Source of the DNA: Sulfuriferula multivorans
GTDB taxonomy: Bacteria > Pseudomonadota > Gammaproteobacteria > Burkholderiales > Sulfuriferulaceae
DNA: 64,000 nt
Assembly (NCBI RefSeq): GCF_003851125.1
Contig: NZ_BGOW01000015.1
Location: 124,001-188,000 of the forward strand
Direction of reading: 5' to 3'
Shown here: positions 1-64,000 of the stretch, piece after piece
Layout: every line of letters starts with the position of its first letter
Numbering within the stretch: position 1 is the stretch's first letter
Translations under genes and position numbers: made by a program
Notes under the pieces: model-generated
Told to the model about the DNA's origin: nothing
Database searches by the model: none
The model's input: the letters and a program-made list of their open reading frames with translations, nothing else

Positions 1-54
1 GCAGGTAGTACACGCTACGATCAAAAGACTCGTACAATTTTTGCATTGCATATC

Positions 55-585
55 CTATTCGTGGTGATGTACCTGGCCGAAAAGCCGGGCGGTACCATGC
101 TTGCGCGTCGCATCGCGCTCAAGATAACGTTCCAGCTCGGTCAGCGCGGAGCGATATACGTCACGCTTGAAGTCCACAACCGATTCCATTGCTGTCCAGT
201 AATCGTTCCAACGCCAGGCATCGAATTCCGGGTGCGTCGAGGCGCGCAGGCACACATCGCAGTCGCGCCCGGTCAGCCGCAGCAAAAACCATATCTGCTT
301 CTGCCCGCGATAATTACCGCGCCAGTCGCGCCGCACCCACTGATTCGGAACGTCGTAGCGCAACCAGTCGCGGGTACGCCCAAGGATGCGCACATGCTGC
401 GCCGCCAAACCGACTTCCTCCATCAGTTCCCGGTACATGGCCTGTTCAGGGGTTTCGCCGTGGTTGATCCCACCCTGCGGAAACTGCCAGGAATGTTGCC
501 GTATACGCTTGCCCCAAAAAACCTCATTCCGGGAATTACATAGAATGATGCCGACATTGGGGCGATATCCCTCCTTGTCGATCAT
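55..585 (-). CDS. rppH: RNA pyrophosphohydrolase RppH (Nudix hydrolase)
   Basis: A 176-residue Nudix protein that, by family, removes pyrophosphate from the 5' triphosphate end of mRNAs and so starts their decay. The N-terminus [17 protein letters not shown] is characteristic of RppH, and the Nudix box spans about residues 38-60 (GG...GET...REL.EEVGL). A TTG four codons upstream also opens the frame, but the ATG at 585 matches the family start and is preferred. The gene is divergent from the repeat protein at 797. Nothing unusual is visible and the identification is firm. Confidence 0.95.
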
Positions 586-796
586 ATCCGTCACCAAAAT
601 TAATCCGTTACAATTGATTCCATTTTTCCACAGTTCGTAAACATTGGAAAGCCACGATGCGCTTCCCTGAACCCCTATTTCCGGAACCCGGTGTACTACG
701 TCGGAAATTGCGGCACAAATCCGCAGCTCGCCAGTCGCGATTTGGCTTAATGAGCCGATGATATTTTTAACCTCGATATACCCCGCAAACCGAACG

Positions 797-1228
797 ATGG
801 ATGATCTGGAAAAACACTATAAAGCGCTTCCGCTAGCCGAAAGGTTGGACCTGGCACTGTCGGAATCCCTGCCTGCGCATTACCGCCCCTTCATGGTGCA
901 TGAGCAGTGGATGGTCATCAAATGCTACTTTGCCCGTCGCGCCGACCTCAGCGAAGAAGAAGTCGCTGCGTTGATTGAAGATCAGGATCACGTCATCCGT
1001 CTATGCATCGCCAAACGCCCCGACCTCACCCCAACCATGGTGGAAAAATGCGTCAGAGATCGCGACCCCAACGTACGTCATGCCATCTCGCGCAATGCAC
1101 TCACCAGCGAGGCACAACGTGCGCTACTCAGGCAGGACGAAGATCCACTGGTGGCGCGTGCAGCCGCCAAAGGCGCAAAGGCTACGCAATACCGGCAAAG
1201 GCCAGGCCAAACCAGGCTCATTAAATAA
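797..1228 (+). CDS. HEAT/LRV-like repeat protein, function unknown
   Basis: A soluble 143-residue protein of unknown function. From about residue 45 it shows repeated helical units of roughly 24 residues, each with a D-x-x-V/P-x-V-R pattern ([41 protein letters not shown]). This resembles leucine-rich-repeat-variant or HEAT-type helical repeats, which usually act as protein-binding scaffolds. The frame is open from an ATG at 758, but the stretch beginning MDDLEKHYK at 797 looks like a natural N-terminus. The C-terminal tail is basic. No neighbour indicates a role. Confidence 0.6.
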
Positions 1229-1287
1229 TCGGTAAATAATCGGTTCTCTTATCCAGGGTGAGAGAAGCGGTTACGTCACTTCTTTTG

Positions 1288-1305
1288 TTGTCACAATACT
1301 GTCAT
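1288..1305 (+). promoter_or_regulatory. Pho box upstream of pstS
   Basis: Two 7-base direct repeats, TTGTCAC and CTGTCAT, are separated by AATA, which gives the 11-base period of the PhoB-binding box (consensus CTGTCAT-4-CTGTCAT). The box lies about 70 bases upstream of the pstS start and is followed by an AT-rich stretch. Known biology: PhoB binds such boxes under phosphate limitation. Regulation of this pstS by PhoBR is therefore likely, though inferred only from sequence. Confidence 0.75.
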
Positions 1306-1374
1306 ATAAATAGCTCAAACTGATTGCGGTTTTGGTATTTCCAAATACCTCAGTTTCCAATTATTAAGGAGCCC

Positions 1375-2418
1375 ATGATGTTAGCTGCAGCACTCAAACG
1401 TTTATATCAACCCCTTGCAATAGGTTTCATTGCTTCCAGCATGATCCTCGGCGCCCAAGTTGCTGCGGCAGCCGATACGCTGACAGGTGCTGGTGGCACC
1501 GCCATCTACCCCGTACTGTCCAAATGGGCTGAATCTTATAAAAAAGAAACCGGTACCGAAATCAATTACCAGTCGATTGGCTCAGGTGGCGGCATCAAGC
1601 AAATCCAGAGCAAGACCGTGGCTTTCGCCAACAGCGATAAACCCCTTACCCCGGATGATCTGAACAAATCCGATCTGGCACAATTTCCGGCCGTCATCAT
1701 CGGCATCACCCCGGTGGTCAATTTGCCTGGCGTGAAACCCGGCGAAATGGTACTGAATGGTACCGTTCTGGCTGACATTTACCTGGGCAAGATTACCAAA
1801 TGGAATAGCCCGGCTATCCAGGCGCTCAACCCCGGCATGAAACTGCCTGATATGGCGATTTCCACCGTGCATCGTTCAGACGGTTCCGGTACTACCTTCA
1901 ACTTCACCAATTACCTGGCCAAGGTCAGCCCGGAATGGAAAGAAAAAGTGGGTTCCGACACCTCGGTGTCCTGGCCGAGTGGCGTGGGCGGCAAAGGTAA
2001 CGAAGGTGTGGCGGGCTTTGTAAAGCAGCTGCCTGGTTCAATTGGTTATGTGGAATACGCTTACACCATGGAAACCAAACTGACCTACACCCGCATGGCT
2101 AATGCCGACGGCAAAGTGGTTACGCCCAGCATGGACAGCTTCCAGGCCGCTGCTGGCAATGCCGATTTCTCGAAAGTTAGCGATTTTTACCTGATCCTGA
2201 CCAACCAGCCAGGCGCGAAAAGCTGGCCCATCACGGCTGCCACCTACATCCTGATGCGCAAGGACTATCCCAAGGCCGAAAATGAGAAAGTGCTGAAATT
2301 CTCCAAATGGTTCCTCGAGCACGGTCAGGCCGAAGCTGAAAAACTGGCCTACGTACCGCTGCCCAAGCGTACTGTCAGTTTGATTGAAGCCTACTGGAAA
2401 AAAGAATTGGGAATTTAA
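1375..2418 (+). CDS. pstS: phosphate ABC transporter periplasmic binding protein PstS
   Basis: The periplasmic phosphate-binding component of the high-affinity Pst importer, 347 residues. The N-terminal signal peptide has a hydrophobic stretch and a likely cleavage after AQVAAAA. The mature protein begins with the family motif LTGAGGTAIYPVLSKW, and GSGGGIKQI and RSDGSGTTFNF supply phosphate-binding loops. AAGGAG lies 3 bases before the ATG at 1375 and 6 bases before a second ATG at 1378, so either could be used. A Pho box precedes it. No pstCAB genes follow; the next gene is convergent, so this is an orphan pstS with the permease presumably elsewhere. Confidence 0.95.
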   Translation: MMLAAALKRLYQPLAIGFIASSMILGAQVAAAADTLTGAGGTAIYPVLSKWAESYKKETGTEINYQSIGSGGGIKQIQSKTVAFANSDKPLTPDDLNKSDLAQFPAVIIGITPVVNLPGVKPGEMVLNGTVLADIYLGKITKWNSPAIQALNPGMKLPDMAISTVHRSDGSGTTFNFTNYLAKVSPEWKEKVGSDTSVSWPSGVGGKGNEGVAGFVKQLPGSIGYVEYAYTMETKLTYTRMANADGKVVTPSMDSFQAAAGNADFSKVSDFYLILTNQPGAKSWPITAATYILMRKDYPKAENEKVLKFSKWFLEHGQAEAEKLAYVPLPKRTVSLIEAYWKKELGI

Positions 2419-2457
2419 GGCTGTAAAAGGCTTTAACCAAGCTTCGGTTTAACATCA

Positions 2458-2480
2458 GGGTGGCGCAAGCCACCCTTTTT
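2458..2480 (+). terminator. rho-independent terminator after pstS
   Basis: A perfect 7-base-pair stem GGGTGGC / GCCACCC closed by a GCAA tetraloop is followed immediately by TTTTT. It lies 40 bases after the pstS stop and just before the convergent gene ending at 2502. Confidence 0.85.
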
Positions 2481-2501
2481 GTTTGGGTATAACGCCTAAA
2501 G

Positions 2502-3332
2502 TCAAAGCCCCGTAAAAAACCGCTCGCGCATTTCCTCCAGCCCCAGCGTTTCCAGCACTTCATTCAATCGCTCCGCCGGACGTTTGCGCGGCAGATCTTT
2601 ATAGCTGGCAATAATCAGTTCATTTTTCATCGAGTGTTCCCACCCCACCAGTTCGGTCACGCTTACCTGATAGCCGTGCGCCTCCAACTGCAGACAACGC
2701 AGGACGTTGGTGATCTGGCTACCGAATTCACGCGTATGCAAGGGATGCCGCCAGATTTCGGTGAACGCGTTTTTAGCCAGCGTTCTGCTTTTGTTTTTCT
2801 TCAACACTGAAGCCACTTCGGCCTGGCAACAGGGTACCAACACCAAGAACTGTGCCTGTTTTTTTAGCGCAAAATGAATCGCGTCGTCGGTAGCCGTGTT
2901 GCATGCATGTAGTGCCGTAACGATATCCACTTTGGCCGGCAACAGGTCGGAGGTAATGGATTCAGCTACCGACAGGTTGAGGAAGCTCATGCCCGTGAAA
3001 CCCAGTCTGGCCGCGAGTTCCTGCGACTTTTTCACCAGCTCGTCGCGGGTCTCAATCCCGTAAATGTGCGACGCATTATTAAGCGTCTTGAAAAACAGGT
3101 CGTACAGAATGAAACCCAGATAGGATTTGCCGGCGCCATGGTCCACCAACCGGATATCAGCGTGGTCCTGCTGGACAGCCTGCAGCAATGGTTCGATGAA
3201 TTGGTACAGGTGATATACCTGCTTGAGTTTGCGCCTGCTATCCTGGTTCATTTTGCCGTCGCGGGTGAGGATATGCAGTTCCTTGAGCAACTCAACGGAC
3301 TGACCAGGCTTGATTTCGTCCATGTCGCTCAT
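2502..3332 (-). CDS. class I SAM-dependent methyltransferase (Methyltransf_32-like)
   Basis: A 276-residue predicted cytoplasmic methyltransferase with unknown substrate. The SAM-binding motif I appears as LVDHGAGKSYLGFIL near residue 60, followed by an acidic strand end (YGIETRDELV) and a motif resembling VTALHACNTATDDAI; VPCCQAEV follows. This layout resembles the Methyltransf_32 family, whose members are often linked to RNA or glutathione S-transferase-like proteins. It overlaps the upstream spermidine-synthase-like gene by 4 bases (ATGA), so the two are probably translated together. A second ATG lies at 3323. Specificity cannot be read from the sequence. Confidence 0.8.
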   Translation of the reverse strand: MSDMDEIKPGQSVELLKELHILTRDGKMNQDSRRKLKQVYHLYQFIEPLLQAVQQDHADIRLVDHGAGKSYLGFILYDLFFKTLNNASHIYGIETRDELVKKSQELAARLGFTGMSFLNLSVAESITSDLLPAKVDIVTALHACNTATDDAIHFALKKQAQFLVLVPCCQAEVASVLKKNKSRTLAKNAFTEIWRHPLHTREFGSQITNVLRCLQLEAHGYQVSVTELVGWEHSMKNELIIASYKDLPRKRPAERLNEVLETLGLEEMRERFFTGL

Positions 3333-4108
3333 GCCAGCCCCTTGTGGTCATGCGCATTCATCACACGCAACCCCTCAACAAAATGAGTGAATTCCAGCCC
3401 CAGGTCCGCTTGTAGACGCGCCGCGCGGTTGCGCAAGGCTTCCCATTCGGTATGGCGAGGCTTGCTGGCGAAGCCGAATACGATGATATTGCCGCGCCGC
3501 TCGGCAGGCAGACACAGAATACGTCCATCGAAGGCGGTTTCGATGCGTTTGAGGTAAACATCGAAGTTGGGATCGCTACCCCACAGATTGACCGACAGCA
3601 CGCCCTGTTGCGTTAGCGCCATCGCGCAATGGTCGTAGAAATCCTGGGTTGCGAGGGATTCGACCTGGCAGCCGGAATCAAAACCGTCCAGCAGAATGGC
3701 ATCCCAACCCAAGTGTTCAACTACATAACTCGCCGCGTCGCCATGCACTACCTGCAAACGCTCATCGTCTGCCGGCAGCTGGAAAAATGATCGGGCGGCG
3801 GCGATCACTTGCGAGTTGATTTCCACGGCAATTGATTTTGTTGCAGGCATCCGGTGGTAAAGAAATTTCGCCAGGGAACCGCCGCCCAGCCCCAGCATCA
3901 GTGCGCGCTCCGGTGGCGCCATGAGCAGCAGAAAACCCAGCATGGCGCGGGTATAGGACAGTTCCAGACCGTTGGGGTCGGACAACCGCATGGCTGATTG
4001 TACCGTGTCGTTACCCAGGTGCAGAAAGCGCACGCCGTCCTGCTCGCTGATTTCGACGGTATCGAGATCCGACACCGCCTTGTGAATACGTCGCTTGAAA
4101 AATCGCAT
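3329..4108 (-). CDS. spermidine synthase-like methyltransferase-fold protein
   Basis: A 259-residue protein of the spermidine synthase (SpeE-like) superfamily. The nucleotide-binding glycine motif MLGLGGGSLAKFLYHRM lies near residue 70, the acidic residue that would hold ribose follows in SIAVEIN, and DAILLDGFDS matches the catalytic Asp region of polyamine synthases. Full polyamine aminopropyltransferases are usually about 280-300 residues, and this one lacks an obvious gatekeeping N-terminal domain, so it may not make spermidine. It precedes and overlaps the Methyltransf_32-like gene. It is divergent from proS. Confidence 0.75.
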   Translation of the reverse strand: MRFFKRRIHKAVSDLDTVEISEQDGVRFLHLGNDTVQSAMRLSDPNGLELSYTRAMLGFLLLMAPPERALMLGLGGGSLAKFLYHRMPATKSIAVEINSQVIAAARSFFQLPADDERLQVVHGDAASYVVEHLGWDAILLDGFDSGCQVESLATQDFYDHCAMALTQQGVLSVNLWGSDPNFDVYLKRIETAFDGRILCLPAERRGNIIVFGFASKPRHTEWEALRNRAARLQADLGLEFTHFVEGLRVMNAHDHKGLA

Positions 4109-4188
4109 GAAAATCCTATTTGTAAACGCAGCGCAGACGTAGCTGTTAAAATTGCCATCATTTTACGAACAACCGGACAGCTTACACC

Positions 4189-5889
4189 ATGCGCGTCTCA
4201 CAATTTTTCCTTTCCACCCTGAAAGAAGCGCCGTCCGAAGCTGAACTCATCAGCCATCGCCTGATGCTGCGCGCGGGTTTCATCAAACGACTGGGTTCCG
4301 GTCTATACACATGGATGCCGTTGGGTTTGCGCGTATTGCGCAAGGTCGAGGCCGTGGTGCGTGAGGAAATGAACAAGGCAGGTGCACTTGAATTGCTGAT
4401 GCCTGCGGTGCAGCCTGCCGAATTGTGGCAGGAAACCGGGCGTTGGGATGTATTTGGCCCGCAGATGCTGAAAATCAAGGATAGGCACGATCGCGATTTC
4501 TGCTTCGGACCCACTCATGAAGAAGTCATTACCGACATCGCACGCCGTGAGATCAAAAGCTACCGTCAGCTGCCGCTGAATTTTTACCAGATCCAGACCA
4601 AATTCCGCGACGAGATACGTCCGCGTTTCGGCGTGATGCGCGCACGCGAGTTCATGATGAAGGACGCCTATTCTTTTCATGCCGATTTTGCCAGCCTGGA
4701 GCAGACTTATCAGGCCATGTACGAGGCCTATACACGTATTTTCACCCGCCTCGGGTTGAAATTTCGCGCTGTGGCGGCCGATACAGGCGCAATTGGCGGT
4801 TCCGGCTCGCATGAATTCCACGTGCTGGCGGATTCGGGCGAGGACGCGATAGCGTACAACCCGGATTCCGACTATGCGGCTAACGTGGAGCTGGCGGAAG
4901 CGATGACACCACTCACTCCACGTCCAGCGGCCACGCAAGCACTGTCAAAAATTCCGACACCAGGCCAGCATAGCATCGAAGAAATCGCTGATTTCCTCAA
5001 AATCTCCCCAGCCCAAACCGTGAAAACGCTTATTGTGGAAGGCGCAGAAGGCCCGGTGGCGCTGTTGTTGCGCGGCGATCATCAGTTGAACGAGGTCAAA
5101 GCCGCCAAACTCATCGGTCAGGAGATCCGTTTTGCCAGCGAGGCCCAGGTACGCTCGGTGGCGGGTTGTAGCGCCGGTTCGATTGGCCCGATGGGATTGA
5201 ACATCCCGGTCATTGCCGATCGCGCGGTGGCAGCGATGGCCGATTTTGTGTGCGGCGCCAATGAGGACGGCTTTCATTTGACCGGCGTCAACTTTGCCCG
5301 CGATCTGCCCGAACCCAATGTAGCGGATATCCGTAACGCCGTCGCAGGCGACCCCAGTCCCGACGGCAAAGGTGCGCTGGATATTTGCAGGGGTATTGAA
5401 GTCGGCCATATTTTCCAATTGCGCACCAAATATTCTGAAGCCATGGGGTGCAGCTATCTGGATGAGGCCGGCAAAGCACAGACCATGGAAATGGGCTGCT
5501 ATGGCATCGGTGTATCGCGTATTGTTGCCGCCGCCATCGAGCAGAATTTCGACGCGCGCGGCATGATGCTGCCCGAAACCATGGCACCATTCTTGCTGGC
5601 AATTGTGCCTGTCGGTTATCAAAAAAGTGAAGTTGTGCGCGAAACTGCCGATAATCTCTACAGGGAGTTGCTTCAGGCAGGTATCGACGTATTAATGGAT
5701 GACCGCAATGAGCGCCCAGGTGTAATGTTTGCCGACATGGAACTGATCGGCATCCCTCATCGCGTGGTGATCGGCGAACGCGGCCTGAAAGACGGCCTGA
5801 TTGAATACCAGGGGAGGCGCGATGACGTTGCCCGTACTATTCCGGCCGCCGAAATTAGCGGATTTTTGACTCAACTCTTGGCAAAATGA
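4189..5889 (+). CDS. proS: prolyl-tRNA synthetase
   Basis: A class II aminoacyl-tRNA synthetase of 566 residues that charges tRNA-Pro. Motif 2 is visible as [17 protein letters not shown], with motif 3 near [17 protein letters not shown]. The roughly 180-residue insertion between motifs 2 and 3 (about residues 230-400) is the YbaK-like editing domain that clears Ala-tRNA-Pro, as in bacterial-type ProS. The C-terminal anticodon-binding domain includes [22 protein letters not shown]. It overlaps the following lytic transglycosylase gene by 4 bases (ATGA). Confidence 0.97.
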
Positions 5890-6536
5890 ATTTGAAAACA
5901 CTCAACATTCTTGGTAAAAGCCTGATCGCTGCCAGCGCCCTTATGGTGGCAATGGCGGCGCATGCAGGCGGCCAGATTTATGAGCCGATGTCAGCCAGCG
6001 TGCGCGCCGCCTTGGGCAAATCAGTCGCGGATTCACCCGTCACGCATGTCAGTTTTCTCGACAACCCGCATGGTCAAGCCTGGCTGGCTGAAATGTCACA
6101 ACGACTCAGCAAACGCATGCCGGATCCCCAGCAACGGGTGGATTTTCTGAATACCGTGTATTACGAAGCGACCCGCGCCGGACTCGACCCTGAAATGGTA
6201 TTGGGATTAATAGAAGTGGAATCCGGTTTCAAGAAGTATGCGATTTCCAGCGTGTCGGCACGCGGTTACATGCAGGTCATGCCATTCTGGGTAAAAACCG
6301 TTGGCACACCCAACCAGGACTTGTTTCAACTGCGCACCAATCTGCGCTACGGCTGCAATATCCTGCGGCTCTATCTGGATATCGAAAAAGGCAATCTATA
6401 CCGCGCCCTGGGTCGCTACAATGGCAGTTTAGGCAAGCCGGAATATCCCGGCATGGTGCTATCCGCCTGGCAAAAACACTGGACCTTCCGTCCCTTCACC
6501 AAAACCGCGCAGAACGCCATTCCTCCGCGTAGCTAG
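5886..6536 (+). CDS. lytic transglycosylase (SLT domain), exported
   Basis: A 216-residue exported peptidoglycan hydrolase. Residues 1-27 form a signal peptide ending in MVAMAAHA. The SLT fold occupies about residues 90-205, with the catalytic glutamate in IEVESGF (Glu112), followed by the family motifs [24 protein letters not shown] and LGRYNGS. By family it cleaves the MurNAc-GlcNAc bond to form 1,6-anhydroMurNAc. Its start overlaps the proS stop, and this pairing recurs in related bacteria. Confidence 0.92.
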
Positions 6537-6538
6537 TC

Positions 6539-7054
6539 TTAGCGTTTCTCCAGCACAATCAACGTCGGTGGTTGTAGCGTAGTCGCCACATACATACCAG
6601 GCTCGACCAGCCGCGCGTTCACCACCCCATCAAACGGGGCCCGCAATATGCTGTCCTGCTGATTTTTACGTGCGATGATGAGACGGGCCTGCGCTTCTTT
6701 TGTCATGGCATCCGCACGGGCATTGCGCAGTTTGGCCGCATCCAGTTCGGTGGTTGAACTCACCGCACGACTGTATAACTCTTTGGCGCGCGCCAGATCG
6801 CGCTCGGCATCCAGGCCTTCTTCCTTGGCACGTGCGACACCTGCCTCGGCTTCCATGACTCGCGCCTGATAAATGGTGTCATCCAGCGCCACTAATGGCT
6901 GGCCTTTTTTGACCCGCTGACCCACGCTGACAAACACGCTTTTGACTACACCAGAAACCGGTGTGGTAAGCGGTATGCCATGTAATCGGGTAGCCTCCCC
7001 CGCCAATGCAGACGTGCAGCCCAGTAGAAATACCAGTGCCCATAAAGCTTTCAT
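6539..7054 (-). CDS. minimal HlyD/RND-type periplasmic adaptor protein
   Basis: A 171-residue exported protein with signal peptide MKALWALVFLLGCTSALA. It contains a split lipoyl (biotinyl-like) domain (SGVVKSVFVSVGQRVKKGQ at the front, LRAPFDGVVNARLVEPGMYV at the back) around an alpha-helical hairpin of about 70 residues. This is the core of membrane fusion proteins that link inner-membrane pumps to TolC. The beta-barrel and membrane-proximal domains found in normal 350-400 residue adaptors are absent, yet no frameshift is evident. It is the last gene after TolC, thioredoxin-like and TlpA-like genes. No pump gene is adjacent. Confidence 0.8.
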   Translation of the reverse strand: MKALWALVFLLGCTSALAGEATRLHGIPLTTPVSGVVKSVFVSVGQRVKKGQPLVALDDTIYQARVMEAEAGVARAKEEGLDAERDLARAKELYSRAVSSTTELDAAKLRNARADAMTKEAQARLIIARKNQQDSILRAPFDGVVNARLVEPGMYVATTLQPPTLIVLEKR

Positions 7055-7059
7055 AATAC

Positions 7060-8358
7060 CTATCCTTTTGGTTGTTTATCCGCCAGCGCCACGATGTCAG
7101 CCAGCGGCTTGCCCGCCAATGCCTCCAGCCGGGCCAACGCCAGCGCCAGCCGATATTCCACGCGACGTGCCCGCAGTGAAGCAACCAAAGTCTGCGCCAT
7201 GCTGTCACCCAGATTGGTTTTAAGTTCGAGTTCGTAATCGGCGCGACTGCGGTCCAGTGCCACGTCGCGGTATTTGATCTGCTCCTCGGCTGCAGGCCGG
7301 CTGCTACCCTGCAACTGCTGGATTTCCAGCAGCGTTTCCAACAAGCTTTGTGCTATCCGCATATGAAGTTTGTCAGCACCCGCCTGCAGTTTCTGAAACT
7401 GCGCCTGCTCGCGCGCGATATGGGCATCCACACGCCCACCCTGATAGAGCGGCCATGACAGGATCAGCCCAGCACTGACGCTATCGCGCGTAATCGAAGT
7501 GCGGCTGTAATCCGCTGCCACCATTTCCGCATCCAGACTGGGGGAAGTCTCATGACGCAAACCAGCCAGGCGCTGCTGCGCGGCCGTCAGCAATTGCAAC
7601 TGAGCCAGCATCAGGTGATTGTGCGCCAGCACCCAAGGCAACAGCGTTTCATATTCGGGCAGCTTTGCATTGTTATTGGGCAACTTGGGATCTTCAAGGT
7701 CGGAAGCCAGCACGTCTGGACGGTTAAGGGCATTTGCCAACAACGCCCGTGTGATGCGTTGCTGTGCCAGGCTGGCGTTGCGCTTTTCACGCAGATCCTG
7801 ATAACGCGCCTCCAGCACGGCAAAATCAGGACGTGACATTTGCCCGACTTTAACGCGGTCGCGCGCATTATCCATCGCGACATAAGCCACCGCCATGAAT
7901 TCATTGTCGGCCGCATATTGCTGGTCGGCGAGCAGCACGTCGAAATAACGCGACATGATGTTTAAACGGCGCTGGTCGCGCGTATCGAGCAAGGCATCTT
8001 CACGCGCGTTTACCTCAGCTCGCGCCGCGCCCAGGGAATATTCGGTGCGCGAAAAGTCATACACATTTTTACGTGCCACGATACGTGCGCTGTTGTCTGC
8101 ACTCCATGCATCCGATCCAACAGTGGGGCGCCCCTGACGCAATATCCCCTCAAAGCTGACAGTCAGGTCGCGCTGCGCAGCCGCGGCCCGCTCATCTGCC
8201 TGGGCTGCGGCGAGATCCGCCTGGGCGCTGCGTAAATCGGGATGCTGCGCATCCACTGCAGCGAGCGCTTCGGCCAAGGTCAATGCGTGAGCCGGCACTC
8301 CCATCGCCAGCGTACCGGCCAGCATCGTAGCCGCCAAGAGATGACGCGGATGAATCAT
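7060..8358 (-). CDS. TolC-family outer membrane efflux protein
   Basis: A 432-residue outer membrane factor with a signal peptide ending near GVPAHALTLAEAL. The two halves show the TolC-family pattern: long amphipathic helices rich in Ala, Gln and Arg (for example DLRSAQADLAAAQADERAAAAQR) and strand segments around SGLILSWPLYQGGRVDAHIA. Such proteins form trimeric channels for drug, metal or protein export. It overlaps the upstream thioredoxin-like gene by 4 bases and is followed 5 bases later by the short adaptor. The substrate is unknown. Confidence 0.88.
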   Translation of the reverse strand: MIHPRHLLAATMLAGTLAMGVPAHALTLAEALAAVDAQHPDLRSAQADLAAAQADERAAAAQRDLTVSFEGILRQGRPTVGSDAWSADNSARIVARKNVYDFSRTEYSLGAARAEVNAREDALLDTRDQRRLNIMSRYFDVLLADQQYAADNEFMAVAYVAMDNARDRVKVGQMSRPDFAVLEARYQDLREKRNASLAQQRITRALLANALNRPDVLASDLEDPKLPNNNAKLPEYETLLPWVLAHNHLMLAQLQLLTAAQQRLAGLRHETSPSLDAEMVAADYSRTSITRDSVSAGLILSWPLYQGGRVDAHIAREQAQFQKLQAGADKLHMRIAQSLLETLLEIQQLQGSSRPAAEEQIKYRDVALDRSRADYELELKTNLGDSMAQTLVASLRARRVEYRLALALARLEALAGKPLADIVALADKQPKG

Positions 8359-8867
8359 TGCTGTGCTTGCTGTTTGTAGGCTGCAAACGGTTTGTCCTTA
8401 TAGACACCGTCCACCACGTAGCGTCCAAGCAACAGGAATTCATTCGCGTCTTTGGTAACGCCGATGTAACGAGTAATCAGATCGCCATGGGTATCGAAAA
8501 ACAGGAAAGTGGGCGTAGCACGGGCGCGGTTTTTAAGCGCAAAATCTTTCTCGGTGGTATCGACGCCCTTGAAATCAACCATGGGTGTATCGCCTTTCAC
8601 ATCCATCTCGAACACCAGGAAGTGTTTGCGATAATAATCCTGCACCGCGGACTGGTTGAGAACAGTGGATTTCATACGTTCGCAAAATGGACAATCGGCC
8701 ATCTGAAACATGATGAGCACACCCGTCTTGCCTTCCTTGCGCGCGGTTTGCAGTTCACTTTTGAAATCTCCCAGCTTGGGCTGGAAAAAATAGGTCTGCA
8801 CATCGCGCACCTCGGCAATGGCCGTAGTGGCAAACAGCAGCAAGGCCAAACCTAGCACGCGTAGCAT
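8355..8867 (-). CDS. exported thioredoxin-fold protein with CPFC motif (SoxW-like)
   Basis: A 170-residue periplasmic thioredoxin-fold protein. Residues 1-18 are a signal peptide (LALLLFATTAIA). The redox motif is ADCPFCERM, with Cys59 and Cys62, and the cis-proline loop reads RARATPTFLFFD. It resembles SoxW-type thioredoxins associated with sulfur-compound oxidisers, but no sox genes are present in the window, so that name is only a comparison. AAGGAG with 7-base spacing supports the start. It lies between the TlpA-like and TolC genes in one minus-strand operon. Confidence 0.82.
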   Translation of the reverse strand: MLRVLGLALLLFATTAIAEVRDVQTYFFQPKLGDFKSELQTARKEGKTGVLIMFQMADCPFCERMKSTVLNQSAVQDYYRKHFLVFEMDVKGDTPMVDFKGVDTTEKDFALKNRARATPTFLFFDTHGDLITRYIGVTKDANEFLLLGRYVVDGVYKDKPFAAYKQQAQQ

Positions 8868-8904
8868 CTGTCGTCTCCTTCATTCCCCCGCATTTTGCGG
8901 GTGG

Positions 8905-9369
8905 TTATTTTTTTACGGTACTTTTGCTATTGATATAGCTTTCCACAGCCTGTTGGGTAATCCCGCCCACCTGATAGGCAACCAACCTACCCTCCGGGTT
9001 ATACAGATAAGTAGTTGGCAAACCCTGTAGCGGACCGAACTGTGCGGCAATCTTAGAGTTTCCCAACACAATTGGATAGCTGATAAACATACTATCGGCA
9101 AAATCCAGCACCTGTTTAGGATTCTGGTAGTCCATGGCGATGCCGATCACTTCCAGCCGCGAGTTTTTGTACTTGTCGTGCAGTGCACTCAAGGCAGGTA
9201 TCTCGTCCAGGCAAGGTGGACACCAGGTCGCCCAGAAATTCACCAGCACCCATTTCCCCTTGTAACTGTCCAGCGTGTGCAGCTTGCCCTTGCTGTCGGT
9301 CAGGCTGAATGCCGAGGCAGTGGTGGTCACTGCGAGCATGGCCAGTAACAGCAAAATTCGTTTCAACAT
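8905..9369 (-). CDS. TlpA-family thiol:disulfide oxidoreductase
   Basis: A 154-residue exported or membrane-anchored thioredoxin-like protein. The hydrophobic N-terminus (residues 4-20) is a signal sequence. The active site is FWATWCPPCLDEIP (Cys50, Cys53) and the cis-proline loop is LQGLPTTYLYN. TlpA/ResA/DsbE relatives reduce periplasmic disulfides, often during cytochrome c maturation. AGGAG lies 7 bases before the ATG. It is the first gene of the four-gene group that continues with the CPFC thioredoxin, TolC and adaptor genes. Confidence 0.9.
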   Translation of the reverse strand: MLKRILLLLAMLAVTTTASAFSLTDSKGKLHTLDSYKGKWVLVNFWATWCPPCLDEIPALSALHDKYKNSRLEVIGIAMDYQNPKQVLDFADSMFISYPIVLGNSKIAAQFGPLQGLPTTYLYNPEGRLVAYQVGGITQQAVESYINSKSTVKK

Positions 9370-9419
9370 GCATAAACTCCTATAATTGCAAATTTGTTTA
9401 AATTGCCCGCCATTAAACC

Positions 9420-10820
9420 ATGACCGACTATCGCATTGAACAAGACTCGCTGGGAAAGTTTAAAGTTCCGGCCGACGCTTGGTATGGCATCCAGACTGCG
9501 CGCGCAGTGGAAAATTTCCCCATCTCGGGGCGCATGCCGGATACCGACTTCATCCGTGCCCATGTGCAAATCAAGCTCGCCGCGGCACGCGCCAACTGCC
9601 AGCCGGACTGGCTCACTCCCACCCAGCGCGATGCTATCGCCAGCGCGTGCGAACGGATCCTGGCGGGCGAACTGCTGGATCAGTTCGTAGTGGACCGCTT
9701 TCAGGCGGGTGCGGGCACCAGCCACAACATGAACAGCAACGAAGTCATCGCCAATCTTGCTAACGTAGCGCTGGGCGGTGAAAAAGGCCAGTACGCACCG
9801 ATCCACCCTAATGACCATGTCAATATGGGACAGAGCACCAACGACACCATCCCCACCGCGATTCGTCTGGCGCTGCTGGCCAAGCTGCCGCGCCTGCTGG
9901 CGGCCAGCGAGTCCATGGCAGCCGTGTTTGAACAGATCGCCGGGCGCGAACACGACACCGTCAAAAGCGGCCGCACTCATTTACAGGATGCGGTGCCGAC
10001 CACCATCGGCCGCGAGTTCGCCGCCTACGCCTGGACCCTGCGCCGCGCCGGGACCAACCTTGCCGCCGTACGCCCGCTACTGTGCCAGACCGGCCTGGGA
10101 GGGTCAGCTGCGGGCACCGGGCTGAATACCTCGCCCGATTATGCGAATCGCGTGGCCGCCGAACTGGCCGCGCTGACCGGAGAAGCCATCGGCGTGGGCG
10201 ATCTGGCTGCGCAGATGCAATCCATGTTCGACATGCAGGCGCTGTCGGCCGCGCTGCGCGGGCTGGCCCTGGAGCTGACCCGTATCGCCAACGACCTGCG
10301 CCTGCTGGCTTCAGGTCCGCGCACCGGGCTGGGCGAGATCACCCTGCCGCCGGTGCAGCCCGGCTCTTCCATCATGCCCGGCAAGGTGAATCCGGTAATG
10401 TTCGAAATGCTGAATCAGGTGTGCTATCAGGTGTTGGGGCAGGACGCTGCCGTAGCCTACATGACCCAGGCCGGGCAACTGGAACTCAACGTGATGATGC
10501 CGGCGCTCGGTTCGGCCCTGTTCGATGCCATGGACTGGCTCACCAACGCGATGAACGCCACCACCGAGAAAAATCTCAAGGGACTGGTGGTCAACCGCGA
10601 GCGCTGCGAGCGTTTCATCCACGACAGCGTCGGACTGGCGACCCTGCTGAATACCCGCATCGGCTATATGAGAGCGGCAGAAATTGCCAAGGAATCGGAA
10701 CAAACCGGCAAGCCGGTACGCGAGATTGTCACCGCCCATCAACTGATGAGCGAAGCCGAATTCAACGCCCTGGTGTTGCAAGCCGCGCACGGCGAGGGGA
10801 GCGGCGGCGGGGGAGGCTGA
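9420..10820 (+). CDS. aspA: aspartate ammonia-lyase (aspartase)
   Basis: A 466-residue member of the aspartase/fumarase superfamily that, by family, converts aspartate to fumarate and ammonia. WYGIQTARAVENFPIS near the N-terminus favours aspartase over fumarase. GTSHNMNSNEVIAN and the superfamily signature GSSIMPGKVNP carry the active-site loop. The C-terminus ends in a Gly-rich tail, GEGSGGGGG, which is not usual for the family and is encoded by a GC-rich run. The start has no strong ribosome-binding site. Fumarase C is the main alternative. Confidence 0.85.
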   Translation: MTDYRIEQDSLGKFKVPADAWYGIQTARAVENFPISGRMPDTDFIRAHVQIKLAAARANCQPDWLTPTQRDAIASACERILAGELLDQFVVDRFQAGAGTSHNMNSNEVIANLANVALGGEKGQYAPIHPNDHVNMGQSTNDTIPTAIRLALLAKLPRLLAASESMAAVFEQIAGREHDTVKSGRTHLQDAVPTTIGREFAAYAWTLRRAGTNLAAVRPLLCQTGLGGSAAGTGLNTSPDYANRVAAELAALTGEAIGVGDLAAQMQSMFDMQALSAALRGLALELTRIANDLRLLASGPRTGLGEITLPPVQPGSSIMPGKVNPVMFEMLNQVCYQVLGQDAAVAYMTQAGQLELNVMMPALGSALFDAMDWLTNAMNATTEKNLKGLVVNRERCERFIHDSVGLATLLNTRIGYMRAAEIAKESEQTGKPVREIVTAHQLMSEAEFNALVLQAAHGEGSGGGGG

Positions 10821-10846
10821 TCTCGTCCGTTTGACAGGAAATATAT

Positions 10847-10878
10847 AAGACGGCCAGATGAAATCGCTGGCCGTCTTT
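10847..10878. terminator. bidirectional terminator between aspA and the YqhA-family gene
   Basis: An 11-base-pair perfect stem, AAGACGGCCAG / CTGGCCGTCTT, with a 9-base loop lies between the stop of aspA and the stop of the convergent gene at 10889. Short T-rich flanks exist on both sides (TTTA on the plus strand, TTATATATTT on the minus strand), so it can serve both genes. Confidence 0.7.
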
Positions 10879-10888
10879 AGCTTCTTGC

Positions 10889-11461
10889 TCAGTGTCCCGA
10901 GCCAGCCTTTTCATCGGGCTCATCACCCACCTTGCCGTGAGATTCTGCCGCATGGGTAAAGTACAGCGCCACACCGATCAGGGCAATACCGCCACCCAGA
11001 TAGAGCAGATCCAGCGGGCTATCCATTTTGATTTGCAGCGCTTTCTCGAACAAGGTGACGATCAGAATCATCAGGATGACTTTAGCCAGACGCTGTTTCA
11101 AGTCATCCAGATTGTTGATCACCAGAATCTTGCTGGACGCGCGGCTGCCGTGCGCCTCGTCAATGTCGCTGACGAACAGCTCATACAGGCCGAGTGAAAA
11201 AATCAGCATGAAGGTGGCGAGCAGATAGCCATCCACCACTTCCACCACATGGGTAATCGTCTCGTCGTGGATTGCCTTGCGCGCATCGGCCGACAGACCC
11301 GGATCCGCGTAATGCACGACATGACCGACCAGATACACCACATCCACCGTCGCCATGTACATGACCGCTACCGCAGCAGCCATACTCGCCACCACCGCCA
11401 GCACCACCATATACCGGCTGCGCCACAAGGCAGCCTCGAACATTAATTCCAGGAATTTCAC
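10889..11461 (-). CDS. YqhA/UPF0114 family inner-membrane protein
   Basis: A 190-residue membrane protein with about four hydrophobic segments (YMVVLAVVASMAAAVAVMYM; LLATFMLIFSLGLYELF; VILMILIVTLFEKAL; YLGGGIALIGVALYF). The motif LGLYELFVSDID followed by NLDDLKQRLAKVI matches UPF0114 (YqhA), a family of unknown function. A GTG at 11461 overlaps the upstream stop by 4 bases (GTGA), and the family N-terminus F-L-E-x-x-F-E-x-x-L-W-R-S-R begins there, so the longer reading frame extending to 11827 is not used. Confidence 0.88.
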   Translation of the reverse strand: MKFLELMFEAALWRSRYMVVLAVVASMAAAVAVMYMATVDVVYLVGHVVHYADPGLSADARKAIHDETITHVVEVVDGYLLATFMLIFSLGLYELFVSDIDEAHGSRASSKILVINNLDDLKQRLAKVILMILIVTLFEKALQIKMDSPLDLLYLGGGIALIGVALYFTHAAESHGKVGDEPDEKAGSGH

Positions 11462-11859
11462 TCTTGCTCCTCTATGCCAAACCAACGCTGCAAAACCTTG
11501 CGCGGCAAATACCTGGCAATGATTATTATCGCAGACGCGCCCACCACCGCTGCCGCCAGCAACATCACAAAATCTTGCCGGGGATGGCCTTGCAGTCTGA
11601 TTTCCAGCGCCGCCAGCGCAGTCGAGACCAGCAATGCCAGCATGCGCCATACCGGCGCCTGGGCGGTTATGCGCAGTCGCGCCACTGAGCCCAGTACCAG
11701 CACAGCCAAAACAGCATAACTCAGGCCGTAGCTCCATTGCAGCGTACCGACAGTAAGCATTTGCAACCCCAACCAGTAGTGGATGGCGTACGACAGCAAT
11801 GCCCATACGATCGCTGCAACAGACCATTCAATACATTTTGTTTTTTTCATCCGTGGCAT
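11458..11859 (-). CDS. small multi-pass membrane protein, unknown
   Basis: A 133-residue protein with four predicted transmembrane segments (WSVAAIVWALLSYAIHYWLG; YGLSYAVLAVLVLGSVA; WRMLALLVSTALAALEI; DFVMLLAAAVVGASAIIII) and a charged C-terminal end. I do not recognise a family. It overlaps the YqhA-like gene by 4 bases, which suggests co-expression. A second ATG at 11850 is possible, but the upstream AGG and spacing slightly favour 11859. Confidence 0.7.
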   Translation of the reverse strand: MPRMKKTKCIEWSVAAIVWALLSYAIHYWLGLQMLTVGTLQWSYGLSYAVLAVLVLGSVARLRITAQAPVWRMLALLVSTALAALEIRLQGHPRQDFVMLLAAAVVGASAIIIIARYLPRKVLQRWFGIEEQE

Positions 11860-11961
11860 TATACCTGCTTGGCTTCCCGCTTAACGACACGCTGGTTTTA
11901 CAAATTGGCAGATAAGCCCTAGAATTTTCTCACCACACCTAAAACAAATATCCGGCGCCAC

Positions 11962-13557
11962 ATGCACCTCAATCTCGCGCTTCCCGTTCCTGATCCAAGC
12001 CTAAGCCATCTCGCCGAAACACGTCCAAAATACTTGCAAACATGGCTGGAACGTTTACCTGTTGCCAATTTGCATGAATCAGCGCAGGCACTGTTGCTCT
12101 CTCTCGCAGCACAAAACCGCCAGGCTATAGCAGATGACTCCCGCCAGAAACTGCTGGAACTATACCGCATCACCGTACACACATTAACTGGCGCCGTTAA
12201 ACTGCAAATCAGTGACGCTGCCTTGCCATTGACAGAAAAACAGCACCAGCTTGCAACACTGGCACGCGAACTCCTGATCGAATTGGCCAACGGTTACAAG
12301 ATAGTGCTACAGGCGAGCAGCGGACGCCTTCTCAGTTTCCGAGGCAAGCCGGATCAGACGCAAACCATGCAGCGCATTTTGTCCGCCAATTCGCGCCTGC
12401 TGACCTTGTGTTACGAAGGCTACGCGGATGTACCGACCGGCCTGTGGTCAGAAATACATCAAATTTACCGTTATGCCGTTCACCAGAATGTACAGGATGA
12501 CATCATCACCGACACGCCTCCCGCCAGCGTCAGTCAACTCTATCGTCTGTGTTTACTGATTGCCACGGCAGATCCCTACCGTCTGACTCTGGGTGAGGTC
12601 AGCAAGGTGCTCGATCTGCTGAGACTGTATGGCGACATTGCACAAACCCAGCCACTGACAACACCAGTACAGACCAATGGCCTGTTTTTGATCAGTCCGG
12701 ATAAAGATCAACCGCCGCTGCCATTATTCCGTTACACCGGCAGCACTGATCCTGCCCGTGACTATTTGTTCAATACCCTGGAACTCGCACGTCGACTCCA
12801 CCAGTTATTCAACCTTCTCAAGTCAGGCAAATCGGCAGCTCAGCTGGGATTGCCAGGCTATGCAGATGAAGCGACATATCAGGGTTTATTGCAGCGGCTG
12901 ATACGCAATTGGGGACACGAACCAACCCGGCATTTCAACCGGCGCGGTGGAAGCGATGACGAGGCGGAACTCTGTACCGGCATCCGGGCAATCCATGGCT
13001 TTCTGCTGGCGGCGCACCCCACGCCCGATAACACCCAACAAGGCACGTTGGACCCAGACGAAATCAGCATCAGCACTATTTCGGCTCTTGGCCGCAACCA
13101 TCGTACCGACACCATCGCGACCCATTGGATCGTGACCAATGACAGTGCCAGTGGACTGGCCCTGCATAAACGCAACAGCACCAGCGTCAATCTGAAAGTG
13201 GGTGAGGTGGTTGCGGTACGCTCACACCAGCTACCCCTCTGGAATATAGGCGTGGTGCGCTGGTTGCGTAACTCCCCTGCCGACCAGATTGAGTTCGGCC
13301 TGCAAATGTTGTCACCCAATCCGCAACCGGTATGGATACGCAACGCAGTAGGCCGAATCCGCACCAATCAGCCAGCCTTGCTATTACCGGCCAACCCGAT
13401 ACTGCAATTGCCTCAGCAGCTTTTGGTACCACGCGGCGTTTATGTTCCGGATATGCCGCTCGAATTAAGCGCGGCCACCAACAGCAGCATACTGCCCGGC
13501 AAAGTATTGGAACACACCCACAACTTCGATTTGTTTGAATTCCAGAAAATCAGCTAG
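11962..13557 (+). CDS. large unknown protein with PilZ-like C-terminal region
   Basis: A 531-residue cytoplasmic-looking protein without signal peptide or membrane segments. The first 300 residues are largely helical (for example TEKQHQLATLARELLIELANGY) and unrecognised. From about residue 390 the text changes to a beta-rich pattern, WIVTNDSASGLALH, LKVGEVVAVRS, GVVRWLRNS and IEFGLQMLS. This resembles a PilZ-type domain, which in other proteins binds cyclic di-GMP, but a convincing RxxxR motif is not clear to me. A diguanylate cyclase lies 2 kb downstream. The PilZ assignment is tentative. Confidence 0.6.
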   Translation: MHLNLALPVPDPSLSHLAETRPKYLQTWLERLPVANLHESAQALLLSLAAQNRQAIADDSRQKLLELYRITVHTLTGAVKLQISDAALPLTEKQHQLATLARELLIELANGYKIVLQASSGRLLSFRGKPDQTQTMQRILSANSRLLTLCYEGYADVPTGLWSEIHQIYRYAVHQNVQDDIITDTPPASVSQLYRLCLLIATADPYRLTLGEVSKVLDLLRLYGDIAQTQPLTTPVQTNGLFLISPDKDQPPLPLFRYTGSTDPARDYLFNTLELARRLHQLFNLLKSGKSAAQLGLPGYADEATYQGLLQRLIRNWGHEPTRHFNRRGGSDDEAELCTGIRAIHGFLLAAHPTPDNTQQGTLDPDEISISTISALGRNHRTDTIATHWIVTNDSASGLALHKRNSTSVNLKVGEVVAVRSHQLPLWNIGVVRWLRNSPADQIEFGLQMLSPNPQPVWIRNAVGRIRTNQPALLLPANPILQLPQQLLVPRGVYVPDMPLELSAATNSSILPGKVLEHTHNFDLFEFQKIS

Positions 13558-13715
13558 GCGTTTGTGGAAATTCAACATCCGTGTCAGCCCTGTCCAAACA
13601 TCCAGCCATCATCAATACCGCACACCATCGGTAAATTTGAAGACGCCCATGCGCCGGGCCCGGTCTGAACGAATTCTTTTGAGTGTTGCCCAAATTGTCC
13701 TGGGCATCCAGCTAA

Positions 13716-15036
<1,321 letters not shown>

Positions 15037-15040
<4 letters not shown>

Positions 15041-15396
15041 AGCGCATCGTCATACTGCATTACACCAGCATTGCCAGCCTGATCGCGCTGATATTCCTGC
15101 TGGTGGCGTGGGAAGGTTGGCTCGCACCGCTCAAGCCTGGTGGTTCGATGCTGATTCTTAAAGTATTGCCTCTGCTATTTCCTCTGTTCGGCATCCTGCG
15201 CGGCAAACGTTATACCTACCAGTGGGCCTCCATGCTGATTCTGCTTTACTTCACCGAGGGCGTGGTGCGAGCCTGGTCGGATCAGGGGTTATCGGCATGG
15301 CTTGCCGGAGGTGAAATTATCCTCTCAACCATTTTTTTTCTCAGCGCCATTTACTACGCACGCGATCTCGGACGCCTTGCCCATAGTAATCATTAG
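15037..15396 (+). CDS. DUF2069 family membrane protein
   Basis: A 119-residue inner-membrane protein with about four hydrophobic segments, beginning IVILHYTSIASLIALIFLLVAW and including ILRGKRYTYQWASMLILLYF. It matches the DUF2069 family (also described as YtjA/UPF-type), whose function is unknown but which commonly follows wrbA. The ATG at 15037 overlaps the upstream stop (ATGA); an ATG three codons earlier at 15028 is possible. Confidence 0.85.
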
Positions 15397-15442
15397 TGGG
15401 ATGATTTCGCAATCATAATTCACTAAACAAGGCTCACTCGGG

Positions 15443-16588
15443 ATGGAACACCCCCCACCGCTACGCCGTGCCAGTGACCGCCGCGAGCCCGATGACCGGC
15501 GGGAACAGGAGCGGCGCGGCCCACATCCCCCCCATACGACGATGCGGTTCCCTACATTTGGCGAACAGCGTATCCAGTTTCTCACCCGCTATCTTTTTTG
15601 CGCGCTGGGATGGGCATTTTTCAATATCCCGGCAGTCACGCCCGGTGAGCATATACCGCTCGCCACGCTCAATATTATTTTCGCCAGTTATTTTGTGTTC
15701 ACTACTGCTGCGTTTTATCACGCATGGCGTCACCCTGTTCATCCTGCGCGTTACCGGCTGGCGATGTGGGTGGACATCGCCCTGGTCGCCACGTGCATGG
15801 TGAATGACCCCTATGATATTCCACCATCGCTGGTGGTATTCATCATGATTGTGCTGGGCAATGGCATGCGTTACGGGATGCGCATGTTTGGTGAAGCGCT
15901 GGTAGGGAGCTTTCTCGCTATCATGCTGGCACTCAGTTTTCGCTTCGCCTACGGCACACACGGCATCTCGGCCGGGATGATTTTTCTCAACCTGTTCGGC
16001 AGCATTATTCTGATTTACGCCTACGTCCTGATGAGCCGGATTGAGACCGCCCAGCATCTGCTGGAACGCAGCAGTAAACAGGACACGCTGACCGGATTGA
16101 TGAATCGCCGCGGCTTGGTGGAAACCGCCACATCATTGTTTGATCGCATTGCAACCTATGGCGGCATGGCCAGCGTGATGTTTGTGGATCTGGATCAGTT
16201 CAAACGCGTCAACGATGATCACGGACACGCCCATGGCGACCAGGTATTGCGGCGTTTTTCCGACATCCTGTTCGAAAATACCCGCGTCGGCGATATCAGG
16301 GCGCGTTACGGCGGCGATGAATTTATCGTTTTGATGCCGGAAACTCCGCTTGACCAGAGTGAAGCAATTGCCCGGCGCATTCAGACAGCTTTCGCTCACT
16401 GGTGCACCGCGCATGGCTATCAGTGCAGCGCAACCATCGGCATGGGCGAGGCGCCCCGAGATGGGCGCAGCCTGGAAGCCGTACTGGATAAAGTTGACAC
16501 CGCACTCTATCACTCCAAGGCTGCTACACCGTATGGCGGCCTGCAGCGCGTGGACCAATTGCCCGTTAAGCTTGGCCCTTCAATCTGA
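15443..16588 (+). CDS. membrane-anchored diguanylate cyclase (GGDEF)
   Basis: A 381-residue protein that, by family, makes cyclic di-GMP from two GTP. The first 35 residues are strikingly rich in Arg, Asp and Pro and lie before a membrane module of five or six hydrophobic segments (about residues 45-200). The catalytic domain has an intact GGDEF at residues 290-294 and an RVGD inhibitory (I-) site at residues 281-284, five residues before it, so product feedback is expected. It has no EAL domain. It faces leuA convergently with only 23 bases between stops. Confidence 0.93.
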   Translation: MEHPPPLRRASDRREPDDRREQERRGPHPPHTTMRFPTFGEQRIQFLTRYLFCALGWAFFNIPAVTPGEHIPLATLNIIFASYFVFTTAAFYHAWRHPVHPARYRLAMWVDIALVATCMVNDPYDIPPSLVVFIMIVLGNGMRYGMRMFGEALVGSFLAIMLALSFRFAYGTHGISAGMIFLNLFGSIILIYAYVLMSRIETAQHLLERSSKQDTLTGLMNRRGLVETATSLFDRIATYGGMASVMFVDLDQFKRVNDDHGHAHGDQVLRRFSDILFENTRVGDIRARYGGDEFIVLMPETPLDQSEAIARRIQTAFAHWCTAHGYQCSATIGMGEAPRDGRSLEAVLDKVDTALYHSKAATPYGGLQRVDQLPVKLGPSI

Positions 16589-16611
16589 CCAACCCTTTAC
16601 CTGCAAACTTG

Positions 16612-18150
16612 TCATACCTGAGGATGTGCACGTTCCAATTTACTGTGCAGCTTGTTCAGCGCATGCAAGTAAGCCTTGGCCGAAGCGACCACGATATCGG
16701 TATCTGAGCCTTGTCCATTCACGATCCGCCCGCCTTTGGATAACCGCACAGTCACTTCACCCTGCGCATCCGTACCGGTAGTGATGTTGTTCACTGAATA
16801 GAGCTGCAACTCGGCTCCGCTATTGACGATGGACTCCAATGCTCGAAATGCGGCATCTACCGGGCCACCCCCTATGGCGCTGCCATCTTTCTCCAGACCA
16901 TTTTCGGCAATCACGACGCGCGCGCTGGGAATCTCGCCCGTTTCTGAACACACCTTGAGCGATACCAGCTTGAATAGCTCGAGGGTATTGGCGGCTGCCT
17001 CGTCACTGACCAGCGCCTGCAAGTCTTCATCGAAAATATCGTGCTTCTTGTCGGCCAGTTCCTTGAAGCGGGCGAAAGCGGCATTGAGCGCCTCCTCCGA
17101 ACCCAGTTCGATACCCAGTTCGGTCAGGCGCGTACGAAATGCATTGCGTCCCGAGTGCTTGCCCAGCACCATTTTGTTCGCACTCCAGCCCACATCCTCG
17201 GCGCGCATGATTTCGTAGGTTTCGCGATGTTTGAGCACGCCATCCTGATGGATGCCGGATTCATGGGCAAATGCATTGGCACCGACGATGGCCTTGTTCG
17301 GTTGCACCGCAAAACCGGTGATGCCGGACACCAGGCGCGAGGCAGGCATGATCTGTGTCGCATCGATACGCGTTTCGCAGCCAAACACATCCTGGCGGGT
17401 ACGCACTGCCATCACCACTTCTTCCAGCGCGGCGTTGCCGGCGCGCTCGCCCAGGCCATTGATCGTACATTCCACCTGGCGCGCGCCATTCAATACCGCC
17501 GCCAGTGAATTGGCCACCGCCAGGCCCAGATCATTATGGCAATGCACCGAGAACACCGCCTTGTCGGCATTGGGGATACGATTGCGCAGATCGCGGATCA
17601 GCTCGCCAAACTGGCCAGGCATGCTATATCCAACGGTATCAGGGATATTCAGCGTGCCAGCCCCGGCATCGATCACCGCTTCCAGCACACGGCACAGGAA
17701 ATCCGGATCGGAGCGCCCGGCGTCCTCGGGAGAAAATTCCACGTTATCGGTATATTGGCGCGCCCATTTGACCGCCTTGACCGCTTGCTCGATGACCTGA
17801 TCCGGGCTCATGCGCAGCTTTTTTTCCATGTGGATGGCGCTGGTGGCAATAAAGGTATGAATGCGCGCCGACCTGGCACCGCGCAGCGCCTCCCCGGCAC
17901 GCTGGATATCACGTTCCAGCGCCCGCGCCAAGCCGCATACGGTACTATCCTTGATGGCATCCGCCACCGCTTTGACCGATTCGAAATCACCATTGGAGGC
18001 GGCCGGGAATCCTGCCTCAATGACATCCACGCGCATCCGCTCGAGCTGGCGAGCGATGCGTACTTTTTCTTCGCGCGTCATCGAAGCACCCGGGCTTTGC
18101 TCGCCATCACGCAGGGTAGTATCGAAAATGATTAAATGGTCTTGCTTCAT
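16612..18150 (-). CDS. leuA: 2-isopropylmalate synthase
   Basis: A 512-residue enzyme for the first committed step of leucine synthesis, joining acetyl-CoA to 2-oxoisovalerate. The signature [19 protein letters not shown] lies at the N-terminus and [19 protein letters not shown] supplies metal-binding His residues. The C-terminal allosteric domain (from about residue 390) is present, so leucine feedback is expected. GGAG 6 bases before the ATG at 18150 decides this start over an ATG four codons upstream. It ends the ilv-psd-pssA-leuA block. Confidence 0.96.
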
Positions 18151-18186
18151 GAAAGACTCCATCCGGTACTAAGCAAACATTTGCTC

Positions 18187-18960
18187 TTATTTGTTGGCTT
18201 CAGAAATCCTGGCGCGCCTGCGGTGCCACCATTGCCATACCCACATCGCATAGCCTGACAGGGCATACAGCCCGACAATTGCAAACAATACATCGGGCGG
18301 GCTATAGGCAACCAGCACAAATACCATCGCAATCAGGAATACCACCACAAAGGGCACACTGCGGCGCAGATTGATTTCCTTGCCACTGTAGTAGGGAATA
18401 TTGCTGACCATGGTCAACCCGGCGAATAGCGTCACGGCCAAGGCAAGCCAGCGCACATCGGCACCCTGAACACCATATTCATTCATCACCCAGACCAGTC
18501 CGGCGATGAGGGCAGCGGCAGCCGGGCTTGGCAAACCTTGAAAATACCGCTTGTCAGCCACTTCCAGCTGAGTGTTGAAACGCGCCAGACGCAGCGCAGC
18601 ACCCACACAGTAGATAAAGGCGGCAATCCAGCCCAGTTTGCCCATGCCTTTGAGTGCCCAGACATAGGCTACCAGTGCAGGCGCCACACCGAATGAAACC
18701 ATATCCGACAGCGAGTCATACTCTGCACCAAACGCGCTCTGGGTATGGGTCAGTCGCGCCACTCTACCATCCAGACCGTCCAGCACCATGGCAATAAAAA
18801 TCGCCACGGCAGACAGCTCATAGGCGCCATTCATCGCCTGCACGATCGCGTAAAACCCGGCAAACAGGGCGCCCGTGGTAAACAGATTGGGCAACAGATA
18901 GATGCCGCGCCGCTGCGTGCGGTCTTTGCTCATCGATTTGATGGGACGATTGTCAGCCAT
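18187..18960 (-). CDS. pssA: CDP-diacylglycerol--serine O-phosphatidyltransferase
   Basis: A 257-residue inner-membrane enzyme that makes phosphatidylserine from CDP-diacylglycerol and serine. The CDP-alcohol phosphotransferase signature is intact: DGLDGRVARLTHTQSAFGAE followed by YDSLSDMVSFG, giving the DGxxAR...G...D...D pattern. About eight hydrophobic segments follow. It begins 7 bases after psd, so phosphatidylserine synthesis and decarboxylation are coupled. Confidence 0.95.
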   Translation of the reverse strand: MADNRPIKSMSKDRTQRRGIYLLPNLFTTGALFAGFYAIVQAMNGAYELSAVAIFIAMVLDGLDGRVARLTHTQSAFGAEYDSLSDMVSFGVAPALVAYVWALKGMGKLGWIAAFIYCVGAALRLARFNTQLEVADKRYFQGLPSPAAAALIAGLVWVMNEYGVQGADVRWLALAVTLFAGLTMVSNIPYYSGKEINLRRSVPFVVVFLIAMVFVLVAYSPPDVLFAIVGLYALSGYAMWVWQWWHRRRARISEANK

Positions 18961-18967
18961 GTCTGCT

Positions 18968-19609
18968 TTATAGCTCAGCCAGTACGTCGCTACTGGCGCT
19001 TACCTTGTCGCCCAGGGACACTTTAATCCGCGCGGTCAGCGGCAGATAGACGTCCACACGTGACCCAAATCGAATAAAGCCATAGCGCTGGCCACGGGTC
19101 AGCTTATCCTTGGCTTTGACATAACACAGGATACGGCGTGCCACCAACCCCGCGATTTGCACGCAAGTCACATCCTGCCCGGATTTCGTCTTGATCCACA
19201 AGGCATTGCGCTCATTGGCGACAGAAGCTTTCTCCAAAGAAGCATTCACGAAACTGCCGGGGAAGTACCACACCTTTTTAATCGTGCCATCCACCGGGCT
19301 GCGATTCGAGTGCACATTGAACACATTCATGAACACACTCACCATTTGCGCCTCACGTTTGAGATAAGGGTCGGTAACGCGCTCCACCTTGATCACGCGC
19401 CCATCTGCCGGGCACAACACCAGATTTTCGCCTTGCGGGATAAGCCGTGGCGGATCACGAAAAAACTGCAATATGAATAGTGTAATCACCCACAGTGGCA
19501 ATGCCCACAGCCAGCCTGCGAATACGCTTACAACAATGGAAATCAACACGGCAGCCGCCAGAAACGGCCAACCTTCACGGGCAATAATGGGATGGGGATA
19601 GTTTTTCAA
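18968..19609 (-). CDS. psd: phosphatidylserine decarboxylase proenzyme (short type), TTG start
   Basis: A 213-residue membrane-associated decarboxylase that makes phosphatidylethanolamine. It is the short Psd type: one N-terminal membrane region (residues 16-48) and self-cleavage at Gly-Ser in [15 protein letters not shown], which produces the pyruvoyl group. The family start [15 protein letters not shown] is encoded from a TTG at 19609 with a stop codon just upstream in frame and no nearby ATG, so a TTG start is required. It is separated from ilvC by a terminator-like hairpin, so it may have its own promoter. Confidence 0.93.
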
Positions 19610-19636
19610 TTTTGAGCGTACTTAATAAATGAATAA

Positions 19637-19673
19637 AGGCACGGAGCGACAATGTTTTGACGTCTCCGTGCCT
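19637..19673 (-). terminator. terminator after ilvC
   Basis: On the minus strand, a 10-base-pair stem AGGCACGGAG / CTCCGTGCCT with a 17-base loop lies 20 bases after the ilvC stop and is followed by TTATTC. It separates ilvBNC from psd-pssA-leuA. The loop is long and the T-tract weak, so partial read-through is likely. Confidence 0.6.
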
Positions 19674-19692
19674 CCCGATCAGTTTGTACTGA

Positions 19693-20727
<1,035 letters not shown>

Positions 20728-20732
20728 TTAAA

Positions 20733-21224
20733 TCAAACTTTAAGAATGCGATCGCCGCGGCCGATGCCGGAAGCACCAGTACGTACCGTTTCCAGAATAG
20801 CTGACTGGTCAAGCGCCTCGATAAAAGCGTCCAATTTGGAACCTGGTCCAGTCAATTCAATCGTGTAGGTTTTTTCAGTTACATCGATGATGCGCCCGCG
20901 AAAAATTTCCGCCATGCGCTTCATTTCTTCGCGGTCCTTGCCGAAGGCGCGTACTTTTACCAGCATCAGCTCGCGTTCAATATGACTGCCGTCGGACAGG
21001 TCGAGGATTTTCACCACGTCTATCAGCTTGTTGAGCTGCTTGATGATCTGTTCGATCACGTCTTCCGAGCCGCGTGTAACGATGGTCATGCGCGACAGCG
21101 TAGCGTCCTCGGTAGGCGCGACGGTCAGAGATTCAATGTTGTAACCTCGCGCAGAAAACAGCCCGGCCACGCGCGACAAGGCGCCCGCTTCGTTCTCCAT
21201 CAACAGTGAAATGATATGGCGCAT
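20733..21224 (-). CDS. ilvN: acetolactate synthase small (regulatory) subunit
   Basis: A 163-residue regulatory subunit of acetohydroxyacid synthase. The N-terminal ACT domain, MRHIISLLMENEAGALSRVA with GLFSARGYNIESLTVAPTED, binds valine and passes feedback to the large subunit. The length equals the IlvH/IlvN type from E. coli AHAS III. GGAGG lies just upstream of the ATG, and the large-subunit stop is one base away, so the two subunits are translationally coupled. The names ilvN and ilvH are both used. Confidence 0.95.
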   Translation of the reverse strand: MRHIISLLMENEAGALSRVAGLFSARGYNIESLTVAPTEDATLSRMTIVTRGSEDVIEQIIKQLNKLIDVVKILDLSDGSHIERELMLVKVRAFGKDREEMKRMAEIFRGRIIDVTEKTYTIELTGPGSKLDAFIEALDQSAILETVRTGASGIGRGDRILKV

Positions 21225-21225
21225 G

Positions 21226-22932
21226 TTACAACTCCTCCGCCAGGATCATTTCACTGATGCCTTTGCCGCCCGGCACCATCGGAAACACGTTCTCGGTCTG
21301 GTCGGTGATGAAATCCATGAACACCAGCCGTTCCTTCATTGCGAACGCTTCGCGCAGCGCAGGCTCCACATCTGCGGGCTTCTCGATCTTCATGCCAACG
21401 TGTCCATACGCCTCGGCGAGTTTGACAAAATCCGGCAGGGAATCCATGTAGGACTCGGCATAACGGTTCCCGTAGAAGAATTCCTGCCACTGGCGCACCA
21501 TGCCCATGTAGCGATTATTCAGATTCACGATTTTCAGCGGCAGATGATACTGCTTGCAGGTAGACAGCTCCTGTATGCACATCTGGATACTGGATTCGCC
21601 GGTTACACAAGCCACATCGGAACCCGGATGAGCCAGTTGAACACCCATCGCGGCAGGCAGGCCGAAACCCATGGTGCCAAGGCCGCCCGAGGTAATCCAG
21701 CGGCGCGGCTGGTCGAATTTATAGTACTGCGCCGCCCACATCTGATGCTGCCCCACGTCGGTGGTCACGAAAGCATCACCGCCGGTCACTTCCCACAGCT
21801 TTTCCACCACGAACTGGGGTTTGATAATGGGGCTGGCATGATTGTATTTGAGGCAATTCTTGGCGCGCCACAATTCAATCTGCGTCCACCAGGCCGTGAT
21901 TGCCTTGGCTTCGGCCTTTTCCTTGCCGGCCTTGATAAGCTTGATCATCTCATCCAGCACACCGCCCACATCCCCGACAATCGGCACATCCACCTTGACG
22001 CGCTTGGAAATGGATGACGGGTCGATATCAATGTGCACGATGCGACGCGCATCGCGGGCGAAATGTTCGGGTGAACCGATCACGCGATCATCGAAACGTG
22101 CGCCCACCGCCAGCAGGACATCGCTGTGCTGCATGGCCATATTGGCTTCGTAAGTGCCGTGCATTCCGAGCATCCCCAGAAACTGGGCATCCGTCGCCGG
22201 ATAAGCGCCCAACCCCATCAGCGTGTTGGTAACGGGGTAGCCAAGCAGTTTGGTAAGCTCAGTCAACTGGGCTGCCGCATTGCCCAACACCACACCGCCA
22301 CCCGCGTAAATCATCGGGCGCTTGGCTTCGAGCAACATTTGCACGGCTTTTTTTATCTGCCCGGAATGCCCCTTAACCACCGGGCTATAGGAGCGCATGG
22401 TCACTGTTTCCGGGTAAGCGAATTCGTGGCTTTGCTGGGTAATATCCTTGGGGATATCCACCAGCACCGGGCCGGGGCGGCCGGTAGCGGCAATGTAGAA
22501 CGCCTTCTTGATCGTGGTTGCCAGATCCTTGATGTCTTTCACCAGGAAATTGTGCTTGACGCAGGGGCGCGTGATGCCAACCGTGTCCACTTCCTGGAAC
22601 GCATCCATGCCAATGGCAGGGACCGGAACCTGACCGCTGATGATCACCAGGGGAATGGAATCCATGTAGGCAGTGGCAATACCCGTTACGGCATTGGTCA
22701 GGCCCGGGCCGGAAGTGACCAATGCCACTCCCACTTTGCCACTGGAGCGTGCGTAGCCATCTGCCCCATGCACGGCAGCCTGCTCGTGACGCACCAGAAC
22801 GTGCTTGAATTTATCCTGTTTGAAAATCTCGTCGTATATATTGAGAACTGCCCCGCCCGGATAGCCGAATACAAATTCGACTCCCTCCTCAGCCAGGCAG
22901 CGCACGGTAATTTCGGCGCCCGTCAATTCCAT
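21226..22932 (-). CDS. ilvB: acetolactate synthase large (catalytic) subunit
   Basis: A 568-residue thiamine-diphosphate enzyme that condenses pyruvate with pyruvate or 2-oxobutyrate. RHEQAAVHGADGYAR carries the catalytic Glu, and VTSGPGLTNAVTGIATAYMDS is typical. The ThDP/Mg-binding motif, usually GDGS or GEGS, reads GESS here (VTGESSIQMCIQELSTC), followed by the expected NLNNRYMGMVRQWQE. It is first in the ilvBNC operon. I saw no convincing leader-peptide attenuator upstream. Confidence 0.95.
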   Translation of the reverse strand: MELTGAEITVRCLAEEGVEFVFGYPGGAVLNIYDEIFKQDKFKHVLVRHEQAAVHGADGYARSSGKVGVALVTSGPGLTNAVTGIATAYMDSIPLVIISGQVPVPAIGMDAFQEVDTVGITRPCVKHNFLVKDIKDLATTIKKAFYIAATGRPGPVLVDIPKDITQQSHEFAYPETVTMRSYSPVVKGHSGQIKKAVQMLLEAKRPMIYAGGGVVLGNAAAQLTELTKLLGYPVTNTLMGLGAYPATDAQFLGMLGMHGTYEANMAMQHSDVLLAVGARFDDRVIGSPEHFARDARRIVHIDIDPSSISKRVKVDVPIVGDVGGVLDEMIKLIKAGKEKAEAKAITAWWTQIELWRAKNCLKYNHASPIIKPQFVVEKLWEVTGGDAFVTTDVGQHQMWAAQYYKFDQPRRWITSGGLGTMGFGLPAAMGVQLAHPGSDVACVTGESSIQMCIQELSTCKQYHLPLKIVNLNNRYMGMVRQWQEFFYGNRYAESYMDSLPDFVKLAEAYGHVGMKIEKPADVEPALREAFAMKERLVFMDFITDQTENVFPMVPGGKGISEMILAEEL

Positions 22933-23019
22933 ACTATGGCCAATCTGCCTAATTTGTAGAACCTTTAATACTAATGGTTATCGACTGGCAGGTCAAAAAA
23001 ACCATAGTCGATTCCGGAC

Positions 23020-24594
23020 TTATTCCGGCTTTTGTTTGGCCGCATGAATCTGGGTCAAATAACTGCGCGCACGATTCACCAAATCGCCGGGCAGGCCGTT
23101 TTTCTCGGCAATAATCAAACCCAGGGATTGCCCGGACTTGCCAAACTCCAGTTCGTAAGTGGGCGACAGACTTGCATAATCGAAGCGCATCGAGGCGTTA
23201 CACAAATAGGCGTGATCATCGGCGAAGGTCTTGAGCGGTGTAAGGTGGGTGGTCACAATGCCATGCACATGGCGGCTAGCAAGCTCATCCAACACAGCCA
23301 TGGCAAGCGATGCGCCTTCCTCCGGATCGGTGCCGGTACCCAACTCATCCATCAACACCAGGGTGTGCTGATCGGCTTCCTCCAGCAGCCTTTTCAGCGC
23401 CTCGACGTGCCCCGCAAACGTGGACAGGTGATTATGCAGACTTTGTTTATCGCCCACATCCACAATCACCCGGTTGAAATTACCGATAATGCAATCGCCT
23501 TCCGAGGGTAGATGCAGGCCGCAATGAGCCATGGTGACCAGCAATCCGACCGTTTTCAGCACTACCGTCTTGCCACCGGTGTTGGGCCCGGTAATCACCA
23601 TCATGGACTGCCCATCGCCCAGATGGATGCTGAGCGGCACCAGACGGGCGATATTTTTTTCCTGAAATTGCAGCAATAACTGCGGATGATAGGCCTGCTC
23701 GAGCACCACTTTTGGCTCATCCACCAGCGTTGGCGCGCTGGCGTTGAGCGCTGCGGAAAATTGTCCGGCGGCCAGCGCCAGATCCAGCCAGGTAATCGCA
23801 TCCACCAGGCGGTTCAAATCGTCTAGATGAGCGCGCACTTCATCAGTCACCGCGCGCAGCACGATTTGATTCTGCCCCTCGATCTGGCCATTGAACGCTT
23901 CCAGGCGATTGTTATGTCCAACCGCCTCGATCGGCTCAATCAGAATGTCACGCCCACCACCTATCGAGCCGCGCCGCACCCCTTTCATCTGGTCGGCGTG
24001 GGTGGCGCGCACTGCCAATACGGCACGTGCGCCATGCCAATGTACCCGGCTGTTTTCGTCGAACATGCCGGCCACATCCGGGCTTGCCATGCGCGTCTTG
24101 AGCTGGGCCTCAAGTTCCTGCCGCACCTGATGGTATTGCTTGTGCAAGGCATCCAGTGCGGGCGTGGCGTCTTCGCGCAAACGTCCGGCATGGCTGATGG
24201 TTTTGTCCAGCACCTCGACCAGCGCTGCGGGCGCCTTGAGCTCATTGATACGTGCGAATAAGGCGGGGTAAACGCTCACCAGCTCGCGCAACATCAGGCC
24301 GGCCTGCATTACCTGGCGCAAGTTATGCAACCCACTGGCGGGCAACGCGGCACCAGGTTGTGCAGCCTGACGTAATGCCGGGCGGATATCCGGCACCTGA
24401 TTAACGCGCGGCAGCTTATAGGCATCCGTTGCCTCGCGTGCAGCACTGACGGCACGCTGCATTTCGCGTGCGATATCGAGATTGGGGGCTGGCTCCAGGT
24501 TGCGTGCCGCGTCGGCACCATAAGGAGAAAAAGTCAGGCGTTCAAGAATACGGCGAATACCGTCAAATTCCAGCGCCTTGAGATCACTTTGCAT
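23020..24594 (-). CDS. mutS2: MutS2-type ATPase lacking the C-terminal Smr nuclease region
   Basis: A 524-residue MutS-family protein. Its N-terminus (LEFDGIRRILERLTFSPYG) and the helical core match MutS2. The ATPase is intact: Walker A GPNTGGKT at residues 336-343, Walker B LVLMDELGTGTDPEEG near 413, and the H-loop TTHLTPLKTFA. Normal MutS2 is about 780 residues, with a long coiled-coil/KOW region and a C-terminal Smr endonuclease domain; this protein stops soon after the ATPase. No Smr-like frame follows, because ilvB begins 87 bases later. It may act in ribosome rescue or recombination control without nuclease activity. Confidence 0.88.
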   Translation of the reverse strand: MQSDLKALEFDGIRRILERLTFSPYGADAARNLEPAPNLDIAREMQRAVSAAREATDAYKLPRVNQVPDIRPALRQAAQPGAALPASGLHNLRQVMQAGLMLRELVSVYPALFARINELKAPAALVEVLDKTISHAGRLREDATPALDALHKQYHQVRQELEAQLKTRMASPDVAGMFDENSRVHWHGARAVLAVRATHADQMKGVRRGSIGGGRDILIEPIEAVGHNNRLEAFNGQIEGQNQIVLRAVTDEVRAHLDDLNRLVDAITWLDLALAAGQFSAALNASAPTLVDEPKVVLEQAYHPQLLLQFQEKNIARLVPLSIHLGDGQSMMVITGPNTGGKTVVLKTVGLLVTMAHCGLHLPSEGDCIIGNFNRVIVDVGDKQSLHNHLSTFAGHVEALKRLLEEADQHTLVLMDELGTGTDPEEGASLAMAVLDELASRHVHGIVTTHLTPLKTFADDHAYLCNASMRFDYASLSPTYELEFGKSGQSLGLIIAEKNGLPGDLVNRARSYLTQIHAAKQKPE

Positions 24595-24636
24595 GAAAAA
24601 ATGGATTTAAAAAAACATCTAATGTAGCAAACAAGC

Positions 24637-24663
24637 AAAAACGCCGCCAGTAGCGGCATTTTT
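24637..24663. terminator. terminator between the DUF2173 cluster and mutS2
   Basis: GCCGC / GCGGC stem with a five-base loop, flanked by five A residues on the left and five T residues on the right. It lies between the end of the last DUF2173 gene (24685) and the mutS2 start (24594), so it can stop minus-strand transcription. Confidence 0.65.
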
Positions 24664-24684
24664 GCGGCCACCTTCTACGTGGGT

Positions 24685-25020
24685 TTACTCATGTGATGCG
24701 TGTTCCAGCGCCGCCATGATTTCATTGAGGGAAGCTTCCCGGTTATCCACCATCGCCACCAGGTTGGCTACATTGCACACGGTCATATTGGCGCCATGCA
24801 CAATCCAGCCTTTGGCTGGAGTCCAGCCGCGCATCTGGGAAAACAACGAAAACAGGTCGGTATTGCCCGCCACCATGCGCCGGTACCATTGCGCAAACTG
24901 CGCCAGGCGCCCTTGCATTTCTGCCGGGATCACGCCTTCGCCTTCGAGGATCGTGCCATCGTCCTGAAAACGACACACGGCTATCACGCCATCCAGTACT
25001 AAAATTCGTTTGAGCGACAT
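24685..25020 (-). CDS. DUF2173 family protein, third of three tandem paralogues
   Basis: A 111-residue soluble protein of the DUF2173 family, function unknown. The pattern is a short N-terminal strand pair (RILVLDGVIAVCRFQDDGTILEGEG), a helical stretch, then GWTPAKGWIVHGANMTVCNVANLVAMVDN, which the three paralogues share in the form PLQGW-x-V-x-G. The fold pattern is reminiscent of roadblock/profilin-like domains. The ATG at 25020 matches the other copies' N-termini. It lies 8 bases after the middle copy. Confidence 0.75.
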   Translation of the reverse strand: MSLKRILVLDGVIAVCRFQDDGTILEGEGVIPAEMQGRLAQFAQWYRRMVAGNTDLFSLFSQMRGWTPAKGWIVHGANMTVCNVANLVAMVDNREASLNEIMAALEHASHE

Positions 25021-25028
25021 ATTCGCTC

Positions 25029-25373
25029 CTATGCCGTGCAGGCAGAAATAGCGGCGAAGGCTGCCTCGTAATCGGCATCGCGGTTTTTGACCACCACGCC
25101 GCAATTACCATTTACGACCGCCGACCAATCCAGTCCTACCAGGGAAAATCCCTGCAGCGGCTCAAACCCTTTTTGACCAGTGAGCGCTTCCCAGCCGCGC
25201 GCTTCCATGGTGGCGACCGCCATGTTGGCGACACAAGTGTGCGCCAGCAGATCCAGCACCTGCGGTGTTAGTTCATTGCCTTCCTTGATCATCTGACCGG
25301 TCAGATCACCTTTGTCGGTGTAAGTAAACGCTGCCATTACGCCGGGGACTTCCATCAGTTTGGCCAGATCCAT
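25029..25373 (-). CDS. DUF2173 family protein, second of three tandem paralogues
   Basis: A 114-residue soluble protein beginning MDLAKLMEVPGVMAAFTYTDKGDL, a DUF2173-type N-terminus, with the shared LQGFSLVGLDWSAVVNGNCGVVVKN near the C-terminus. The function is unknown. AGGAGG 6 bases before the ATG is a strong ribosome-binding site. Sequence divergence from the other two copies is large, which points to an old duplication rather than a recent one. DUF2173 proteins are, to my knowledge, found mostly in chemolithotrophic proteobacteria. Confidence 0.78.
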   Translation of the reverse strand: MDLAKLMEVPGVMAAFTYTDKGDLTGQMIKEGNELTPQVLDLLAHTCVANMAVATMEARGWEALTGQKGFEPLQGFSLVGLDWSAVVNGNCGVVVKNRDADYEAAFAAISACTA

Positions 25374-25406
25374 TGTTACCTCCTGTTACAATTTAGAATT
25401 TTTAGA

Positions 25407-25811
25407 TTAAACGAGTTGCTCGGTGACATCGCCGCCGATTTTGGAGTACATGACCTGCATCACGTTGTCGCTGATATCGCCTACTTTGGCGCGCATCACC
25501 GTCATCACGTCATTCAGTACGCCCTGGCGGTTTTCCAGCAGGCAGAAAAAATTGCCCACCGCGCACACGCTGAGCTGTTTTCCGCGCACAATCCAGCCCT
25601 GCAGCGGACGACAGCCGCAATGCTCGGCGAATGAACTGAACATTTCCGCTTGCATACTGACGTTGAGTGTATTGGCACGGCACAGAATGGACGCCATGCG
25701 GGCTTGTTCATCGGTCAGCCCGCCTTCGTAAGTGTAACGATCGCCCCGATAGGCGTATTCTCCGGCTGCAATGACGCCCGGGATGGCCATGAGTTGTTTT
25801 GCTATATGCAT
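25407..25811 (-). CDS. DUF2173 family protein, first of three tandem paralogues
   Basis: A 134-residue soluble protein beginning MHIAKQLMAIPGVIAAGEYAYRGD, with the common RPLQGWIVRGKQLSVCAVGNFFCLLEN motif. The last 25 residues (DISDNVMQVMYSKIGGDV) extend beyond the other two copies. A purine-rich GGAGGGGGAG precedes the ATG. It heads the three-gene cluster and is divergent from the RDD-family gene. The function is unknown. Confidence 0.78.
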   Translation of the reverse strand: MHIAKQLMAIPGVIAAGEYAYRGDRYTYEGGLTDEQARMASILCRANTLNVSMQAEMFSSFAEHCGCRPLQGWIVRGKQLSVCAVGNFFCLLENRQGVLNDVMTVMRAKVGDISDNVMQVMYSKIGGDVTEQLV

Positions 25812-25888
25812 CTCCCCCTCCTCCGTTGTTATGCTTGCGTCGAAACTACGAGCGTAGCTTTACTGCCTTTTGGAATAGAATAGAGATT

Positions 25889-26320
25889 ATGGAAAAAAGT
25901 GCAACTCCTTCGCTGCCAACAGCCGGTTTATGGCGCCGAATTTCGGCAATAATTTATGAATCCCTGCTGTTGCTGGCCTTATTATTCATTGCAGATTATC
26001 TGTTTCTAGCGCTGACGCACAACGCCTCTTCACCTCTATTCAAAGCGCTTTTGCAGGTTTATTTACTGCTGATGATGGCGGCTTATTTCAGTTGGTCATG
26101 GTTACGCGGACAAACGCTGGCGATGAAAACCTGGCGTATTCGAGTGGTTAATCTCGAAGGCGCCCCGATCACCTTGAAACAGGCTCTGCTACGCTTCGTG
26201 CTGGCTCTTGTGCTTATCCCGGCATTTGGCATCAGCCTGATCTGGGCGCTGTTTGATCGAGACAAGCAGTTTCTGCATGACCGTCTCGCTGCCACGCGAC
26301 TGGTGAGAACTGACGTTTAA
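25889..26320 (+). CDS. RDD family membrane protein
   Basis: A 143-residue inner-membrane protein. It shows the RDD hallmarks: LWRRISAIIYESLLLLALLF near the N-terminus, the middle TLAMKTWRIRVVN stretch and the final DRDKQFLHDRLAATRLV. Three hydrophobic segments are present. Some RDD proteins have been linked to ion transport, but the family role is poorly defined. The ATG at 25889 gives the family N-terminus. It converges on lptG with only two bases between stops. Confidence 0.85.
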   Translation: MEKSATPSLPTAGLWRRISAIIYESLLLLALLFIADYLFLALTHNASSPLFKALLQVYLLLMMAAYFSWSWLRGQTLAMKTWRIRVVNLEGAPITLKQALLRFVLALVLIPAFGISLIWALFDRDKQFLHDRLAATRLVRTDV

Positions 26321-26322
26321 GC

Positions 26323-27396
26323 CTATTGCCTCTGCACCTTGCGTATCATCGCAATCGCCACCAGCAGGAATACCAGCGTCGGCAAGACGGCGCTGATCAG
26401 CGGCGGCCAGTCATTGAGCAGCCCCAGGTAGGCAAACAGGCGGTTGAGCAAGTGGTACCCCAGTCCGAGCATAATCCCGGCAAACACCCGGGCCCCCACT
26501 GCGCCAGAACGCGGCCGGTGATAGGCAAACGGCAATGCAATCAACATCATCACCGGAGCTGAAAGCGGGTAAAACAGCTTGGACCACAGGGCGATTTCAT
26601 AACGTTCGGTTGTTTGTTTGTTCTTGCGCAGATGCTGGATGTACGACCACAAATTGGATGCGGACATTTTTTCCGGCGCGACCAGCAGCACACTCATAAT
26701 CCCCGGAGTCAGAACCGAACGCCAAACTTCTTCAGGCTTATGACTCACACTGACATTACCATTGCCGAATTGGGTCTCGGTAATATCCTGCAGGCGCCAA
26801 CGGTTATCGCGCAGATAATCGCCTTGCTTTGCATGGCTGATTTTCTGCAAACGAAAGGCATCGTCAAACGCATAGATATTCACGTCGCGCAACTCGTTTC
26901 CCGGCGTCACTTCACGGATATTGATGAAGCTTTGCCCGTCACGCACCCATAGCCCAGAACGAAAAGCCTGTGCTACCAGCGCATGGGTTGCAGTCAGCTT
27001 GACCTGCTGCGCATAACGCTCAGAGACAGGGGCGATCAGTTCGCCAAACACAAACGTCAACGCGGTAAAGAGCAGCCCGACACCCATCAGATAGCCTGCC
27101 ACACGCTGGATCGATATGCCCGACACCAGCATGATGGTGAACTCGGAATTGGCGACCATGCGCGCCAGTGCAAACAGCGTGCCGATCAGCGCAGCCACCG
27201 GCAACAGTTCGTAGACGTGGCCCGGGACACTCAGGGCCACAAAGGTCAGGATATTGAGCAGGCCATACCCACCTTGCCCCAATGAGCCTAGTTCATTGAG
27301 CAAATCAAAAAATGCGTACAGGGTCATCAACGCTGTAAACACAAACAGTGAACTGACCAGGGTTTCCTTCGCCAGATAACGTGCCAGAATTTTCAT
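26323..27396 (-). CDS. lptG: LPS export ABC transporter permease LptG
   Basis: A 357-residue inner-membrane permease that, with LptF and two LptB ATPases, extracts lipopolysaccharide for transport to the outer membrane. The N-terminus ILARYLAKETLVSSLFVFTALMTLYAFFDL, three membrane segments, a periplasmic beta-jellyroll of about 180 residues and three C-terminal membrane segments match the family. The ATG at 27396 overlaps the lptF stop by 4 bases, so the longer frame to 27675 is not used. Confidence 0.94.
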   Translation of the reverse strand: MKILARYLAKETLVSSLFVFTALMTLYAFFDLLNELGSLGQGGYGLLNILTFVALSVPGHVYELLPVAALIGTLFALARMVANSEFTIMLVSGISIQRVAGYLMGVGLLFTALTFVFGELIAPVSERYAQQVKLTATHALVAQAFRSGLWVRDGQSFINIREVTPGNELRDVNIYAFDDAFRLQKISHAKQGDYLRDNRWRLQDITETQFGNGNVSVSHKPEEVWRSVLTPGIMSVLLVAPEKMSASNLWSYIQHLRKNKQTTERYEIALWSKLFYPLSAPVMMLIALPFAYHRPRSGAVGARVFAGIMLGLGYHLLNRLFAYLGLLNDWPPLISAVLPTLVFLLVAIAMIRKVQRQ

Positions 27397-28475
27397 CGGC
27401 GCCAACGCCACCACGGGCGCATTGAAATGCGCTGATAGAACATCGACACCAGCACACCTGCCATCAGCAGATGCACTGCCCACATGCCCACCAGCGGCGA
27501 GATTTTCTGTTGCGCCACCCAGGCCTGGGAAATACCCAGCAGGTTGTTGTAGATCACGTAAATCAGCAATGCCAAAAGCAGTTTGAACGAGCGCCCGGCA
27601 CGCGGATTCACGAAGCTCAGCGGAATCGCCATAAGCGCCAGGACCGCTGCGCTGATCGGAAAGCTCCAACGCCACACCAGTTCTGCCATATTGGCCGGCG
27701 TGGGATCTCGCAACAGCTTGCCCGTGGGCAAGACCTTGGGTTCAAAGGTCTGCTGAGCGACAAAGTGCGCTGGCTCGATTCGGATCCAGTAGCGTCCGAA
27801 CTCGACCGTCTTGTAATCAGCACGCCCCGGCACCCCTTCATAGCGGCGACCATTTTCCAGCACCAGGTAGCGCTCACCATTGGGCAATTCGGTATGAAAT
27901 CCTTCCTTGGCGACTACAATCCCCAGCTGGTTGTTGTCCAGCGATTGCATGAACACGTTTTTCACCCGCGTACCAATCTGGGACAGGCTTTCGACAAAAT
28001 AAACCTTGTCCGCATTTCTGGATTCAATGAACATGCCCGGAGAAATTGCCGACATATCGTCGCGGTTATTCAGCACCGCACTGTACACTTCCTTTTTCTG
28101 CAATGCCCACGGGATCACGGCAAGATTAAGAACTGCAATTAAAAACACCATAGGCAGGGCAAAATACAGCACAGGTCGGATCCAGCTGAGCAAGCCTTGT
28201 CCGGCGCTGAACCACACCACCATTTCACTATCCCGGTATGCGCGCGACACGGTCATCATGACGGTAATGAACAGCGCCAGCGACAGCAGTACAGGTAGAA
28301 AACCAAGCAGGCCAAAGCCGAGAAAGGCAAATACTGCATCCAGCGCCAGTTTGCCGCGCGCCGCATCGCCCAACAGGCGGATGAACAGCGTGCTCAGGGT
28401 GATCGCAATGAGCACCAGAAACACCGCCAGACAGTTATATACAAGTTCGCGCACCAGCGCGCGTCGGAAGATCAT
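27393..28475 (-). CDS. lptF: LPS export ABC transporter permease LptF
   Basis: A 360-residue partner permease of LptG. It begins MIFRRALVRELVYNCLAVFLVLIAITLS, typical for LptF, and has six predicted membrane segments around a periplasmic jellyroll (residues about 100-265). LptB and the periplasmic Lpt proteins are not in this window. It is divergent from pepA, with a 126-base spacer in which I see no clear regulatory site. The start lacks a strong Shine-Dalgarno sequence. Confidence 0.94.
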   Translation of the reverse strand: MIFRRALVRELVYNCLAVFLVLIAITLSTLFIRLLGDAARGKLALDAVFAFLGFGLLGFLPVLLSLALFITVMMTVSRAYRDSEMVVWFSAGQGLLSWIRPVLYFALPMVFLIAVLNLAVIPWALQKKEVYSAVLNNRDDMSAISPGMFIESRNADKVYFVESLSQIGTRVKNVFMQSLDNNQLGIVVAKEGFHTELPNGERYLVLENGRRYEGVPGRADYKTVEFGRYWIRIEPAHFVAQQTFEPKVLPTGKLLRDPTPANMAELVWRWSFPISAAVLALMAIPLSFVNPRAGRSFKLLLALLIYVIYNNLLGISQAWVAQQKISPLVGMWAVHLLMAGVLVSMFYQRISMRPWWRWRR

Positions 28476-28601
28476 TTTTGCGGAGGATAATAGGTAGTTG
28501 TTTTGACTTTTACCTCAACACTGCAAATAATGCATTGAAGTGTTTCAGGTCTTACAAGTCGCTGTTTGGAAATCACGCAGAAAATATTAAGGAGTACATC
28601 G

Positions 28602-30098
28602 GTGGAATTTAGCATAAAAAGTACCAGCCCTGAAAAACAACGTACCGCCTGTCTCGTGGTGGGCGTACATGAATCGCGCAAACTCTCGCCTGCCGCCACG
28701 CAAATCGACCAACAGGCCGGAGGGTATCTGACTGACATCTTGCGCCATGGCGACATGGACGGGCGACTTGGCAGCACTTGCCTGCTACACAAGGTACCGG
28801 GCACGATATGTGAACGAGTATTGCTGGTCGGACTCGGCCGTGAGCGCGATATGAACGAAAAGGCCTACGCTGATGCCAGTAATGCAATGCTTAAGGCACT
28901 TGCTGGCTGCGGTGCCGCCGATGCGGCCATCTATCTGATTCAAACCAGTGTCAAAGGCCGCGACCTGGCGTGGAATATCGAGCAACTGGTCATCGCCGCC
29001 GAAGCCAGCCAGTACCAGCCGGGCAAGCTAAAAAGCAAACAGGATAAATCTCCCTCCAAACTGCGCAAACTGACTTTTGGCATTAGCGACAGCCAACAGC
29101 AGGCAAGCGCCGAAGCTGCCCTGGCACAAGGCCTGGCAATAGGCGCCGGCATGAGCCTGGCTAAAATGCTGGGTGACTTGCCCGGTAACGTATGCACCCC
29201 TACCTACTTGGCCGGGCAGGCGCAGGCACTGGCTAAATCGCACAAACTCAAATGCGAGGTACTGGACAAAAAAGACATCGAAAAGCTCGGCATGGGCTCA
29301 TTCCTGTCGGTAGCGAAAGGCAGCCGGCAACCGCCCAAACTGGTTGTGTTGCACCACAACGGCGGCAAAAAGGGCGACAAACCCATTGTATTGGTTGGAA
29401 AAGGCATCACCTTTGACGCGGGCGGCATTTCGCTCAAGCCCGCCGCCGAAATGGATGAAATGAAATACGATATGTGTGGCGCCGCCAGCGTGCTCGGTAC
29501 GCTACGCGCCATCGCCGAAATGAAACTGCCGCTCAATGTGGTCGGCGTCATTCCCACTTGTGAAAATCTGCCGGATGGCGACGCCAACAAGCCGGGGGAT
29601 ATTGTCACCTCGATGTCCGGCCAGACCATCGAAATCCTCAACACCGATGCCGAAGGCCGCCTGATTCTGTGCGATGCACTCACCTATAGCGAACGTTTTG
29701 AGCCGGCCGCGGTGATCGACATCGCCACCCTCACTGGCGCCTGCGTGATCGCACTGGGCCACCACGCCACCGGCATGTTCAGCAATCACGACAGCCTGGC
29801 ACGAGAAATCGAACACGCCGGCACTGCCGCGCAAGATCGCGTATGGCGCCTGCCGCTGTGGGATGACTACCAGCAGCAGCTGGACAGCAATTTTGCCGAC
29901 ATCGCGAATATCGGCGGCCGCGCAGGCGGCTCCATCACTGCTGCCTGTTTCCTGTCGCGCTTCACCAAAAAATACGACTGGGCGCATCTCGACATCGCCG
30001 GCACAGCATGGAAATCCGGCAAGGACAAAGGCAGCACAGGGCGCCCTGTGCCGCTTCTGGTGCATTTCCTGGTGAAGCGTGCCGGCCGGCCCAAATGA
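28602..30098 (+). CDS. pepA: leucyl aminopeptidase (M17 family), GTG start
   Basis: A 498-residue cytoplasmic metalloaminopeptidase that removes N-terminal residues from peptides; relatives also bind DNA at recombination sites. The M17 signature NTDAEGRLIL is intact, with metal ligands in VGKGITFDAGGISLKP and the catalytic Lys and Arg nearby. AAGGAG 7 bases before GTG at 28602 sets the start; the resulting N-terminus VEFSIKSTSPE suits the family. It overlaps holC by 4 bases. Confidence 0.95.
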   Translation: MEFSIKSTSPEKQRTACLVVGVHESRKLSPAATQIDQQAGGYLTDILRHGDMDGRLGSTCLLHKVPGTICERVLLVGLGRERDMNEKAYADASNAMLKALAGCGAADAAIYLIQTSVKGRDLAWNIEQLVIAAEASQYQPGKLKSKQDKSPSKLRKLTFGISDSQQQASAEAALAQGLAIGAGMSLAKMLGDLPGNVCTPTYLAGQAQALAKSHKLKCEVLDKKDIEKLGMGSFLSVAKGSRQPPKLVVLHHNGGKKGDKPIVLVGKGITFDAGGISLKPAAEMDEMKYDMCGAASVLGTLRAIAEMKLPLNVVGVIPTCENLPDGDANKPGDIVTSMSGQTIEILNTDAEGRLILCDALTYSERFEPAAVIDIATLTGACVIALGHHATGMFSNHDSLAREIEHAGTAAQDRVWRLPLWDDYQQQLDSNFADIANIGGRAGGSITAACFLSRFTKKYDWAHLDIAGTAWKSGKDKGSTGRPVPLLVHFLVKRAGRPK

Positions 30099-30523
30099 CG
30101 CGCGTGGATTTTTATACGCACGCGCCGGACAAACTTGAACTGGCGCGCGTGCTCACCGGCAAGGCCTATCGGCAGGGGCTGAAAGTCATGCTCTACTCGC
30201 CCGACAGCCGGGTGGTGGCCGATATGGACAAGCGCCTGTGGGAGGTTCCGGCCAACAGTTTTTTGCCGCACTGTGGTTGTACCGCACCGCACGCCAGCGC
30301 CACGCCCGTGGTGTTGGGCGAGACCGCCGACCACCTGCCGCACGACAATGTGCTGATCAATTTGCATGACACCACGCCGACGTTTTTCAGCCGCTTTGAA
30401 CGCCTGATCGAAATTGTTTCGCTGGACAGCGCCGACCAGGATGCGGCGCGTTTGCGCTGGCGTTTTTACAAACAGCGCGGCTACGAGATGCACAGTCATG
30501 ACCTGCGTGAAAAACAAACATGA
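30095..30523 (+). CDS. holC: DNA polymerase III chi subunit
   Basis: A 142-residue clamp-loader accessory protein that links DNA polymerase III to SSB. MTRVDFYTHAPDKLELARVL at the N-terminus and LWEVPANSFLPHC in the middle are typical of HolC. The start overlaps the pepA stop (ATGA) and the stop overlaps the next start (ATGA), which makes a tightly coupled pepA-holC-unknown-valS arrangement commonly seen in betaproteobacteria. Confidence 0.93.
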   Translation: MTRVDFYTHAPDKLELARVLTGKAYRQGLKVMLYSPDSRVVADMDKRLWEVPANSFLPHCGCTAPHASATPVVLGETADHLPHDNVLINLHDTTPTFFSRFERLIEIVSLDSADQDAARLRWRFYKQRGYEMHSHDLREKQT

Positions 30524-31503
30524 CTGATCCGATGCATCAACTGCTGGATAAAATGCAGACGCTCATGGGTAAGCATCGTGATGCGCCGGTGAAACTCGAG
30601 ACTGAACCCGCCTCCCCTCCACCCGCAGAAGCCGTAGCCGAGGCAACTCCGTTTCCGGTTTTAACTGACATCGTGCGGCGCGGCGAAATCATTGCAGACC
30701 TGCCTTCCTCTGCTCCGCAACCTCTCCCTGACTTCACAGAGGAAATCACCGCGCCTCGACCAGAGGATGAAACCGTCAACATCCCTGAAGCATTCATCCA
30801 AACCGAACAGGACGACTCCTATGCCATTGTCGCCACACCGGTTCTGACCGATATCGTTTGGCGCGGCGAATTACTCCTCGACGCGCCACCCGACGATACG
30901 CAGGCAACGCCTGATACCATCGAAGAAATCCCTGAACCAGCCGAAGCGACGGACAATTTACTCCTCGACGCGCCACCCGACGATACGCAGGCAACGCCTG
31001 ATACCATCGAAGAAATCCCTGAACCAGCCGAAGCGACGGACAATTTACTCCTCGACGCGCCACCCGACGATACGCAGGCAGCGCCTGAAACCATTGAGGA
31101 AATCCCTGAACCAGCCGAAGCGACGGACAATAGTACCAGCGAGTTCATCAGCCCCGAACATGCACCGCAAGCCGAAACGCCTGACGCCTCGGTGGAAATC
31201 ACTCATTTGGTTGTGCCCACTGACAATATCCCCGAGGCCTTTACCAGTCCCGAGCTGGCCGAGCTGCTTGCCACTTCGGTTGCCACCCACGTACTTGGCA
31301 TGATCGACGGCCATCTCATGCACGAAGTCAATACCGTGGTGGCGCAACGCCTGCGCCGCGTCGTTGACGAAACTTTATCCACGCTGCTGACCCAGCTTGC
31401 TCTCGACATGGAATCGCTCGTACGCGAGGCGGTCGTCGAAGAACTGGCCAGACATGGCATTCATCCTGCCAACACCCCGGGGAACCCGTCCAATCCGGTA
31501 TAA
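30520..31503 (+). CDS. acidic, repeat-containing protein between holC and valS
   Basis: A 327-residue highly acidic, Pro-rich protein of unknown function. The N-terminus (MTDPMHQLLDKMQTLMGKH) and the C-terminal 95 residues (SPELAELLATSVATHVLGM to the end) look structured and helical; the middle is low-complexity. It contains three tandem copies of a 29-residue unit, LLLDAPPDDTQATPDTIEE and following. Related betaproteobacteria have an unknown protein (possibly DUF2486) at the same site between holC and valS, so conservation of position, not function, is the best evidence. Confidence 0.7.
   Translation: MTDPMHQLLDKMQTLMGKHRDAPVKLETEPASPPPAEAVAEATPFPVLTDIVRRGEIIADLPSSAPQPLPDFTEEITAPRPEDETVNIPEAFIQTEQDDSYAIVATPVLTDIVWRGELLLDAPPDDTQATPDTIEEIPEPAEATDNLLLDAPPDDTQATPDTIEEIPEPAEATDNLLLDAPPDDTQAAPETIEEIPEPAEATDNSTSEFISPEHAPQAETPDASVEITHLVVPTDNIPEAFTSPELAELLATSVATHVLGMIDGHLMHEVNTVVAQRLRRVVDETLSTLLTQLALDMESLVREAVVEELARHGIHPANTPGNPSNPV
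30871..31131 (+). repeat. three tandem 87-base direct repeats inside a coding region
   Basis: Units at 30871-30957, 30958-31044 and 31045-31131. Units one and two are identical; unit three differs at four positions. Each unit encodes 29 residues and preserves the frame. The near-identity shows a recent duplication and makes copy-number variation between strains likely. Confidence 0.95.
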
Positions 31504-31534
31504 TCGCGGGTTTTAAGCCTCAACTTCTCGCATC

Positions 31535-34282
31535 ATGGAACTCGCCAAAAGCTTCGAACCCCGCGACATCGAGCAACGCTGGTATCAGCACTGGGAACAG
31601 TCCGGCTATTTCCGTCCCAGCATGGACGCCAGCCGCCCCGCTTACTGCATCATGCTGCCGCCGCCCAACGTCACCGGCACGCTGCATATGGGCCATGCGT
31701 TCCAGCATACGCTGATGGACGCACTGATCCGCTACCACCGCATGCAGGGCGACAATACCCTGTGGCAGCCCGGCACGGACCACGCCGGTATCGCCACCCA
31801 GATCGTGGTGGAACGCCAGCTCGACGCCAAAGGCGAGTCGCGGCATCAGCTCGGGCGCGAAACTTTCCTGAAAAGAGTATGGGAATGGAAGGAACACTCC
31901 GGTTCCACCATCACCCGCCAGATGCGCCGTCTGGGCACCTCGTGCGACTGGTCACGCGAACGCTTCACCATGGACGCCGGTCTGTCCGAGGCGGTGACGG
32001 AAGTATTCGTAAAGCTCTATAACGAAGGGCTGATTTATCGCGGCAAGCGTCTGGTCAACTGGGATCCGGTGCTGGGCACGGCGGTGTCCGACCTGGAAGT
32101 GGTATCCGAAGAAGAGGACGGCTTCCTGTGGCACATCCGCTACCCAATCGAAGGCGAGGACGGCTTTGTCGAAGTCGCCACCACCCGCCCGGAAACCCTG
32201 CTGGGCGACGTCGCGGTGGCGGTGCACCCCGACGACGAACGTTATAAACATCTCGTCGGCCGCCATGTGCGGCTACCGATTGCCGAGCGCAGCATCCCGG
32301 TGATTGCCGATGACTACGTTGACCCGGCGTTCGGTACCGGCGTGGTCAAAATCACGCCGGCGCACGACTTCAACGACTACGCCGTGGGCATACGCCACAA
32401 GCTGCCGCCGATCAGCGTGTTGACGCTCGACGCCAAAATGAACGACCTCTGCCCGATCGAATACCAGGGGCTGGATCGCTACGTGGCACGCGAGAAACTG
32501 CTCGTCGAACTGCAAGCCAAGGACCTGCTGGTCGCCGCCAAACCGCACAAGCTGATGGTGCCGCGCGGTGACCGCACTGGCGCCGTGATCGAACCCATGC
32601 TCACCGATCAGTGGTTTGTCGCAATGCAACAAATGGGCGCGAGCGGCCTCGATGCGGTCAAGTCCGGCAAGCTCCGATTCGTGCCGGAAAACTGGACCAC
32701 CACCTACAACCAGTGGCTGGAAAATATCCAGGACTGGTGCATCTCGCGCCAATTGTGGTGGGGGCATCGCATCCCCGCCTGGTACGACGAGGACGGCAAT
32801 CACTACGTCGCCCGCAGCGAAGCCGAGGCGAGCAAACTTGCCGCTGGCCGGCCGCTGACCCGCGACGAGGATGTGCTCGACACCTGGTTCTCCTCCGCAC
32901 TGTGGCCGTTCTCCACCTTGGGCTGGCCGCAAAAAACCCCTGAACTGGGCGCTTTCCTGCCCGGCTCGGTACTGGTCACCGGCTTTGACATCATCTTTTT
33001 CTGGGTCGCACGCATGGTGATGATGTCGCTGCATTTCACCGGCGAAGTGCCATTCCGGGAAGTGTATGTGACCGGCCTGGTACGCGATGCCCACGGCAAC
33101 AAAATGTCCAAGTCCAAGGGCAACGTAATTGACCCGCTCGACCTGATCGACGGCATCGACCTCGACAGCCTGATCGCCAAGCGCACCACCGGCATGATGA
33201 ATCCCAAGCAGGCGCAGGCCATCGCCAAACAGACCCGCACCGACTATCCGAATGGCTTCGCGGCCTTCGGCACCGATGCCATCCGTTTCACTTTCGCCAG
33301 CCTCGCCACCCATGGTCGCGACATCAAGTTCGACCTGCAACGCGCCGACGGTTACCGCAATTTCTGCAACAAGCTGTGGAACGCCACGCGCTTCGTGCTG
33401 ATGAACTGCGAAGGCAAGGACGTGGGACTGGACGACAGCCTGCCCCTCACGTATTCCGATGCGGACCACTGGGTCATCAGCCGCCTGCAGCAGGCCGAAA
33501 CCGAGGTCGCCAGTGCCTTCGCCGACTACCGCTTCGACATGGCTGCGCGCGCCGTTTATGAATTTGTCTGGGACGAATACTGCGACTGGTATGTGGAACT
33601 CGCCAAGGTACAGATCAATAGCGGCGACGAGGCTGCCGCCCGCGCCACACGCCGCACCCTGGTGCGCGTGCTGGAGGCCGCGCTGCGTCTGGCGCACCCG
33701 ATTATCCCGTTCATTACCGAGGAACTCTGGCACACCGTGGCACCGCTGGCGGACAAACACGGCGCCAGCATCATGACCCAGCCTTACCCGCTGGCCGACG
33801 CAGCCAAAGTGGACGCTGGCGCCTGCGAACGCATCGCCCTGCTTAAGGACCTCATCAACGCCACGCGCGGCCTGCGCGGTGAAATGAGTCTGTCACCTGC
33901 GCTGAAAGTGCCCATGGCCATCAGCGGCGATGCCAGCGCGCTCACCCGCTTCGCGCCTTACCTTGCGGCGCTGGCCAAATTGAGCGAGGTCAAAATCAGC
34001 GCCGAACTGCCGCCCGGCGACGCTCCCGTTGCCATCGTCGGTGACATCAGGCTGATGCTGCTGATCGAAATAGATCGGGACGCGGAGAAAGCCCGGCTGG
34101 AAAAAGAAATCGCGCGCCTGCAGGGCGAAATCACCAAATGCGCAGCCAAGCTGGGCAACGCCAGCTTCGTGGACCGCGCCCCGGTTGCCGTGGTGGATCA
34201 GGAAAAACAGCGTCTGACGGATTTCAAGGACACGCTGGGCAAACTGCAAGACCAGTTGAGCCGCCTGGCGGCGCAGAACTGA
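31535..34282 (+). CDS. valS: valyl-tRNA synthetase
   Basis: A 915-residue class I synthetase that charges tRNA-Val. The HIGH motif is [14 protein letters not shown] near residue 43 and the KMSKS motif is [14 protein letters not shown] near residue 525. The CP1 editing domain lies between them and the anticodon-binding domain after. The last 70 residues form the expected coiled-coil arm ([20 protein letters not shown]). Long open frames on the opposite strand of this gene are only shadows. Confidence 0.97.
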
Positions 34283-34289
34283 ATCCGTC

Positions 34290-34310
34290 ATGCCGGCCTG
34301 GATCCGGCAT
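34290..34310. repeat. short inverted repeat after valS
   Basis: ATGCCGG / CCGGCAT, 7 base pairs with a 7-base loop, lies 8 bases after the valS stop and before the convergent gene. It has no T-tract. It resembles dispersed palindromic repeats seen in many proteobacteria, but only one copy is recognised in this window. Confidence 0.4.
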
Positions 34311-34318
34311 GGTGGGGG

Positions 34319-34711
34319 TTATTCTCCCCAGCGATACTGGTGGCAGAACTGCCCTACCCGCTCCACCACTTCGTCACGCTCAAAGAAGCGGTCGGCACGG
34401 TTCAGCCTGGCCTGATCGCGCTCGTCCTGACTGCCGCCAAAGCAGAATATCGGCACGTTGAGCATCCACTCCATGCGTACCTGACGTATCGCGTCCTGCG
34501 GGTCGAAGTCATCGGTCAGGGTATCCAGGTCTAAAAAAATGAAGCGATGCAGCAGGATGTCGTGGAATTCACCCAAACTCTCCAAATCCAGGGTTTCCAC
34601 CATCTGCCAGCCCTGCGGCAGTTGTGCGCGCAATTGCGCTGCGATGCCAGCATCGTTGCTCATCAGAATGAATTTGCGTTGCAGACGCGCTTCGATGGTA
34701 GGTTGACTCAT
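34319..34711 (-). CDS. degenerate receiver-like protein, unknown
   Basis: A 130-residue soluble protein. The pattern KFILMSNDAGIAAQLRAQLP, then HRFIFLDLDTL, then NVPIFCFGGSQDERDQARLNRADRFFERDE gives the alternating strands and helices of a CheY-like receiver, with an acidic residue at the phosphorylation-like position (FLDLD). It lacks a standard receiver lysine context, so it may not be phosphorylated. It overlaps the lipoate-ligase-like gene by 4 bases, so the two are probably used together. Confidence 0.55.
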   Translation of the reverse strand: MSQPTIEARLQRKFILMSNDAGIAAQLRAQLPQGWQMVETLDLESLGEFHDILLHRFIFLDLDTLTDDFDPQDAIRQVRMEWMLNVPIFCFGGSQDERDQARLNRADRFFERDEVVERVGQFCHQYRWGE

Positions 34712-35634
34712 ATGGCCTCCGGATTGAAATGAGCGGTCTCGGTTATGCGCTGCGCCCAGAGTTGTGCCGCAGCGCTATCGAGATAAGTCGCCAGCTCAGC
34801 AGCAATTGAATCGGGTTCACTGGCCAATAGCGTCTCCGGCAAACCGGGCGCGACGGACAGCGCCACCCGCACCACACGCCTTTCCTGGGTCAGCACCCGC
34901 ACCCAGCCAGTATCATACTGGCGCTCGGTCAGGTAACAGGCGGCGTTGATCTTGATGCCGTGCGGCACCATGCGTGCGCTGCCCTGATGATCCGGGATCA
35001 GCTCTGTGCGCCATTCGTCACTGGCTGCACGCTCATCCTCGCGCAACAGTGACTGCTCCCAGCGCCAGCCGAACTGGTTATTGGCAGCGCGCCGATACAC
35101 CATGGATAACCACTCCCAGTCGGGCACGCTGGCATGTTGCGACCAAGAGGTAAGCGATGCACGTAACGCTTCGATCAACCACTGGCGAAAGCCATCAGAT
35201 GGAGAAGCGACCCGTCCGGCAAACTGTTCGATGGGGAAATCCAGCATGAAGCTCGACCCCACCACGCCGGCGCGGCCTATGGTGGCGGCGCCGCTGCCTG
35301 CGAGCTTGCTGCCATGCAGCCAGATATCCTGTGCCGCCAGCGTGACCGGCAGGCCTGCCTCGTGATAAACCTGCACCATGGGCTGCAAAGCGTGGGCGTA
35401 CCAGTCAGCGGAGCGAAACGGAAAAAAATCCAGCGGCGCGACCAGCGCCACACACGCCTGATCGCTATCCACCCAGACCCCGCCGCCGCCCAGCGGACGC
35501 CGCACAATGGGCACGTCCGAGTATGCGGCGTTCAACTCAACCGACGCGGATTGATGCTGCCCGAGGCAAATATGCGGCTGTGGTCTGCCCCATACCACGG
35601 CTGGTAAATCGCCGGGCTGCATGGCTTCTGCCAC
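34708..35634 (-). CDS. additional lipoate--protein ligase-like protein (BPL/LPL fold)
   Basis: A protein of at least 308 residues with the biotin/lipoate ligase catalytic fold. It has the RRPLGGGG loop (residues 45-52 from the GTG at 35634) and a candidate catalytic Lys110 in LHGSKLAGSGA, matching RRxxGGG and K-x-S-G of lipoate ligases. The conserved N-terminal strand WIDLGCCDPWDY, expected in the family, is encoded upstream of that GTG. The only candidate upstream start is a CTG at 35700 that overlaps the preceding stop. Substrate unknown; it is separate from the sLpl(AB) gene at 40912. Confidence 0.75.
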   Translation of the reverse strand: MAEAMQPGDLPAVVWGRPQPHICLGQHQSASVELNAAYSDVPIVRRPLGGGGVWVDSDQACVALVAPLDFFPFRSADWYAHALQPMVQVYHEAGLPVTLAAQDIWLHGSKLAGSGAATIGRAGVVGSSFMLDFPIEQFAGRVASPSDGFRQWLIEALRASLTSWSQHASVPDWEWLSMVYRRAANNQFGWRWEQSLLREDERAASDEWRTELIPDHQGSARMVPHGIKINAACYLTERQYDTGWVRVLTQERRVVRVALSVAPGLPETLLASEPDSIAAELATYLDSAAAQLWAQRITETAHFNPEAI

Positions 35635-35696
35635 ACCTGCGTAGGTGGCATGGTAATCCCACGGGTCGCAGCAGCCTAAATCAATCCAGCGCGCCC

Positions 35697-36107
35697 TCAG
35701 GAGGCGGATGGCTCGCCTCCCTCGTCAGGTTTGTTTTCCTTGAAAAACTTGCCGAAATAGAAATCGCGCCGATTCAGCGCCTCCAGTTCTTCGGCGCGGG
35801 CAGTGAGGCCCGCACGCATGATTTCCACCAGATATTGCCCCTGTTCGGCGTCCAGAATATGGATTTCATTAATCAGGTCCTCGTCCACATCCACGAAATG
35901 CGCGGCAAACCCCTCGGGCGCCTGCACATGCAGCAACCAGGACTTGCAATCCGGGTCTTCCGCATCCACCGGGCTCATGCTGATTTTGCCCAGCCAGGCC
36001 ATACGCGCGGCCTGGTTGAAATAGCGTATATCGAGCTTCTTGCCCTTCTTGTACTTGTTCAGTTCGTTTTTTAACGAACCCACATCGGTGACTTTAATCG
36101 ATTTCAT
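35697..36107 (-). CDS. conserved-looking unknown protein upstream of the LPL-like gene
   Basis: A 136-residue soluble protein with no signal or membrane segment. The N-terminus MKSIKVTDVGSLKNELNKYKKGKK is basic and helical, the middle (DIRYFNQAARMAWLGKISMSP; SWLLHVQAPEGF) is mixed, and the tail is acidic. I do not recognise the family. Its stop overlaps a CTG that may begin the following lipoate-ligase-like gene, and AGGAAAG precedes its ATG. Confidence 0.65.
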   Translation of the reverse strand: MKSIKVTDVGSLKNELNKYKKGKKLDIRYFNQAARMAWLGKISMSPVDAEDPDCKSWLLHVQAPEGFAAHFVDVDEDLINEIHILDAEQGQYLVEIMRAGLTARAEELEALNRRDFYFGKFFKENKPDEGGEPSAS

Positions 36108-36167
36108 GGCTGATCTTTCCTGATTTTCGAACTTTAGAGTGTGACGAATTTGGCGTCGCCCTGCAAC

Positions 36168-36190
36168 AAAAAGCCCCGCCGCAGCGGGGC
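36168..36190 (-). terminator. terminator after the exported unknown gene
   Basis: On the minus strand a 7-base-pair stem GCCCCGC / GCGGGGC with a four-base loop is followed by TTTTT. It lies 17 bases after the stop at 36207. Confidence 0.75.
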
Positions 36191-36206
36191 AATGGATAGT
36201 GCTATT

Positions 36207-37094
36207 TTAATGTTCAGGAGTTGTTCCCGCCACCCTGCCCATGGTCGCGCGGATTTCGTCCGGAATCTCGACGATACGCGTGAAATGCCCCATGCTCAGA
36301 TTCGGCCAGCCCAGTGCAATACGATAACGAGCATAGAGGGAATACACTTTGTTACCCACAATATAGATTTCATAGGGAAGGCCGGCAATGTAATCCGCAC
36401 CGCCGACTGTGTATACCCAGCGACCATCGCCCGTTTTGTCGTCATTCATGGCAACACCAAATACGGCGATTTTTTTATCCGCCATGACCACCTCATACAC
36501 CTCGGCAGTATGATTAACGCCTTTGGCCAGATTGTCGCGCACTGTCGTCACGGCAGCATTGAAATCAGGCAATGTATTGAGTTCGTTCTTGTCCGAATCG
36601 AAACGCTCCATGCCTGGCATATAGCGATACTCGGGCAGAAATGCAGCGCGTTCGTCGCCGCCAAACCCGGCACCCACGCCCAGCGCCTGCGCCAATCTTT
36701 CCTGCACGGCTTTGACAGCCGCCTGCTCGCGAACAAAGTTGTTGCGGAAAAAAGCGCGGTACCAGTAGTCCGGATTCATGTAGGAAACCGTGCCATCGCT
36801 CTGCACGCCAATGCGTATCCCGGCCCCGACTATATTGCTGCCACCGATACGGTGGATGGCATCCAGAATACCCTTGTCGCTGACCACCAGCACGGCATAC
36901 TGCGGCATGCCTTGTATCTGATATTTGCCCAGCGTGGTCAACCCGGCAGCCCCGGTTTTTTTCTCGACCGCCGCCAGCACCTGCGCCACGTCGCCGGCCG
37001 CCACCCGATCTGCGGAAATGTAGGGCGCCACCGCCAGCGCCCACGGCGACCATAACAAGAACAACAACACTCCCAATGCACGTTTCATTGCCAT
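36207..37094 (-). CDS. exported protein of unknown function
   Basis: A 295-residue protein with a clear signal peptide (ALGVLLFLLWSPWALA) and no later membrane segment, so it is periplasmic or outer-membrane associated. Repeated aromatic-rich segments (MNPDYWYRAFFRNNFV; GLPYEIYIVGNKVYSLYARYRIAL) are visible. No cysteine pair or haem motif is present. I do not recognise the family. It lies just downstream of the FadL-type porin but has its own terminator. A GTG one codon upstream at 37097 is also possible. Confidence 0.65.
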   Translation of the reverse strand: MAMKRALGVLLFLLWSPWALAVAPYISADRVAAGDVAQVLAAVEKKTGAAGLTTLGKYQIQGMPQYAVLVVSDKGILDAIHRIGGSNIVGAGIRIGVQSDGTVSYMNPDYWYRAFFRNNFVREQAAVKAVQERLAQALGVGAGFGGDERAAFLPEYRYMPGMERFDSDKNELNTLPDFNAAVTTVRDNLAKGVNHTAEVYEVVMADKKIAVFGVAMNDDKTGDGRWVYTVGGADYIAGLPYEIYIVGNKVYSLYARYRIALGWPNLSMGHFTRIVEIPDEIRATMGRVAGTTPEH

Positions 37095-37123
37095 CACACT
37101 GCTGTTTTAACCGGGTAAAAAAC

Positions 37124-37153
37124 AAAAAGGCCGAGGGGATTAACCCTCAGCCT
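37124..37153 (-). terminator. terminator after the FadL-type gene
   Basis: On the minus strand GGCTGAGGG pairs with CCCTCGGCC (one mismatch) around a short AT-rich loop, followed by TTTTTG. It lies about 45 bases after the stop at 37196. Confidence 0.75.
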
Positions 37154-37195
37154 GATTGTACTGCTTTTGAAACAGACTAACTCAGATCAGCTTGC

Positions 37196-38485
37196 TTACA
37201 TCTTCCAGGCGTAAGCGATGCCAATCGAATTTTGGTACATTTTGATGGTTTCAGTGCCGCCCATGACGAGTGACGGGCCGGATACCGAGTTCTCAAACGC
37301 ATGCATGTAAGACACCGTCAGTTCATCACCTGAATTGGTCAGGTAAGTCACACCCAAGGTAGCGTGATCCTTGACCACACCCGGAGCGATGATGTTGAAG
37401 GTCACATCACTCGCCTGGATTGGGTTGTCACCATGGTTGTAACCCGCACGCAGCGTCCACTGTTTGTTGTATTGATACGCCGCACCCAGCTTCCAGACGT
37501 CCACATCCTGCCAGCCAAAGCCGGGGCCATTGGACGCGCCCAGTGCATTGCCAAGAAGAAGATTCTTGCCGGGATTGGCAATGGAATTCACGCCGCTATA
37601 ATTGATACGCTGATAGTCCAGCGCCAGGGTCAATTCAGGCGTGGCCTGGAAAGCAATACCCAGATTGTAGTTCTCCGGCAGGTCAAACCCACCCTGATCG
37701 GCGAACAGGCCCTTGTACCGATCGAATTTCTGCATGTTCATTTTCGTGGCATACGCAGCACCAATAGTGATCGTTGGCGTGATTTTTCCCATATATCCAA
37801 CACGCAGACCGTAGCCAAAGGCATGGTCATAACCTCTATTGGTAACGTCCCCCTTACTGCTTGAATAAGGGATGAATGCTTGCAGACCATCGGCCTTGAA
37901 GGTCTGGTAACCAATCAAAGGTGAAATACCAATGGAGTGGTTGGGAGCAATCTTGAACGCCACGGTAGGGGCAACGATCAACTGCATCAGATCAACACCA
38001 AGTCGACCTTGGCCGCAAAGAGCATTGGAAGCTGGCGCGCCCGCGCCACAGTAATTTGCCGGGATCACTGCGCCTGCATAATCGGTATTCATACCACCGT
38101 TGCCATACACGGTCACGCCCAGCGACATATTGGGGTTGAGCATTTTATTGTAGCCGAACTCAGGAACAGGAAAGTAATTGCTATCACTATCTTGAGAGAA
38201 ATTACGGCCAGGATCTGGACCACCAAAAGAAGAATTAATGCGACTCGCCGAACGCTTGGGTGAAAACAGGCTCACGCCCAGATTAAGCTGGTCGCCCGCG
38301 AACACCATGCTGGCTGGGTTGTTGGCACCGCCGAATGCATCATCTGCCATCGCTGTCGCTGCGCCGCCCATACCGTTGGCTTTCATGCCGTAACCGCTCG
38401 AGAAATAACCGTTGGTTGCCATGGCTGCGCCAGGCAGTGCAAAACCGGCAACGGCCATCAGGCCAATCAATTTTTTGAGTTTCAT
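37196..38485 (-). CDS. OmpP1/FadL-family outer membrane transport protein
   Basis: A 429-residue outer membrane beta-barrel. The signal peptide (LIGLMAVAGFALPGAAMA) is followed by the family N-terminus ATNGYFSSGYGMKANGMGGA and the NPASM motif, and the sequence ends with an aromatic-containing last strand (SIGIAYAWKM). FadL relatives pass hydrophobic molecules such as fatty acids or toluene. It lies directly downstream of the sulfur-oxidation locus on the same strand but behind a strong terminator, so it is a separate unit. A role in uptake of hydrophobic sulfur would be speculation. Confidence 0.9.
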   Translation of the reverse strand: MKLKKLIGLMAVAGFALPGAAMATNGYFSSGYGMKANGMGGAATAMADDAFGGANNPASMVFAGDQLNLGVSLFSPKRSASRINSSFGGPDPGRNFSQDSDSNYFPVPEFGYNKMLNPNMSLGVTVYGNGGMNTDYAGAVIPANYCGAGAPASNALCGQGRLGVDLMQLIVAPTVAFKIAPNHSIGISPLIGYQTFKADGLQAFIPYSSSKGDVTNRGYDHAFGYGLRVGYMGKITPTITIGAAYATKMNMQKFDRYKGLFADQGGFDLPENYNLGIAFQATPELTLALDYQRINYSGVNSIANPGKNLLLGNALGASNGPGFGWQDVDVWKLGAAYQYNKQWTLRAGYNHGDNPIQASDVTFNIIAPGVVKDHATLGVTYLTNSGDELTVSYMHAFENSVSGPSLVMGGTETIKMYQNSIGIAYAWKM

Positions 38486-38627
38486 TTATGTAGTCTCCAA
38501 GGATTATTAAAATTAAGAACAACGCTGACATTTATTTATTATGATTTTGACGAATAGTACACTTGTCACATTGACCTGCACAAGACCATTGCGTGGGCAA
38601 TTCAGAGCGATGTTGCATTTCTGCAAC

Positions 38628-38661
38628 AAAAAAGTCGGGTGCCTAGGCACCCGACTTTTTT
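38628..38661 (-). terminator. strong symmetric terminator ending the sulfur-oxidation locus
   Basis: A perfect 34-base inverted repeat, centred on CCTAGG, has 11 GC-rich pairs in each arm (GTCGGGTGCCT / AGGCACCCGAC) with six A on one side and six T on the other. It starts 17 bases after the lipS1 stop, so it ends the minus-strand operon and insulates the fadL-type gene. Confidence 0.92.
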
Positions 38662-38677
38662 GCTCAAGGCGGATTAC

Positions 38678-39814
38678 TTAAATCAGCCCGGCACCAATCT
38701 CTTCACCGGCCATCTGGCGCTTGACGATTTCCACGTCCTTGCGCGCCAGCGCGAACGGGAACGAGAGGATGTCGGAAGGACTGGAATCGCCATACGGGCG
38801 ATTGCAGGCAGACACTTCTTCGTCGTCCTTGCCGGGACAGCCGGAAGTCTGGAACGGCTTGCCGGAATTCACCAGATCCGTCAGTTCGTCTTCCGGCACG
38901 CCAAAATCGATCACCTTGCCGTCCGCATCGAACAGCATTTTGCTGACGTGGCCGCCGGCGTAGTCAATGATGAAGCGCGCCAGTTGCACGCGGCGCCATT
39001 GGCCTTTGTCGCAAGCTGGCCAGTCTTCCATCATCGAGCCCTGCTCGGGGTAGAAGGCGAACATATGGTTGTGGCCGCCCATGTCCTTGATCTTCTGGCA
39101 GACTTCGAGAATCTCCTGCTCGGTCTCGCCCATGCCGCAAATCAGGTGGGCACCGAATTTTTCCGGACCGAATATTTCCGCTGCCCATTCGATGGCTTGC
39201 CAGTATTTGCTGTAGCGGTGCGGGCTGTCCACGGTCTTGCCGCGGGTGCGTTCGAAAATCGCCGGGGTGACTGCGTCCAGCGCCACGGTAAAGATATCGG
39301 CACCCATCTTGTGCAGGCGCACTAGGTCGTCTTTTTCCATGGTGGTGGGATTGGACAGGATGGACACCGGAATATGCGGCAGCGCCTTCATCCATTTATC
39401 CAGCAGCACGAAGGTATCGGCATCGGAATTGGGATGGGTGATCATGGAGATGCACATGCGCTGGAACTGGCCTTTGTCATTTCCCACTTTGACGCGCTCG
39501 ATGACTTCGTCGTAACGTGCGGTGGGCCAGTCCACGCGGATGAAGTTGCGATCCGCATAATCGCGCGACTCTTCACGATGCCGTGCCAGACCGCAATAAG
39601 TGCAGTTGGCGCGACAGCCTTCCGGATAAGTCACCAGAAGGTTCAGGCAGTTGGTGCAGGCGGTGCGGTGCATGTTGCCCGGCACCAGACCCAGCGTGAT
39701 CGCAGCCGCGGTGCTCATTTGCACATACTCGGGCGAACGCATGTCGGGGGTTTTGACATGGTAGTTGGGGCGATAAAACTGTACGACTTGAGGTTGATCC
39801 AGTACGGCGCTCAT
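38678..39814 (-). CDS. lipS1: radical SAM lipoate synthase subunit LipS1 (sHdr-associated)
   Basis: A 378-residue radical SAM enzyme. The cluster motif is CRANCTYC (Cys67, Cys71, Cys74), with two further Cys in ACTNC (53, 56) and two near the C-terminus (SGCPGK, SACNRPYG) that may hold an auxiliary cluster. In sHdr organisms two radical SAM proteins, LipS1 and LipS2, together insert sulfur into octanoyl groups on LbpA. AAGGAG 6 bases before the ATG supports the start. It is the last gene of the operon. The LipS1/LipS2 numbering follows gene order next to lipT and could be reversed. Confidence 0.8.
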   Translation of the reverse strand: MSAVLDQPQVVQFYRPNYHVKTPDMRSPEYVQMSTAAAITLGLVPGNMHRTACTNCLNLLVTYPEGCRANCTYCGLARHREESRDYADRNFIRVDWPTARYDEVIERVKVGNDKGQFQRMCISMITHPNSDADTFVLLDKWMKALPHIPVSILSNPTTMEKDDLVRLHKMGADIFTVALDAVTPAIFERTRGKTVDSPHRYSKYWQAIEWAAEIFGPEKFGAHLICGMGETEQEILEVCQKIKDMGGHNHMFAFYPEQGSMMEDWPACDKGQWRRVQLARFIIDYAGGHVSKMLFDADGKVIDFGVPEDELTDLVNSGKPFQTSGCPGKDDEEVSACNRPYGDSSPSDILSFPFALARKDVEIVKRQMAGEEIGAGLI

Positions 39815-39847
39815 GCGACTCTCCTTAAAAGCACGGTTTCCAATTAT

Positions 39848-40915
39848 TCAAGCAGCGAAATAGTCCGGGAAGGCAATCCAGCTCTTGCGGTGCAAGGGAT
39901 CGGCGTGCGCTTCCTCGGTGTTCCAGAACTTGTCCAGCCAGCGGCGGCGTTCCGCTGCACGGCTTACCGCGACTTCGAACTGGTCGCGGATGTCTTCTTC
40001 AAAATCTTCCAGCGCGGCACGGTCGTTATGCTTCAACCATGCCACAGCAGCTTGTCCGGCGCGTTCGCCGGAGATCACCGCCGCCGCGATGCCCGCACCC
40101 GTGATCGGATGGGTGAGGCCGGCCGCATCGCCGGTAAACAACACCTTGTCCACCACCAGATGCTCGCGCAGGCCACCCACTGGGATCGCGCCGCCGGTAC
40201 GGTAGCTGATCTCGGCACCGACCAGGTCTTGCGCCATCAATTGCTGATGCAACGCATCGAGCGGTGCCTTCATGTCGCCTGCGAAACGTTTTTCCAGCCC
40301 CAGCCCGAGATTCGCCAGCTTGCCCTTGGGAAACAGCCAGGCATAGCCACCAGGGTAGGCGGGCGAGAGCCAGATGTCGGTATCCACATAGGCGCGTTTC
40401 AGCGGCACGGTGTACTGGCGCGTGGTTACCACTTCCATCTCGGGCAATCCCAGCGCCTCTGCAACAGGAGAATGCGGGCCATCGGCGGCAATCAGCAGCT
40501 TGTAGCTGACGTCGATTTCGCCAGTCGACGTTTTGACTCGCGCCACGGATTGCGCGGCATCAAGCCTGGTCAGGCGGCTATCCAGCATGAGTTCCGCACC
40601 CTGCGTCGCGGCCTCGTGCGCCAGTGCCTGGTCGAATGCAGCGCGGTCTATCATCAGACCGGGGAAATCGGTCTCGGCCACGGTGCCAGAGGGCAGGTAG
40701 CTTTTCATGCCCTTGATGTGTTGTAACAGTACGCCGTCGGCCATGGCGTATTTTCCCATCGGCAACGGGATGAATTCCGCGCATTGCACCGGCAAGCCGA
40801 TTTCATGGCGGCGATCCACACCCAGTACGCTTAACCCGCCATGCGCCGCGGCTACAGCGGCAGCGGCACCGGCCGGGCCCAAACCAATAATCAGCACATC
40901 GACTTGGCGCATCAT
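39848..40915 (-). CDS. lipT: LipT-type FAD-dependent oxidoreductase (sHdr lipoate assembly)
   Basis: A 355-residue flavoprotein of the geranylgeranyl-reductase/FAD monooxygenase-like group. The dinucleotide-binding motif VLIIGLGPAGAAAAVAAAHG opens the protein, and LFTGDAAGLTHPITGAGIAAA is the second FAD-binding motif near residue 260. LipT is known as the constant partner of lipS1 and sLpl(AB) in sHdr clusters, where it may supply electrons to the radical SAM step. Its ATG overlaps the sLpl(AB) stop by 4 bases. Confidence 0.82.
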   Translation of the reverse strand: MMRQVDVLIIGLGPAGAAAAVAAAHGGLSVLGVDRRHEIGLPVQCAEFIPLPMGKYAMADGVLLQHIKGMKSYLPSGTVAETDFPGLMIDRAAFDQALAHEAATQGAELMLDSRLTRLDAAQSVARVKTSTGEIDVSYKLLIAADGPHSPVAEALGLPEMEVVTTRQYTVPLKRAYVDTDIWLSPAYPGGYAWLFPKGKLANLGLGLEKRFAGDMKAPLDALHQQLMAQDLVGAEISYRTGGAIPVGGLREHLVVDKVLFTGDAAGLTHPITGAGIAAAVISGERAGQAAVAWLKHNDRAALEDFEEDIRDQFEVAVSRAAERRRWLDKFWNTEEAHADPLHRKSWIAFPDYFAA

Positions 40916-41985
40916 GCTGCAGCCTCGCTATTGGCCTGCGCCAGTGCTTCGTGCAGCACGCTGACAAAATCATCCGCCGTCAGGGTCAGCATATCGACTG
41001 AGCGCGTGGCAAAAAACTGTTTCACGTTAAGCGCCAACTGTTCGGCAAGCGTGTCGCGCAGGGCGGCCTCCAGGTCAGCAAGCGTACGGCTCGGGCTGAT
41101 GAATACATCGCCGGAAAACCACACCTGCTTGATGCGGCTCTGAGTACGGTCAAACGCCACACTGGCACGCAACAGACCACCGGAGAACTTGCGTACAGCA
41201 TTCAGCGTGGGTTGGTCGACTGCTGGTCGAGCGAGCAGGTTGATCCAGTCTGGATGATCGATTTCAGCCAGTGCGTCGTTATAAAGCGCCTCTTCATGCG
41301 AGGTAAGCAATGCAGGGGTGAATTCCACATCAAATTCTTCAGAAAACGCATTCGCCAGTGCAGACTGGACCTGCGCCATCGGCGGCACCCGATCCAACAA
41401 ATCTGCAAGGTTGGCCACGCGCTCACGCGCCGAGGCGATGGCTTTGTCAGAAAGTTTTTCCGCAGGAATTTTGAGCACGCGCAGCATTTTTTCCACATCG
41501 AATTCGATCAGCAGCGTGCCTTGGTACATCAAGGCATCGCCGTCAAACGCCCCACCGGTGCCGGATATTTTACGTCCGTCCACTTCGATATCGTTGCGCG
41601 GGCGGAATTTGGCATCCACACCCAGCGTCGAGATTCCACGTGCGGCCGCTTCACAGATACGGCGCGAGATTTCGGTCATGTCTGCCGTGCCCAGTTCATG
41701 CTTGTGCAGGTACAGCTCCCACCCTATCTGGGTGGTGTCGAAATAGATTGCGCCACCGCCGGTAATACGGCGCTGGATGGTGACGCCGTGTTCGCGGCAA
41801 TAGTCCAGATTGAGTTCCTGCTCGGCACTCTGGTGATAACCCAACAGCGCGCACGGCTCAAAACGCAAAAAACGCAGTGTGCTGAGGCTGGCATTTTGCT
41901 GGCGCGCTTCCAGCAAAGCCCGATTCAACGCTATATTTTGCGCTGCGGGTCGCAGGCCGGTATCGAGTAAACGCCAGGTGGTCAC
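40912..41985 (-). CDS. slpl(AB): sHdr-associated lipoate:protein ligase sLpl(AB), GTG start
   Basis: A 357-residue ligase that, by family, attaches octanoate or lipoate to the lysine of LbpA. The catalytic domain (residues 1-240) has RRITGGG at 72-78 and Lys139 in GRKISGTGGAF. An LplB-like accessory domain occupies about residues 255-350, giving the fused AB layout. It starts at GTG with AGGA 8 bases upstream, and TTWRLLDTG matches the family N-terminus. The gene sits between lipS2 and lipT, as expected for the dedicated sHdr lipoylation module. Confidence 0.88.
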   Translation of the reverse strand: MTTWRLLDTGLRPAAQNIALNRALLEARQQNASLSTLRFLRFEPCALLGYHQSAEQELNLDYCREHGVTIQRRITGGGAIYFDTTQIGWELYLHKHELGTADMTEISRRICEAAARGISTLGVDAKFRPRNDIEVDGRKISGTGGAFDGDALMYQGTLLIEFDVEKMLRVLKIPAEKLSDKAIASARERVANLADLLDRVPPMAQVQSALANAFSEEFDVEFTPALLTSHEEALYNDALAEIDHPDWINLLARPAVDQPTLNAVRKFSGGLLRASVAFDRTQSRIKQVWFSGDVFISPSRTLADLEAALRDTLAEQLALNVKQFFATRSVDMLTLTADDFVSVLHEALAQANSEAAA

Positions 41986-41999
41986 GTCATTAATCCTGT

Positions 42000-43178
42000 T
42001 CAGCTACAGCAGCCGCCCACGGCTTCGGGCTGGCCAGCCATCACTACCTTGATGCCGCCGAGCGAACCGGCCGCAGCAAAAGTAGGGCGCTTCATGCGCT
42101 CGTGTTCGATGACTTTCTGGATGTCTACTTGCAGACCGGCGTCTGCGGTTTCAATCGCCATCACTTCATCGCCAATTGCGATGGAGCAACACGCCGGGGT
42201 GACACGCACATCGCGTTCCAGACGCACGGCAAGTTCCACCATGCCATCCGATGGATGCGCCAGACCATTGAGGCCGGCCATTACGGCGTAGCTGTCGATC
42301 TCCACCTTGGTACGGCCGGGCGGGCGGGCACAGCCGAGCAGCAAAGGCACATCCGGCAGCGCGGCGCGGGCATCCATGAAGAAACGTCCGACTTCGCGGC
42401 TATCCGGGGTAACGAAGGGGCGATTTTCCGGTGCATAAAACGGCATCACCACCACTAGCACGACCGCCTGGGGTTGATGACGCTGGATGATTTCCAGCGC
42501 ATTCCATTCGCCCAGCAGGTGCCCGTAATGCAGGCCTATCACGATGTGCGGTACGACCTTGAGCTTGGTCGAAACCAGGTATTCGAGGGTTTTCTCGAAG
42601 TCATCCACGCTACGGCGCAAATGATAGACCTGGGTGATCGTATCCTGCGAGCCAATCACGTCCATCATTGCCGCATCGATACCGCTGTCTTCCATGCGCC
42701 GCGCGATATCCATATCCACCAGTGCGGTATGCATGGCAATCTTGAATTCCGGGAAGCTATCCTTGATGCGTCGAATGGTTGCGTAGTAGTCGTCGTATTC
42801 GACTTCATTGCGGTGGTTGGAGCCGCCGGTTAACAGCATGCCCTGAGCGCCGCCATTGATCTGCTCGTTGACCACACGCCATAAATCTTCCGGGCTGCGC
42901 GCAGCAATCATCGGCTCCAGAATTTTGGCCTTGCAATGGTCGCATTGCAATTTGCAATCGCCCCCGGTAATGGATACCGCAGGCCAGGCACTTTTTCCGC
43001 AACCGGCAATTTCCGAACTGGCAAACGCCTTGAAGGTCGGCGTGTAAAAATTCACGCGCCCAACACCTTCACCGCGCACCTGCGCATATCTTTGCTGCAT
43101 TTGCCCGACCAGGGTGGCATCCAGTTCGATGCCATCCAGCGGCTCAACACGTTCAACGACTTCCAGCCAATCACTCAT
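42000..43178 (-). CDS. lipS2: radical SAM lipoate synthase subunit LipS2 (sHdr-associated)
   Basis: A 392-residue radical SAM protein with the motif GDCKLQCDHC (Cys75, Cys79, Cys82). MLLTGGSNHRNEVEYDDYY is a SAM-binding GGxxP-like segment. It ends in GGCCS, a Cys pair close to the C-terminus that could serve an auxiliary cluster. Together with LipS1 it would form the two-subunit lipoyl synthase that replaces LipA for LbpA. AGGT lies upstream of the ATG. A terminator-like hairpin separates it from lbpA1, so its expression should be lower than that of the carrier protein. Confidence 0.82.
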   Translation of the reverse strand: MSDWLEVVERVEPLDGIELDATLVGQMQQRYAQVRGEGVGRVNFYTPTFKAFASSEIAGCGKSAWPAVSITGGDCKLQCDHCKAKILEPMIAARSPEDLWRVVNEQINGGAQGMLLTGGSNHRNEVEYDDYYATIRRIKDSFPEFKIAMHTALVDMDIARRMEDSGIDAAMMDVIGSQDTITQVYHLRRSVDDFEKTLEYLVSTKLKVVPHIVIGLHYGHLLGEWNALEIIQRHQPQAVVLVVVMPFYAPENRPFVTPDSREVGRFFMDARAALPDVPLLLGCARPPGRTKVEIDSYAVMAGLNGLAHPSDGMVELAVRLERDVRVTPACCSIAIGDEVMAIETADAGLQVDIQKVIEHERMKRPTFAAAGSLGGIKVVMAGQPEAVGGCCS

Positions 43179-43226
43179 TAGTGTTTACCTGAAACCCCAA
43201 TTAGCATAGGGTTTTAATCCTTACAG

Positions 43227-43261
43227 AAAACAATAGGGGCGATTAGACATCGCCCCTATTG
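43227..43261 (-). terminator. terminator or attenuator between lbpA1 and lipS2
   Basis: On the minus strand a perfect 13-base-pair stem (CAATAGGGGCGAT / ATCGCCCCTATTG) with a five-base loop is followed by TTTTCTG, 18 bases after the lbpA1 stop. It would reduce read-through into the lip genes and raise the relative amount of LbpA1 message. Confidence 0.75.
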
Positions 43262-43279
43262 AATCAAATACGACTGCGT

Positions 43280-43717
43280 TTAGCAGCCGCCGAAACCGTC
43301 AGCGCCCATCTTGGTTTCGAACGCGCCCGCCACTGCACCGCCGGTAATCAGCGCACCCGAATCAGCATCCCAGTTGCTGGGCTTCATTTTTACCAGCCAG
43401 CCACTACCGTAAGGGTCAGCGTTGATGGTGCCGGGTTTACCGGCTACATCAGGATTGGTAGCAAGGATTTCGCCGGTCACCGGAGCTTTCACCGGACCAA
43501 CCCATTTGCCGGATTCAACCGTGCAAACCGATTTGTTCTGTTCGATTTCCTTACCTACTTTTTTCGGGGTATACGAAACGATCTCGCCCGCCAGTGAACA
43601 AGCGTAGGCTGTCATGCCAATGGTCAGTGTGCCGTCTGCTTCGCGGCGTGCCCATACGTTGTTGTCAACGTTGTAGAAAAGATCGTCAGGTAGATTACAA
43701 CCACGTACTGTTGCCAT
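43280..43717 (-). CDS. lbpA1: lipoate-binding protein LbpA, copy 1
   Basis: A 145-residue GcvH-like carrier. The lipoyl-lysine loop is CTVESGKWVGPV (Lys71), inside a barrel-sandwich domain framed by LAGEIVSYTPKKVG and VTGEILATNPDV. The tail ends in GFGGC. In sHdr organisms LbpA is an essential partner of the complex and differs from GcvH of glycine cleavage; no gcvT or gcvP is present here. AGGAG has the right spacing (8 bases) for the ATG at 43717, so this is preferred over the ATG two codons upstream. Confidence 0.92.
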   Translation of the reverse strand: MATVRGCNLPDDLFYNVDNNVWARREADGTLTIGMTAYACSLAGEIVSYTPKKVGKEIEQNKSVCTVESGKWVGPVKAPVTGEILATNPDVAGKPGTINADPYGSGWLVKMKPSNWDADSGALITGGAVAGAFETKMGADGFGGC

Positions 43718-43819
43718 GCTCATTTCTCCTCAGAATGAAATTCAATCAAACATTTAGTGCCTGCATATTTTGCAGGCGGTTCCGCAAGATTTAAGCGAAA
43801 TCTAGCTCACAGCGCCAAA

Positions 43820-44215
43820 TCAGAAATACATGGATTTGTCGCTGCTCAAAATCAAATCGGCAAGCGCGCCTGCATTGGATACTTCATCAATCTCTGCAAT
43901 GAGATCGCCAACATCAAGATCGTAACCAGGCATCGCCGGCTTGCATAAATGCAATTTTACTCCAGCCGCTTTCGCATCGCGAATAAATTCAAGAATGGTT
44001 TTACCATCTTTCATTGCCGCCAGATTTTCAGCCACGCCTTTTTTGGCCAGCATGACGCCTTCCATGGTAAAAAAGATGTGCACATCTGAATCCATCGAAG
44101 CAAGTATAGATCCGATATAAAATGGCGTGGCACAGCGGTGCGGAGTAGACGGGCCACTGGTCATGACGATAACAACGGATTTTTCTTCGTTGTCCAGATA
44201 ATGGTGGTCCGCCAT
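43820..44215 (-). CDS. DsrE-family protein in the lbpA region
   Basis: A 131-residue cytoplasmic DsrE/F-like protein. VVIVMTSGPSTPHRCATPFY gives the first strand with Cys28, and VKLHLCKPAMPGYD provides the later conserved Cys91 position used by DsrE-type sulfur carriers. It probably accepts or passes persulfide sulfur. Its start shares one base with the stop of lbpA2 (TGATG), so the two proteins are translationally coupled, which suggests they work together. The exact DsrE subgroup is not clear. Confidence 0.8.
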   Translation of the reverse strand: MADHHYLDNEEKSVVIVMTSGPSTPHRCATPFYIGSILASMDSDVHIFFTMEGVMLAKKGVAENLAAMKDGKTILEFIRDAKAAGVKLHLCKPAMPGYDLDVGDLIAEIDEVSNAGALADLILSSDKSMYF

Positions 44216-44661
44216 CAGCGCGCACCTCGCTCACAGTGTATGTCTTCACGCCGGGCACGTTCGCAATACCCAGCTTGCGCTGCATCGCCGGTCAACAAGA
44301 CGGACAGGGCTTCTTCCGCGGTACCAGACGGCCTTACCCGCGCAATCCATGCTTCGTAGGGTTCGATATTCAGCAGATTCGGGTCCTCCAGCACACTATG
44401 ATTGGCTTCTTCTATGACGCAATCGAATACGTTAGGGACGGGGCCTGCCCATTTACCGCTTTCAATCGTCGCAACAGGCTTGCCAACAGGGCGCAATGTT
44501 CCTGGACGGCGCACGCGCACGTGTAAAATCTTACCCGCCACCGTTTGTGAAATATCCGTCATGCCGACAGTCAGACTACCGTCTTCCTCACGGCGAACCC
44601 AAATCTGGTATTGGTCATCATAATAGAGTTCCGAGCGGAACTCGCAGCCATTGCATTCCAT
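44215..44661 (-). CDS. lbpA2: lipoate-binding protein LbpA, copy 2 (divergent)
   Basis: A 148-residue GcvH-like carrier with the lipoyl-lysine loop ATIESGKWAGPV (Lys70) and the flanking VAGKILHVRVRRPG and FDCVIEEANHSVL strands. It differs from copy 1 in having Cys3 and Cys6 at the N-terminus (MECNGC) and an Arg-rich C-terminus. Both the attachment lysine and its ESGKW context are conserved, so lipoylation is expected. The start lacks a strong ribosome-binding site. It follows shdrB2 after a hairpin. Confidence 0.88.
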   Translation of the reverse strand: MECNGCEFRSELYYDDQYQIWVRREEDGSLTVGMTDISQTVAGKILHVRVRRPGTLRPVGKPVATIESGKWAGPVPNVFDCVIEEANHSVLEDPNLLNIEPYEAWIARVRPSGTAEEALSVLLTGDAAQAGYCERARREDIHCERGAR

Positions 44662-44707
44662 ATTGTTGTGTTATGGCGCTATATTGGTTGACGAAATAAC
44701 TGACTGA

Positions 44708-44738
44708 AATAAATTGGGCGCGGTGTACGCGCCCAATT
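44708..44738 (-). terminator. hairpin between shdrB2 and lbpA2, partial terminator
   Basis: An 11-base-pair perfect stem, AATTGGGCGCG / CGCGCCCAATT, with a five-base loop is followed on the minus strand by TATTTCAG. It lies about 50 bases after the shdrB2 stop, in a 126-base spacer. It may partly terminate transcription or protect the shdr message. Confidence 0.6.
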
Positions 44739-44787
44739 ATTGCCGGCCCGCGGTTTGCGGTCAGGCCGCATGGCCGCACTGGTGTGC

Positions 44788-45699
44788 TTAGACTACGCCC
44801 TTGGCATGGAGAAAGTCCAGCGAATCGCTGACGTTCTCATGCACACCCAGTTTACGTGCAGACAATCCCATAGCCAGTCCCAGTAACTGGGTAAAGTATA
44901 GGATCTTCACATGGGTCTTGATGCCGAATTCAGTTTCCGCACGCACTTGGTGCATTTCCAGACCAGAGTGGCAGGTCGGGCATTCAGTAGCGATCACTTC
45001 TGCACCCGCGTCTTCTGCCGCCTGGATGATATTCAGCACCAGTTGGGTTGAAGTATCCGCATCGGACAGTGTATGCGCCCCTCCACAGCATGCGGTTTTC
45101 AGCGGGAAATCCACGTTAACGGCTCCAGCCGCAGCGAGCAGGTCATCCATGAAGTGCGGCTTGTAGCTGGACTCCGAACCGGGGCCCTGGTCTTTTTCTG
45201 GAAAAATCTGACGCGGACGCGTATACATGCAGCCGTAGTAGTTGGCAATCTTGATGCCGTTCAGGCTCTTGGAGATTTTCTGTTTAATCCCTTCGGTACC
45301 CAGATCCTCCATCAGCCACTCGAGCAGGTGCACGGTACGCACATCGCCCTTATAGACCGGGTCGTCGGATTTCTTGGCCAGATCCTGCAGGGTTTTCAGT
45401 GACTCCTCTGAGGTGGCGAGTTCATACTCGGCTTTCTTCAAATTGTGATAGCAGCCATTGCAGGGCGCCATCACTGTATCGTAGCCCATTTGCTCACTGG
45501 CGATCGCCATATTGCGGGCGGACATATAGGTTTGCAGCATGGGGTGAACGTTTTTCACCTCCATCGCGCCACAGCAGTTCCAGTCCTGCAATGTTTCCAT
45601 TTCCAGACCGAGGCTCTTGACCAGCGCACGGGTAGAACGGTCATAAGGGCCGCCTGAACCCTCCAGCGCGCAACCCGGATAGTAGGCAACTTTAGCCAT
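44788..45699 (-). CDS. shdrB2: sHdrB2, heterodisulfide reductase subunit B-like
   Basis: A 303-residue protein with two complete CCG domains: PGCALEG, NCCGAMEV and APCNGC in the first half; YYGCMYT, ACCGGAHTL and ECPTCHSG in the second. In HdrB these cysteines bind non-cubane 4Fe-4S clusters that carry out disulfide chemistry. It is part of the cytoplasmic sHdr complex that oxidises protein-bound sulfane sulfur to sulfite. It overlaps shdrC2 by 8 bases. AGGAG precedes the ATG. Confidence 0.93.
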   Translation of the reverse strand: MAKVAYYPGCALEGSGGPYDRSTRALVKSLGLEMETLQDWNCCGAMEVKNVHPMLQTYMSARNMAIASEQMGYDTVMAPCNGCYHNLKKAEYELATSEESLKTLQDLAKKSDDPVYKGDVRTVHLLEWLMEDLGTEGIKQKISKSLNGIKIANYYGCMYTRPRQIFPEKDQGPGSESSYKPHFMDDLLAAAGAVNVDFPLKTACCGGAHTLSDADTSTQLVLNIIQAAEDAGAEVIATECPTCHSGLEMHQVRAETEFGIKTHVKILYFTQLLGLAMGLSARKLGVHENVSDSLDFLHAKGVV

Positions 45700-46462
45700 G
45701 TGCCAACTCCTTCTGTTCTTTCACATACTGTTTCAATACGTCACCGGTACGACCCCAGGACTTCGTTTTTGGCTTGATGAACATCGACAGCCCCATGTGC
45801 AGCGAGTGCATGATGGGTGTACGGGACAGGAATCTGAACACATTACCCTGGCGTAACTCGGTCCATTTGTTCATGCGCGCAACAAAAATACCCAGCCAGC
45901 CATGCAGCGCCATTTGCATCATGTCCTGCTTGGAGTTCTTGAAGAAATTGCTCATCACTTCAGAGTCTTCAATGCGGCCGCGTTCCAGGCACTGACGGGT
46001 GAATTCTTCATCAAAAATACTGGAATTGGATTTGCTACCGTAACCTTCTTCTTCGATCCAGTGCGCCAGCGCTTTCATGACGCCTTCCGGACGCACATCT
46101 TTCGGGCAGATATTGGTACATTTATTGCACGAAACACACTGCCAGATAATATCCTTGTCTTTCAGGATTTCGTCCTTGAGGCCGAGACGAACCAGATAAA
46201 TCCAGTAGCGCGGGTTGAAATCGGTATTCTGCGCGTACATCGTGCAAGAGTTTGTGCATGACCCACACTGCCAGCAACGGTGAACGTTCTCGGCACCGGA
46301 ATACGTTTTGATTTTCGTTTCAAAATCATCGTCGTAATCCTTCAGCGTGCGCGGCAGGATCATCGTATTCCAGTGACCTGACACGTCTACCCCGTCTACC
46401 ACCAGTTTGTCGCTGGTAATCAGACGATCAGCATCGATCAGTGTTTTTTCGTGAATTGCCAT
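45692..46462 (-). CDS. shdrC2: sHdrC2, iron-sulfur subunit
   Basis: A 256-residue ferredoxin-like subunit with two CxxCxxCxxxC motifs (Cys63/66/69/73 in CWQCGSCTNSC and Cys109/112/115/119 in CVSCNKCTNIC), which bind two 4Fe-4S clusters. It would pass electrons between sHdrB2 and the rest of the sHdr complex. No membrane anchor is present, in line with a soluble complex. It lies 70 bases after the hyp gene and overlaps shdrB2. Confidence 0.93.
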   Translation of the reverse strand: MAIHEKTLIDADRLITSDKLVVDGVDVSGHWNTMILPRTLKDYDDDFETKIKTYSGAENVHRCWQCGSCTNSCTMYAQNTDFNPRYWIYLVRLGLKDEILKDKDIIWQCVSCNKCTNICPKDVRPEGVMKALAHWIEEEGYGSKSNSSIFDEEFTRQCLERGRIEDSEVMSNFFKNSKQDMMQMALHGWLGIFVARMNKWTELRQGNVFRFLSRTPIMHSLHMGLSMFIKPKTKSWGRTGDVLKQYVKEQKELAHG

Positions 46463-46532
46463 CGAAGCTTCTCCTAAAATCTAAAACCCGGAGCACCCGC
46501 TGCCCCATTATTAATTTCGCACAAATATGGAC

Positions 46533-47405
46533 TTAATGAACCACGTCGCGCTTGACTCTGGACTGCCCCGCCTTGCGTTCCGCATCGATACCAAGAAACT
46601 TTTTCAGCTGCTCTTGCGGCGTTATACCCCGGCCGAAATCCGCGCTCAACATGCCTTCCGCCATTGAGCGAAAATACTCCGAGTAAGCCTGTGCCTCCAC
46701 CAGATCGATCCAGAACGGCACATCTTTGTATAAACCCTGTTCGGCAATCTGCTCTGCCAGCCAGGCACGCGCTCCTTCAAACATCTCGGGGCTATTACCC
46801 AGCGGCACATCGGGTAAGGAATCATTACCCCGGATAAATTCGCGCAATGCGCCACTCACCGTATTCTGATCCCACACCCAACGCGTCATCAGCGGATACT
46901 TGACCGGGTTATTGAAATGCAGCATCTCAGCTCCAAAATCAAACGCTGCGCGCCGATTTTTGGCGGCCTGCTTACGCGTTTCCTTGTCTGCTGTTTCATC
47001 TATCGGTACGATTTCTGAAAATGCCTGCAATCGTTCAACCAGAGCCATATCCCCATACAGCAGCTCATGAATAGCGCCCCGCGCCGCCTCAACACCTAAC
47101 GTTTGTAGCGCCGGGAATAGCCGACGTCGGGCAGAAAATACCGTTTCCAGTAACGCTTCGATACCCTCCATCGACAAGGTAGGAAAGCTTTGCGGGTTAA
47201 GCAAACTGGAAAACAACTGGCTTTTCATCTGCAGACTGGCCAGCAACGCCTCCAGCCCAGCCGATTCTTCCGCCTGGCTACCCAGCTTCGCAAAGTGCTG
47301 CTGGAACAGACCGGGGTCTAGGGTTACTGACAATGTTGCCGGCACAATCGTGTCAGCCTCACCGACAGGAACCGCGCTATCAGGCTGCTTTTTGAACCAG
47401 AGCAT
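46533..47405 (-). CDS. conserved hypothetical component of the sHdr cluster (hyp)
   Basis: A 290-residue soluble, largely helical protein without Cys motifs. A gene of unknown function in this position, between shdrA and shdrC2, is a constant member of shdrC1B1A-hyp-C2B2 clusters. Here its start lies inside the last 26 bases of shdrA in another frame, so translation is coupled to sHdrA. The C-terminal GRGITPQEQLKKFLGIDAE is a helical segment. Its role is not known; assembly or scaffold functions are possible. Confidence 0.85.
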   Translation of the reverse strand: MLWFKKQPDSAVPVGEADTIVPATLSVTLDPGLFQQHFAKLGSQAEESAGLEALLASLQMKSQLFSSLLNPQSFPTLSMEGIEALLETVFSARRRLFPALQTLGVEAARGAIHELLYGDMALVERLQAFSEIVPIDETADKETRKQAAKNRRAAFDFGAEMLHFNNPVKYPLMTRWVWDQNTVSGALREFIRGNDSLPDVPLGNSPEMFEGARAWLAEQIAEQGLYKDVPFWIDLVEAQAYSEYFRSMAEGMLSADFGRGITPQEQLKKFLGIDAERKAGQSRVKRDVVH

Positions 47406-48429
47406 TCATGTCACCAACAGCGCGCATAGCCATAGCCAAGCCATGAGAGATGCTGGTATCAATATCTTCTGGGCCCAATGCGGCACCGCCTACATAGATA
47501 CCGCGGCGCGTACTGCTAAAACTGCTGGTGTACTGCTCGCCTTTTTCAACGAAGCCATGTTTCTCGAGACCAATACCGAACACTTTTGCAAGCTCAGGGT
47601 TTTCTTCGCTTGGATCCATGCCAATGGCATGAACCACGATATCCATAGGGATGACAATAGGACGCTTGACCAAAGTGTCCTCACCCTTGACCAGCAAGCG
47701 GTTATCGGCAGATTTTGTAACCTCGGCGATACGTGCCTTGACGAATTTGGTCTTGTATTCTTCCTGAGATTTCCAGTAGAACTTGTCTTCGTACAAACCA
47801 AAAGTACGGATATCCATGTAATAAATGAATACGTCGGTTTGTGGGGAAATTTCCTTGATTTCCATGGCCAGATTGGTGGATACAGTGCAGCAAATCTTCG
47901 AGCACCACTCGCGACCGATCTGCCGATCACGCGAACCTACGCACAGCAGGATCGCTACACGTTCAGGGACGCGCCCATCTGATGGGCAGGCAATTTTTCC
48001 GCTGGACACCATTTGCTCCATCTGGGTGGTGGTCAGCACATCTTCGTAGGTACCGAAGCCCCACTCAGGTTTGTTAATGGAATCAAAATGAGTGAAGCCT
48101 GTGCCGAGAATGATGCTGCCGACATTGGCACTTTGACCATTGGATAATGTAACGGTGAAATTCCCCGCCTCGCCTTCCACTTTCACCACTTTGGTGGATT
48201 TGTGGATGGTGACATTAGCATTGTCTTCGACACGCTTCACCATGCGACCGATAGCATCCTTGGCCCACTCGCCGGACGGAACCAACTTGGCATAACCGGA
48301 CAGAATGGGCGCCCCTCCCAGGACCGCCTCTTTTTCAACCAAAATCACTTTCTTGCCAATCGAAGCCACGCCAGCGGCAGCGGACAGACCTGTGGGGCCT
48401 GCGCCCACAACCAAAACAGTATCAGACAT
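47380..48429 (-). CDS. shdrA: sHdrA, FAD-containing subunit
   Basis: A 349-residue flavoprotein, much shorter than methanogen HdrA because it lacks extra ferredoxin domains. The FAD-binding motif VVGAGPTGLSAA begins at residue 7, and ILGTGFTHFD and IYVGGAALGPEDID support the fold. The cluster region CVGSRDRQIGREWCSKICC gives Cys163, 176, 180 and 181. It is the electron-linking core of the sHdr complex. It starts directly after the shdrB1 stop. Confidence 0.93.
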   Translation of the reverse strand: MSDTVLVVGAGPTGLSAAAGVASIGKKVILVEKEAVLGGAPILSGYAKLVPSGEWAKDAIGRMVKRVEDNANVTIHKSTKVVKVEGEAGNFTVTLSNGQSANVGSIILGTGFTHFDSINKPEWGFGTYEDVLTTTQMEQMVSSGKIACPSDGRVPERVAILLCVGSRDRQIGREWCSKICCTVSTNLAMEIKEISPQTDVFIYYMDIRTFGLYEDKFYWKSQEEYKTKFVKARIAEVTKSADNRLLVKGEDTLVKRPIVIPMDIVVHAIGMDPSEENPELAKVFGIGLEKHGFVEKGEQYTSSFSSTRRGIYVGGAALGPEDIDTSISHGLAMAMRAVGDMNALVQKAA

Positions 48430-49773
48430 TTAACTCGCTCCTAGTGCCAATTCGGGGTTGTACAAGTATTCAATATTTCCGGCCTCGACTTCTTTGAGGT
48501 ATGCCTCGAATGTCTTTTTGGCTTCGGTCCAGGACATGCCCATTTTCTCCACCAGTTCTTCGCAGGGGGAAGCATGCCATTGCAGTTGCACAATCTTGAA
48601 CGGGTCCGCACCACAGGCCAGCGCAGCAAATTGCACATCAGCCATAATAGGCACGGCGAAATCATTATCGTGAGCCTTACCGATCCACTGGTTCTTGTCC
48701 ATGGTGGTAATACAGCCAGTGTCGATACCCAGCATCACGTCCGCATTGGCTTCTTCGCGGGCCACACGAATCTTGCGGTCCATGGTGAAGGAACGGGTGA
48801 ACTCGCGTTCGGAAATAATGTGCCGGAAGCCGAACCCGCAGCAGTCGTACCAGGTGGAGTAGTCGATCAGCTGGGCGCCGAGCGCCAATGCCACGGAGCT
48901 GCCGACGGCGGTACGGTTGCCACCCAGAACGCTGGGGTCGTAAATCGCATCTTCGTGCACCATCTTGTAGTAATGGCAGGCAGCGTGCATGGTCACACGA
49001 ATGTTGGACACATCGACGGTCTGCAGTTCGGAAGCGATGCGATTGCGCATCACGTGCACCCACTCGGAGTAGTGAATGATCTCTTCCGGAATGACCAGCT
49101 TGCCATCAACAAGACGCCCCAGTTTGCCAAGAATCTTGGTGACACGCTCGCGCAATTCAGCAGACTCAACCAGGTACTTGCGGATTTCCTTGTAGTTGCC
49201 GAAGGATGTTCCGCAATGCACCAGTGGAAAGAAATGACCTGCTTCGAAGCCATGCTGTTTGCCGGAAATATAAGCCTGGTGGAAATTACGCATGAACACA
49301 GCCGCCAGAGACTCGACGTTGCCGATACCAGAACCGTGATAGTTCCAGGCGGTGCAAGAAGTCTGGTCGGTTTCATCGAGGTAGTCCTTGCCCGGCTCAA
49401 AACCGAACTTGTTCATGAACCACAGCAAGGAGGTTGGGTAACCCGGGATATTCCCGCACTGGCCGCAGGACTTGTGGTGCCATAACTGCATGGTTGGTAC
49501 TTTTTTGGTCCAACCAAACAGGGTTTGCACTTCAATTGGTTTATGCGCATCAGTAATGCGATGGACGATAATCTGACCATCCTTTTCCAACTCCCACATG
49601 TGATCGCGAATGTCATCCATGCGCTCGCCGAGGTCTACGGTACGCTTGTCTACGTGCTTACGTACCCACTCGGTGGCTTTCGCGGCTTCAGCGCCAGAGA
49701 GGTTGGTTTGCTGGAAGAAAGAACCGTGTCCAGCTATGCCTTCGGTTTCGTTGCTATCCACAATATTGCTCAT
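48430..49773 (-). CDS. shdrB1: sHdrB1, subunit B-like with degenerate CCG domains
   Basis: A 447-residue HdrB-like protein, longer than sHdrB2. Its cysteine pattern is altered: SCGQCGNIPG, QTSCTAWN and HCGTSFG in the first CCG-like half, and AACHYY, DCCGFG and TGCITTM in the second. Both CxxC pairs have lost the last Cys, and one CC pair is SC. It therefore cannot bind clusters exactly as sHdrB2 does. AAGGAG 7 bases before the ATG at 49773 sets the start; the longer frame to 49866 is not used. Confidence 0.92.
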   Translation of the reverse strand: MSNIVDSNETEGIAGHGSFFQQTNLSGAEAAKATEWVRKHVDKRTVDLGERMDDIRDHMWELEKDGQIIVHRITDAHKPIEVQTLFGWTKKVPTMQLWHHKSCGQCGNIPGYPTSLLWFMNKFGFEPGKDYLDETDQTSCTAWNYHGSGIGNVESLAAVFMRNFHQAYISGKQHGFEAGHFFPLVHCGTSFGNYKEIRKYLVESAELRERVTKILGKLGRLVDGKLVIPEEIIHYSEWVHVMRNRIASELQTVDVSNIRVTMHAACHYYKMVHEDAIYDPSVLGGNRTAVGSSVALALGAQLIDYSTWYDCCGFGFRHIISEREFTRSFTMDRKIRVAREEANADVMLGIDTGCITTMDKNQWIGKAHDNDFAVPIMADVQFAALACGADPFKIVQLQWHASPCEELVEKMGMSWTEAKKTFEAYLKEVEAGNIEYLYNPELALGAS

Positions 49774-49822
49774 GGTCAAGCTCCTTAATTTAATGCGCTT
49801 AGTATAAGGTTGAGACGAACGA

Positions 49823-50506
49823 CTATTTGTCTTCCTGCTCTTCCAACCACTCTTCGTACTCTTCACGTTTTTCGTCGATAAAATCTTCGATCACGTCAAA
49901 CAGATTCTCGTCCATCGCCTCAAGCGAAGACAATACGCCGGTCATTTCCCAAATTGTATACATCTCAACCGAGGTTTTCAGCGAGACTTCCCATGCAGTA
50001 TCGGTGGTCTGCAATGTGCGCACCGGGATTGCCTTGCGCAACGTTTTGAGATCGCCTTCAACTTTCTGGATATTTGGACCCCAGTCCGGGAAGTGATCCG
50101 GCTGGATCATGTCTGGCGAAAGCTGATTACCAGTAGTAATAAGTTTGAGCATTACACGGCCAAATGGGCGCAGCACATCTTTGGCAGACTGCATTCCATG
50201 CTTGATGGATACTTCACGCATGATCATTACCAGACCGCCGGGGGAATTCTTGAATGGGCAGCGCGCAGCGCACGTCATGCACTGGGCACATGCCCATATT
50301 TTTTCCTGCATTGCGTCATAGATCTGCTCAACATTTTCGGTCCAGAGCAGTTGAACAATCTCGCGCGGGCTGTAATCATAAAACTGAGCGGACGGACACG
50401 TAGCGGTGCAAATCCCGCAATTCAGGCAGCCGTTCAACTCATGATCGTAGCGGAAGTCGCTACGAATATCGTCATAAATTTCGCGCATTTCAGCGTAAGT
50501 TGCCAT
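49823..50506 (-). CDS. shdrC1: sHdrC1, iron-sulfur subunit
   Basis: A 227-residue cytoplasmic protein with two CxxCxxCxxxC motifs (Cys27/30/33/37 in CLNCGICTATC and Cys73/76/79/83 in CAQCMTCAARC) for two 4Fe-4S clusters. It is the first subunit of the sHdr core and passes electrons within the complex. The ATG at 50506 follows GAAGGGGT and gives MATYAEMREIYDDIRSDF, which resembles other sHdrC1 N-termini. The C-terminus is very acidic. Confidence 0.93.
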   Translation of the reverse strand: MATYAEMREIYDDIRSDFRYDHELNGCLNCGICTATCPSAQFYDYSPREIVQLLWTENVEQIYDAMQEKIWACAQCMTCAARCPFKNSPGGLVMIMREVSIKHGMQSAKDVLRPFGRVMLKLITTGNQLSPDMIQPDHFPDWGPNIQKVEGDLKTLRKAIPVRTLQTTDTAWEVSLKTSVEMYTIWEMTGVLSSLEAMDENLFDVIEDFIDEKREEYEEWLEEQEDK

Positions 50507-50559
50507 ATGCACCCCTTCGATTAACCATGCCAAATAGTTGACAAAACTAGTAAGGTATT

Positions 50560-50587
50560 ACCATACACCAAGTATTTAAAATTTCAA
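50560..50587 (-). promoter_or_regulatory. candidate sigma-70 promoter before shdrC1
   Basis: On the minus strand TTGAAA and TATGGT are 16 bases apart, about 55 bases upstream of the shdrC1 ATG, in an AT-rich spacer of 268 bases that separates dsrE from shdrC1. It suggests that shdr genes have a promoter of their own. Confidence 0.35.
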
Positions 50588-50701
50588 GCCTGATCTCATC
50601 AAACCAGATCATTGGCCGTATAAAACTTCCGACAGAGGGTACGCGCTAGCGTTCCATTGAACTGACAGCCTGGCATGGTCAACCAAACCGTTGTGGTGAA
50701 T

Positions 50702-50724
50702 AACCGGAGATTGTGTCTCCGGTT
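50702..50724. terminator. hairpin downstream of the dsrE-type gene
   Basis: A 9-base-pair perfect stem, AACCGGAGA / TCTCCGGTT, with loop TTGTG lies 51 bases after the dsrE stop in minus-strand order. The T-rich flank (TTAACT) is on the plus side, and only TATTC follows on the minus strand, so it is a weak terminator or an RNA-stabilising structure for the rhd-tusA-dsrE message. Confidence 0.45.
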
Positions 50725-50774
50725 TTAACTACCTGTCATAACGCAAATTTCCTGCGCGATAACTTTAAATCTCA

Positions 50775-51284
50775 TTAAATATACAAACAGATATCCGATT
50801 CGCCGGCAAACTCAAAAAACGTGGCGGCGCCACCGTATTCCAAACCGTCAATGAAGTCGCTGTGTTCAAAACCGAACAACTCGACGGTCATCTGGCAAGC
50901 AATAAACTTAACATCGGCTTCCTGACACATTTCGCGCAAGTCAGGGATCGTCGCGACACCATTATTTTTAATGGTTTGCTTCATCAAACTGGTTGCCACT
51001 GCCTCATATCCAGGCACTAGCGACTGCACGGCGTTAGGGATATTCCAATTTAGGCCACGGAACCACTTGGGCCCAAAAGGCATCTTCATTGGCATGCCCG
51101 GGTTACCCAGCGGGCTTACCTTGAGTACAGACAGGTCTTTACGAAGAAGCTGCAAACCATAGAACGTAAAGAAAATCTGGGTTTCGTAGTCCAGCGCCGC
51201 GGCAGTTGACGCCAAGATAAACGGTGGATAAGCCCAGTCCAAAGTACCCTTGGTTGCGATGATTGCAAGTTTCTTCTGATCCAT
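50775..51284 (-). CDS. dsrE: DsrE3-type sulfur carrier
   Basis: A 169-residue cytoplasmic DsrE/DsrF-like protein. It begins KKLAIIATKGTLDWAYPPFILASTA, typical of the DsrE3 (peroxiredoxin-like) group, and has Cys120 (LREMC) and Cys130 (FIACQMTVELFG) where DsrE3 proteins carry sulfur. Rhd-TusA-DsrE genes form a known sulfur-relay unit in sulfur oxidisers; TusA and DsrE exchange sulfane sulfur before it reaches sHdr. GGAGG precedes the ATG. Confidence 0.88.
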   Translation of the reverse strand: MDQKKLAIIATKGTLDWAYPPFILASTAAALDYETQIFFTFYGLQLLRKDLSVLKVSPLGNPGMPMKMPFGPKWFRGLNWNIPNAVQSLVPGYEAVATSLMKQTIKNNGVATIPDLREMCQEADVKFIACQMTVELFGFEHSDFIDGLEYGGAATFFEFAGESDICLYI

Positions 51285-51385
51285 GCCTGCCTCCTAAAAG
51301 TGTTTAAAGTTGAGAATTCGCGCTTACGCTTGAACGCCTTACCACCCAACTCACAATTATATTTATTGTATATTAAGTACTCTAA

Positions 51386-51613
51386 TTATTTCTTTTTCAT
51401 GAAGAAAGTGTACTCGCCACCCGCTTCAGCAGACGATAACAGTTCGTTGCCTGTCTGTTTTGAAAACGCCTGAAAATCCTTAATAGCACCGGGGTCGGTT
51501 GCTACAATTTTCAAAACCTGGCCGCTCGGCATGTCAGTCAACGATTTTTTGCAGCGCAGAATAGGCAACGGGCAATTAAGACCACGCGCATCGAGTTCTT
51601 TATCAAAATTCAT
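51386..51613 (-). CDS. tusA: TusA-type sulfur carrier
   Basis: A 75-residue protein with the TusA signature ELDARGLNCPLPILRCKKSL; the first Cys (Cys14) of the NCPLP motif holds the persulfide. In sulfur oxidisers TusA passes sulfane sulfur from rhodanese or DsrE to the oxidising complex. AAGGAG 8 bases before the ATG at 51613 decides this start over a TTG two codons upstream. It lies between rhd and dsrE. Confidence 0.94.
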   Translation of the reverse strand: MNFDKELDARGLNCPLPILRCKKSLTDMPSGQVLKIVATDPGAIKDFQAFSKQTGNELLSSAEAGGEYTFFMKKK

Positions 51614-51714
51614 CTTCAAATCTCCTTAAGCGTCTAAAAAATGGAAAGCGGTGCAACATAAACCAAGCAGGTGATAATTGCAACTATCTGCATATCCCTA
51701 CCCAACTAGAATCT

Positions 51715-52038
51715 TTATACCATAGCTGCCAGAGGTTTTCCGGAACGGATCCAACCCATAATTCCGCCTTGCAAATTATATACATTCCCGAAACCTTTGG
51801 CCGCCAAAAACGCGCAAGCCTGTGCAGAACGGCCACCGGATTGGCAGTAAAACACCACCGGCTTATCTTGCGGGATATCCTGCGCCTTGATTGGCAACAA
51901 ATGCAGAGGGAGATGCATGGCGTCGTCAATCATACCGCGCGACACTTCGGCGTCCGTGCGTACATCAATCAATACATAGGAACCCGAGGTTTTCAACGTT
52001 TCCAGACCTGCCGCATCCACTTCCTTGAAGCCGTACAT
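51715..52038 (-). CDS. rhd: single-domain rhodanese (sulfurtransferase)
   Basis: A 107-residue cytoplasmic sulfurtransferase with one rhodanese domain. The active-site loop is CQSGGRS, with Cys65 as the persulfide carrier. YVLIDVRTDAEVSRGMI gives the other family motif. It would load TusA with sulfur from thiols or polysulfides. The gene lies 88 bases after soeC with a promoter-like sequence in between, so rhd-tusA-dsrE can be expressed apart from soeABC. Confidence 0.92.
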   Translation of the reverse strand: MYGFKEVDAAGLETLKTSGSYVLIDVRTDAEVSRGMIDDAMHLPLHLLPIKAQDIPQDKPVVFYCQSGGRSAQACAFLAAKGFGNVYNLQGGIMGWIRSGKPLAAMV

Positions 52039-52077
52039 ATTCGCCTGCTCCGCCGCAACAACAATTTAAAGAATGCT

Positions 52078-52105
52078 AATATAGCAAAATACTACTGTTC
52101 TGCAA
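52078..52105 (-). promoter_or_regulatory. candidate sigma-70 promoter before rhd
   Basis: On the minus strand TTGCAG and TATATT are 16 bases apart, about 40 bases upstream of the rhd ATG. The spacer between soeC and rhd is AT-rich. This is the best promoter-like sequence I see inside the sulfur locus. Confidence 0.45.
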
Positions 52106-52126
52106 ATACTCTGTTAAAGTTTTGTT

Positions 52127-53062
52127 TCAGCAATGTTGGGCGCCGTGATATAGATTGACAACATGTCGCGCCTCGGCAAAAAACAACCAACGCTCAGCCA
52201 CCATCCCCAGCAATGCCGTTAAGACAGCTGCATAAATCGTGATAGCGGCACTACCGCCCACTGTCAAAATCAAGGCGGGGATAACAAACCCAGCTAAAAA
52301 AACGCATGTTTTCAGCGTCAAAGAAAATTTTCGAGCAACCTGAAAACCAAATTCCTGAGTAAGGAAAGTGCCATGCGTGTGCCCTGTATCCAGCAACCTG
52401 ACCGTGCCGCGCGTAAATCCAGTAGCTGTTTTAATGGTAGAGCCTGTTCCAGGGCTGGCAATCCAGAAATAATAGATCGCTTTAAGCGAGGCGGCCACTA
52501 CCAACAGAGCCAGCACTAACGTCACATAGCCAGTCAGTGCCACTTGGCCATTGCTTGCTACGGCCAGCAAGAGTAACGCGCCGCTGAAATGTCCTAGCGC
52601 CAGATAATTGGCTGGTACCAAGGGTGAATTCCACTGCCGGATGGTTTTCAGGCAGCCGTAGATCATGCCCGTACTGAATAGCGTGATCCATGCCAACAAA
52701 GTGGCGAGCGCACCAGCCATCAGACGCAACACTTCCAACTCGGGCAGTACCAGCCAGGTCAGCCCTAGATAGATTATCGCAAATGGATAGAACGCCATCG
52801 CGAATACCCCTTCGCGAGACAACCAGGAGGTTCGAAAACGACTGAATGCGCGCCAGGCATTTTTAGGGTTGGCCAGGTGAAACATGGACGAAGTCAGGCC
52901 CGCTGCCACCAAGACTAGCGCAAGGATACCGGCAATCAGTTTTTGCTCGACTGGCAATCCGCCATCCAAACCAAACAAATCCATCAGATACAGCAAGGTA
53001 AACAAACCAAAGCCAGCGCCGGAACTGACAGTAAAAAAAATAACAGAAAATGCGGGATGCAT
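52127..53062 (-). CDS. soeC: SoeC, membrane anchor of sulfite dehydrogenase
   Basis: A 311-residue DmsC-like inner-membrane protein with about eight hydrophobic segments, starting MHPAFSVIFFTVSSGAGFGLF. It anchors SoeAB to the membrane and hands electrons to the quinone pool. The first segment (HPAFSVIFFTVSSGAG) is typical of SoeC/DmsC. It lies 31 bases after soeB. Known: SoeABC oxidises sulfite directly to sulfate in the cytoplasm of several sulfur-oxidising bacteria. Confidence 0.88.
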   Translation of the reverse strand: MHPAFSVIFFTVSSGAGFGLFTLLYLMDLFGLDGGLPVEQKLIAGILALVLVAAGLTSSMFHLANPKNAWRAFSRFRTSWLSREGVFAMAFYPFAIIYLGLTWLVLPELEVLRLMAGALATLLAWITLFSTGMIYGCLKTIRQWNSPLVPANYLALGHFSGALLLLAVASNGQVALTGYVTLVLALLVVAASLKAIYYFWIASPGTGSTIKTATGFTRGTVRLLDTGHTHGTFLTQEFGFQVARKFSLTLKTCVFLAGFVIPALILTVGGSAAITIYAAVLTALLGMVAERWLFFAEARHVVNLYHGAQHC

Positions 53063-53093
53063 TCGGAATTCCCTTATGACGAGTATGCGAAAA

Positions 53094-53789
53094 TTAGCGC
53101 TTTACAATACGGTTGGCGATGCCTTTGATCTTATCCTTGAAACCGGGCTTGCCCAGGTTTTCGGTCGGAATCGGCTTGGCTGTACGTACCGGCAAATAAT
53201 GATTCGTCGGGTTATAGCCCAACTCAGGCATCAATTGATAACCACCACGCTCACGTACCACGCTACTGACTGCTGAACCCGGATCATCCAGATCACCAAA
53301 CATGCGCGCATGTGCCGGACAGGTGAGCACGCAGGCGGGCTGGCGCTCTTCTATCGGGATTTGCAGGTCATAGATACGATCCACGCACAGGGTACATTTT
53401 TTCATGGTTCCGGATTCGCGATCCAGTTCACGCGCACCATAGGGACAGGCCCACGAGCAATAATTGCAGCCCATGCACTTGTTTTGATCAACCAGTACGA
53501 TACCGTCTTCGGCTCGCTTGTAAGAGGCTCCAGTAGGGCATACGGTGACGCAGTCCGCGTCTTCACAATGCATACACGACATGGGGAAATTGATGGTTTT
53601 GTTGTTAGGGTATTCACCCACTTCGTAGCTACGAATCCGATTAAACCAGACGCCTGAAGGCTCCGCACCATAGGGTTGGTAGTCTGTCAGAGGCGCCGTG
53701 GTGCCGGAAGCGTTCCATTCCTTACAGGCGATGGCGCAAGCATGGCAGCCCACGCATACGTCGAGATCGATAACGAGTCCAAGTCTCAT
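53094..53789 (-). CDS. soeB: SoeB, iron-sulfur subunit of sulfite dehydrogenase
   Basis: A 231-residue ferredoxin-type subunit for four 4Fe-4S clusters, with Cys groups CVGCHACAIAC (12, 15, 18, 22), CMHCEDADCVTVC, CMGCNYCSWAC and CTLC with CVLTC. It links the molybdenum subunit to the membrane anchor. There is no Tat or Sec signal, so it acts on the cytoplasmic side. It lies between soeA and soeC, as expected. Confidence 0.92.
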   Translation of the reverse strand: MRLGLVIDLDVCVGCHACAIACKEWNASGTTAPLTDYQPYGAEPSGVWFNRIRSYEVGEYPNNKTINFPMSCMHCEDADCVTVCPTGASYKRAEDGIVLVDQNKCMGCNYCSWACPYGARELDRESGTMKKCTLCVDRIYDLQIPIEERQPACVLTCPAHARMFGDLDDPGSAVSSVVRERGGYQLMPELGYNPTNHYLPVRTAKPIPTENLGKPGFKDKIKGIANRIVKR

Positions 53790-53859
53790 ATTGATACTTT
53801 CAAATTAATCAAGCCGGGCGGCAATGCCACCCGGCGAATCAGGGGTCGGCTAATGATTA

Positions 53860-56739
53860 TTATTCGCTGGGCTTGTCGTCGCTACGGGTACTATAGCGCA
53901 ACGTATCCGGACGCTCGCCATCGTCCCACGGCAAAGGTTTGAGCGCCGGGAATTCCGGCCAGCTGCCTTCTTCACCGGGAGCGGCTTTGGAGATTTTGAC
54001 GCGCAAATCGAACCAAGCTGCCTGGCCGGTGACCGGATCGGAGTTGGTAATGCGACGCTCACCTTGTTTGGCCGGCAACAATTCGGAAATCAGGTGGTTC
54101 AGCAGAAAACCTTTAGTGGCTTCCGAGGCATTCGGCTTCAGGCCCCATGCACCGCCCTGCTTGCCGATAGCGTTCCAGGTCCAGACAGTGTTTTCCTGAG
54201 TTCCTTCCATGGTACGCATCTGGCAGCGGATTTTGCCGTTATGCGACTCGACCCAGATCCAGTCATCGTCCTGCAAGCCCATACGTGCAGCCTGGCCACG
54301 ATTCATGTACATGTAGTTTTGCGCCAGAATTTGGCGTAACCACACGTTCTGCGAATCCCAGGAATGGTACATCAGCATGGGGCGCTGAGTCAGCGCAAAG
54401 AACGGGTATTCATTCTCGTCCACACGCGCCTGCTCGAGCGGCTCATACCATAGCGGTAACGGGTCAAAATACTTGGCCAGGCGTTCGCGGTCTGTCTGAT
54501 TATTAGGCTGTGGGCCATCGTACAAGCCCTGTCCTGCCAAACGGAATTTTTGCAGCGGTTCGGAGTAAACCTGCATGATGATGGGTTCTGACTTACCAAT
54601 AAAACCCACCTCCGCCGCGACATCCAAATATTCTTTATTGGCGAAACGGTTGTATTTCTGGCTATCCGGCCAGTGGTGCGCGAAGAACGACTCGTTCTCG
54701 ATGTATTTTTCCCACTGCTTCGGATTCGGCTCGCCCTTGAGCGATTTTTCACCGTTCTTTCCACGCCATCCGGCCAGGAAACCCACACCCGGAGAACGCT
54801 CATAGTTGACGATGAAATCAGGGTAATCCTTGAACTTGCGCGTCCCGTCGGCGTTGGTAAATGCCGGGAATTTCAGACGCGAAGCCATTTCCACCAGCAC
54901 TTCCTGCCACGGGCGCACATCACGGTCAAGTTTGATCAACGGGTAGCGAATCGCATCGGCGGCCGCATCCGGCTCGGAAATCGGCCGATCCAGCAACGAA
55001 ATAGTGTCATAACGCTCCAGATACGTGGTATCCGGCAATACCAGATCGGCAAAGTTGACCATTTCGGAATGGAATGCATCCACGACCACCAGGAACGGAA
55101 TCTTGTGCTGGCCCGGCTCTTCCGGGTCTTTCTCGCGCAGCATGTCCTGAACATTTTTGGTGTTCATGGTGGAATTCCACGCCATGTTGGACATGAACAG
55201 CATCAAGGTATCGATCGCATACGGGTCATGGTTGGTGGCATTGGTGATCACCATGTGCATGAGACCGTGCGAAGCGATCGGAATCTCCCAGGAGTACGCC
55301 TTGTCAATGCGCAGCGGATTACCGTCTGCGTCGATCACCAGATCTTCAGGGCGCATCGGGAAACCGAGCGGCGTACGCGACAGCGGCGTATTGGGCGCAT
55401 TGATCACGTCAAGATTGTTTTCCGGCAATTGATGCGGCGGTACCGGCTTGGGATAAGGCGCTCGTGCACGGAAATTGCCCGGGCCGTCCAGTGCACCCAG
55501 CAGCATCTGGATCAAATGCACCGCGCGGCAGGCATGAAAGCCATTTGAGTGCGCCGCTATACCGCGCATTGCATACATCGCCACCGGGCGGCCAATCACC
55601 TTGTCGTGTTTGCGCCCCCAACTGTCGGTCCACTCGATATCCAGTTCGACGGTTTCCTTGAACGCCACTTGCGCCATTTCCAGCGCCATGCGCTCAATGG
55701 TTTCGGCGGGCACACCGCATTCCTCGGCAACGTTGGCCGGCGCGTAGCGATCGTCCAGATAACGTTCGGCGGTGAGGCTCATCACGGTGCGTACCGGACG
55801 GCCATCAGGTGCTACAAAATCGCCGAACAGCGCCGGTGCGATGTCCTTGTCCAGGCCGTTGACGAAGGTTTTCTTTTCCAGATCCCACACCAGCGGGTTG
55901 CCCGCCTCGTCGCGCAAAAACAGCCCGTTGCCCTGCTGCCCCGGCGTATCGACGACCAGCCAGGCGCAGTTGGTATAACGAATCAGGAATTCCCAGTCGA
56001 ACAACTCGCGCGACAGCAGCACATGCACTACCGACAAAGCCAGCAGGCCGTCCATGCCGGGCTTGATCGGGATCCATTCGTCGGCAATGGCGGAATAGCC
56101 TGTGCGTACCGGATTTACTGAAACGAACTTGCCGCCATGGCGCTTGAGCTTTTCCAGGCCGATCTTGATCGGATTGGAGGAATGGTCTTCGGCCACCCCC
56201 CACATGATGAAATACTTGGCGTAATCCCAGTCCGGGGCGCCGAATTCCCAGAACGAGAAACCAATCGAATACAACCCCGCAGCCGCCATGTTAACCGAGC
56301 AAAATCCGCCATGTGCCGCCCAGTTTGGGGTGCCGAACTGCTGTGCCCACAGACCGGTGAGCGCCTGCATCTGGTCACGCCCTGTAAAAAATGCCAGCTT
56401 GGAAGGGTCCGTCGCACGAATGTCACCCAGACGTTCGGTGAGCATGTCCAGCGCCTCATCCCACTCGATTTCAACGAACTCGCCATCTCCACGCTCGGAT
56501 CCCGGCTTGCGCAGCAGCGGTTTGCGCAGCTTGGCGGCGGAGTATTGCTTCATGATTCCCGCCGAACCCTTGGCGCACAGCACACCCTGGTTGGTCGGAT
56601 GGTTGCGGTTACCCTGAATGAAACGGACTTTGTCCTCTTCCAGCGTGACTTTGATCCCGCAGCGGCAGGCACACATATAGCAGGTAGTAAACTTGATTTC
56701 CTGCTTGTCGTGATTTTCTATTTTGACGATTGCGTTCAT
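53860..56739 (-). CDS. soeA: SoeA, molybdopterin catalytic subunit of cytoplasmic sulfite dehydrogenase
   Basis: A 959-residue molybdopterin oxidoreductase. The N-terminal 4Fe-4S motif is C20-x2-C23-x3-C27-x27-C55 (TTCYMCACRCGIKV ... GVLCAKGSA). The protein has no Tat signal, which separates it from periplasmic DMSO, thiosulfate or polysulfide reductases and fits cytoplasmic SoeA. EFGAPDWDYAKYFIMWG and RGIAAHSNGFHACRAV are cofactor-binding regions. It should oxidise sulfite made by sHdr to sulfate. The start has only a weak ribosome-binding site. Confidence 0.9.
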   Translation of the reverse strand: MNAIVKIENHDKQEIKFTTCYMCACRCGIKVTLEEDKVRFIQGNRNHPTNQGVLCAKGSAGIMKQYSAAKLRKPLLRKPGSERGDGEFVEIEWDEALDMLTERLGDIRATDPSKLAFFTGRDQMQALTGLWAQQFGTPNWAAHGGFCSVNMAAAGLYSIGFSFWEFGAPDWDYAKYFIMWGVAEDHSSNPIKIGLEKLKRHGGKFVSVNPVRTGYSAIADEWIPIKPGMDGLLALSVVHVLLSRELFDWEFLIRYTNCAWLVVDTPGQQGNGLFLRDEAGNPLVWDLEKKTFVNGLDKDIAPALFGDFVAPDGRPVRTVMSLTAERYLDDRYAPANVAEECGVPAETIERMALEMAQVAFKETVELDIEWTDSWGRKHDKVIGRPVAMYAMRGIAAHSNGFHACRAVHLIQMLLGALDGPGNFRARAPYPKPVPPHQLPENNLDVINAPNTPLSRTPLGFPMRPEDLVIDADGNPLRIDKAYSWEIPIASHGLMHMVITNATNHDPYAIDTLMLFMSNMAWNSTMNTKNVQDMLREKDPEEPGQHKIPFLVVVDAFHSEMVNFADLVLPDTTYLERYDTISLLDRPISEPDAAADAIRYPLIKLDRDVRPWQEVLVEMASRLKFPAFTNADGTRKFKDYPDFIVNYERSPGVGFLAGWRGKNGEKSLKGEPNPKQWEKYIENESFFAHHWPDSQKYNRFANKEYLDVAAEVGFIGKSEPIIMQVYSEPLQKFRLAGQGLYDGPQPNNQTDRERLAKYFDPLPLWYEPLEQARVDENEYPFFALTQRPMLMYHSWDSQNVWLRQILAQNYMYMNRGQAARMGLQDDDWIWVESHNGKIRCQMRTMEGTQENTVWTWNAIGKQGGAWGLKPNASEATKGFLLNHLISELLPAKQGERRITNSDPVTGQAAWFDLRVKISKAAPGEEGSWPEFPALKPLPWDDGERPDTLRYSTRSDDKPSE

Positions 56740-56778
56740 TAATTTATTGATTATTCATGATTAATTAAATAGTAGCGT

Positions 56779-56784
56779 ATTATA
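56779..56784 (-). promoter_or_regulatory. candidate -10 element for soeA
   Basis: On the minus strand TATAAT lies 40 bases upstream of the soeA ATG. No good -35 box is seen 17 bases upstream, so an activator may be needed. Evidence is limited to the one hexamer. Confidence 0.3.
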
Positions 56785-56831
56785 TTTCTCTAATATTGTC
56801 GCTTATATTCCACTCGCTAGGCAAACTGCTC

Positions 56832-56851
56832 ATTTTATAGCCCTATAAAAT
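56832..56851. promoter_or_regulatory. 20-base palindrome upstream of soeA, candidate operator
   Basis: ATTTTATAG and CTATAAAAT flank a CC centre, a perfect 9-2-9 inverted repeat. It lies between the divergent soeA and the gene starting at 57015, about 93 bases from the soeA ATG and 48 bases upstream of its -10-like element. Such symmetry suits a dimeric regulator. The repeat is AT-rich, so chance cannot be excluded. Confidence 0.45.
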
Positions 56852-57014
56852 ATTTTTGGTAAGCTTTATTTGTCCTAAATGACCGTAGCAACGCATTGTG
56901 AGGCCAGAAATTACATGTTAGAGTATTAGCAATATTCTATATTCTTCTGTGCTAGGTCGCATTAGCACTTGGATTCCAACCGAGCACTCGCTCAGCAATT
57001 ACAGGAGTTTCGCA

Positions 57015-57320
57015 GTGGACAAGAGCAGTTTCAAGGAAAATACGCGTTATACCATCACGTTGCGCGCAGCTGACGGCAAAATGCGTCCTGCCAATATCTA
57101 CGTGTACAAAATGTTCGACACCACGATGATCGCACGCATGACAGACAGCGGCGGCCTGCTGCACAAAATTGCTTACACCGATGTACTCAAGATTGTCAAA
57201 GAAAAATCCGTGGACAAGGAAAACCAGTTTTTCATTCCTGCCGCCGTGCTGGACGAAAAGGCGTGGAAAGACCGCACCGTAATGGAACGTTACTCCTCTT
57301 CCCCCCATATGGGAAAGTAA
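57015..57320 (+). CDS. small soluble protein of unknown function, divergent from soeA
   Basis: A 101-residue protein without signal or membrane segment. It starts at GTG with AGGAG 7 bases upstream (the ORF upstream to 56949 lacks such a site). The sequence is beta-rich and basic (RYTITLRAADGKMRPANIYVYKMFD; MIARMTDSGGLLHKIAYTDVLKIV). I do not recognise the family. It could share the 275-base control region with soeA, and it is followed by a strong terminator. Confidence 0.7.
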   Translation: MDKSSFKENTRYTITLRAADGKMRPANIYVYKMFDTTMIARMTDSGGLLHKIAYTDVLKIVKEKSVDKENQFFIPAAVLDEKAWKDRTVMERYSSSPHMGK

Positions 57321-57341
57321 GTCAGCTTGAGCGTTTACAAA

Positions 57342-57366
57342 AACGGAGCCTGGCGCTCCGTTTTTT
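57342..57366 (+). terminator. terminator after the small unknown gene
   Basis: An 8-base-pair stem AACGGAGC / GCTCCGTT with a five-base loop ends in a run of T (TTTTTT). AAAA on the left side means it can also work for the convergent batD gene ending at 57424. Confidence 0.85.
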
Positions 57367-57423
57367 ATTGCACCTGACAGCCCGCAATACGTCAATGGCG
57401 GATTGACGCAAGTCCTGATAATT

Positions 57424-58827
57424 TCATCCTCCAGCGCAACTCACTCCATAGCAACACGCCTGCAACTGCTGTACCAGTTGTCGCAACGTCGTATTTTCCC
57501 CATGGTGCAGTGCCATGGCCGCCAGCCACTGGTTTAATGTGGCAGCGCGCAAGCCGCCGTCGCCCGGATCAAAATCACGCAACGCCTGACTCAACTCGCT
57601 GCAATCAGTGGCGGCCTCAATCCGCCGCAACGACGCGCGGCGCACCTGCCAGCGCTGGTATTGCCGCCAGCAAACATATGCCAGCCAGGTCACTGCAACC
57701 AGCAGCCCGGCAATTACCGCAAGCCGGGCGAGCTTGTGCCAGAGCGGATTCACTGCTGTTATGACAGGGGGCTGGATAACAACGGATTCAATACGACCAC
57801 CAAGCGGATCGAAATAGGGCAACACTAGCGTCGGCAGCCGCATATTGCCTGCGCGTAGCGGCTGAAACGGCAGCGTCAGCCGCCAGGTTTGGGCCAGGGT
57901 GTTGGCGTCGCCAATCTGCTCTATTTGCGCGGGATAAAAGCGCAATGCGTCATTGTCCGTGAGCACTGGCAACAGTTTGGCCAGACCTTCTGCACTCAGC
58001 CCTGTGCCGCGCACGGTCAGTATCCAGTTCACCGGGCGATTGAGCACCAACGTACCCGTGGGAGGCCGGGATCTCACCTCGATTTTGCCGATCGGCACAA
58101 ACACCGGCAGGTAGGCAGGTGCCGGCCGGGTGTCGAATTGCAGCGACGGCAGCGCATAGCGCAGTCGATTGCCAAATTTGAGCGCTTCCAGCATGGGCAA
58201 ATTCACCACGCTGGAGCCAGCGCGCAACGGCATGATGGCCCAGGCCCGGCGATGCACGGTCACTGGCACGCCATTAAGCATTTCCTCGTGCTGTGACGAC
58301 GCCAGTTCGCGAACATGTACGGCAGCCGGCGGTGGTAACCAAAGCGGCGACCATTGCAGGCTGCCATCGTCGTAAATGTCCAGGACCAGCCTTGCGGTCT
58401 GACGCGTGACCAGTCGCTCGGGATGCAGGGTGAGTTTGAACCACACGTGCGGCACATCAGCACTGGAGGAGCGTACCTCCAGCACCAGCGGCCGGCTGCT
58501 GGCGCCGGCAAAACGCAGCGCAGGAAACAGTATGCGTCCGCTATGCAGCGGGTACAGCACCAGCGTCATGGTTTGGCTGGTGACCTGCCGACCATGGATG
58601 GTCTGGGTCTGGGTATCGCTGGAACGGCGGTAAATATCAAAGTCCGCCTGCAGCGCGTTTAATTTCAATTCATCCAGTGACGCCCTGGCAAGTTCGGTAC
58701 TCAAGGTGACGGTAACCGGTTCGCCCAGCGTAATTTCGGATTTGTCCATGTGCGCCACTAATGCCGCGCTGGCCCATGCCGGCAGGACCAGCAACATGAA
58801 GCATCCCCAGCGCAACCACTTCACCAT
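57424..58827 (-). CDS. batD: BatD-like protein (oxygen tolerance family)
   Basis: A 467-residue exported protein with signal peptide (CFMLLVLPAWASA) and a C-terminal membrane segment near LARLAVIAGLLVAVTWLAYVCW. The periplasmic part has repeated immunoglobulin-like beta sections (MDKSEITLGEPVTVTLSTELA), as in BatD. Bat proteins affect aerotolerance and envelope stress in other bacteria, but their mechanism is not known. It overlaps batB by 7 bases and is the last gene of the operon. Confidence 0.87.
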   Translation of the reverse strand: MVKWLRWGCFMLLVLPAWASAALVAHMDKSEITLGEPVTVTLSTELARASLDELKLNALQADFDIYRRSSDTQTQTIHGRQVTSQTMTLVLYPLHSGRILFPALRFAGASSRPLVLEVRSSSADVPHVWFKLTLHPERLVTRQTARLVLDIYDDGSLQWSPLWLPPPAAVHVRELASSQHEEMLNGVPVTVHRRAWAIMPLRAGSSVVNLPMLEALKFGNRLRYALPSLQFDTRPAPAYLPVFVPIGKIEVRSRPPTGTLVLNRPVNWILTVRGTGLSAEGLAKLLPVLTDNDALRFYPAQIEQIGDANTLAQTWRLTLPFQPLRAGNMRLPTLVLPYFDPLGGRIESVVIQPPVITAVNPLWHKLARLAVIAGLLVAVTWLAYVCWRQYQRWQVRRASLRRIEAATDCSELSQALRDFDPGDGGLRAATLNQWLAAMALHHGENTTLRQLVQQLQACCYGVSCAGG

Positions 58828-60626
58828 GGCAGCAAGACTCCGTAATCCTGGTCATCGTGGCGCGCATCCAGTTGCAGCAACTGCTTCTGGATGGCTGCGT
58901 TTTTGTCTGTGGTCAGTTCAAGTTTTTTCATTGCCACGCGTGCAGCTTGACCAGACTCAGGCACAGAAGATGACGTAGCAATACGACTATTCAAGGCAGC
59001 TCGATATGCTTCCGACTGCTGGTCGGATGAATCAAATTCAGGTGGGATTTTTTTATCCGACTCCACGATAGTGACCGGCCGATCGCCGATTGCCTGATTC
59101 AGATCACCGCCGACCCGGCTGCCACGCCGCCCGAGTATGCCCGCGCTATTTGTAGCGCGTTTGCTGACCGCCGACAGCCGCCCGGCAGCGAGCGCCAGAT
59201 TGGCACGGGCATTGGCGTCGCGCGGGCGCGAACTCAACACCCCCTGATACGCGTCTGCCGCTGCACGAAAATTACCTGCCGCGAAATAACTGTTGCCCAG
59301 GTTATATAGCGCATCGGCGCGCATCGGCGCGTTTTGCGCTGCCAGCATCGCGCTGGTGAATTGACCGATTGCCGCGACATAATCGCGCCGTCGATACGCC
59401 GCGGCACCGGCGCCCATGCGAGCCGGGTAACCCTGCATACGCCCATACAGCGCCTGCGCCTCGACATAATTGCCGCTACGGTAAGCAGCATAGGCCGCCT
59501 GCGCGGTGTCGGCGTCGGCGGCGCGCGCATTCGGTATCATCCCGCCCCACGCCACCATGCCTACCAATAACCAGCCCGCAACTTCAGGCCGGATGGCGCG
59601 CCACCGCAGCGGAAAATGCAGATATAGCAACAGCAACCATGCCGGCAACAGACACCATGCATACAACTCACGCCAGGTTTGCGCCGGATCTACCGGGTGC
59701 GGATTGCCGGGCAAACCCAAAATGCCGCGATCGTACAAGGCCTCCCAGTCGGCATCGCCATCCTGCACGGTTTGGTAAGCGCCGCCACCCAGGCGCGCCA
59801 GCGTGGCGAAGCCGTTCTCATCCAGGCGGCTGGTCACCGCGCTGCCGTCCTGCTCGACCACGCCGCCATCGGGCAGCGGGATGGTTGCGCCAGCAGGTGT
59901 TCCCACTCCCAGTACATACAGCGGCAGGTCAACCCGTTGCAAACTGCGTGCGGCCTCCAGTGCTGCGGCGCCCGCCGTACCGGAGAGCGCGCCGGCATCA
60001 CCATCGGTAAGTAGTAGCACTGCACCGCGCTTGCCCGAGCTTTGCGCCAGCAGTGTTTGCTGCGCCAGCTTGAGCGCAGCGGCGATATTGCTGCCCGGCG
60101 TATCCAGCAGGCTGGGTTGTGCCAGCGGCAAATCGGCGCGCACAGCATCCATGTCACGGGTGAGTGGCAGCAACAGCCCGGCGCTGCCGGAAAACACGAT
60201 CAGCCCGAGCCGTTCGCCATGCAGACGCGGCAACAAATCAAGCAACTTCAATCGGGCGCGCTGCAGACGTTGCGGCGACACATCCTGCGCCAACATGGAA
60301 GGCGACACATCCAGCACCACCATCACATTCAGTTCATGGTGCAACGCTGCGATCCTGTGTTCCGGTGTGGTCAGCAGCGGCAGGCGCGGCCCGGCGGCGG
60401 CACAGGCCAGCAACAGCCACGCCAATATATTGGCGACGCGGCGTCCATTGGACGCCGCGCCGAATGCACCGCGCACTGCCCATGGCAGCAGGTGCGGATC
60501 GGCATAATGCAGCACACGTCCGCGGCGCCAGTACAGCAGCGTTGCCATCAACAGCGGCTGCAAGGCCAGCACCAGCCACCATGGGTTGCGCCAGTCCAGT
60601 TGCGTCAGTTCGCCCAGACCGGTCAT
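58821..60626 (-). CDS. batB: BatB/BatC-like fusion: von Willebrand A domain plus TPR
   Basis: A 601-residue membrane protein. Two N-terminal hydrophobic segments precede a von Willebrand A domain with an intact MIDAS motif (VVLDVSPSML, then TDGDAG). A further membrane segment near residue 330-350 is followed by TPR-like repeats (ADALYNLGNSYFAAGNFRAA), so it joins BatB and BatC functions. The start at 60626 overlaps the batA stop (ATGA). The longer frame to 60704 is not needed. Confidence 0.87.
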   Translation of the reverse strand: MTGLGELTQLDWRNPWWLVLALQPLLMATLLYWRRGRVLHYADPHLLPWAVRGAFGAASNGRRVANILAWLLLACAAAGPRLPLLTTPEHRIAALHHELNVMVVLDVSPSMLAQDVSPQRLQRARLKLLDLLPRLHGERLGLIVFSGSAGLLLPLTRDMDAVRADLPLAQPSLLDTPGSNIAAALKLAQQTLLAQSSGKRGAVLLLTDGDAGALSGTAGAAALEAARSLQRVDLPLYVLGVGTPAGATIPLPDGGVVEQDGSAVTSRLDENGFATLARLGGGAYQTVQDGDADWEALYDRGILGLPGNPHPVDPAQTWRELYAWCLLPAWLLLLYLHFPLRWRAIRPEVAGWLLVGMVAWGGMIPNARAADADTAQAAYAAYRSGNYVEAQALYGRMQGYPARMGAGAAAYRRRDYVAAIGQFTSAMLAAQNAPMRADALYNLGNSYFAAGNFRAAADAYQGVLSSRPRDANARANLALAAGRLSAVSKRATNSAGILGRRGSRVGGDLNQAIGDRPVTIVESDKKIPPEFDSSDQQSEAYRAALNSRIATSSSVPESGQAARVAMKKLELTTDKNAAIQKQLLQLDARHDDQDYGVLLPW

Positions 60627-61600
60627 GCCGTCACCCGCCGTATCGCACTCAGTCGCGCCAGACTCAACAGCCCCACCGCCAGCAACAGCGGCAGCAAATA
60701 CCATTCCTGCACCACCCGGCGGGTGGCGGGGCGCACGACAGTTTTTTCACGCTGGCCGATGTCATGGATGACACTTTGCAAAGCACCACGATCGCCCGCC
60801 TGATAATAACGCCCACCGGTTGCGGCAGCGATTTGCGCAAGCCCTGGTTCGCTAACGGTTTTGGCGGGTGCCTTGGGACGCCCGGCGGCAAACAGGTCGC
60901 CGCCAATCTGCACGGTGTAAATCGGCACCCCCATGTGGCGCGCCAGCGCGACTGCCTCGCCGGGGGTGATATCGCCTGCGGTACTGTCACCATCGGTAAA
61001 CAGGATCAGCGCCGGGCGCAGGCGCGGCTGCGCCTGCAATTGCTTGAGCGCCAGCCCGATGGCATCACCGATGGCCGTATCGTCACCGGCAATGCCGACT
61101 CGCAGACGCGCCAGCATGGCGCTCACCAGATCCCGGTCAAACGTCGGTGGCACCAGCGTGCCGGCCACGCTGCCAAATGCAATCAGTCCGAAGCGATCGC
61201 CCCGGCGTCCTGCCACAAAACGCGTAACGATGTCTTTGAGTACAGCCAGACGTTCCACCGGCTGGCCGTCCAGTTCAAAATCGGTGATGCTCATGGTCCG
61301 GGAAGTATCCACCAGCAGCACGATTTCGCGCCCTTGCGGAGTTTCTGGCAGCCAGGCGCCGATCCATTGCGGCTGCGCCAAGGCCAGCACCAGACAGAGC
61401 TGGGCAAGCAAATCCAGCCAGCGCACAAACCGTCCGCCGGGCTGCGCGACCTGGCTGCGCGCCAGCAACTCCAGCTGGGGATGAATCAACGCCACACTGG
61501 CCGGTTCCTGGCTGACACGTTCACGCCGCCAACGCAGCACGGCAAGTACGAGCAGGGGCAATGACAAAACCAGCCAGATTGGTTGCGCCAGATTCAGCAT
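60623..61600 (-). CDS. batA: BatA-like von Willebrand A domain membrane protein
   Basis: A 325-residue inner-membrane protein. It has N-terminal membrane segments (IWLVLSLPLLVLAVLRW and about residue 60), a von Willebrand A domain with MIDAS (LLVDTSRTMS; TDGDSTAG) and a C-terminal membrane segment (WYLLPLLLAVGLLSLARL). It probably works with the MoxR ATPase and BatB. The ATG at 61600 lies 7 bases inside the preceding gene; the long N-terminal extension of the open frame to 61954 is a shadow. Confidence 0.88.
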   Translation of the reverse strand: MLNLAQPIWLVLSLPLLVLAVLRWRRERVSQEPASVALIHPQLELLARSQVAQPGGRFVRWLDLLAQLCLVLALAQPQWIGAWLPETPQGREIVLLVDTSRTMSITDFELDGQPVERLAVLKDIVTRFVAGRRGDRFGLIAFGSVAGTLVPPTFDRDLVSAMLARLRVGIAGDDTAIGDAIGLALKQLQAQPRLRPALILFTDGDSTAGDITPGEAVALARHMGVPIYTVQIGGDLFAAGRPKAPAKTVSEPGLAQIAAATGGRYYQAGDRGALQSVIHDIGQREKTVVRPATRRVVQEWYLLPLLLAVGLLSLARLSAIRRVTA

Positions 61601-62031
61601 CGGCCTGCCCGCTTCAGCCAGATGTCGACCTGGTTGCATAGGCGCATCCATTCGCCCTCTTCCAGGCCGGCTCCGGCCTGATAACGCAACGTATCCAGAC
61701 GGGCTATGGCTTCTGCCCAGCCGGGGTGTTCGGCTACCGGCAAGGCAGGCGGCGGCAAGTCGGCGTTTAGCTGCTGCAGTTGCAATCCCAGCCGCAGCTC
61801 GGATGCCAGGCGATAGGCCGCCGTGTGCTGGCTTACATGGCCTGCGGCGCAAGCCTGCCGGAGTTGCTGCAGACGTTTGCGGCAGGCACGGACACCGCGC
61901 CAGCGCCAGCGCATCCATAATCCCAGCGCCACCAGCGCCAAAACCAGCCACCACGCGCTGTAGCTGGTAGCAACGAGCATCGGCCTGACCGGCTCGATGA
62001 TGTCGATCAAACCGCTGGTTGGGTCATTCAT
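61594..62031 (-). CDS. DUF4381 family membrane protein
   Basis: A 145-residue protein with one membrane segment (YSAWWLVLALVALGLWMRW) near the N-terminus and a basic helical cytoplasmic tail. It matches the DUF4381 family, which sits between DUF58 and batA genes in such operons; the function is unknown. The ATG at 62031 overlaps the DUF58 stop (ATGA). Confidence 0.82.
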   Translation of the reverse strand: MNDPTSGLIDIIEPVRPMLVATSYSAWWLVLALVALGLWMRWRWRGVRACRKRLQQLRQACAAGHVSQHTAAYRLASELRLGLQLQQLNADLPPPALPVAEHPGWAEAIARLDTLRYQAGAGLEEGEWMRLCNQVDIWLKRAGRC

Positions 62032-63017
62032 GGCAGACGCATTTCTTGCAGCAGCGCATGCGGGTCGGCGTCGGCCAGCAAACAATGAAGGCGCACACCG
62101 ATGCGTCGAAACAGCGCCTGCTGTGCGGCCTGACTGCTGCTGGCCTGCGCCCGATACGCCGCACGCACCTCGCGCCTGCCGGTGTCTACCCAGCAGCGCG
62201 TCGTGGAAGCCACATCCTGGAATGCGATCAGGCCGACATTGGGCAACGCCTGCTCAGTCACATCCAGCACCTGAACTGCCTGCACTTGGTGGCGGCTGGC
62301 CAGACGCAGCAGCGCAGGCATGTCCGCCTCGCACAGTGCATGAAAATCGCTGATCAACACCACGTTGGAACCGCGCGGCAATTGCGCATCCAGCCGGTCG
62401 AGCAAGGCATGCAGGAGCGGCATTGCCGCAGCAAACGCATCCGTCAACGGGGGGCATGGTGCAATCGCCGCCTGCGCCAGTTGCATTGCTCCCGCTGTAC
62501 CATTGCGACAGGGCAGCGTCATCGCGTCGGGTTGCCAGAGCGTGCCGCCGATACAGGTATTGGCCCGCGCAGCGCCGAATCCGAGCGTGGCGGCAATGCG
62601 CGCGGCTTGCGCTACTTTCAGTCTGGTGCGGGTGCCGAAACGCATGCTCGGGCCGCGGTCGATCACCACATGCAAGGCAGGCTGGTGCTCTTCCCTGTAA
62701 ATCTTGATGTGCGGCCGGGCGGTGCGCGCCGTGGTGCGCCAATCCATGCCGCGCACGTCGTCCCCAGGCTGATAGGGCCGCGCCTCCTCGAAATCCAGAC
62801 CGCTGCCCAGATACACCGAGCGAAAATCCCCGGCGTGGCGATGCTGTGACTCCCTGAAATAGGGCGCTGCCTGTTGTGCCTGGATACGGTGCATCAGTTG
62901 GGCGAGTTCTTCTGCATCCAGCAACGGCGCGTGCGTATCCACCGCAGCGGGCCGGCCAACGCTCAGGGCAACCAGGCGCTGCCCGAGTGAGGCCAGCTTA
63001 GCCAATGATGCTTTCAC
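62028..63017 (-). CDS. DUF58 family protein, GTG start
   Basis: A 329-residue protein with the DUF58 signature GSGLDFEEARPYQPGDDVRGMDWRTTAR and the following KIYREEHQPALHVVIDRGPSMRFGTR, a von Willebrand-like fold with modified MIDAS (DRGPSM). DUF58 proteins accompany MoxR ATPases and are thought to be their clients. GTG at 63017, 6 bases after the moxR stop, opens the frame; no clear Shine-Dalgarno sequence is present. Confidence 0.88.
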   Translation of the reverse strand: MKASLAKLASLGQRLVALSVGRPAAVDTHAPLLDAEELAQLMHRIQAQQAAPYFRESQHRHAGDFRSVYLGSGLDFEEARPYQPGDDVRGMDWRTTARTARPHIKIYREEHQPALHVVIDRGPSMRFGTRTRLKVAQAARIAATLGFGAARANTCIGGTLWQPDAMTLPCRNGTAGAMQLAQAAIAPCPPLTDAFAAAMPLLHALLDRLDAQLPRGSNVVLISDFHALCEADMPALLRLASRHQVQAVQVLDVTEQALPNVGLIAFQDVASTTRCWVDTGRREVRAAYRAQASSSQAAQQALFRRIGVRLHCLLADADPHALLQEMRLP

Positions 63018-63023
63018 AGCGGG

Positions 63024-63983
63024 TTAAGGGACCGGCACCGCATCCAGCAAAGCCTGGAGCAGGCTATTTCGCGACACTTTTTCCATGCGTGCGTTAAAGC
63101 TCGGGATGATGCGATGGCGCAGGCAATCCGCGGCGACCGCATGAATATCGTCCGGGATGACATATTCCCTGCCCTGCAAATACGCATGGCCGCAGGCTGC
63201 GTGGGCAATGGCAAGGGAAGCGCGCGGGCTGGCGCCGACCTCGATCATGCCGGCCTGATCCGGCAGCCAGTGCGCAATATCGCGCGTCGCGCCGACCAGG
63301 GTCACGATATAGCGTTCCAGCGCAGCGTCCAGATGAATCTTTCTCACTTCCTCGCGCGCCGCCAGCACGGTCTGCACATCCACTTTAGGCAGGGATTCCG
63401 TGTCGGCAGCATTGCCCATACGGTCGCGTTGCAGTATGCGCAACTCATCCTCCGCACTGGGATAGGTCAGCTCGACATGCAACAGAAAGCGGTCGAGCTG
63501 CGCCTCCGGCAGTGGGTAGGTGCCCGCCTGCTCCAGCGGATTTTGCGTGGCCAGGACCATGAACAGGGGCGGCAATGGCCGGGTTACGCCCCCCACCGTG
63601 ATCTGGTGTTCTTGCATGGCTTCGAGCAAGGCGGACTGCACTTTGGCCGGCGCCCGGTTGATTTCGTCCGCCAGAATGATTTCATGGAACAGGGGCCCCT
63701 CGACAAAGCAGAAGCTGACTTCCTGCGGATTGTAGATATCGGTGCCGGTCAGATCGCCCGGAAGCAGATCGGGGGTGAACTGGATGCGCTGGAAACGGGC
63801 GTGAACTGCTCCCGCCAACGCTTTCACCGCCGTGGTTTTGGCCAGACCTGGCAAACCTTCCAGCAGCAGATGCCCGCCGGTCAGCAGTCCGATGACCAGC
63901 CGGTCGAGCAAGGCCGACTGACCGACAATGGTATTTTCCAGAGACTGGCGTAGCGCGATGATTTTGGGCTGATTCAGCATCAT
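63024..63983 (-). CDS. MoxR-family AAA+ ATPase
   Basis: A 319-residue AAA+ chaperone-type ATPase. Walker A is GLPGLAKTT, Walker B is IILADEINRAPAK, and sensor 1 lies in VLATQNPLEQ; a C-terminal lid domain follows. MoxR proteins act with von Willebrand A proteins such as BatA/BatB and with DUF58 proteins, probably to assemble or activate membrane complexes. It heads the minus-strand moxR-bat operon. Two adjacent ATGs (63983, 63980) are possible starts; AGGA lies upstream. Confidence 0.94.
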   Translation of the reverse strand: MMLNQPKIIALRQSLENTIVGQSALLDRLVIGLLTGGHLLLEGLPGLAKTTAVKALAGAVHARFQRIQFTPDLLPGDLTGTDIYNPQEVSFCFVEGPLFHEIILADEINRAPAKVQSALLEAMQEHQITVGGVTRPLPPLFMVLATQNPLEQAGTYPLPEAQLDRFLLHVELTYPSAEDELRILQRDRMGNAADTESLPKVDVQTVLAAREEVRKIHLDAALERYIVTLVGATRDIAHWLPDQAGMIEVGASPRASLAIAHAACGHAYLQGREYVIPDDIHAVAADCLRHRIIPSFNARMEKVSRNSLLQALLDAVPVP

Positions 63984-64000
63984 TCGTTCCTAACATTGGA

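Follow-up and report, generated by a model that had tools for sequence, protein, structure and literature searches.

The 19 genes at positions 38678-56739 of the window (the whole stretch of 64 kb analysed here) form a genuine sulfur-oxidation locus, confirmed as a gene run in one direction. As a whole, the locus very probably encodes a cytoplasmic route that oxidises sulfane sulfur to sulfate, in a composite build: since there are relatives with an sHdr-less version of it, whose LbpA proteins mostly keep their lysine and cysteines and evolve under purifying selection, the sHdr core behaves like a cassette set into a wider sulfur-relay/lipoate backbone.

Gene content of the locus

Nineteen consecutive minus-strand genes fill the locus, the largest intergenic gap being 241 bp. 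The unidirectional minus-strand arrangement given in the original prediction stands, while its gene list had missed the DsrE-like gene between the two lbpA genes, the start of which shares one base with the stop of the B2-proximal lbpA. The features are as follows.

53860..56739 (-): soeA, predicted molybdopterin sulfite-oxidising subunit (molybdoenzyme families, none above cut-off; CxxCxxxC motif)
53094..53789 (-): soeB, iron-sulfur subunit (family matches and motifs)
52127..53062 (-): soeC, membrane anchor, DmsC family (PF04976)
51715..52038 (-): rhd, rhodanese-like sulfurtransferase (family match)
51386..51619 (-): tusA, sulfur carrier (PF01206 above cut-off; CPxP; probable ATG start 51613)
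50775..51284 (-): dsrE2, sulfur carrier (NF047629, 260 bits against a cut-off of 210)
49823..50533 (-): shdrC1 (two 4Fe-4S motifs; probable ATG start 50506)
48430..49866 (-): shdrB1 (one CCG; probable ATG start 49773)
47380..48429 (-): shdrA, FAD protein (family match)
46533..47405 (-): shdrH (named by position and conservation)
45692..46462 (-): shdrC2 (two 4Fe-4S motifs)
44788..45699 (-): shdrB2 (two CCG)
44215..44661 (-): B2-proximal lbpA, LbpA1 in the order of PMC6382920 (GCV_H; ESGK)
43820..44215 (-): DsrE-like gene (PF02635)
43280..43723 (-): lipS1-proximal lbpA, LbpA2 in the order of PMC6382920 (family match; ESGK)
43231..43261 (-): 13-pair hairpin, then TTTT, between lbpA and lipS1 (terminator scan, at chance level overall)
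42000..43178 (-): lipS1, radical SAM lipoyl synthase half (best match, below cut-off; CxxxCxxC)
40912..41985 (-): sLpl(AB), lipoate:protein ligase (PF21948)
39848..40915 (-): lipT-like FAD oxidoreductase (geranylgeranyl reductase family above cut-off; name from position)
38678..39814 (-): lipS2, radical SAM lipoyl synthase half (best match, below cut-off; CxxxCxxC)
37196..38485 (-): FadL/OMPP1 outer-membrane protein, probably lipY (PF03349 and recurrence beside lipS2)

The six sHdr core genes are present in the order C1B1AHC2B2, with H assigned by position only (searches of shdrH against Pfam and NCBIfam profiles gave no match), and the B and C subunits carry the expected CCG and 4Fe-4S motifs in the numbers listed. 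Both LbpA proteins contain the ESGK lipoyl-lysine motif; C9, K73 and C147 are present in the alignment of the lipS1-proximal protein, and two conserved cysteines in the sequence of the B2-proximal one. Beside LbpA stand the ligase and the two radical SAM proteins with CxxxCxxC, the combination that marks the sLpl(AB)-LipS1/S2 type. The NCBIfam models of LipS1 (197.7 bits, cut-off 230) and LipS2 (193.6 bits, cut-off 270) scored below their cut-offs, still as best matches, and the putative family call is based on best match, motif and neighbourhood. The soe genes display the Soe architecture, namely a cytoplasmic molybdenum subunit (no twin-arginine signal was seen at the N-terminus of soeA), an FeS subunit and a DmsC/NrfD-type anchor; no Soe model matched in the NCBIfam search of these genes, and the candidate SoeABC name derives from architecture and context. 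The minus-strand sequences used as references and BLAST queries mostly lacked the first codon and retained the stop, with negligible effect.

The FadL/OMPP1 gene, which starts 192 bp downstream of lipS2, occupies the same place in 12 of the 25 fetched sHdr relatives and adjoins lipS2 in 17 of 32 sHdr-negative loci. It was counted into the cluster because the putative fatty-acid transporter gene of such clusters is named lipY in PMC10332631. Promoter and terminator scans spanning 38400-57430 were at chance (18 versus 16.4 and 23 versus 22.2 expected, respectively), and therefore support no operon map; the hairpin at 43231..43261 is a possible attenuator or RNA end.

Judging from homologues and the literature, Rhd, TusA and DsrE2 would hand on sulfane sulfur, which lipoylated LbpA would present to the sHdr complex for conversion to sulfite; SoeABC would then oxidise sulfite to sulfate and pass the electrons to quinone, while LipS1, sLpl(AB), LipT and LipS2 would build lipoate on LbpA. 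This reading had already been proposed, and it fits both gene content and the published pathway, but the single sHdr unit that it implied is contradicted by relatives keeping the flanking parts without sHdr. No recognised regulator had been noted, and a scan of the locus and of eight flanking proteins revealed none. The statement that sox and dsrAB are lacking is true of the locus, but there is a dsr operon elsewhere on the contig, and two soxB genes occur in the genome. Mutual exclusion of sHdr and dsr in the order was rejected, as 8 of 25 sHdr genomes have dsrA.

Relatives with and without the sHdr core

The comparison of gene order with related genomes proposed in the original prediction was run, and the order sHdr core-lbpA-dsrE-lbpA-lipS1 was found to be kept in 17 of the 25 fetched loci of the order. 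Because it recurs in these and also in Acidithiobacillus (in the Acidithiobacillus counts, as in those of LbpA residues and DsrE-like loci, some genomes were entered twice, as an unnamed and a named record), the conserved order exceeds chance.

In the survey of the order (300 genomes, with the lipS1-proximal LbpA as a marker), this protein was detected in 45 genomes, comprising all 25 with sHdr and 20 without it. The gene dsrA is present in all 20 sHdr-negative LbpA genomes versus 35 of the remaining 255, LbpA-less genomes. Seventeen of the 20 loci have tusA-dsrE2 directly upstream of LbpA and lipoate genes downstream, with the sHdr core missing. Judged by gene content, the sHdr core and the B2-proximal LbpA, usually together with the DsrE-like gene, come or go as a block, the site of which lies between tusA-dsrE2 and LbpA-LipS1-sLpl-LipT-LipS2. 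One same-genus pair (L311 and L301) represents the states with and without the block, and the module tree requires at least 7 changes of sHdr state, 5 of them forced by well-supported branches, in a comparison where the quick tree and the FastTree run disagree in places and the former carries a long-branch warning for L304, L300, L310, L292 and L073. Assembly gaps were rejected as the origin of most sHdr-negative loci: in 17 of 20, tusA, dsrE2 and lbpA follow one another without a break, B1 and B2 are both missing genome-wide, and completeness reaches 90% or more in 17 of the 20 genomes. An orphan third LbpA was likewise rejected as a marker of sHdr-less genomes, its close form (at least 58% identity) occurring in 12 genomes, all with sHdr.

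The class sample contained 31 LbpA genomes, 12 of which lack sHdr; dsrA occurs in 7 of these 12, against a base rate of 4 in the 19 genomes with both LbpA and sHdr. The other five show no dsrA; three of them are 72-81% complete, and G510 and G610 are 94-100% complete. Genomes in which the best LbpA match had no more than 38-46% identity were left out of the counts (8 of 53 in the order and 6 of 37 in the class, the window's own genome excluded); among these 14, dsrA is present in G264, G347, G485 and G589, and sHdr in G489.

LbpA in the absence of sHdr

It is rather likely that the backbone has an sHdr-independent job and that, in genomes lacking the block, lipoylated LbpA acts as a sulfur carrier alongside reverse Dsr. 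If, instead, LbpA and the lipoate genes served sHdr only, the sHdr-less loci would be remnants after loss, as the dsrE-like genes retained in L223, L301 and L306 would suggest, since they look like loss footprints; in Hyphomicrobium, LbpA is also reported to be indispensable to oxidation by sHdr (PMC6067878), and the lipoate set is incomplete in L222 and L224 and gone altogether in L302 and L303. However, the lipoyl lysine is kept in 30 of 32 sHdr-negative LbpA proteins (both losses fall in loci without lipoate genes), Cys9 in 32 and Cys147 in 30, and two or more lipoate genes adjoin LbpA in 25 of the 32 loci. The dN/dS of LbpA, calculated for pairs chosen by hand and after trimming of fused LbpA-LipS1 frames, was far under 1 (0.04-0.23) in 10 of 11 pairs and 0.76 in one, with higher values where sHdr is missing. 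This pattern would indicate purifying selection on LbpA without sHdr, possibly with some relaxation, and remnants of an sHdr-only unit seem an unlikely explanation.

Partnership of the sHdr-negative LbpA with another Hdr-like complex (e.g. Qmo/HdrAACB of the Apr route) or a role in sulfur sensing, rather than with Dsr, appears improbable. HdrAACB/QmoAB-HdrCB is reported among the sulfur oxidation genes of such bacteria (PMC6397845), TusA, found beside LbpA in 27 of the 32 loci, would suit any sulfur use, and LbpA occurs in G510 and G610, where sHdr and dsrA are both missing; against this stands the presence of dsrA in every sHdr-negative LbpA genome of the order. Nevertheless, that association may reflect few events, because the 20 genomes represent only 8 genera and 5 families, and reverse Dsr does not need the lipS1-proximal LbpA in general, because 35 of 55 dsrA genomes without sHdr have none. 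More tentatively, the sHdr-independent role could be extended: lipoylated LbpA may carry sulfane sulfur quite generally in the cytoplasm, as part of the Rhd-TusA-DsrE2 relay, and serve either sHdr or reverse Dsr as interchangeable machines that form sulfite, with the sHdr cassette bringing a second LbpA and genomes like the present one holding both machines on one lipoate backbone.

Mobility and published systems

The supposition that the module is potentially transferable found no direct support. The tRNA search of the whole 64-kb window detected none, the eight flanking proteins scanned (part of the flanks) included no mobile gene, and sHdr is present in 9 of 9 sampled genus members in identical gene order, with soeABC adjacent in only 6 of them. 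A recently acquired mobile island would agree with the repeated switches of sHdr state on the module tree and with the recurrence of the gene order in distant Acidithiobacillus, but is very improbable given these results, and conserved flanks are reported in the family, with loss favoured (PMC6397845).

The locus is of an already published kind, probably in the published strain. The hdr-soe cluster of the Sulfuricellaceae was described in PMC6397845 for the same family, including Sulfuriferula multivorans TTN, probably the strain of the window, which it resembles in hdrCBAhyphdrCB, soeABC and co-resident dsr. The regions flanking hdr were reported to be adjacent in Sulfuricella without hdr; in the portion of that paper considered, the flanking genes are not read as a lipoate/LbpA unit persisting without hdr, unlike in the present reading. 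The Thioalkalivibrio operon hdrC1B1A-hyp-hdrC2B2-lbpA1-dsrE-lbpA2 (PMC6382920) shares with the window the core order and two lbpA with dsrE between them; some strains are reported to hold dsr and hdr together, and soeABC was scored genome-wide, the passages considered making no statement on its adjacency to hdr. The lip-shdr-lbpA locus of Hyphomicrobium denitrificans, where the functions of sHdr, LbpA and sLpl(AB) were tested by deletion, has these three in common with the window but is reported to differ by a single lbpA, ArsR-type repressors and excretion of sulfite (PMC6067878, PMC10332631, PMC12423496).

The comparative data suggest that the novel part is the apparent retention of the lipoate half where sHdr is missing. 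LbpA has been defined as a part of sHdr; as one LbpA and its lipoate enzymes persist in bacteria that have dsr but no sHdr, a function of lipoate independent of sHdr can be tested directly by gene deletion. In the decision letter of PMC6067878, the LbpA paper, a reviewer raised the question of why certain species have two LbpA; the two are set apart here, one going with the sHdr core and the other with the lipoate genes.

Composition of the locus and sulfur genes elsewhere in the genome

Gene calls in the window (G000:C15:124001-188000) place 19 consecutive genes on the minus strand between 38678 and 56739, which were assigned by family matches and motifs. The original prediction of about 18 genes in one direction holds for the direction, but the count falls short, as a dsrE-like gene lies between the two lbpA genes.

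56739-38678, minus strand, in order of transcription: soeA, soeB, soeC, rhd, tusA, dsrE2, shdrC1, shdrB1, shdrA, shdrH, shdrC2, shdrB2, lbpA, dsrE-like gene, lbpA, lipS1, sLpl(AB), lipT-like FAD enzyme gene, lipS2
37196-38485: FadL/OMPP1 gene, 192 bp after lipS2

The spacing between neighbouring genes among the 19 ranges from overlap to a gap of 241 bp. The NCBIfam models LipS1 and LipS2 are the best matches of the respective proteins, with scores under the cut-offs, and ShdrH has no match in Pfam or NCBIfam. Eight flanking proteins were scanned. On the upstream side BatD, VWA, DUF58 and MoxR types were recognised; downstream lie a protein with an LplA-type domain and valyl-tRNA synthetase, and one of the eight has no family match. 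Neither a regulator nor a mobile gene is found among these eight, in line with the predicted lack of a recognised regulator. Besides sLpl(AB) there is a second, distant LplA-type catalytic-domain gene (34708-35634, minus strand), ~3 kb past lipS2 and the FadL gene, with 24% identity to sLpl across 224 residues. Directly 3' of the lipS1-proximal lbpA, a hairpin of 13 pairs followed by TTTT (43231-43261, minus strand) could be a means to keep the amount of LbpA above that of the lipoate enzymes.

From published work on relatives, we infer a relay that would lead from Rhd, TusA and DsrE2 through LbpA to sHdr, with the resulting sulfite being converted to sulfate by SoeABC; the exact sequence of steps is our own proposal. 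Lipoate would be built on LbpA by sLpl(AB), LipS1 and LipS2, and LipT is considered a possible electron donor in this assembly in the available part of PMC10332631.

The absence of sox and dsrAB genes noted near the locus does not extend to the genome (3,619,383 bases, 87 contigs): dsrA, scoring over the cut-off, lies on the same contig ~139 kb away, and two soxB genes exceed theirs. In a profile search for DsrA, B, C, E, F, H, K, M, O and P, all scored over their cut-offs except DsrM and DsrP, which were best matches under theirs. Since dsr genes and sHdr occur in one genome, the organism carries both sulfite-forming machines. Excerpts of PMC6397845 likewise report both dsr and hdr in S. multivorans TTN, name the route Sox-Hdr-Soe and refer to a figure of the hdr neighbourhood, so the locus as such is already known. 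A second, solitary sHdrB1 gene, which shares 92% identity with the one in the operon, is located near the dsr operon beside a divergent GAF-domain protein (fetched stretch L018:4291-5652; G000:C15:29191-30552); no other sHdr genome in the order sample (25 in all) has a second copy. A separate molybdoenzyme set ~16 kb past the locus (L025:8580-13786; G000:C15, ~197-202 kb) shares 24% identity with SoeA and 35% with SoeB.

Gene order in relatives and history of the sHdr core

sHdrB2 was detected in 25 of the 300 Burkholderiales genomes, including all nine sampled genus members, and 25 loci were fetched from the 24 sHdr genomes other than the window's own (G078 twice). In the comparison of gene order proposed with the original prediction, 17 of these 25 loci show the full order sHdr core-lbpA-dsrE-lbpA-lipS1, the remainder being truncated at contig ends or differently laid out with one lbpA. 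Acidithiobacillus has the entire arrangement, soeABC included (L099, L108 and L121, among the best 80 of 425 named loci). At least one soe gene adjoins 12 of the 25 fetched loci; soeABC are adjacent in six of the nine genus members, window counted, but not in L056, L057 and L060. Within the same best 80 of 425, sHdrA (77-81% identical) stands alone, with no other cluster gene in the fetched stretch, in Acidithiobacillus L122, L127, L135, L137, L138, L142 and L154.

In 58 of the 81 loci having both the B2-proximal lbpA and the dsrE-like gene (L301, L306 and L223, without a B2-proximal lbpA, are left out), the two genes overlap or are separated by at most 5 bases, which suggests that they are translationally coupled. 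The order lbpA1-dsrE-lbpA2 is given in the accessible text of Berben et al. (PMC6382920).

On a tree of LipS1, sLpl, LipS2 and LbpA from 90 loci, 23 of them sHdr-negative (lipS1-proximal-type LbpA in a genome without the sHdr core), the sHdr state requires at least seven changes, five of them forced by well-supported branches; the shuffled mean is 20.6. Because dsrE-like genes remain in L301, L306 and L223, the last having retained this gene with the sHdr core gone, the data point to loss of the core in some lineages.

LbpA in genomes without sHdr

A search with the lipS1-proximal LbpA gives matches at 1e-25 in 53 of the 300 order genomes, and 45 of these reach ≥48% identity: the entire set of 25 sHdrB2 genomes plus 20 more. 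sHdrB1 occurs in the identical set of 25 of the 300 genomes and so is absent from the 20. All 20, which represent eight genera and five families, have dsrA at 1e-80 (in 18 it exceeds the curated cut-off, in two it is fragmentary and stays below), versus 35 of the other 255 genomes (Fisher p 4e-16, kinship ignored). In 17 of the 20 loci tusA and dsrE2 run into lbpA and the lipoate genes; L215, ending at a contig edge, carries lbpA with the complete set of four lipoate genes, L224 lbpA and lipS1, and L222 lbpA only. Six of the 20 carry at least one soe gene.

In the Gammaproteobacteria sample (350 genomes), 31 besides the window's own match LbpA at ≥50%, with sHdrB2 present in 19 and missing in 12. 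Seven of these 12 have dsrA, which in two of them is fragmentary and scores below the cut-off. Among the five genomes lacking it, three are 72-81% complete; G510 (100%) and G610 (94%) count as real exceptions. All 12 loci were fetched, tusA being adjacent in 10 and two or more lipoate genes present in seven. One same-genus pair reads tusA-C1-B1-A-H-C2-B2-lbpA-dsrE-lbpA-lipS1 (L311, G454) and tusA-dsrE-lbpA-lipS1 (L301, G564). The analysis thus shows the composition of the locus, its conservation and the separability of the sHdr core.

In the consulted parts of the open-licence PMC literature, no description was found of dsr-bearing genomes that retain LbpA in the absence of sHdr. Cao et al. 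(PMC6067878, in part) included LbpA of Sulfuricella denitrificans, and the excerpted PMC6397845 gives this genus as lacking hdr, with the regions that flank hdr elsewhere directly adjacent; the two records together fit LbpA being kept without sHdr. In the available portion of Tanabe et al. (PMC10332631) LipS1/S2 are not confined to sHdr organisms; the word dsr is absent from its text.

Integrity and proposed role of the lone LbpA

The lipoyl lysine, Cys9 and Cys147 are present in 30, 32 and 30 of 32 sHdr-negative proteins and in 87, 85 and 86 of 87 proteins of sHdr loci. Among the 32, the lysine is missing only in L307 and L308 (G510, G610), loci without lipoate genes; their LbpA-like genes adjoin tusA, in genomes without detected sHdrB2 or dsrA. 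For the LbpA region, 10 of 11 sHdr-negative pairs give a dN/dS of 0.04-0.23 (0.76 in one, ~20 substitutions) and seven of eight pairs from sHdr loci one of 0.02-0.09 (the eighth saturated); LbpA is therefore under purifying selection in both groups, more weakly without sHdr. A single open frame covers both LbpA and LipS1 in five loci of the sHdr-negative group (L219, L294, L295, L298, L300; protein read) and, judged by its length, in five from the sHdr group (L066, L088, L094, L095, L101), which ties LipS1 to LbpA.

It is proposed that lipoylated LbpA has a role without sHdr, most likely beside reverse Dsr. However, the order sample includes 55 genomes with dsrA and no sHdr, and 35 of them also lack such an LbpA, which runs counter to this proposal.

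Away from sHdr, the genome encodes a third LbpA-like protein (L020:9120-9566; G000:C3, ~143 kb) in which ESGK and the end cysteines are present. Its gene is flanked by a membrane-protein frame and a thioredoxin-like frame, both of which are neighbours in seven of seven fetched relatives. A Crp-type regulator (also in three of the seven) and a hemerythrin lie nearby, and close forms of the protein occur in 12 genomes, every one with sHdr.
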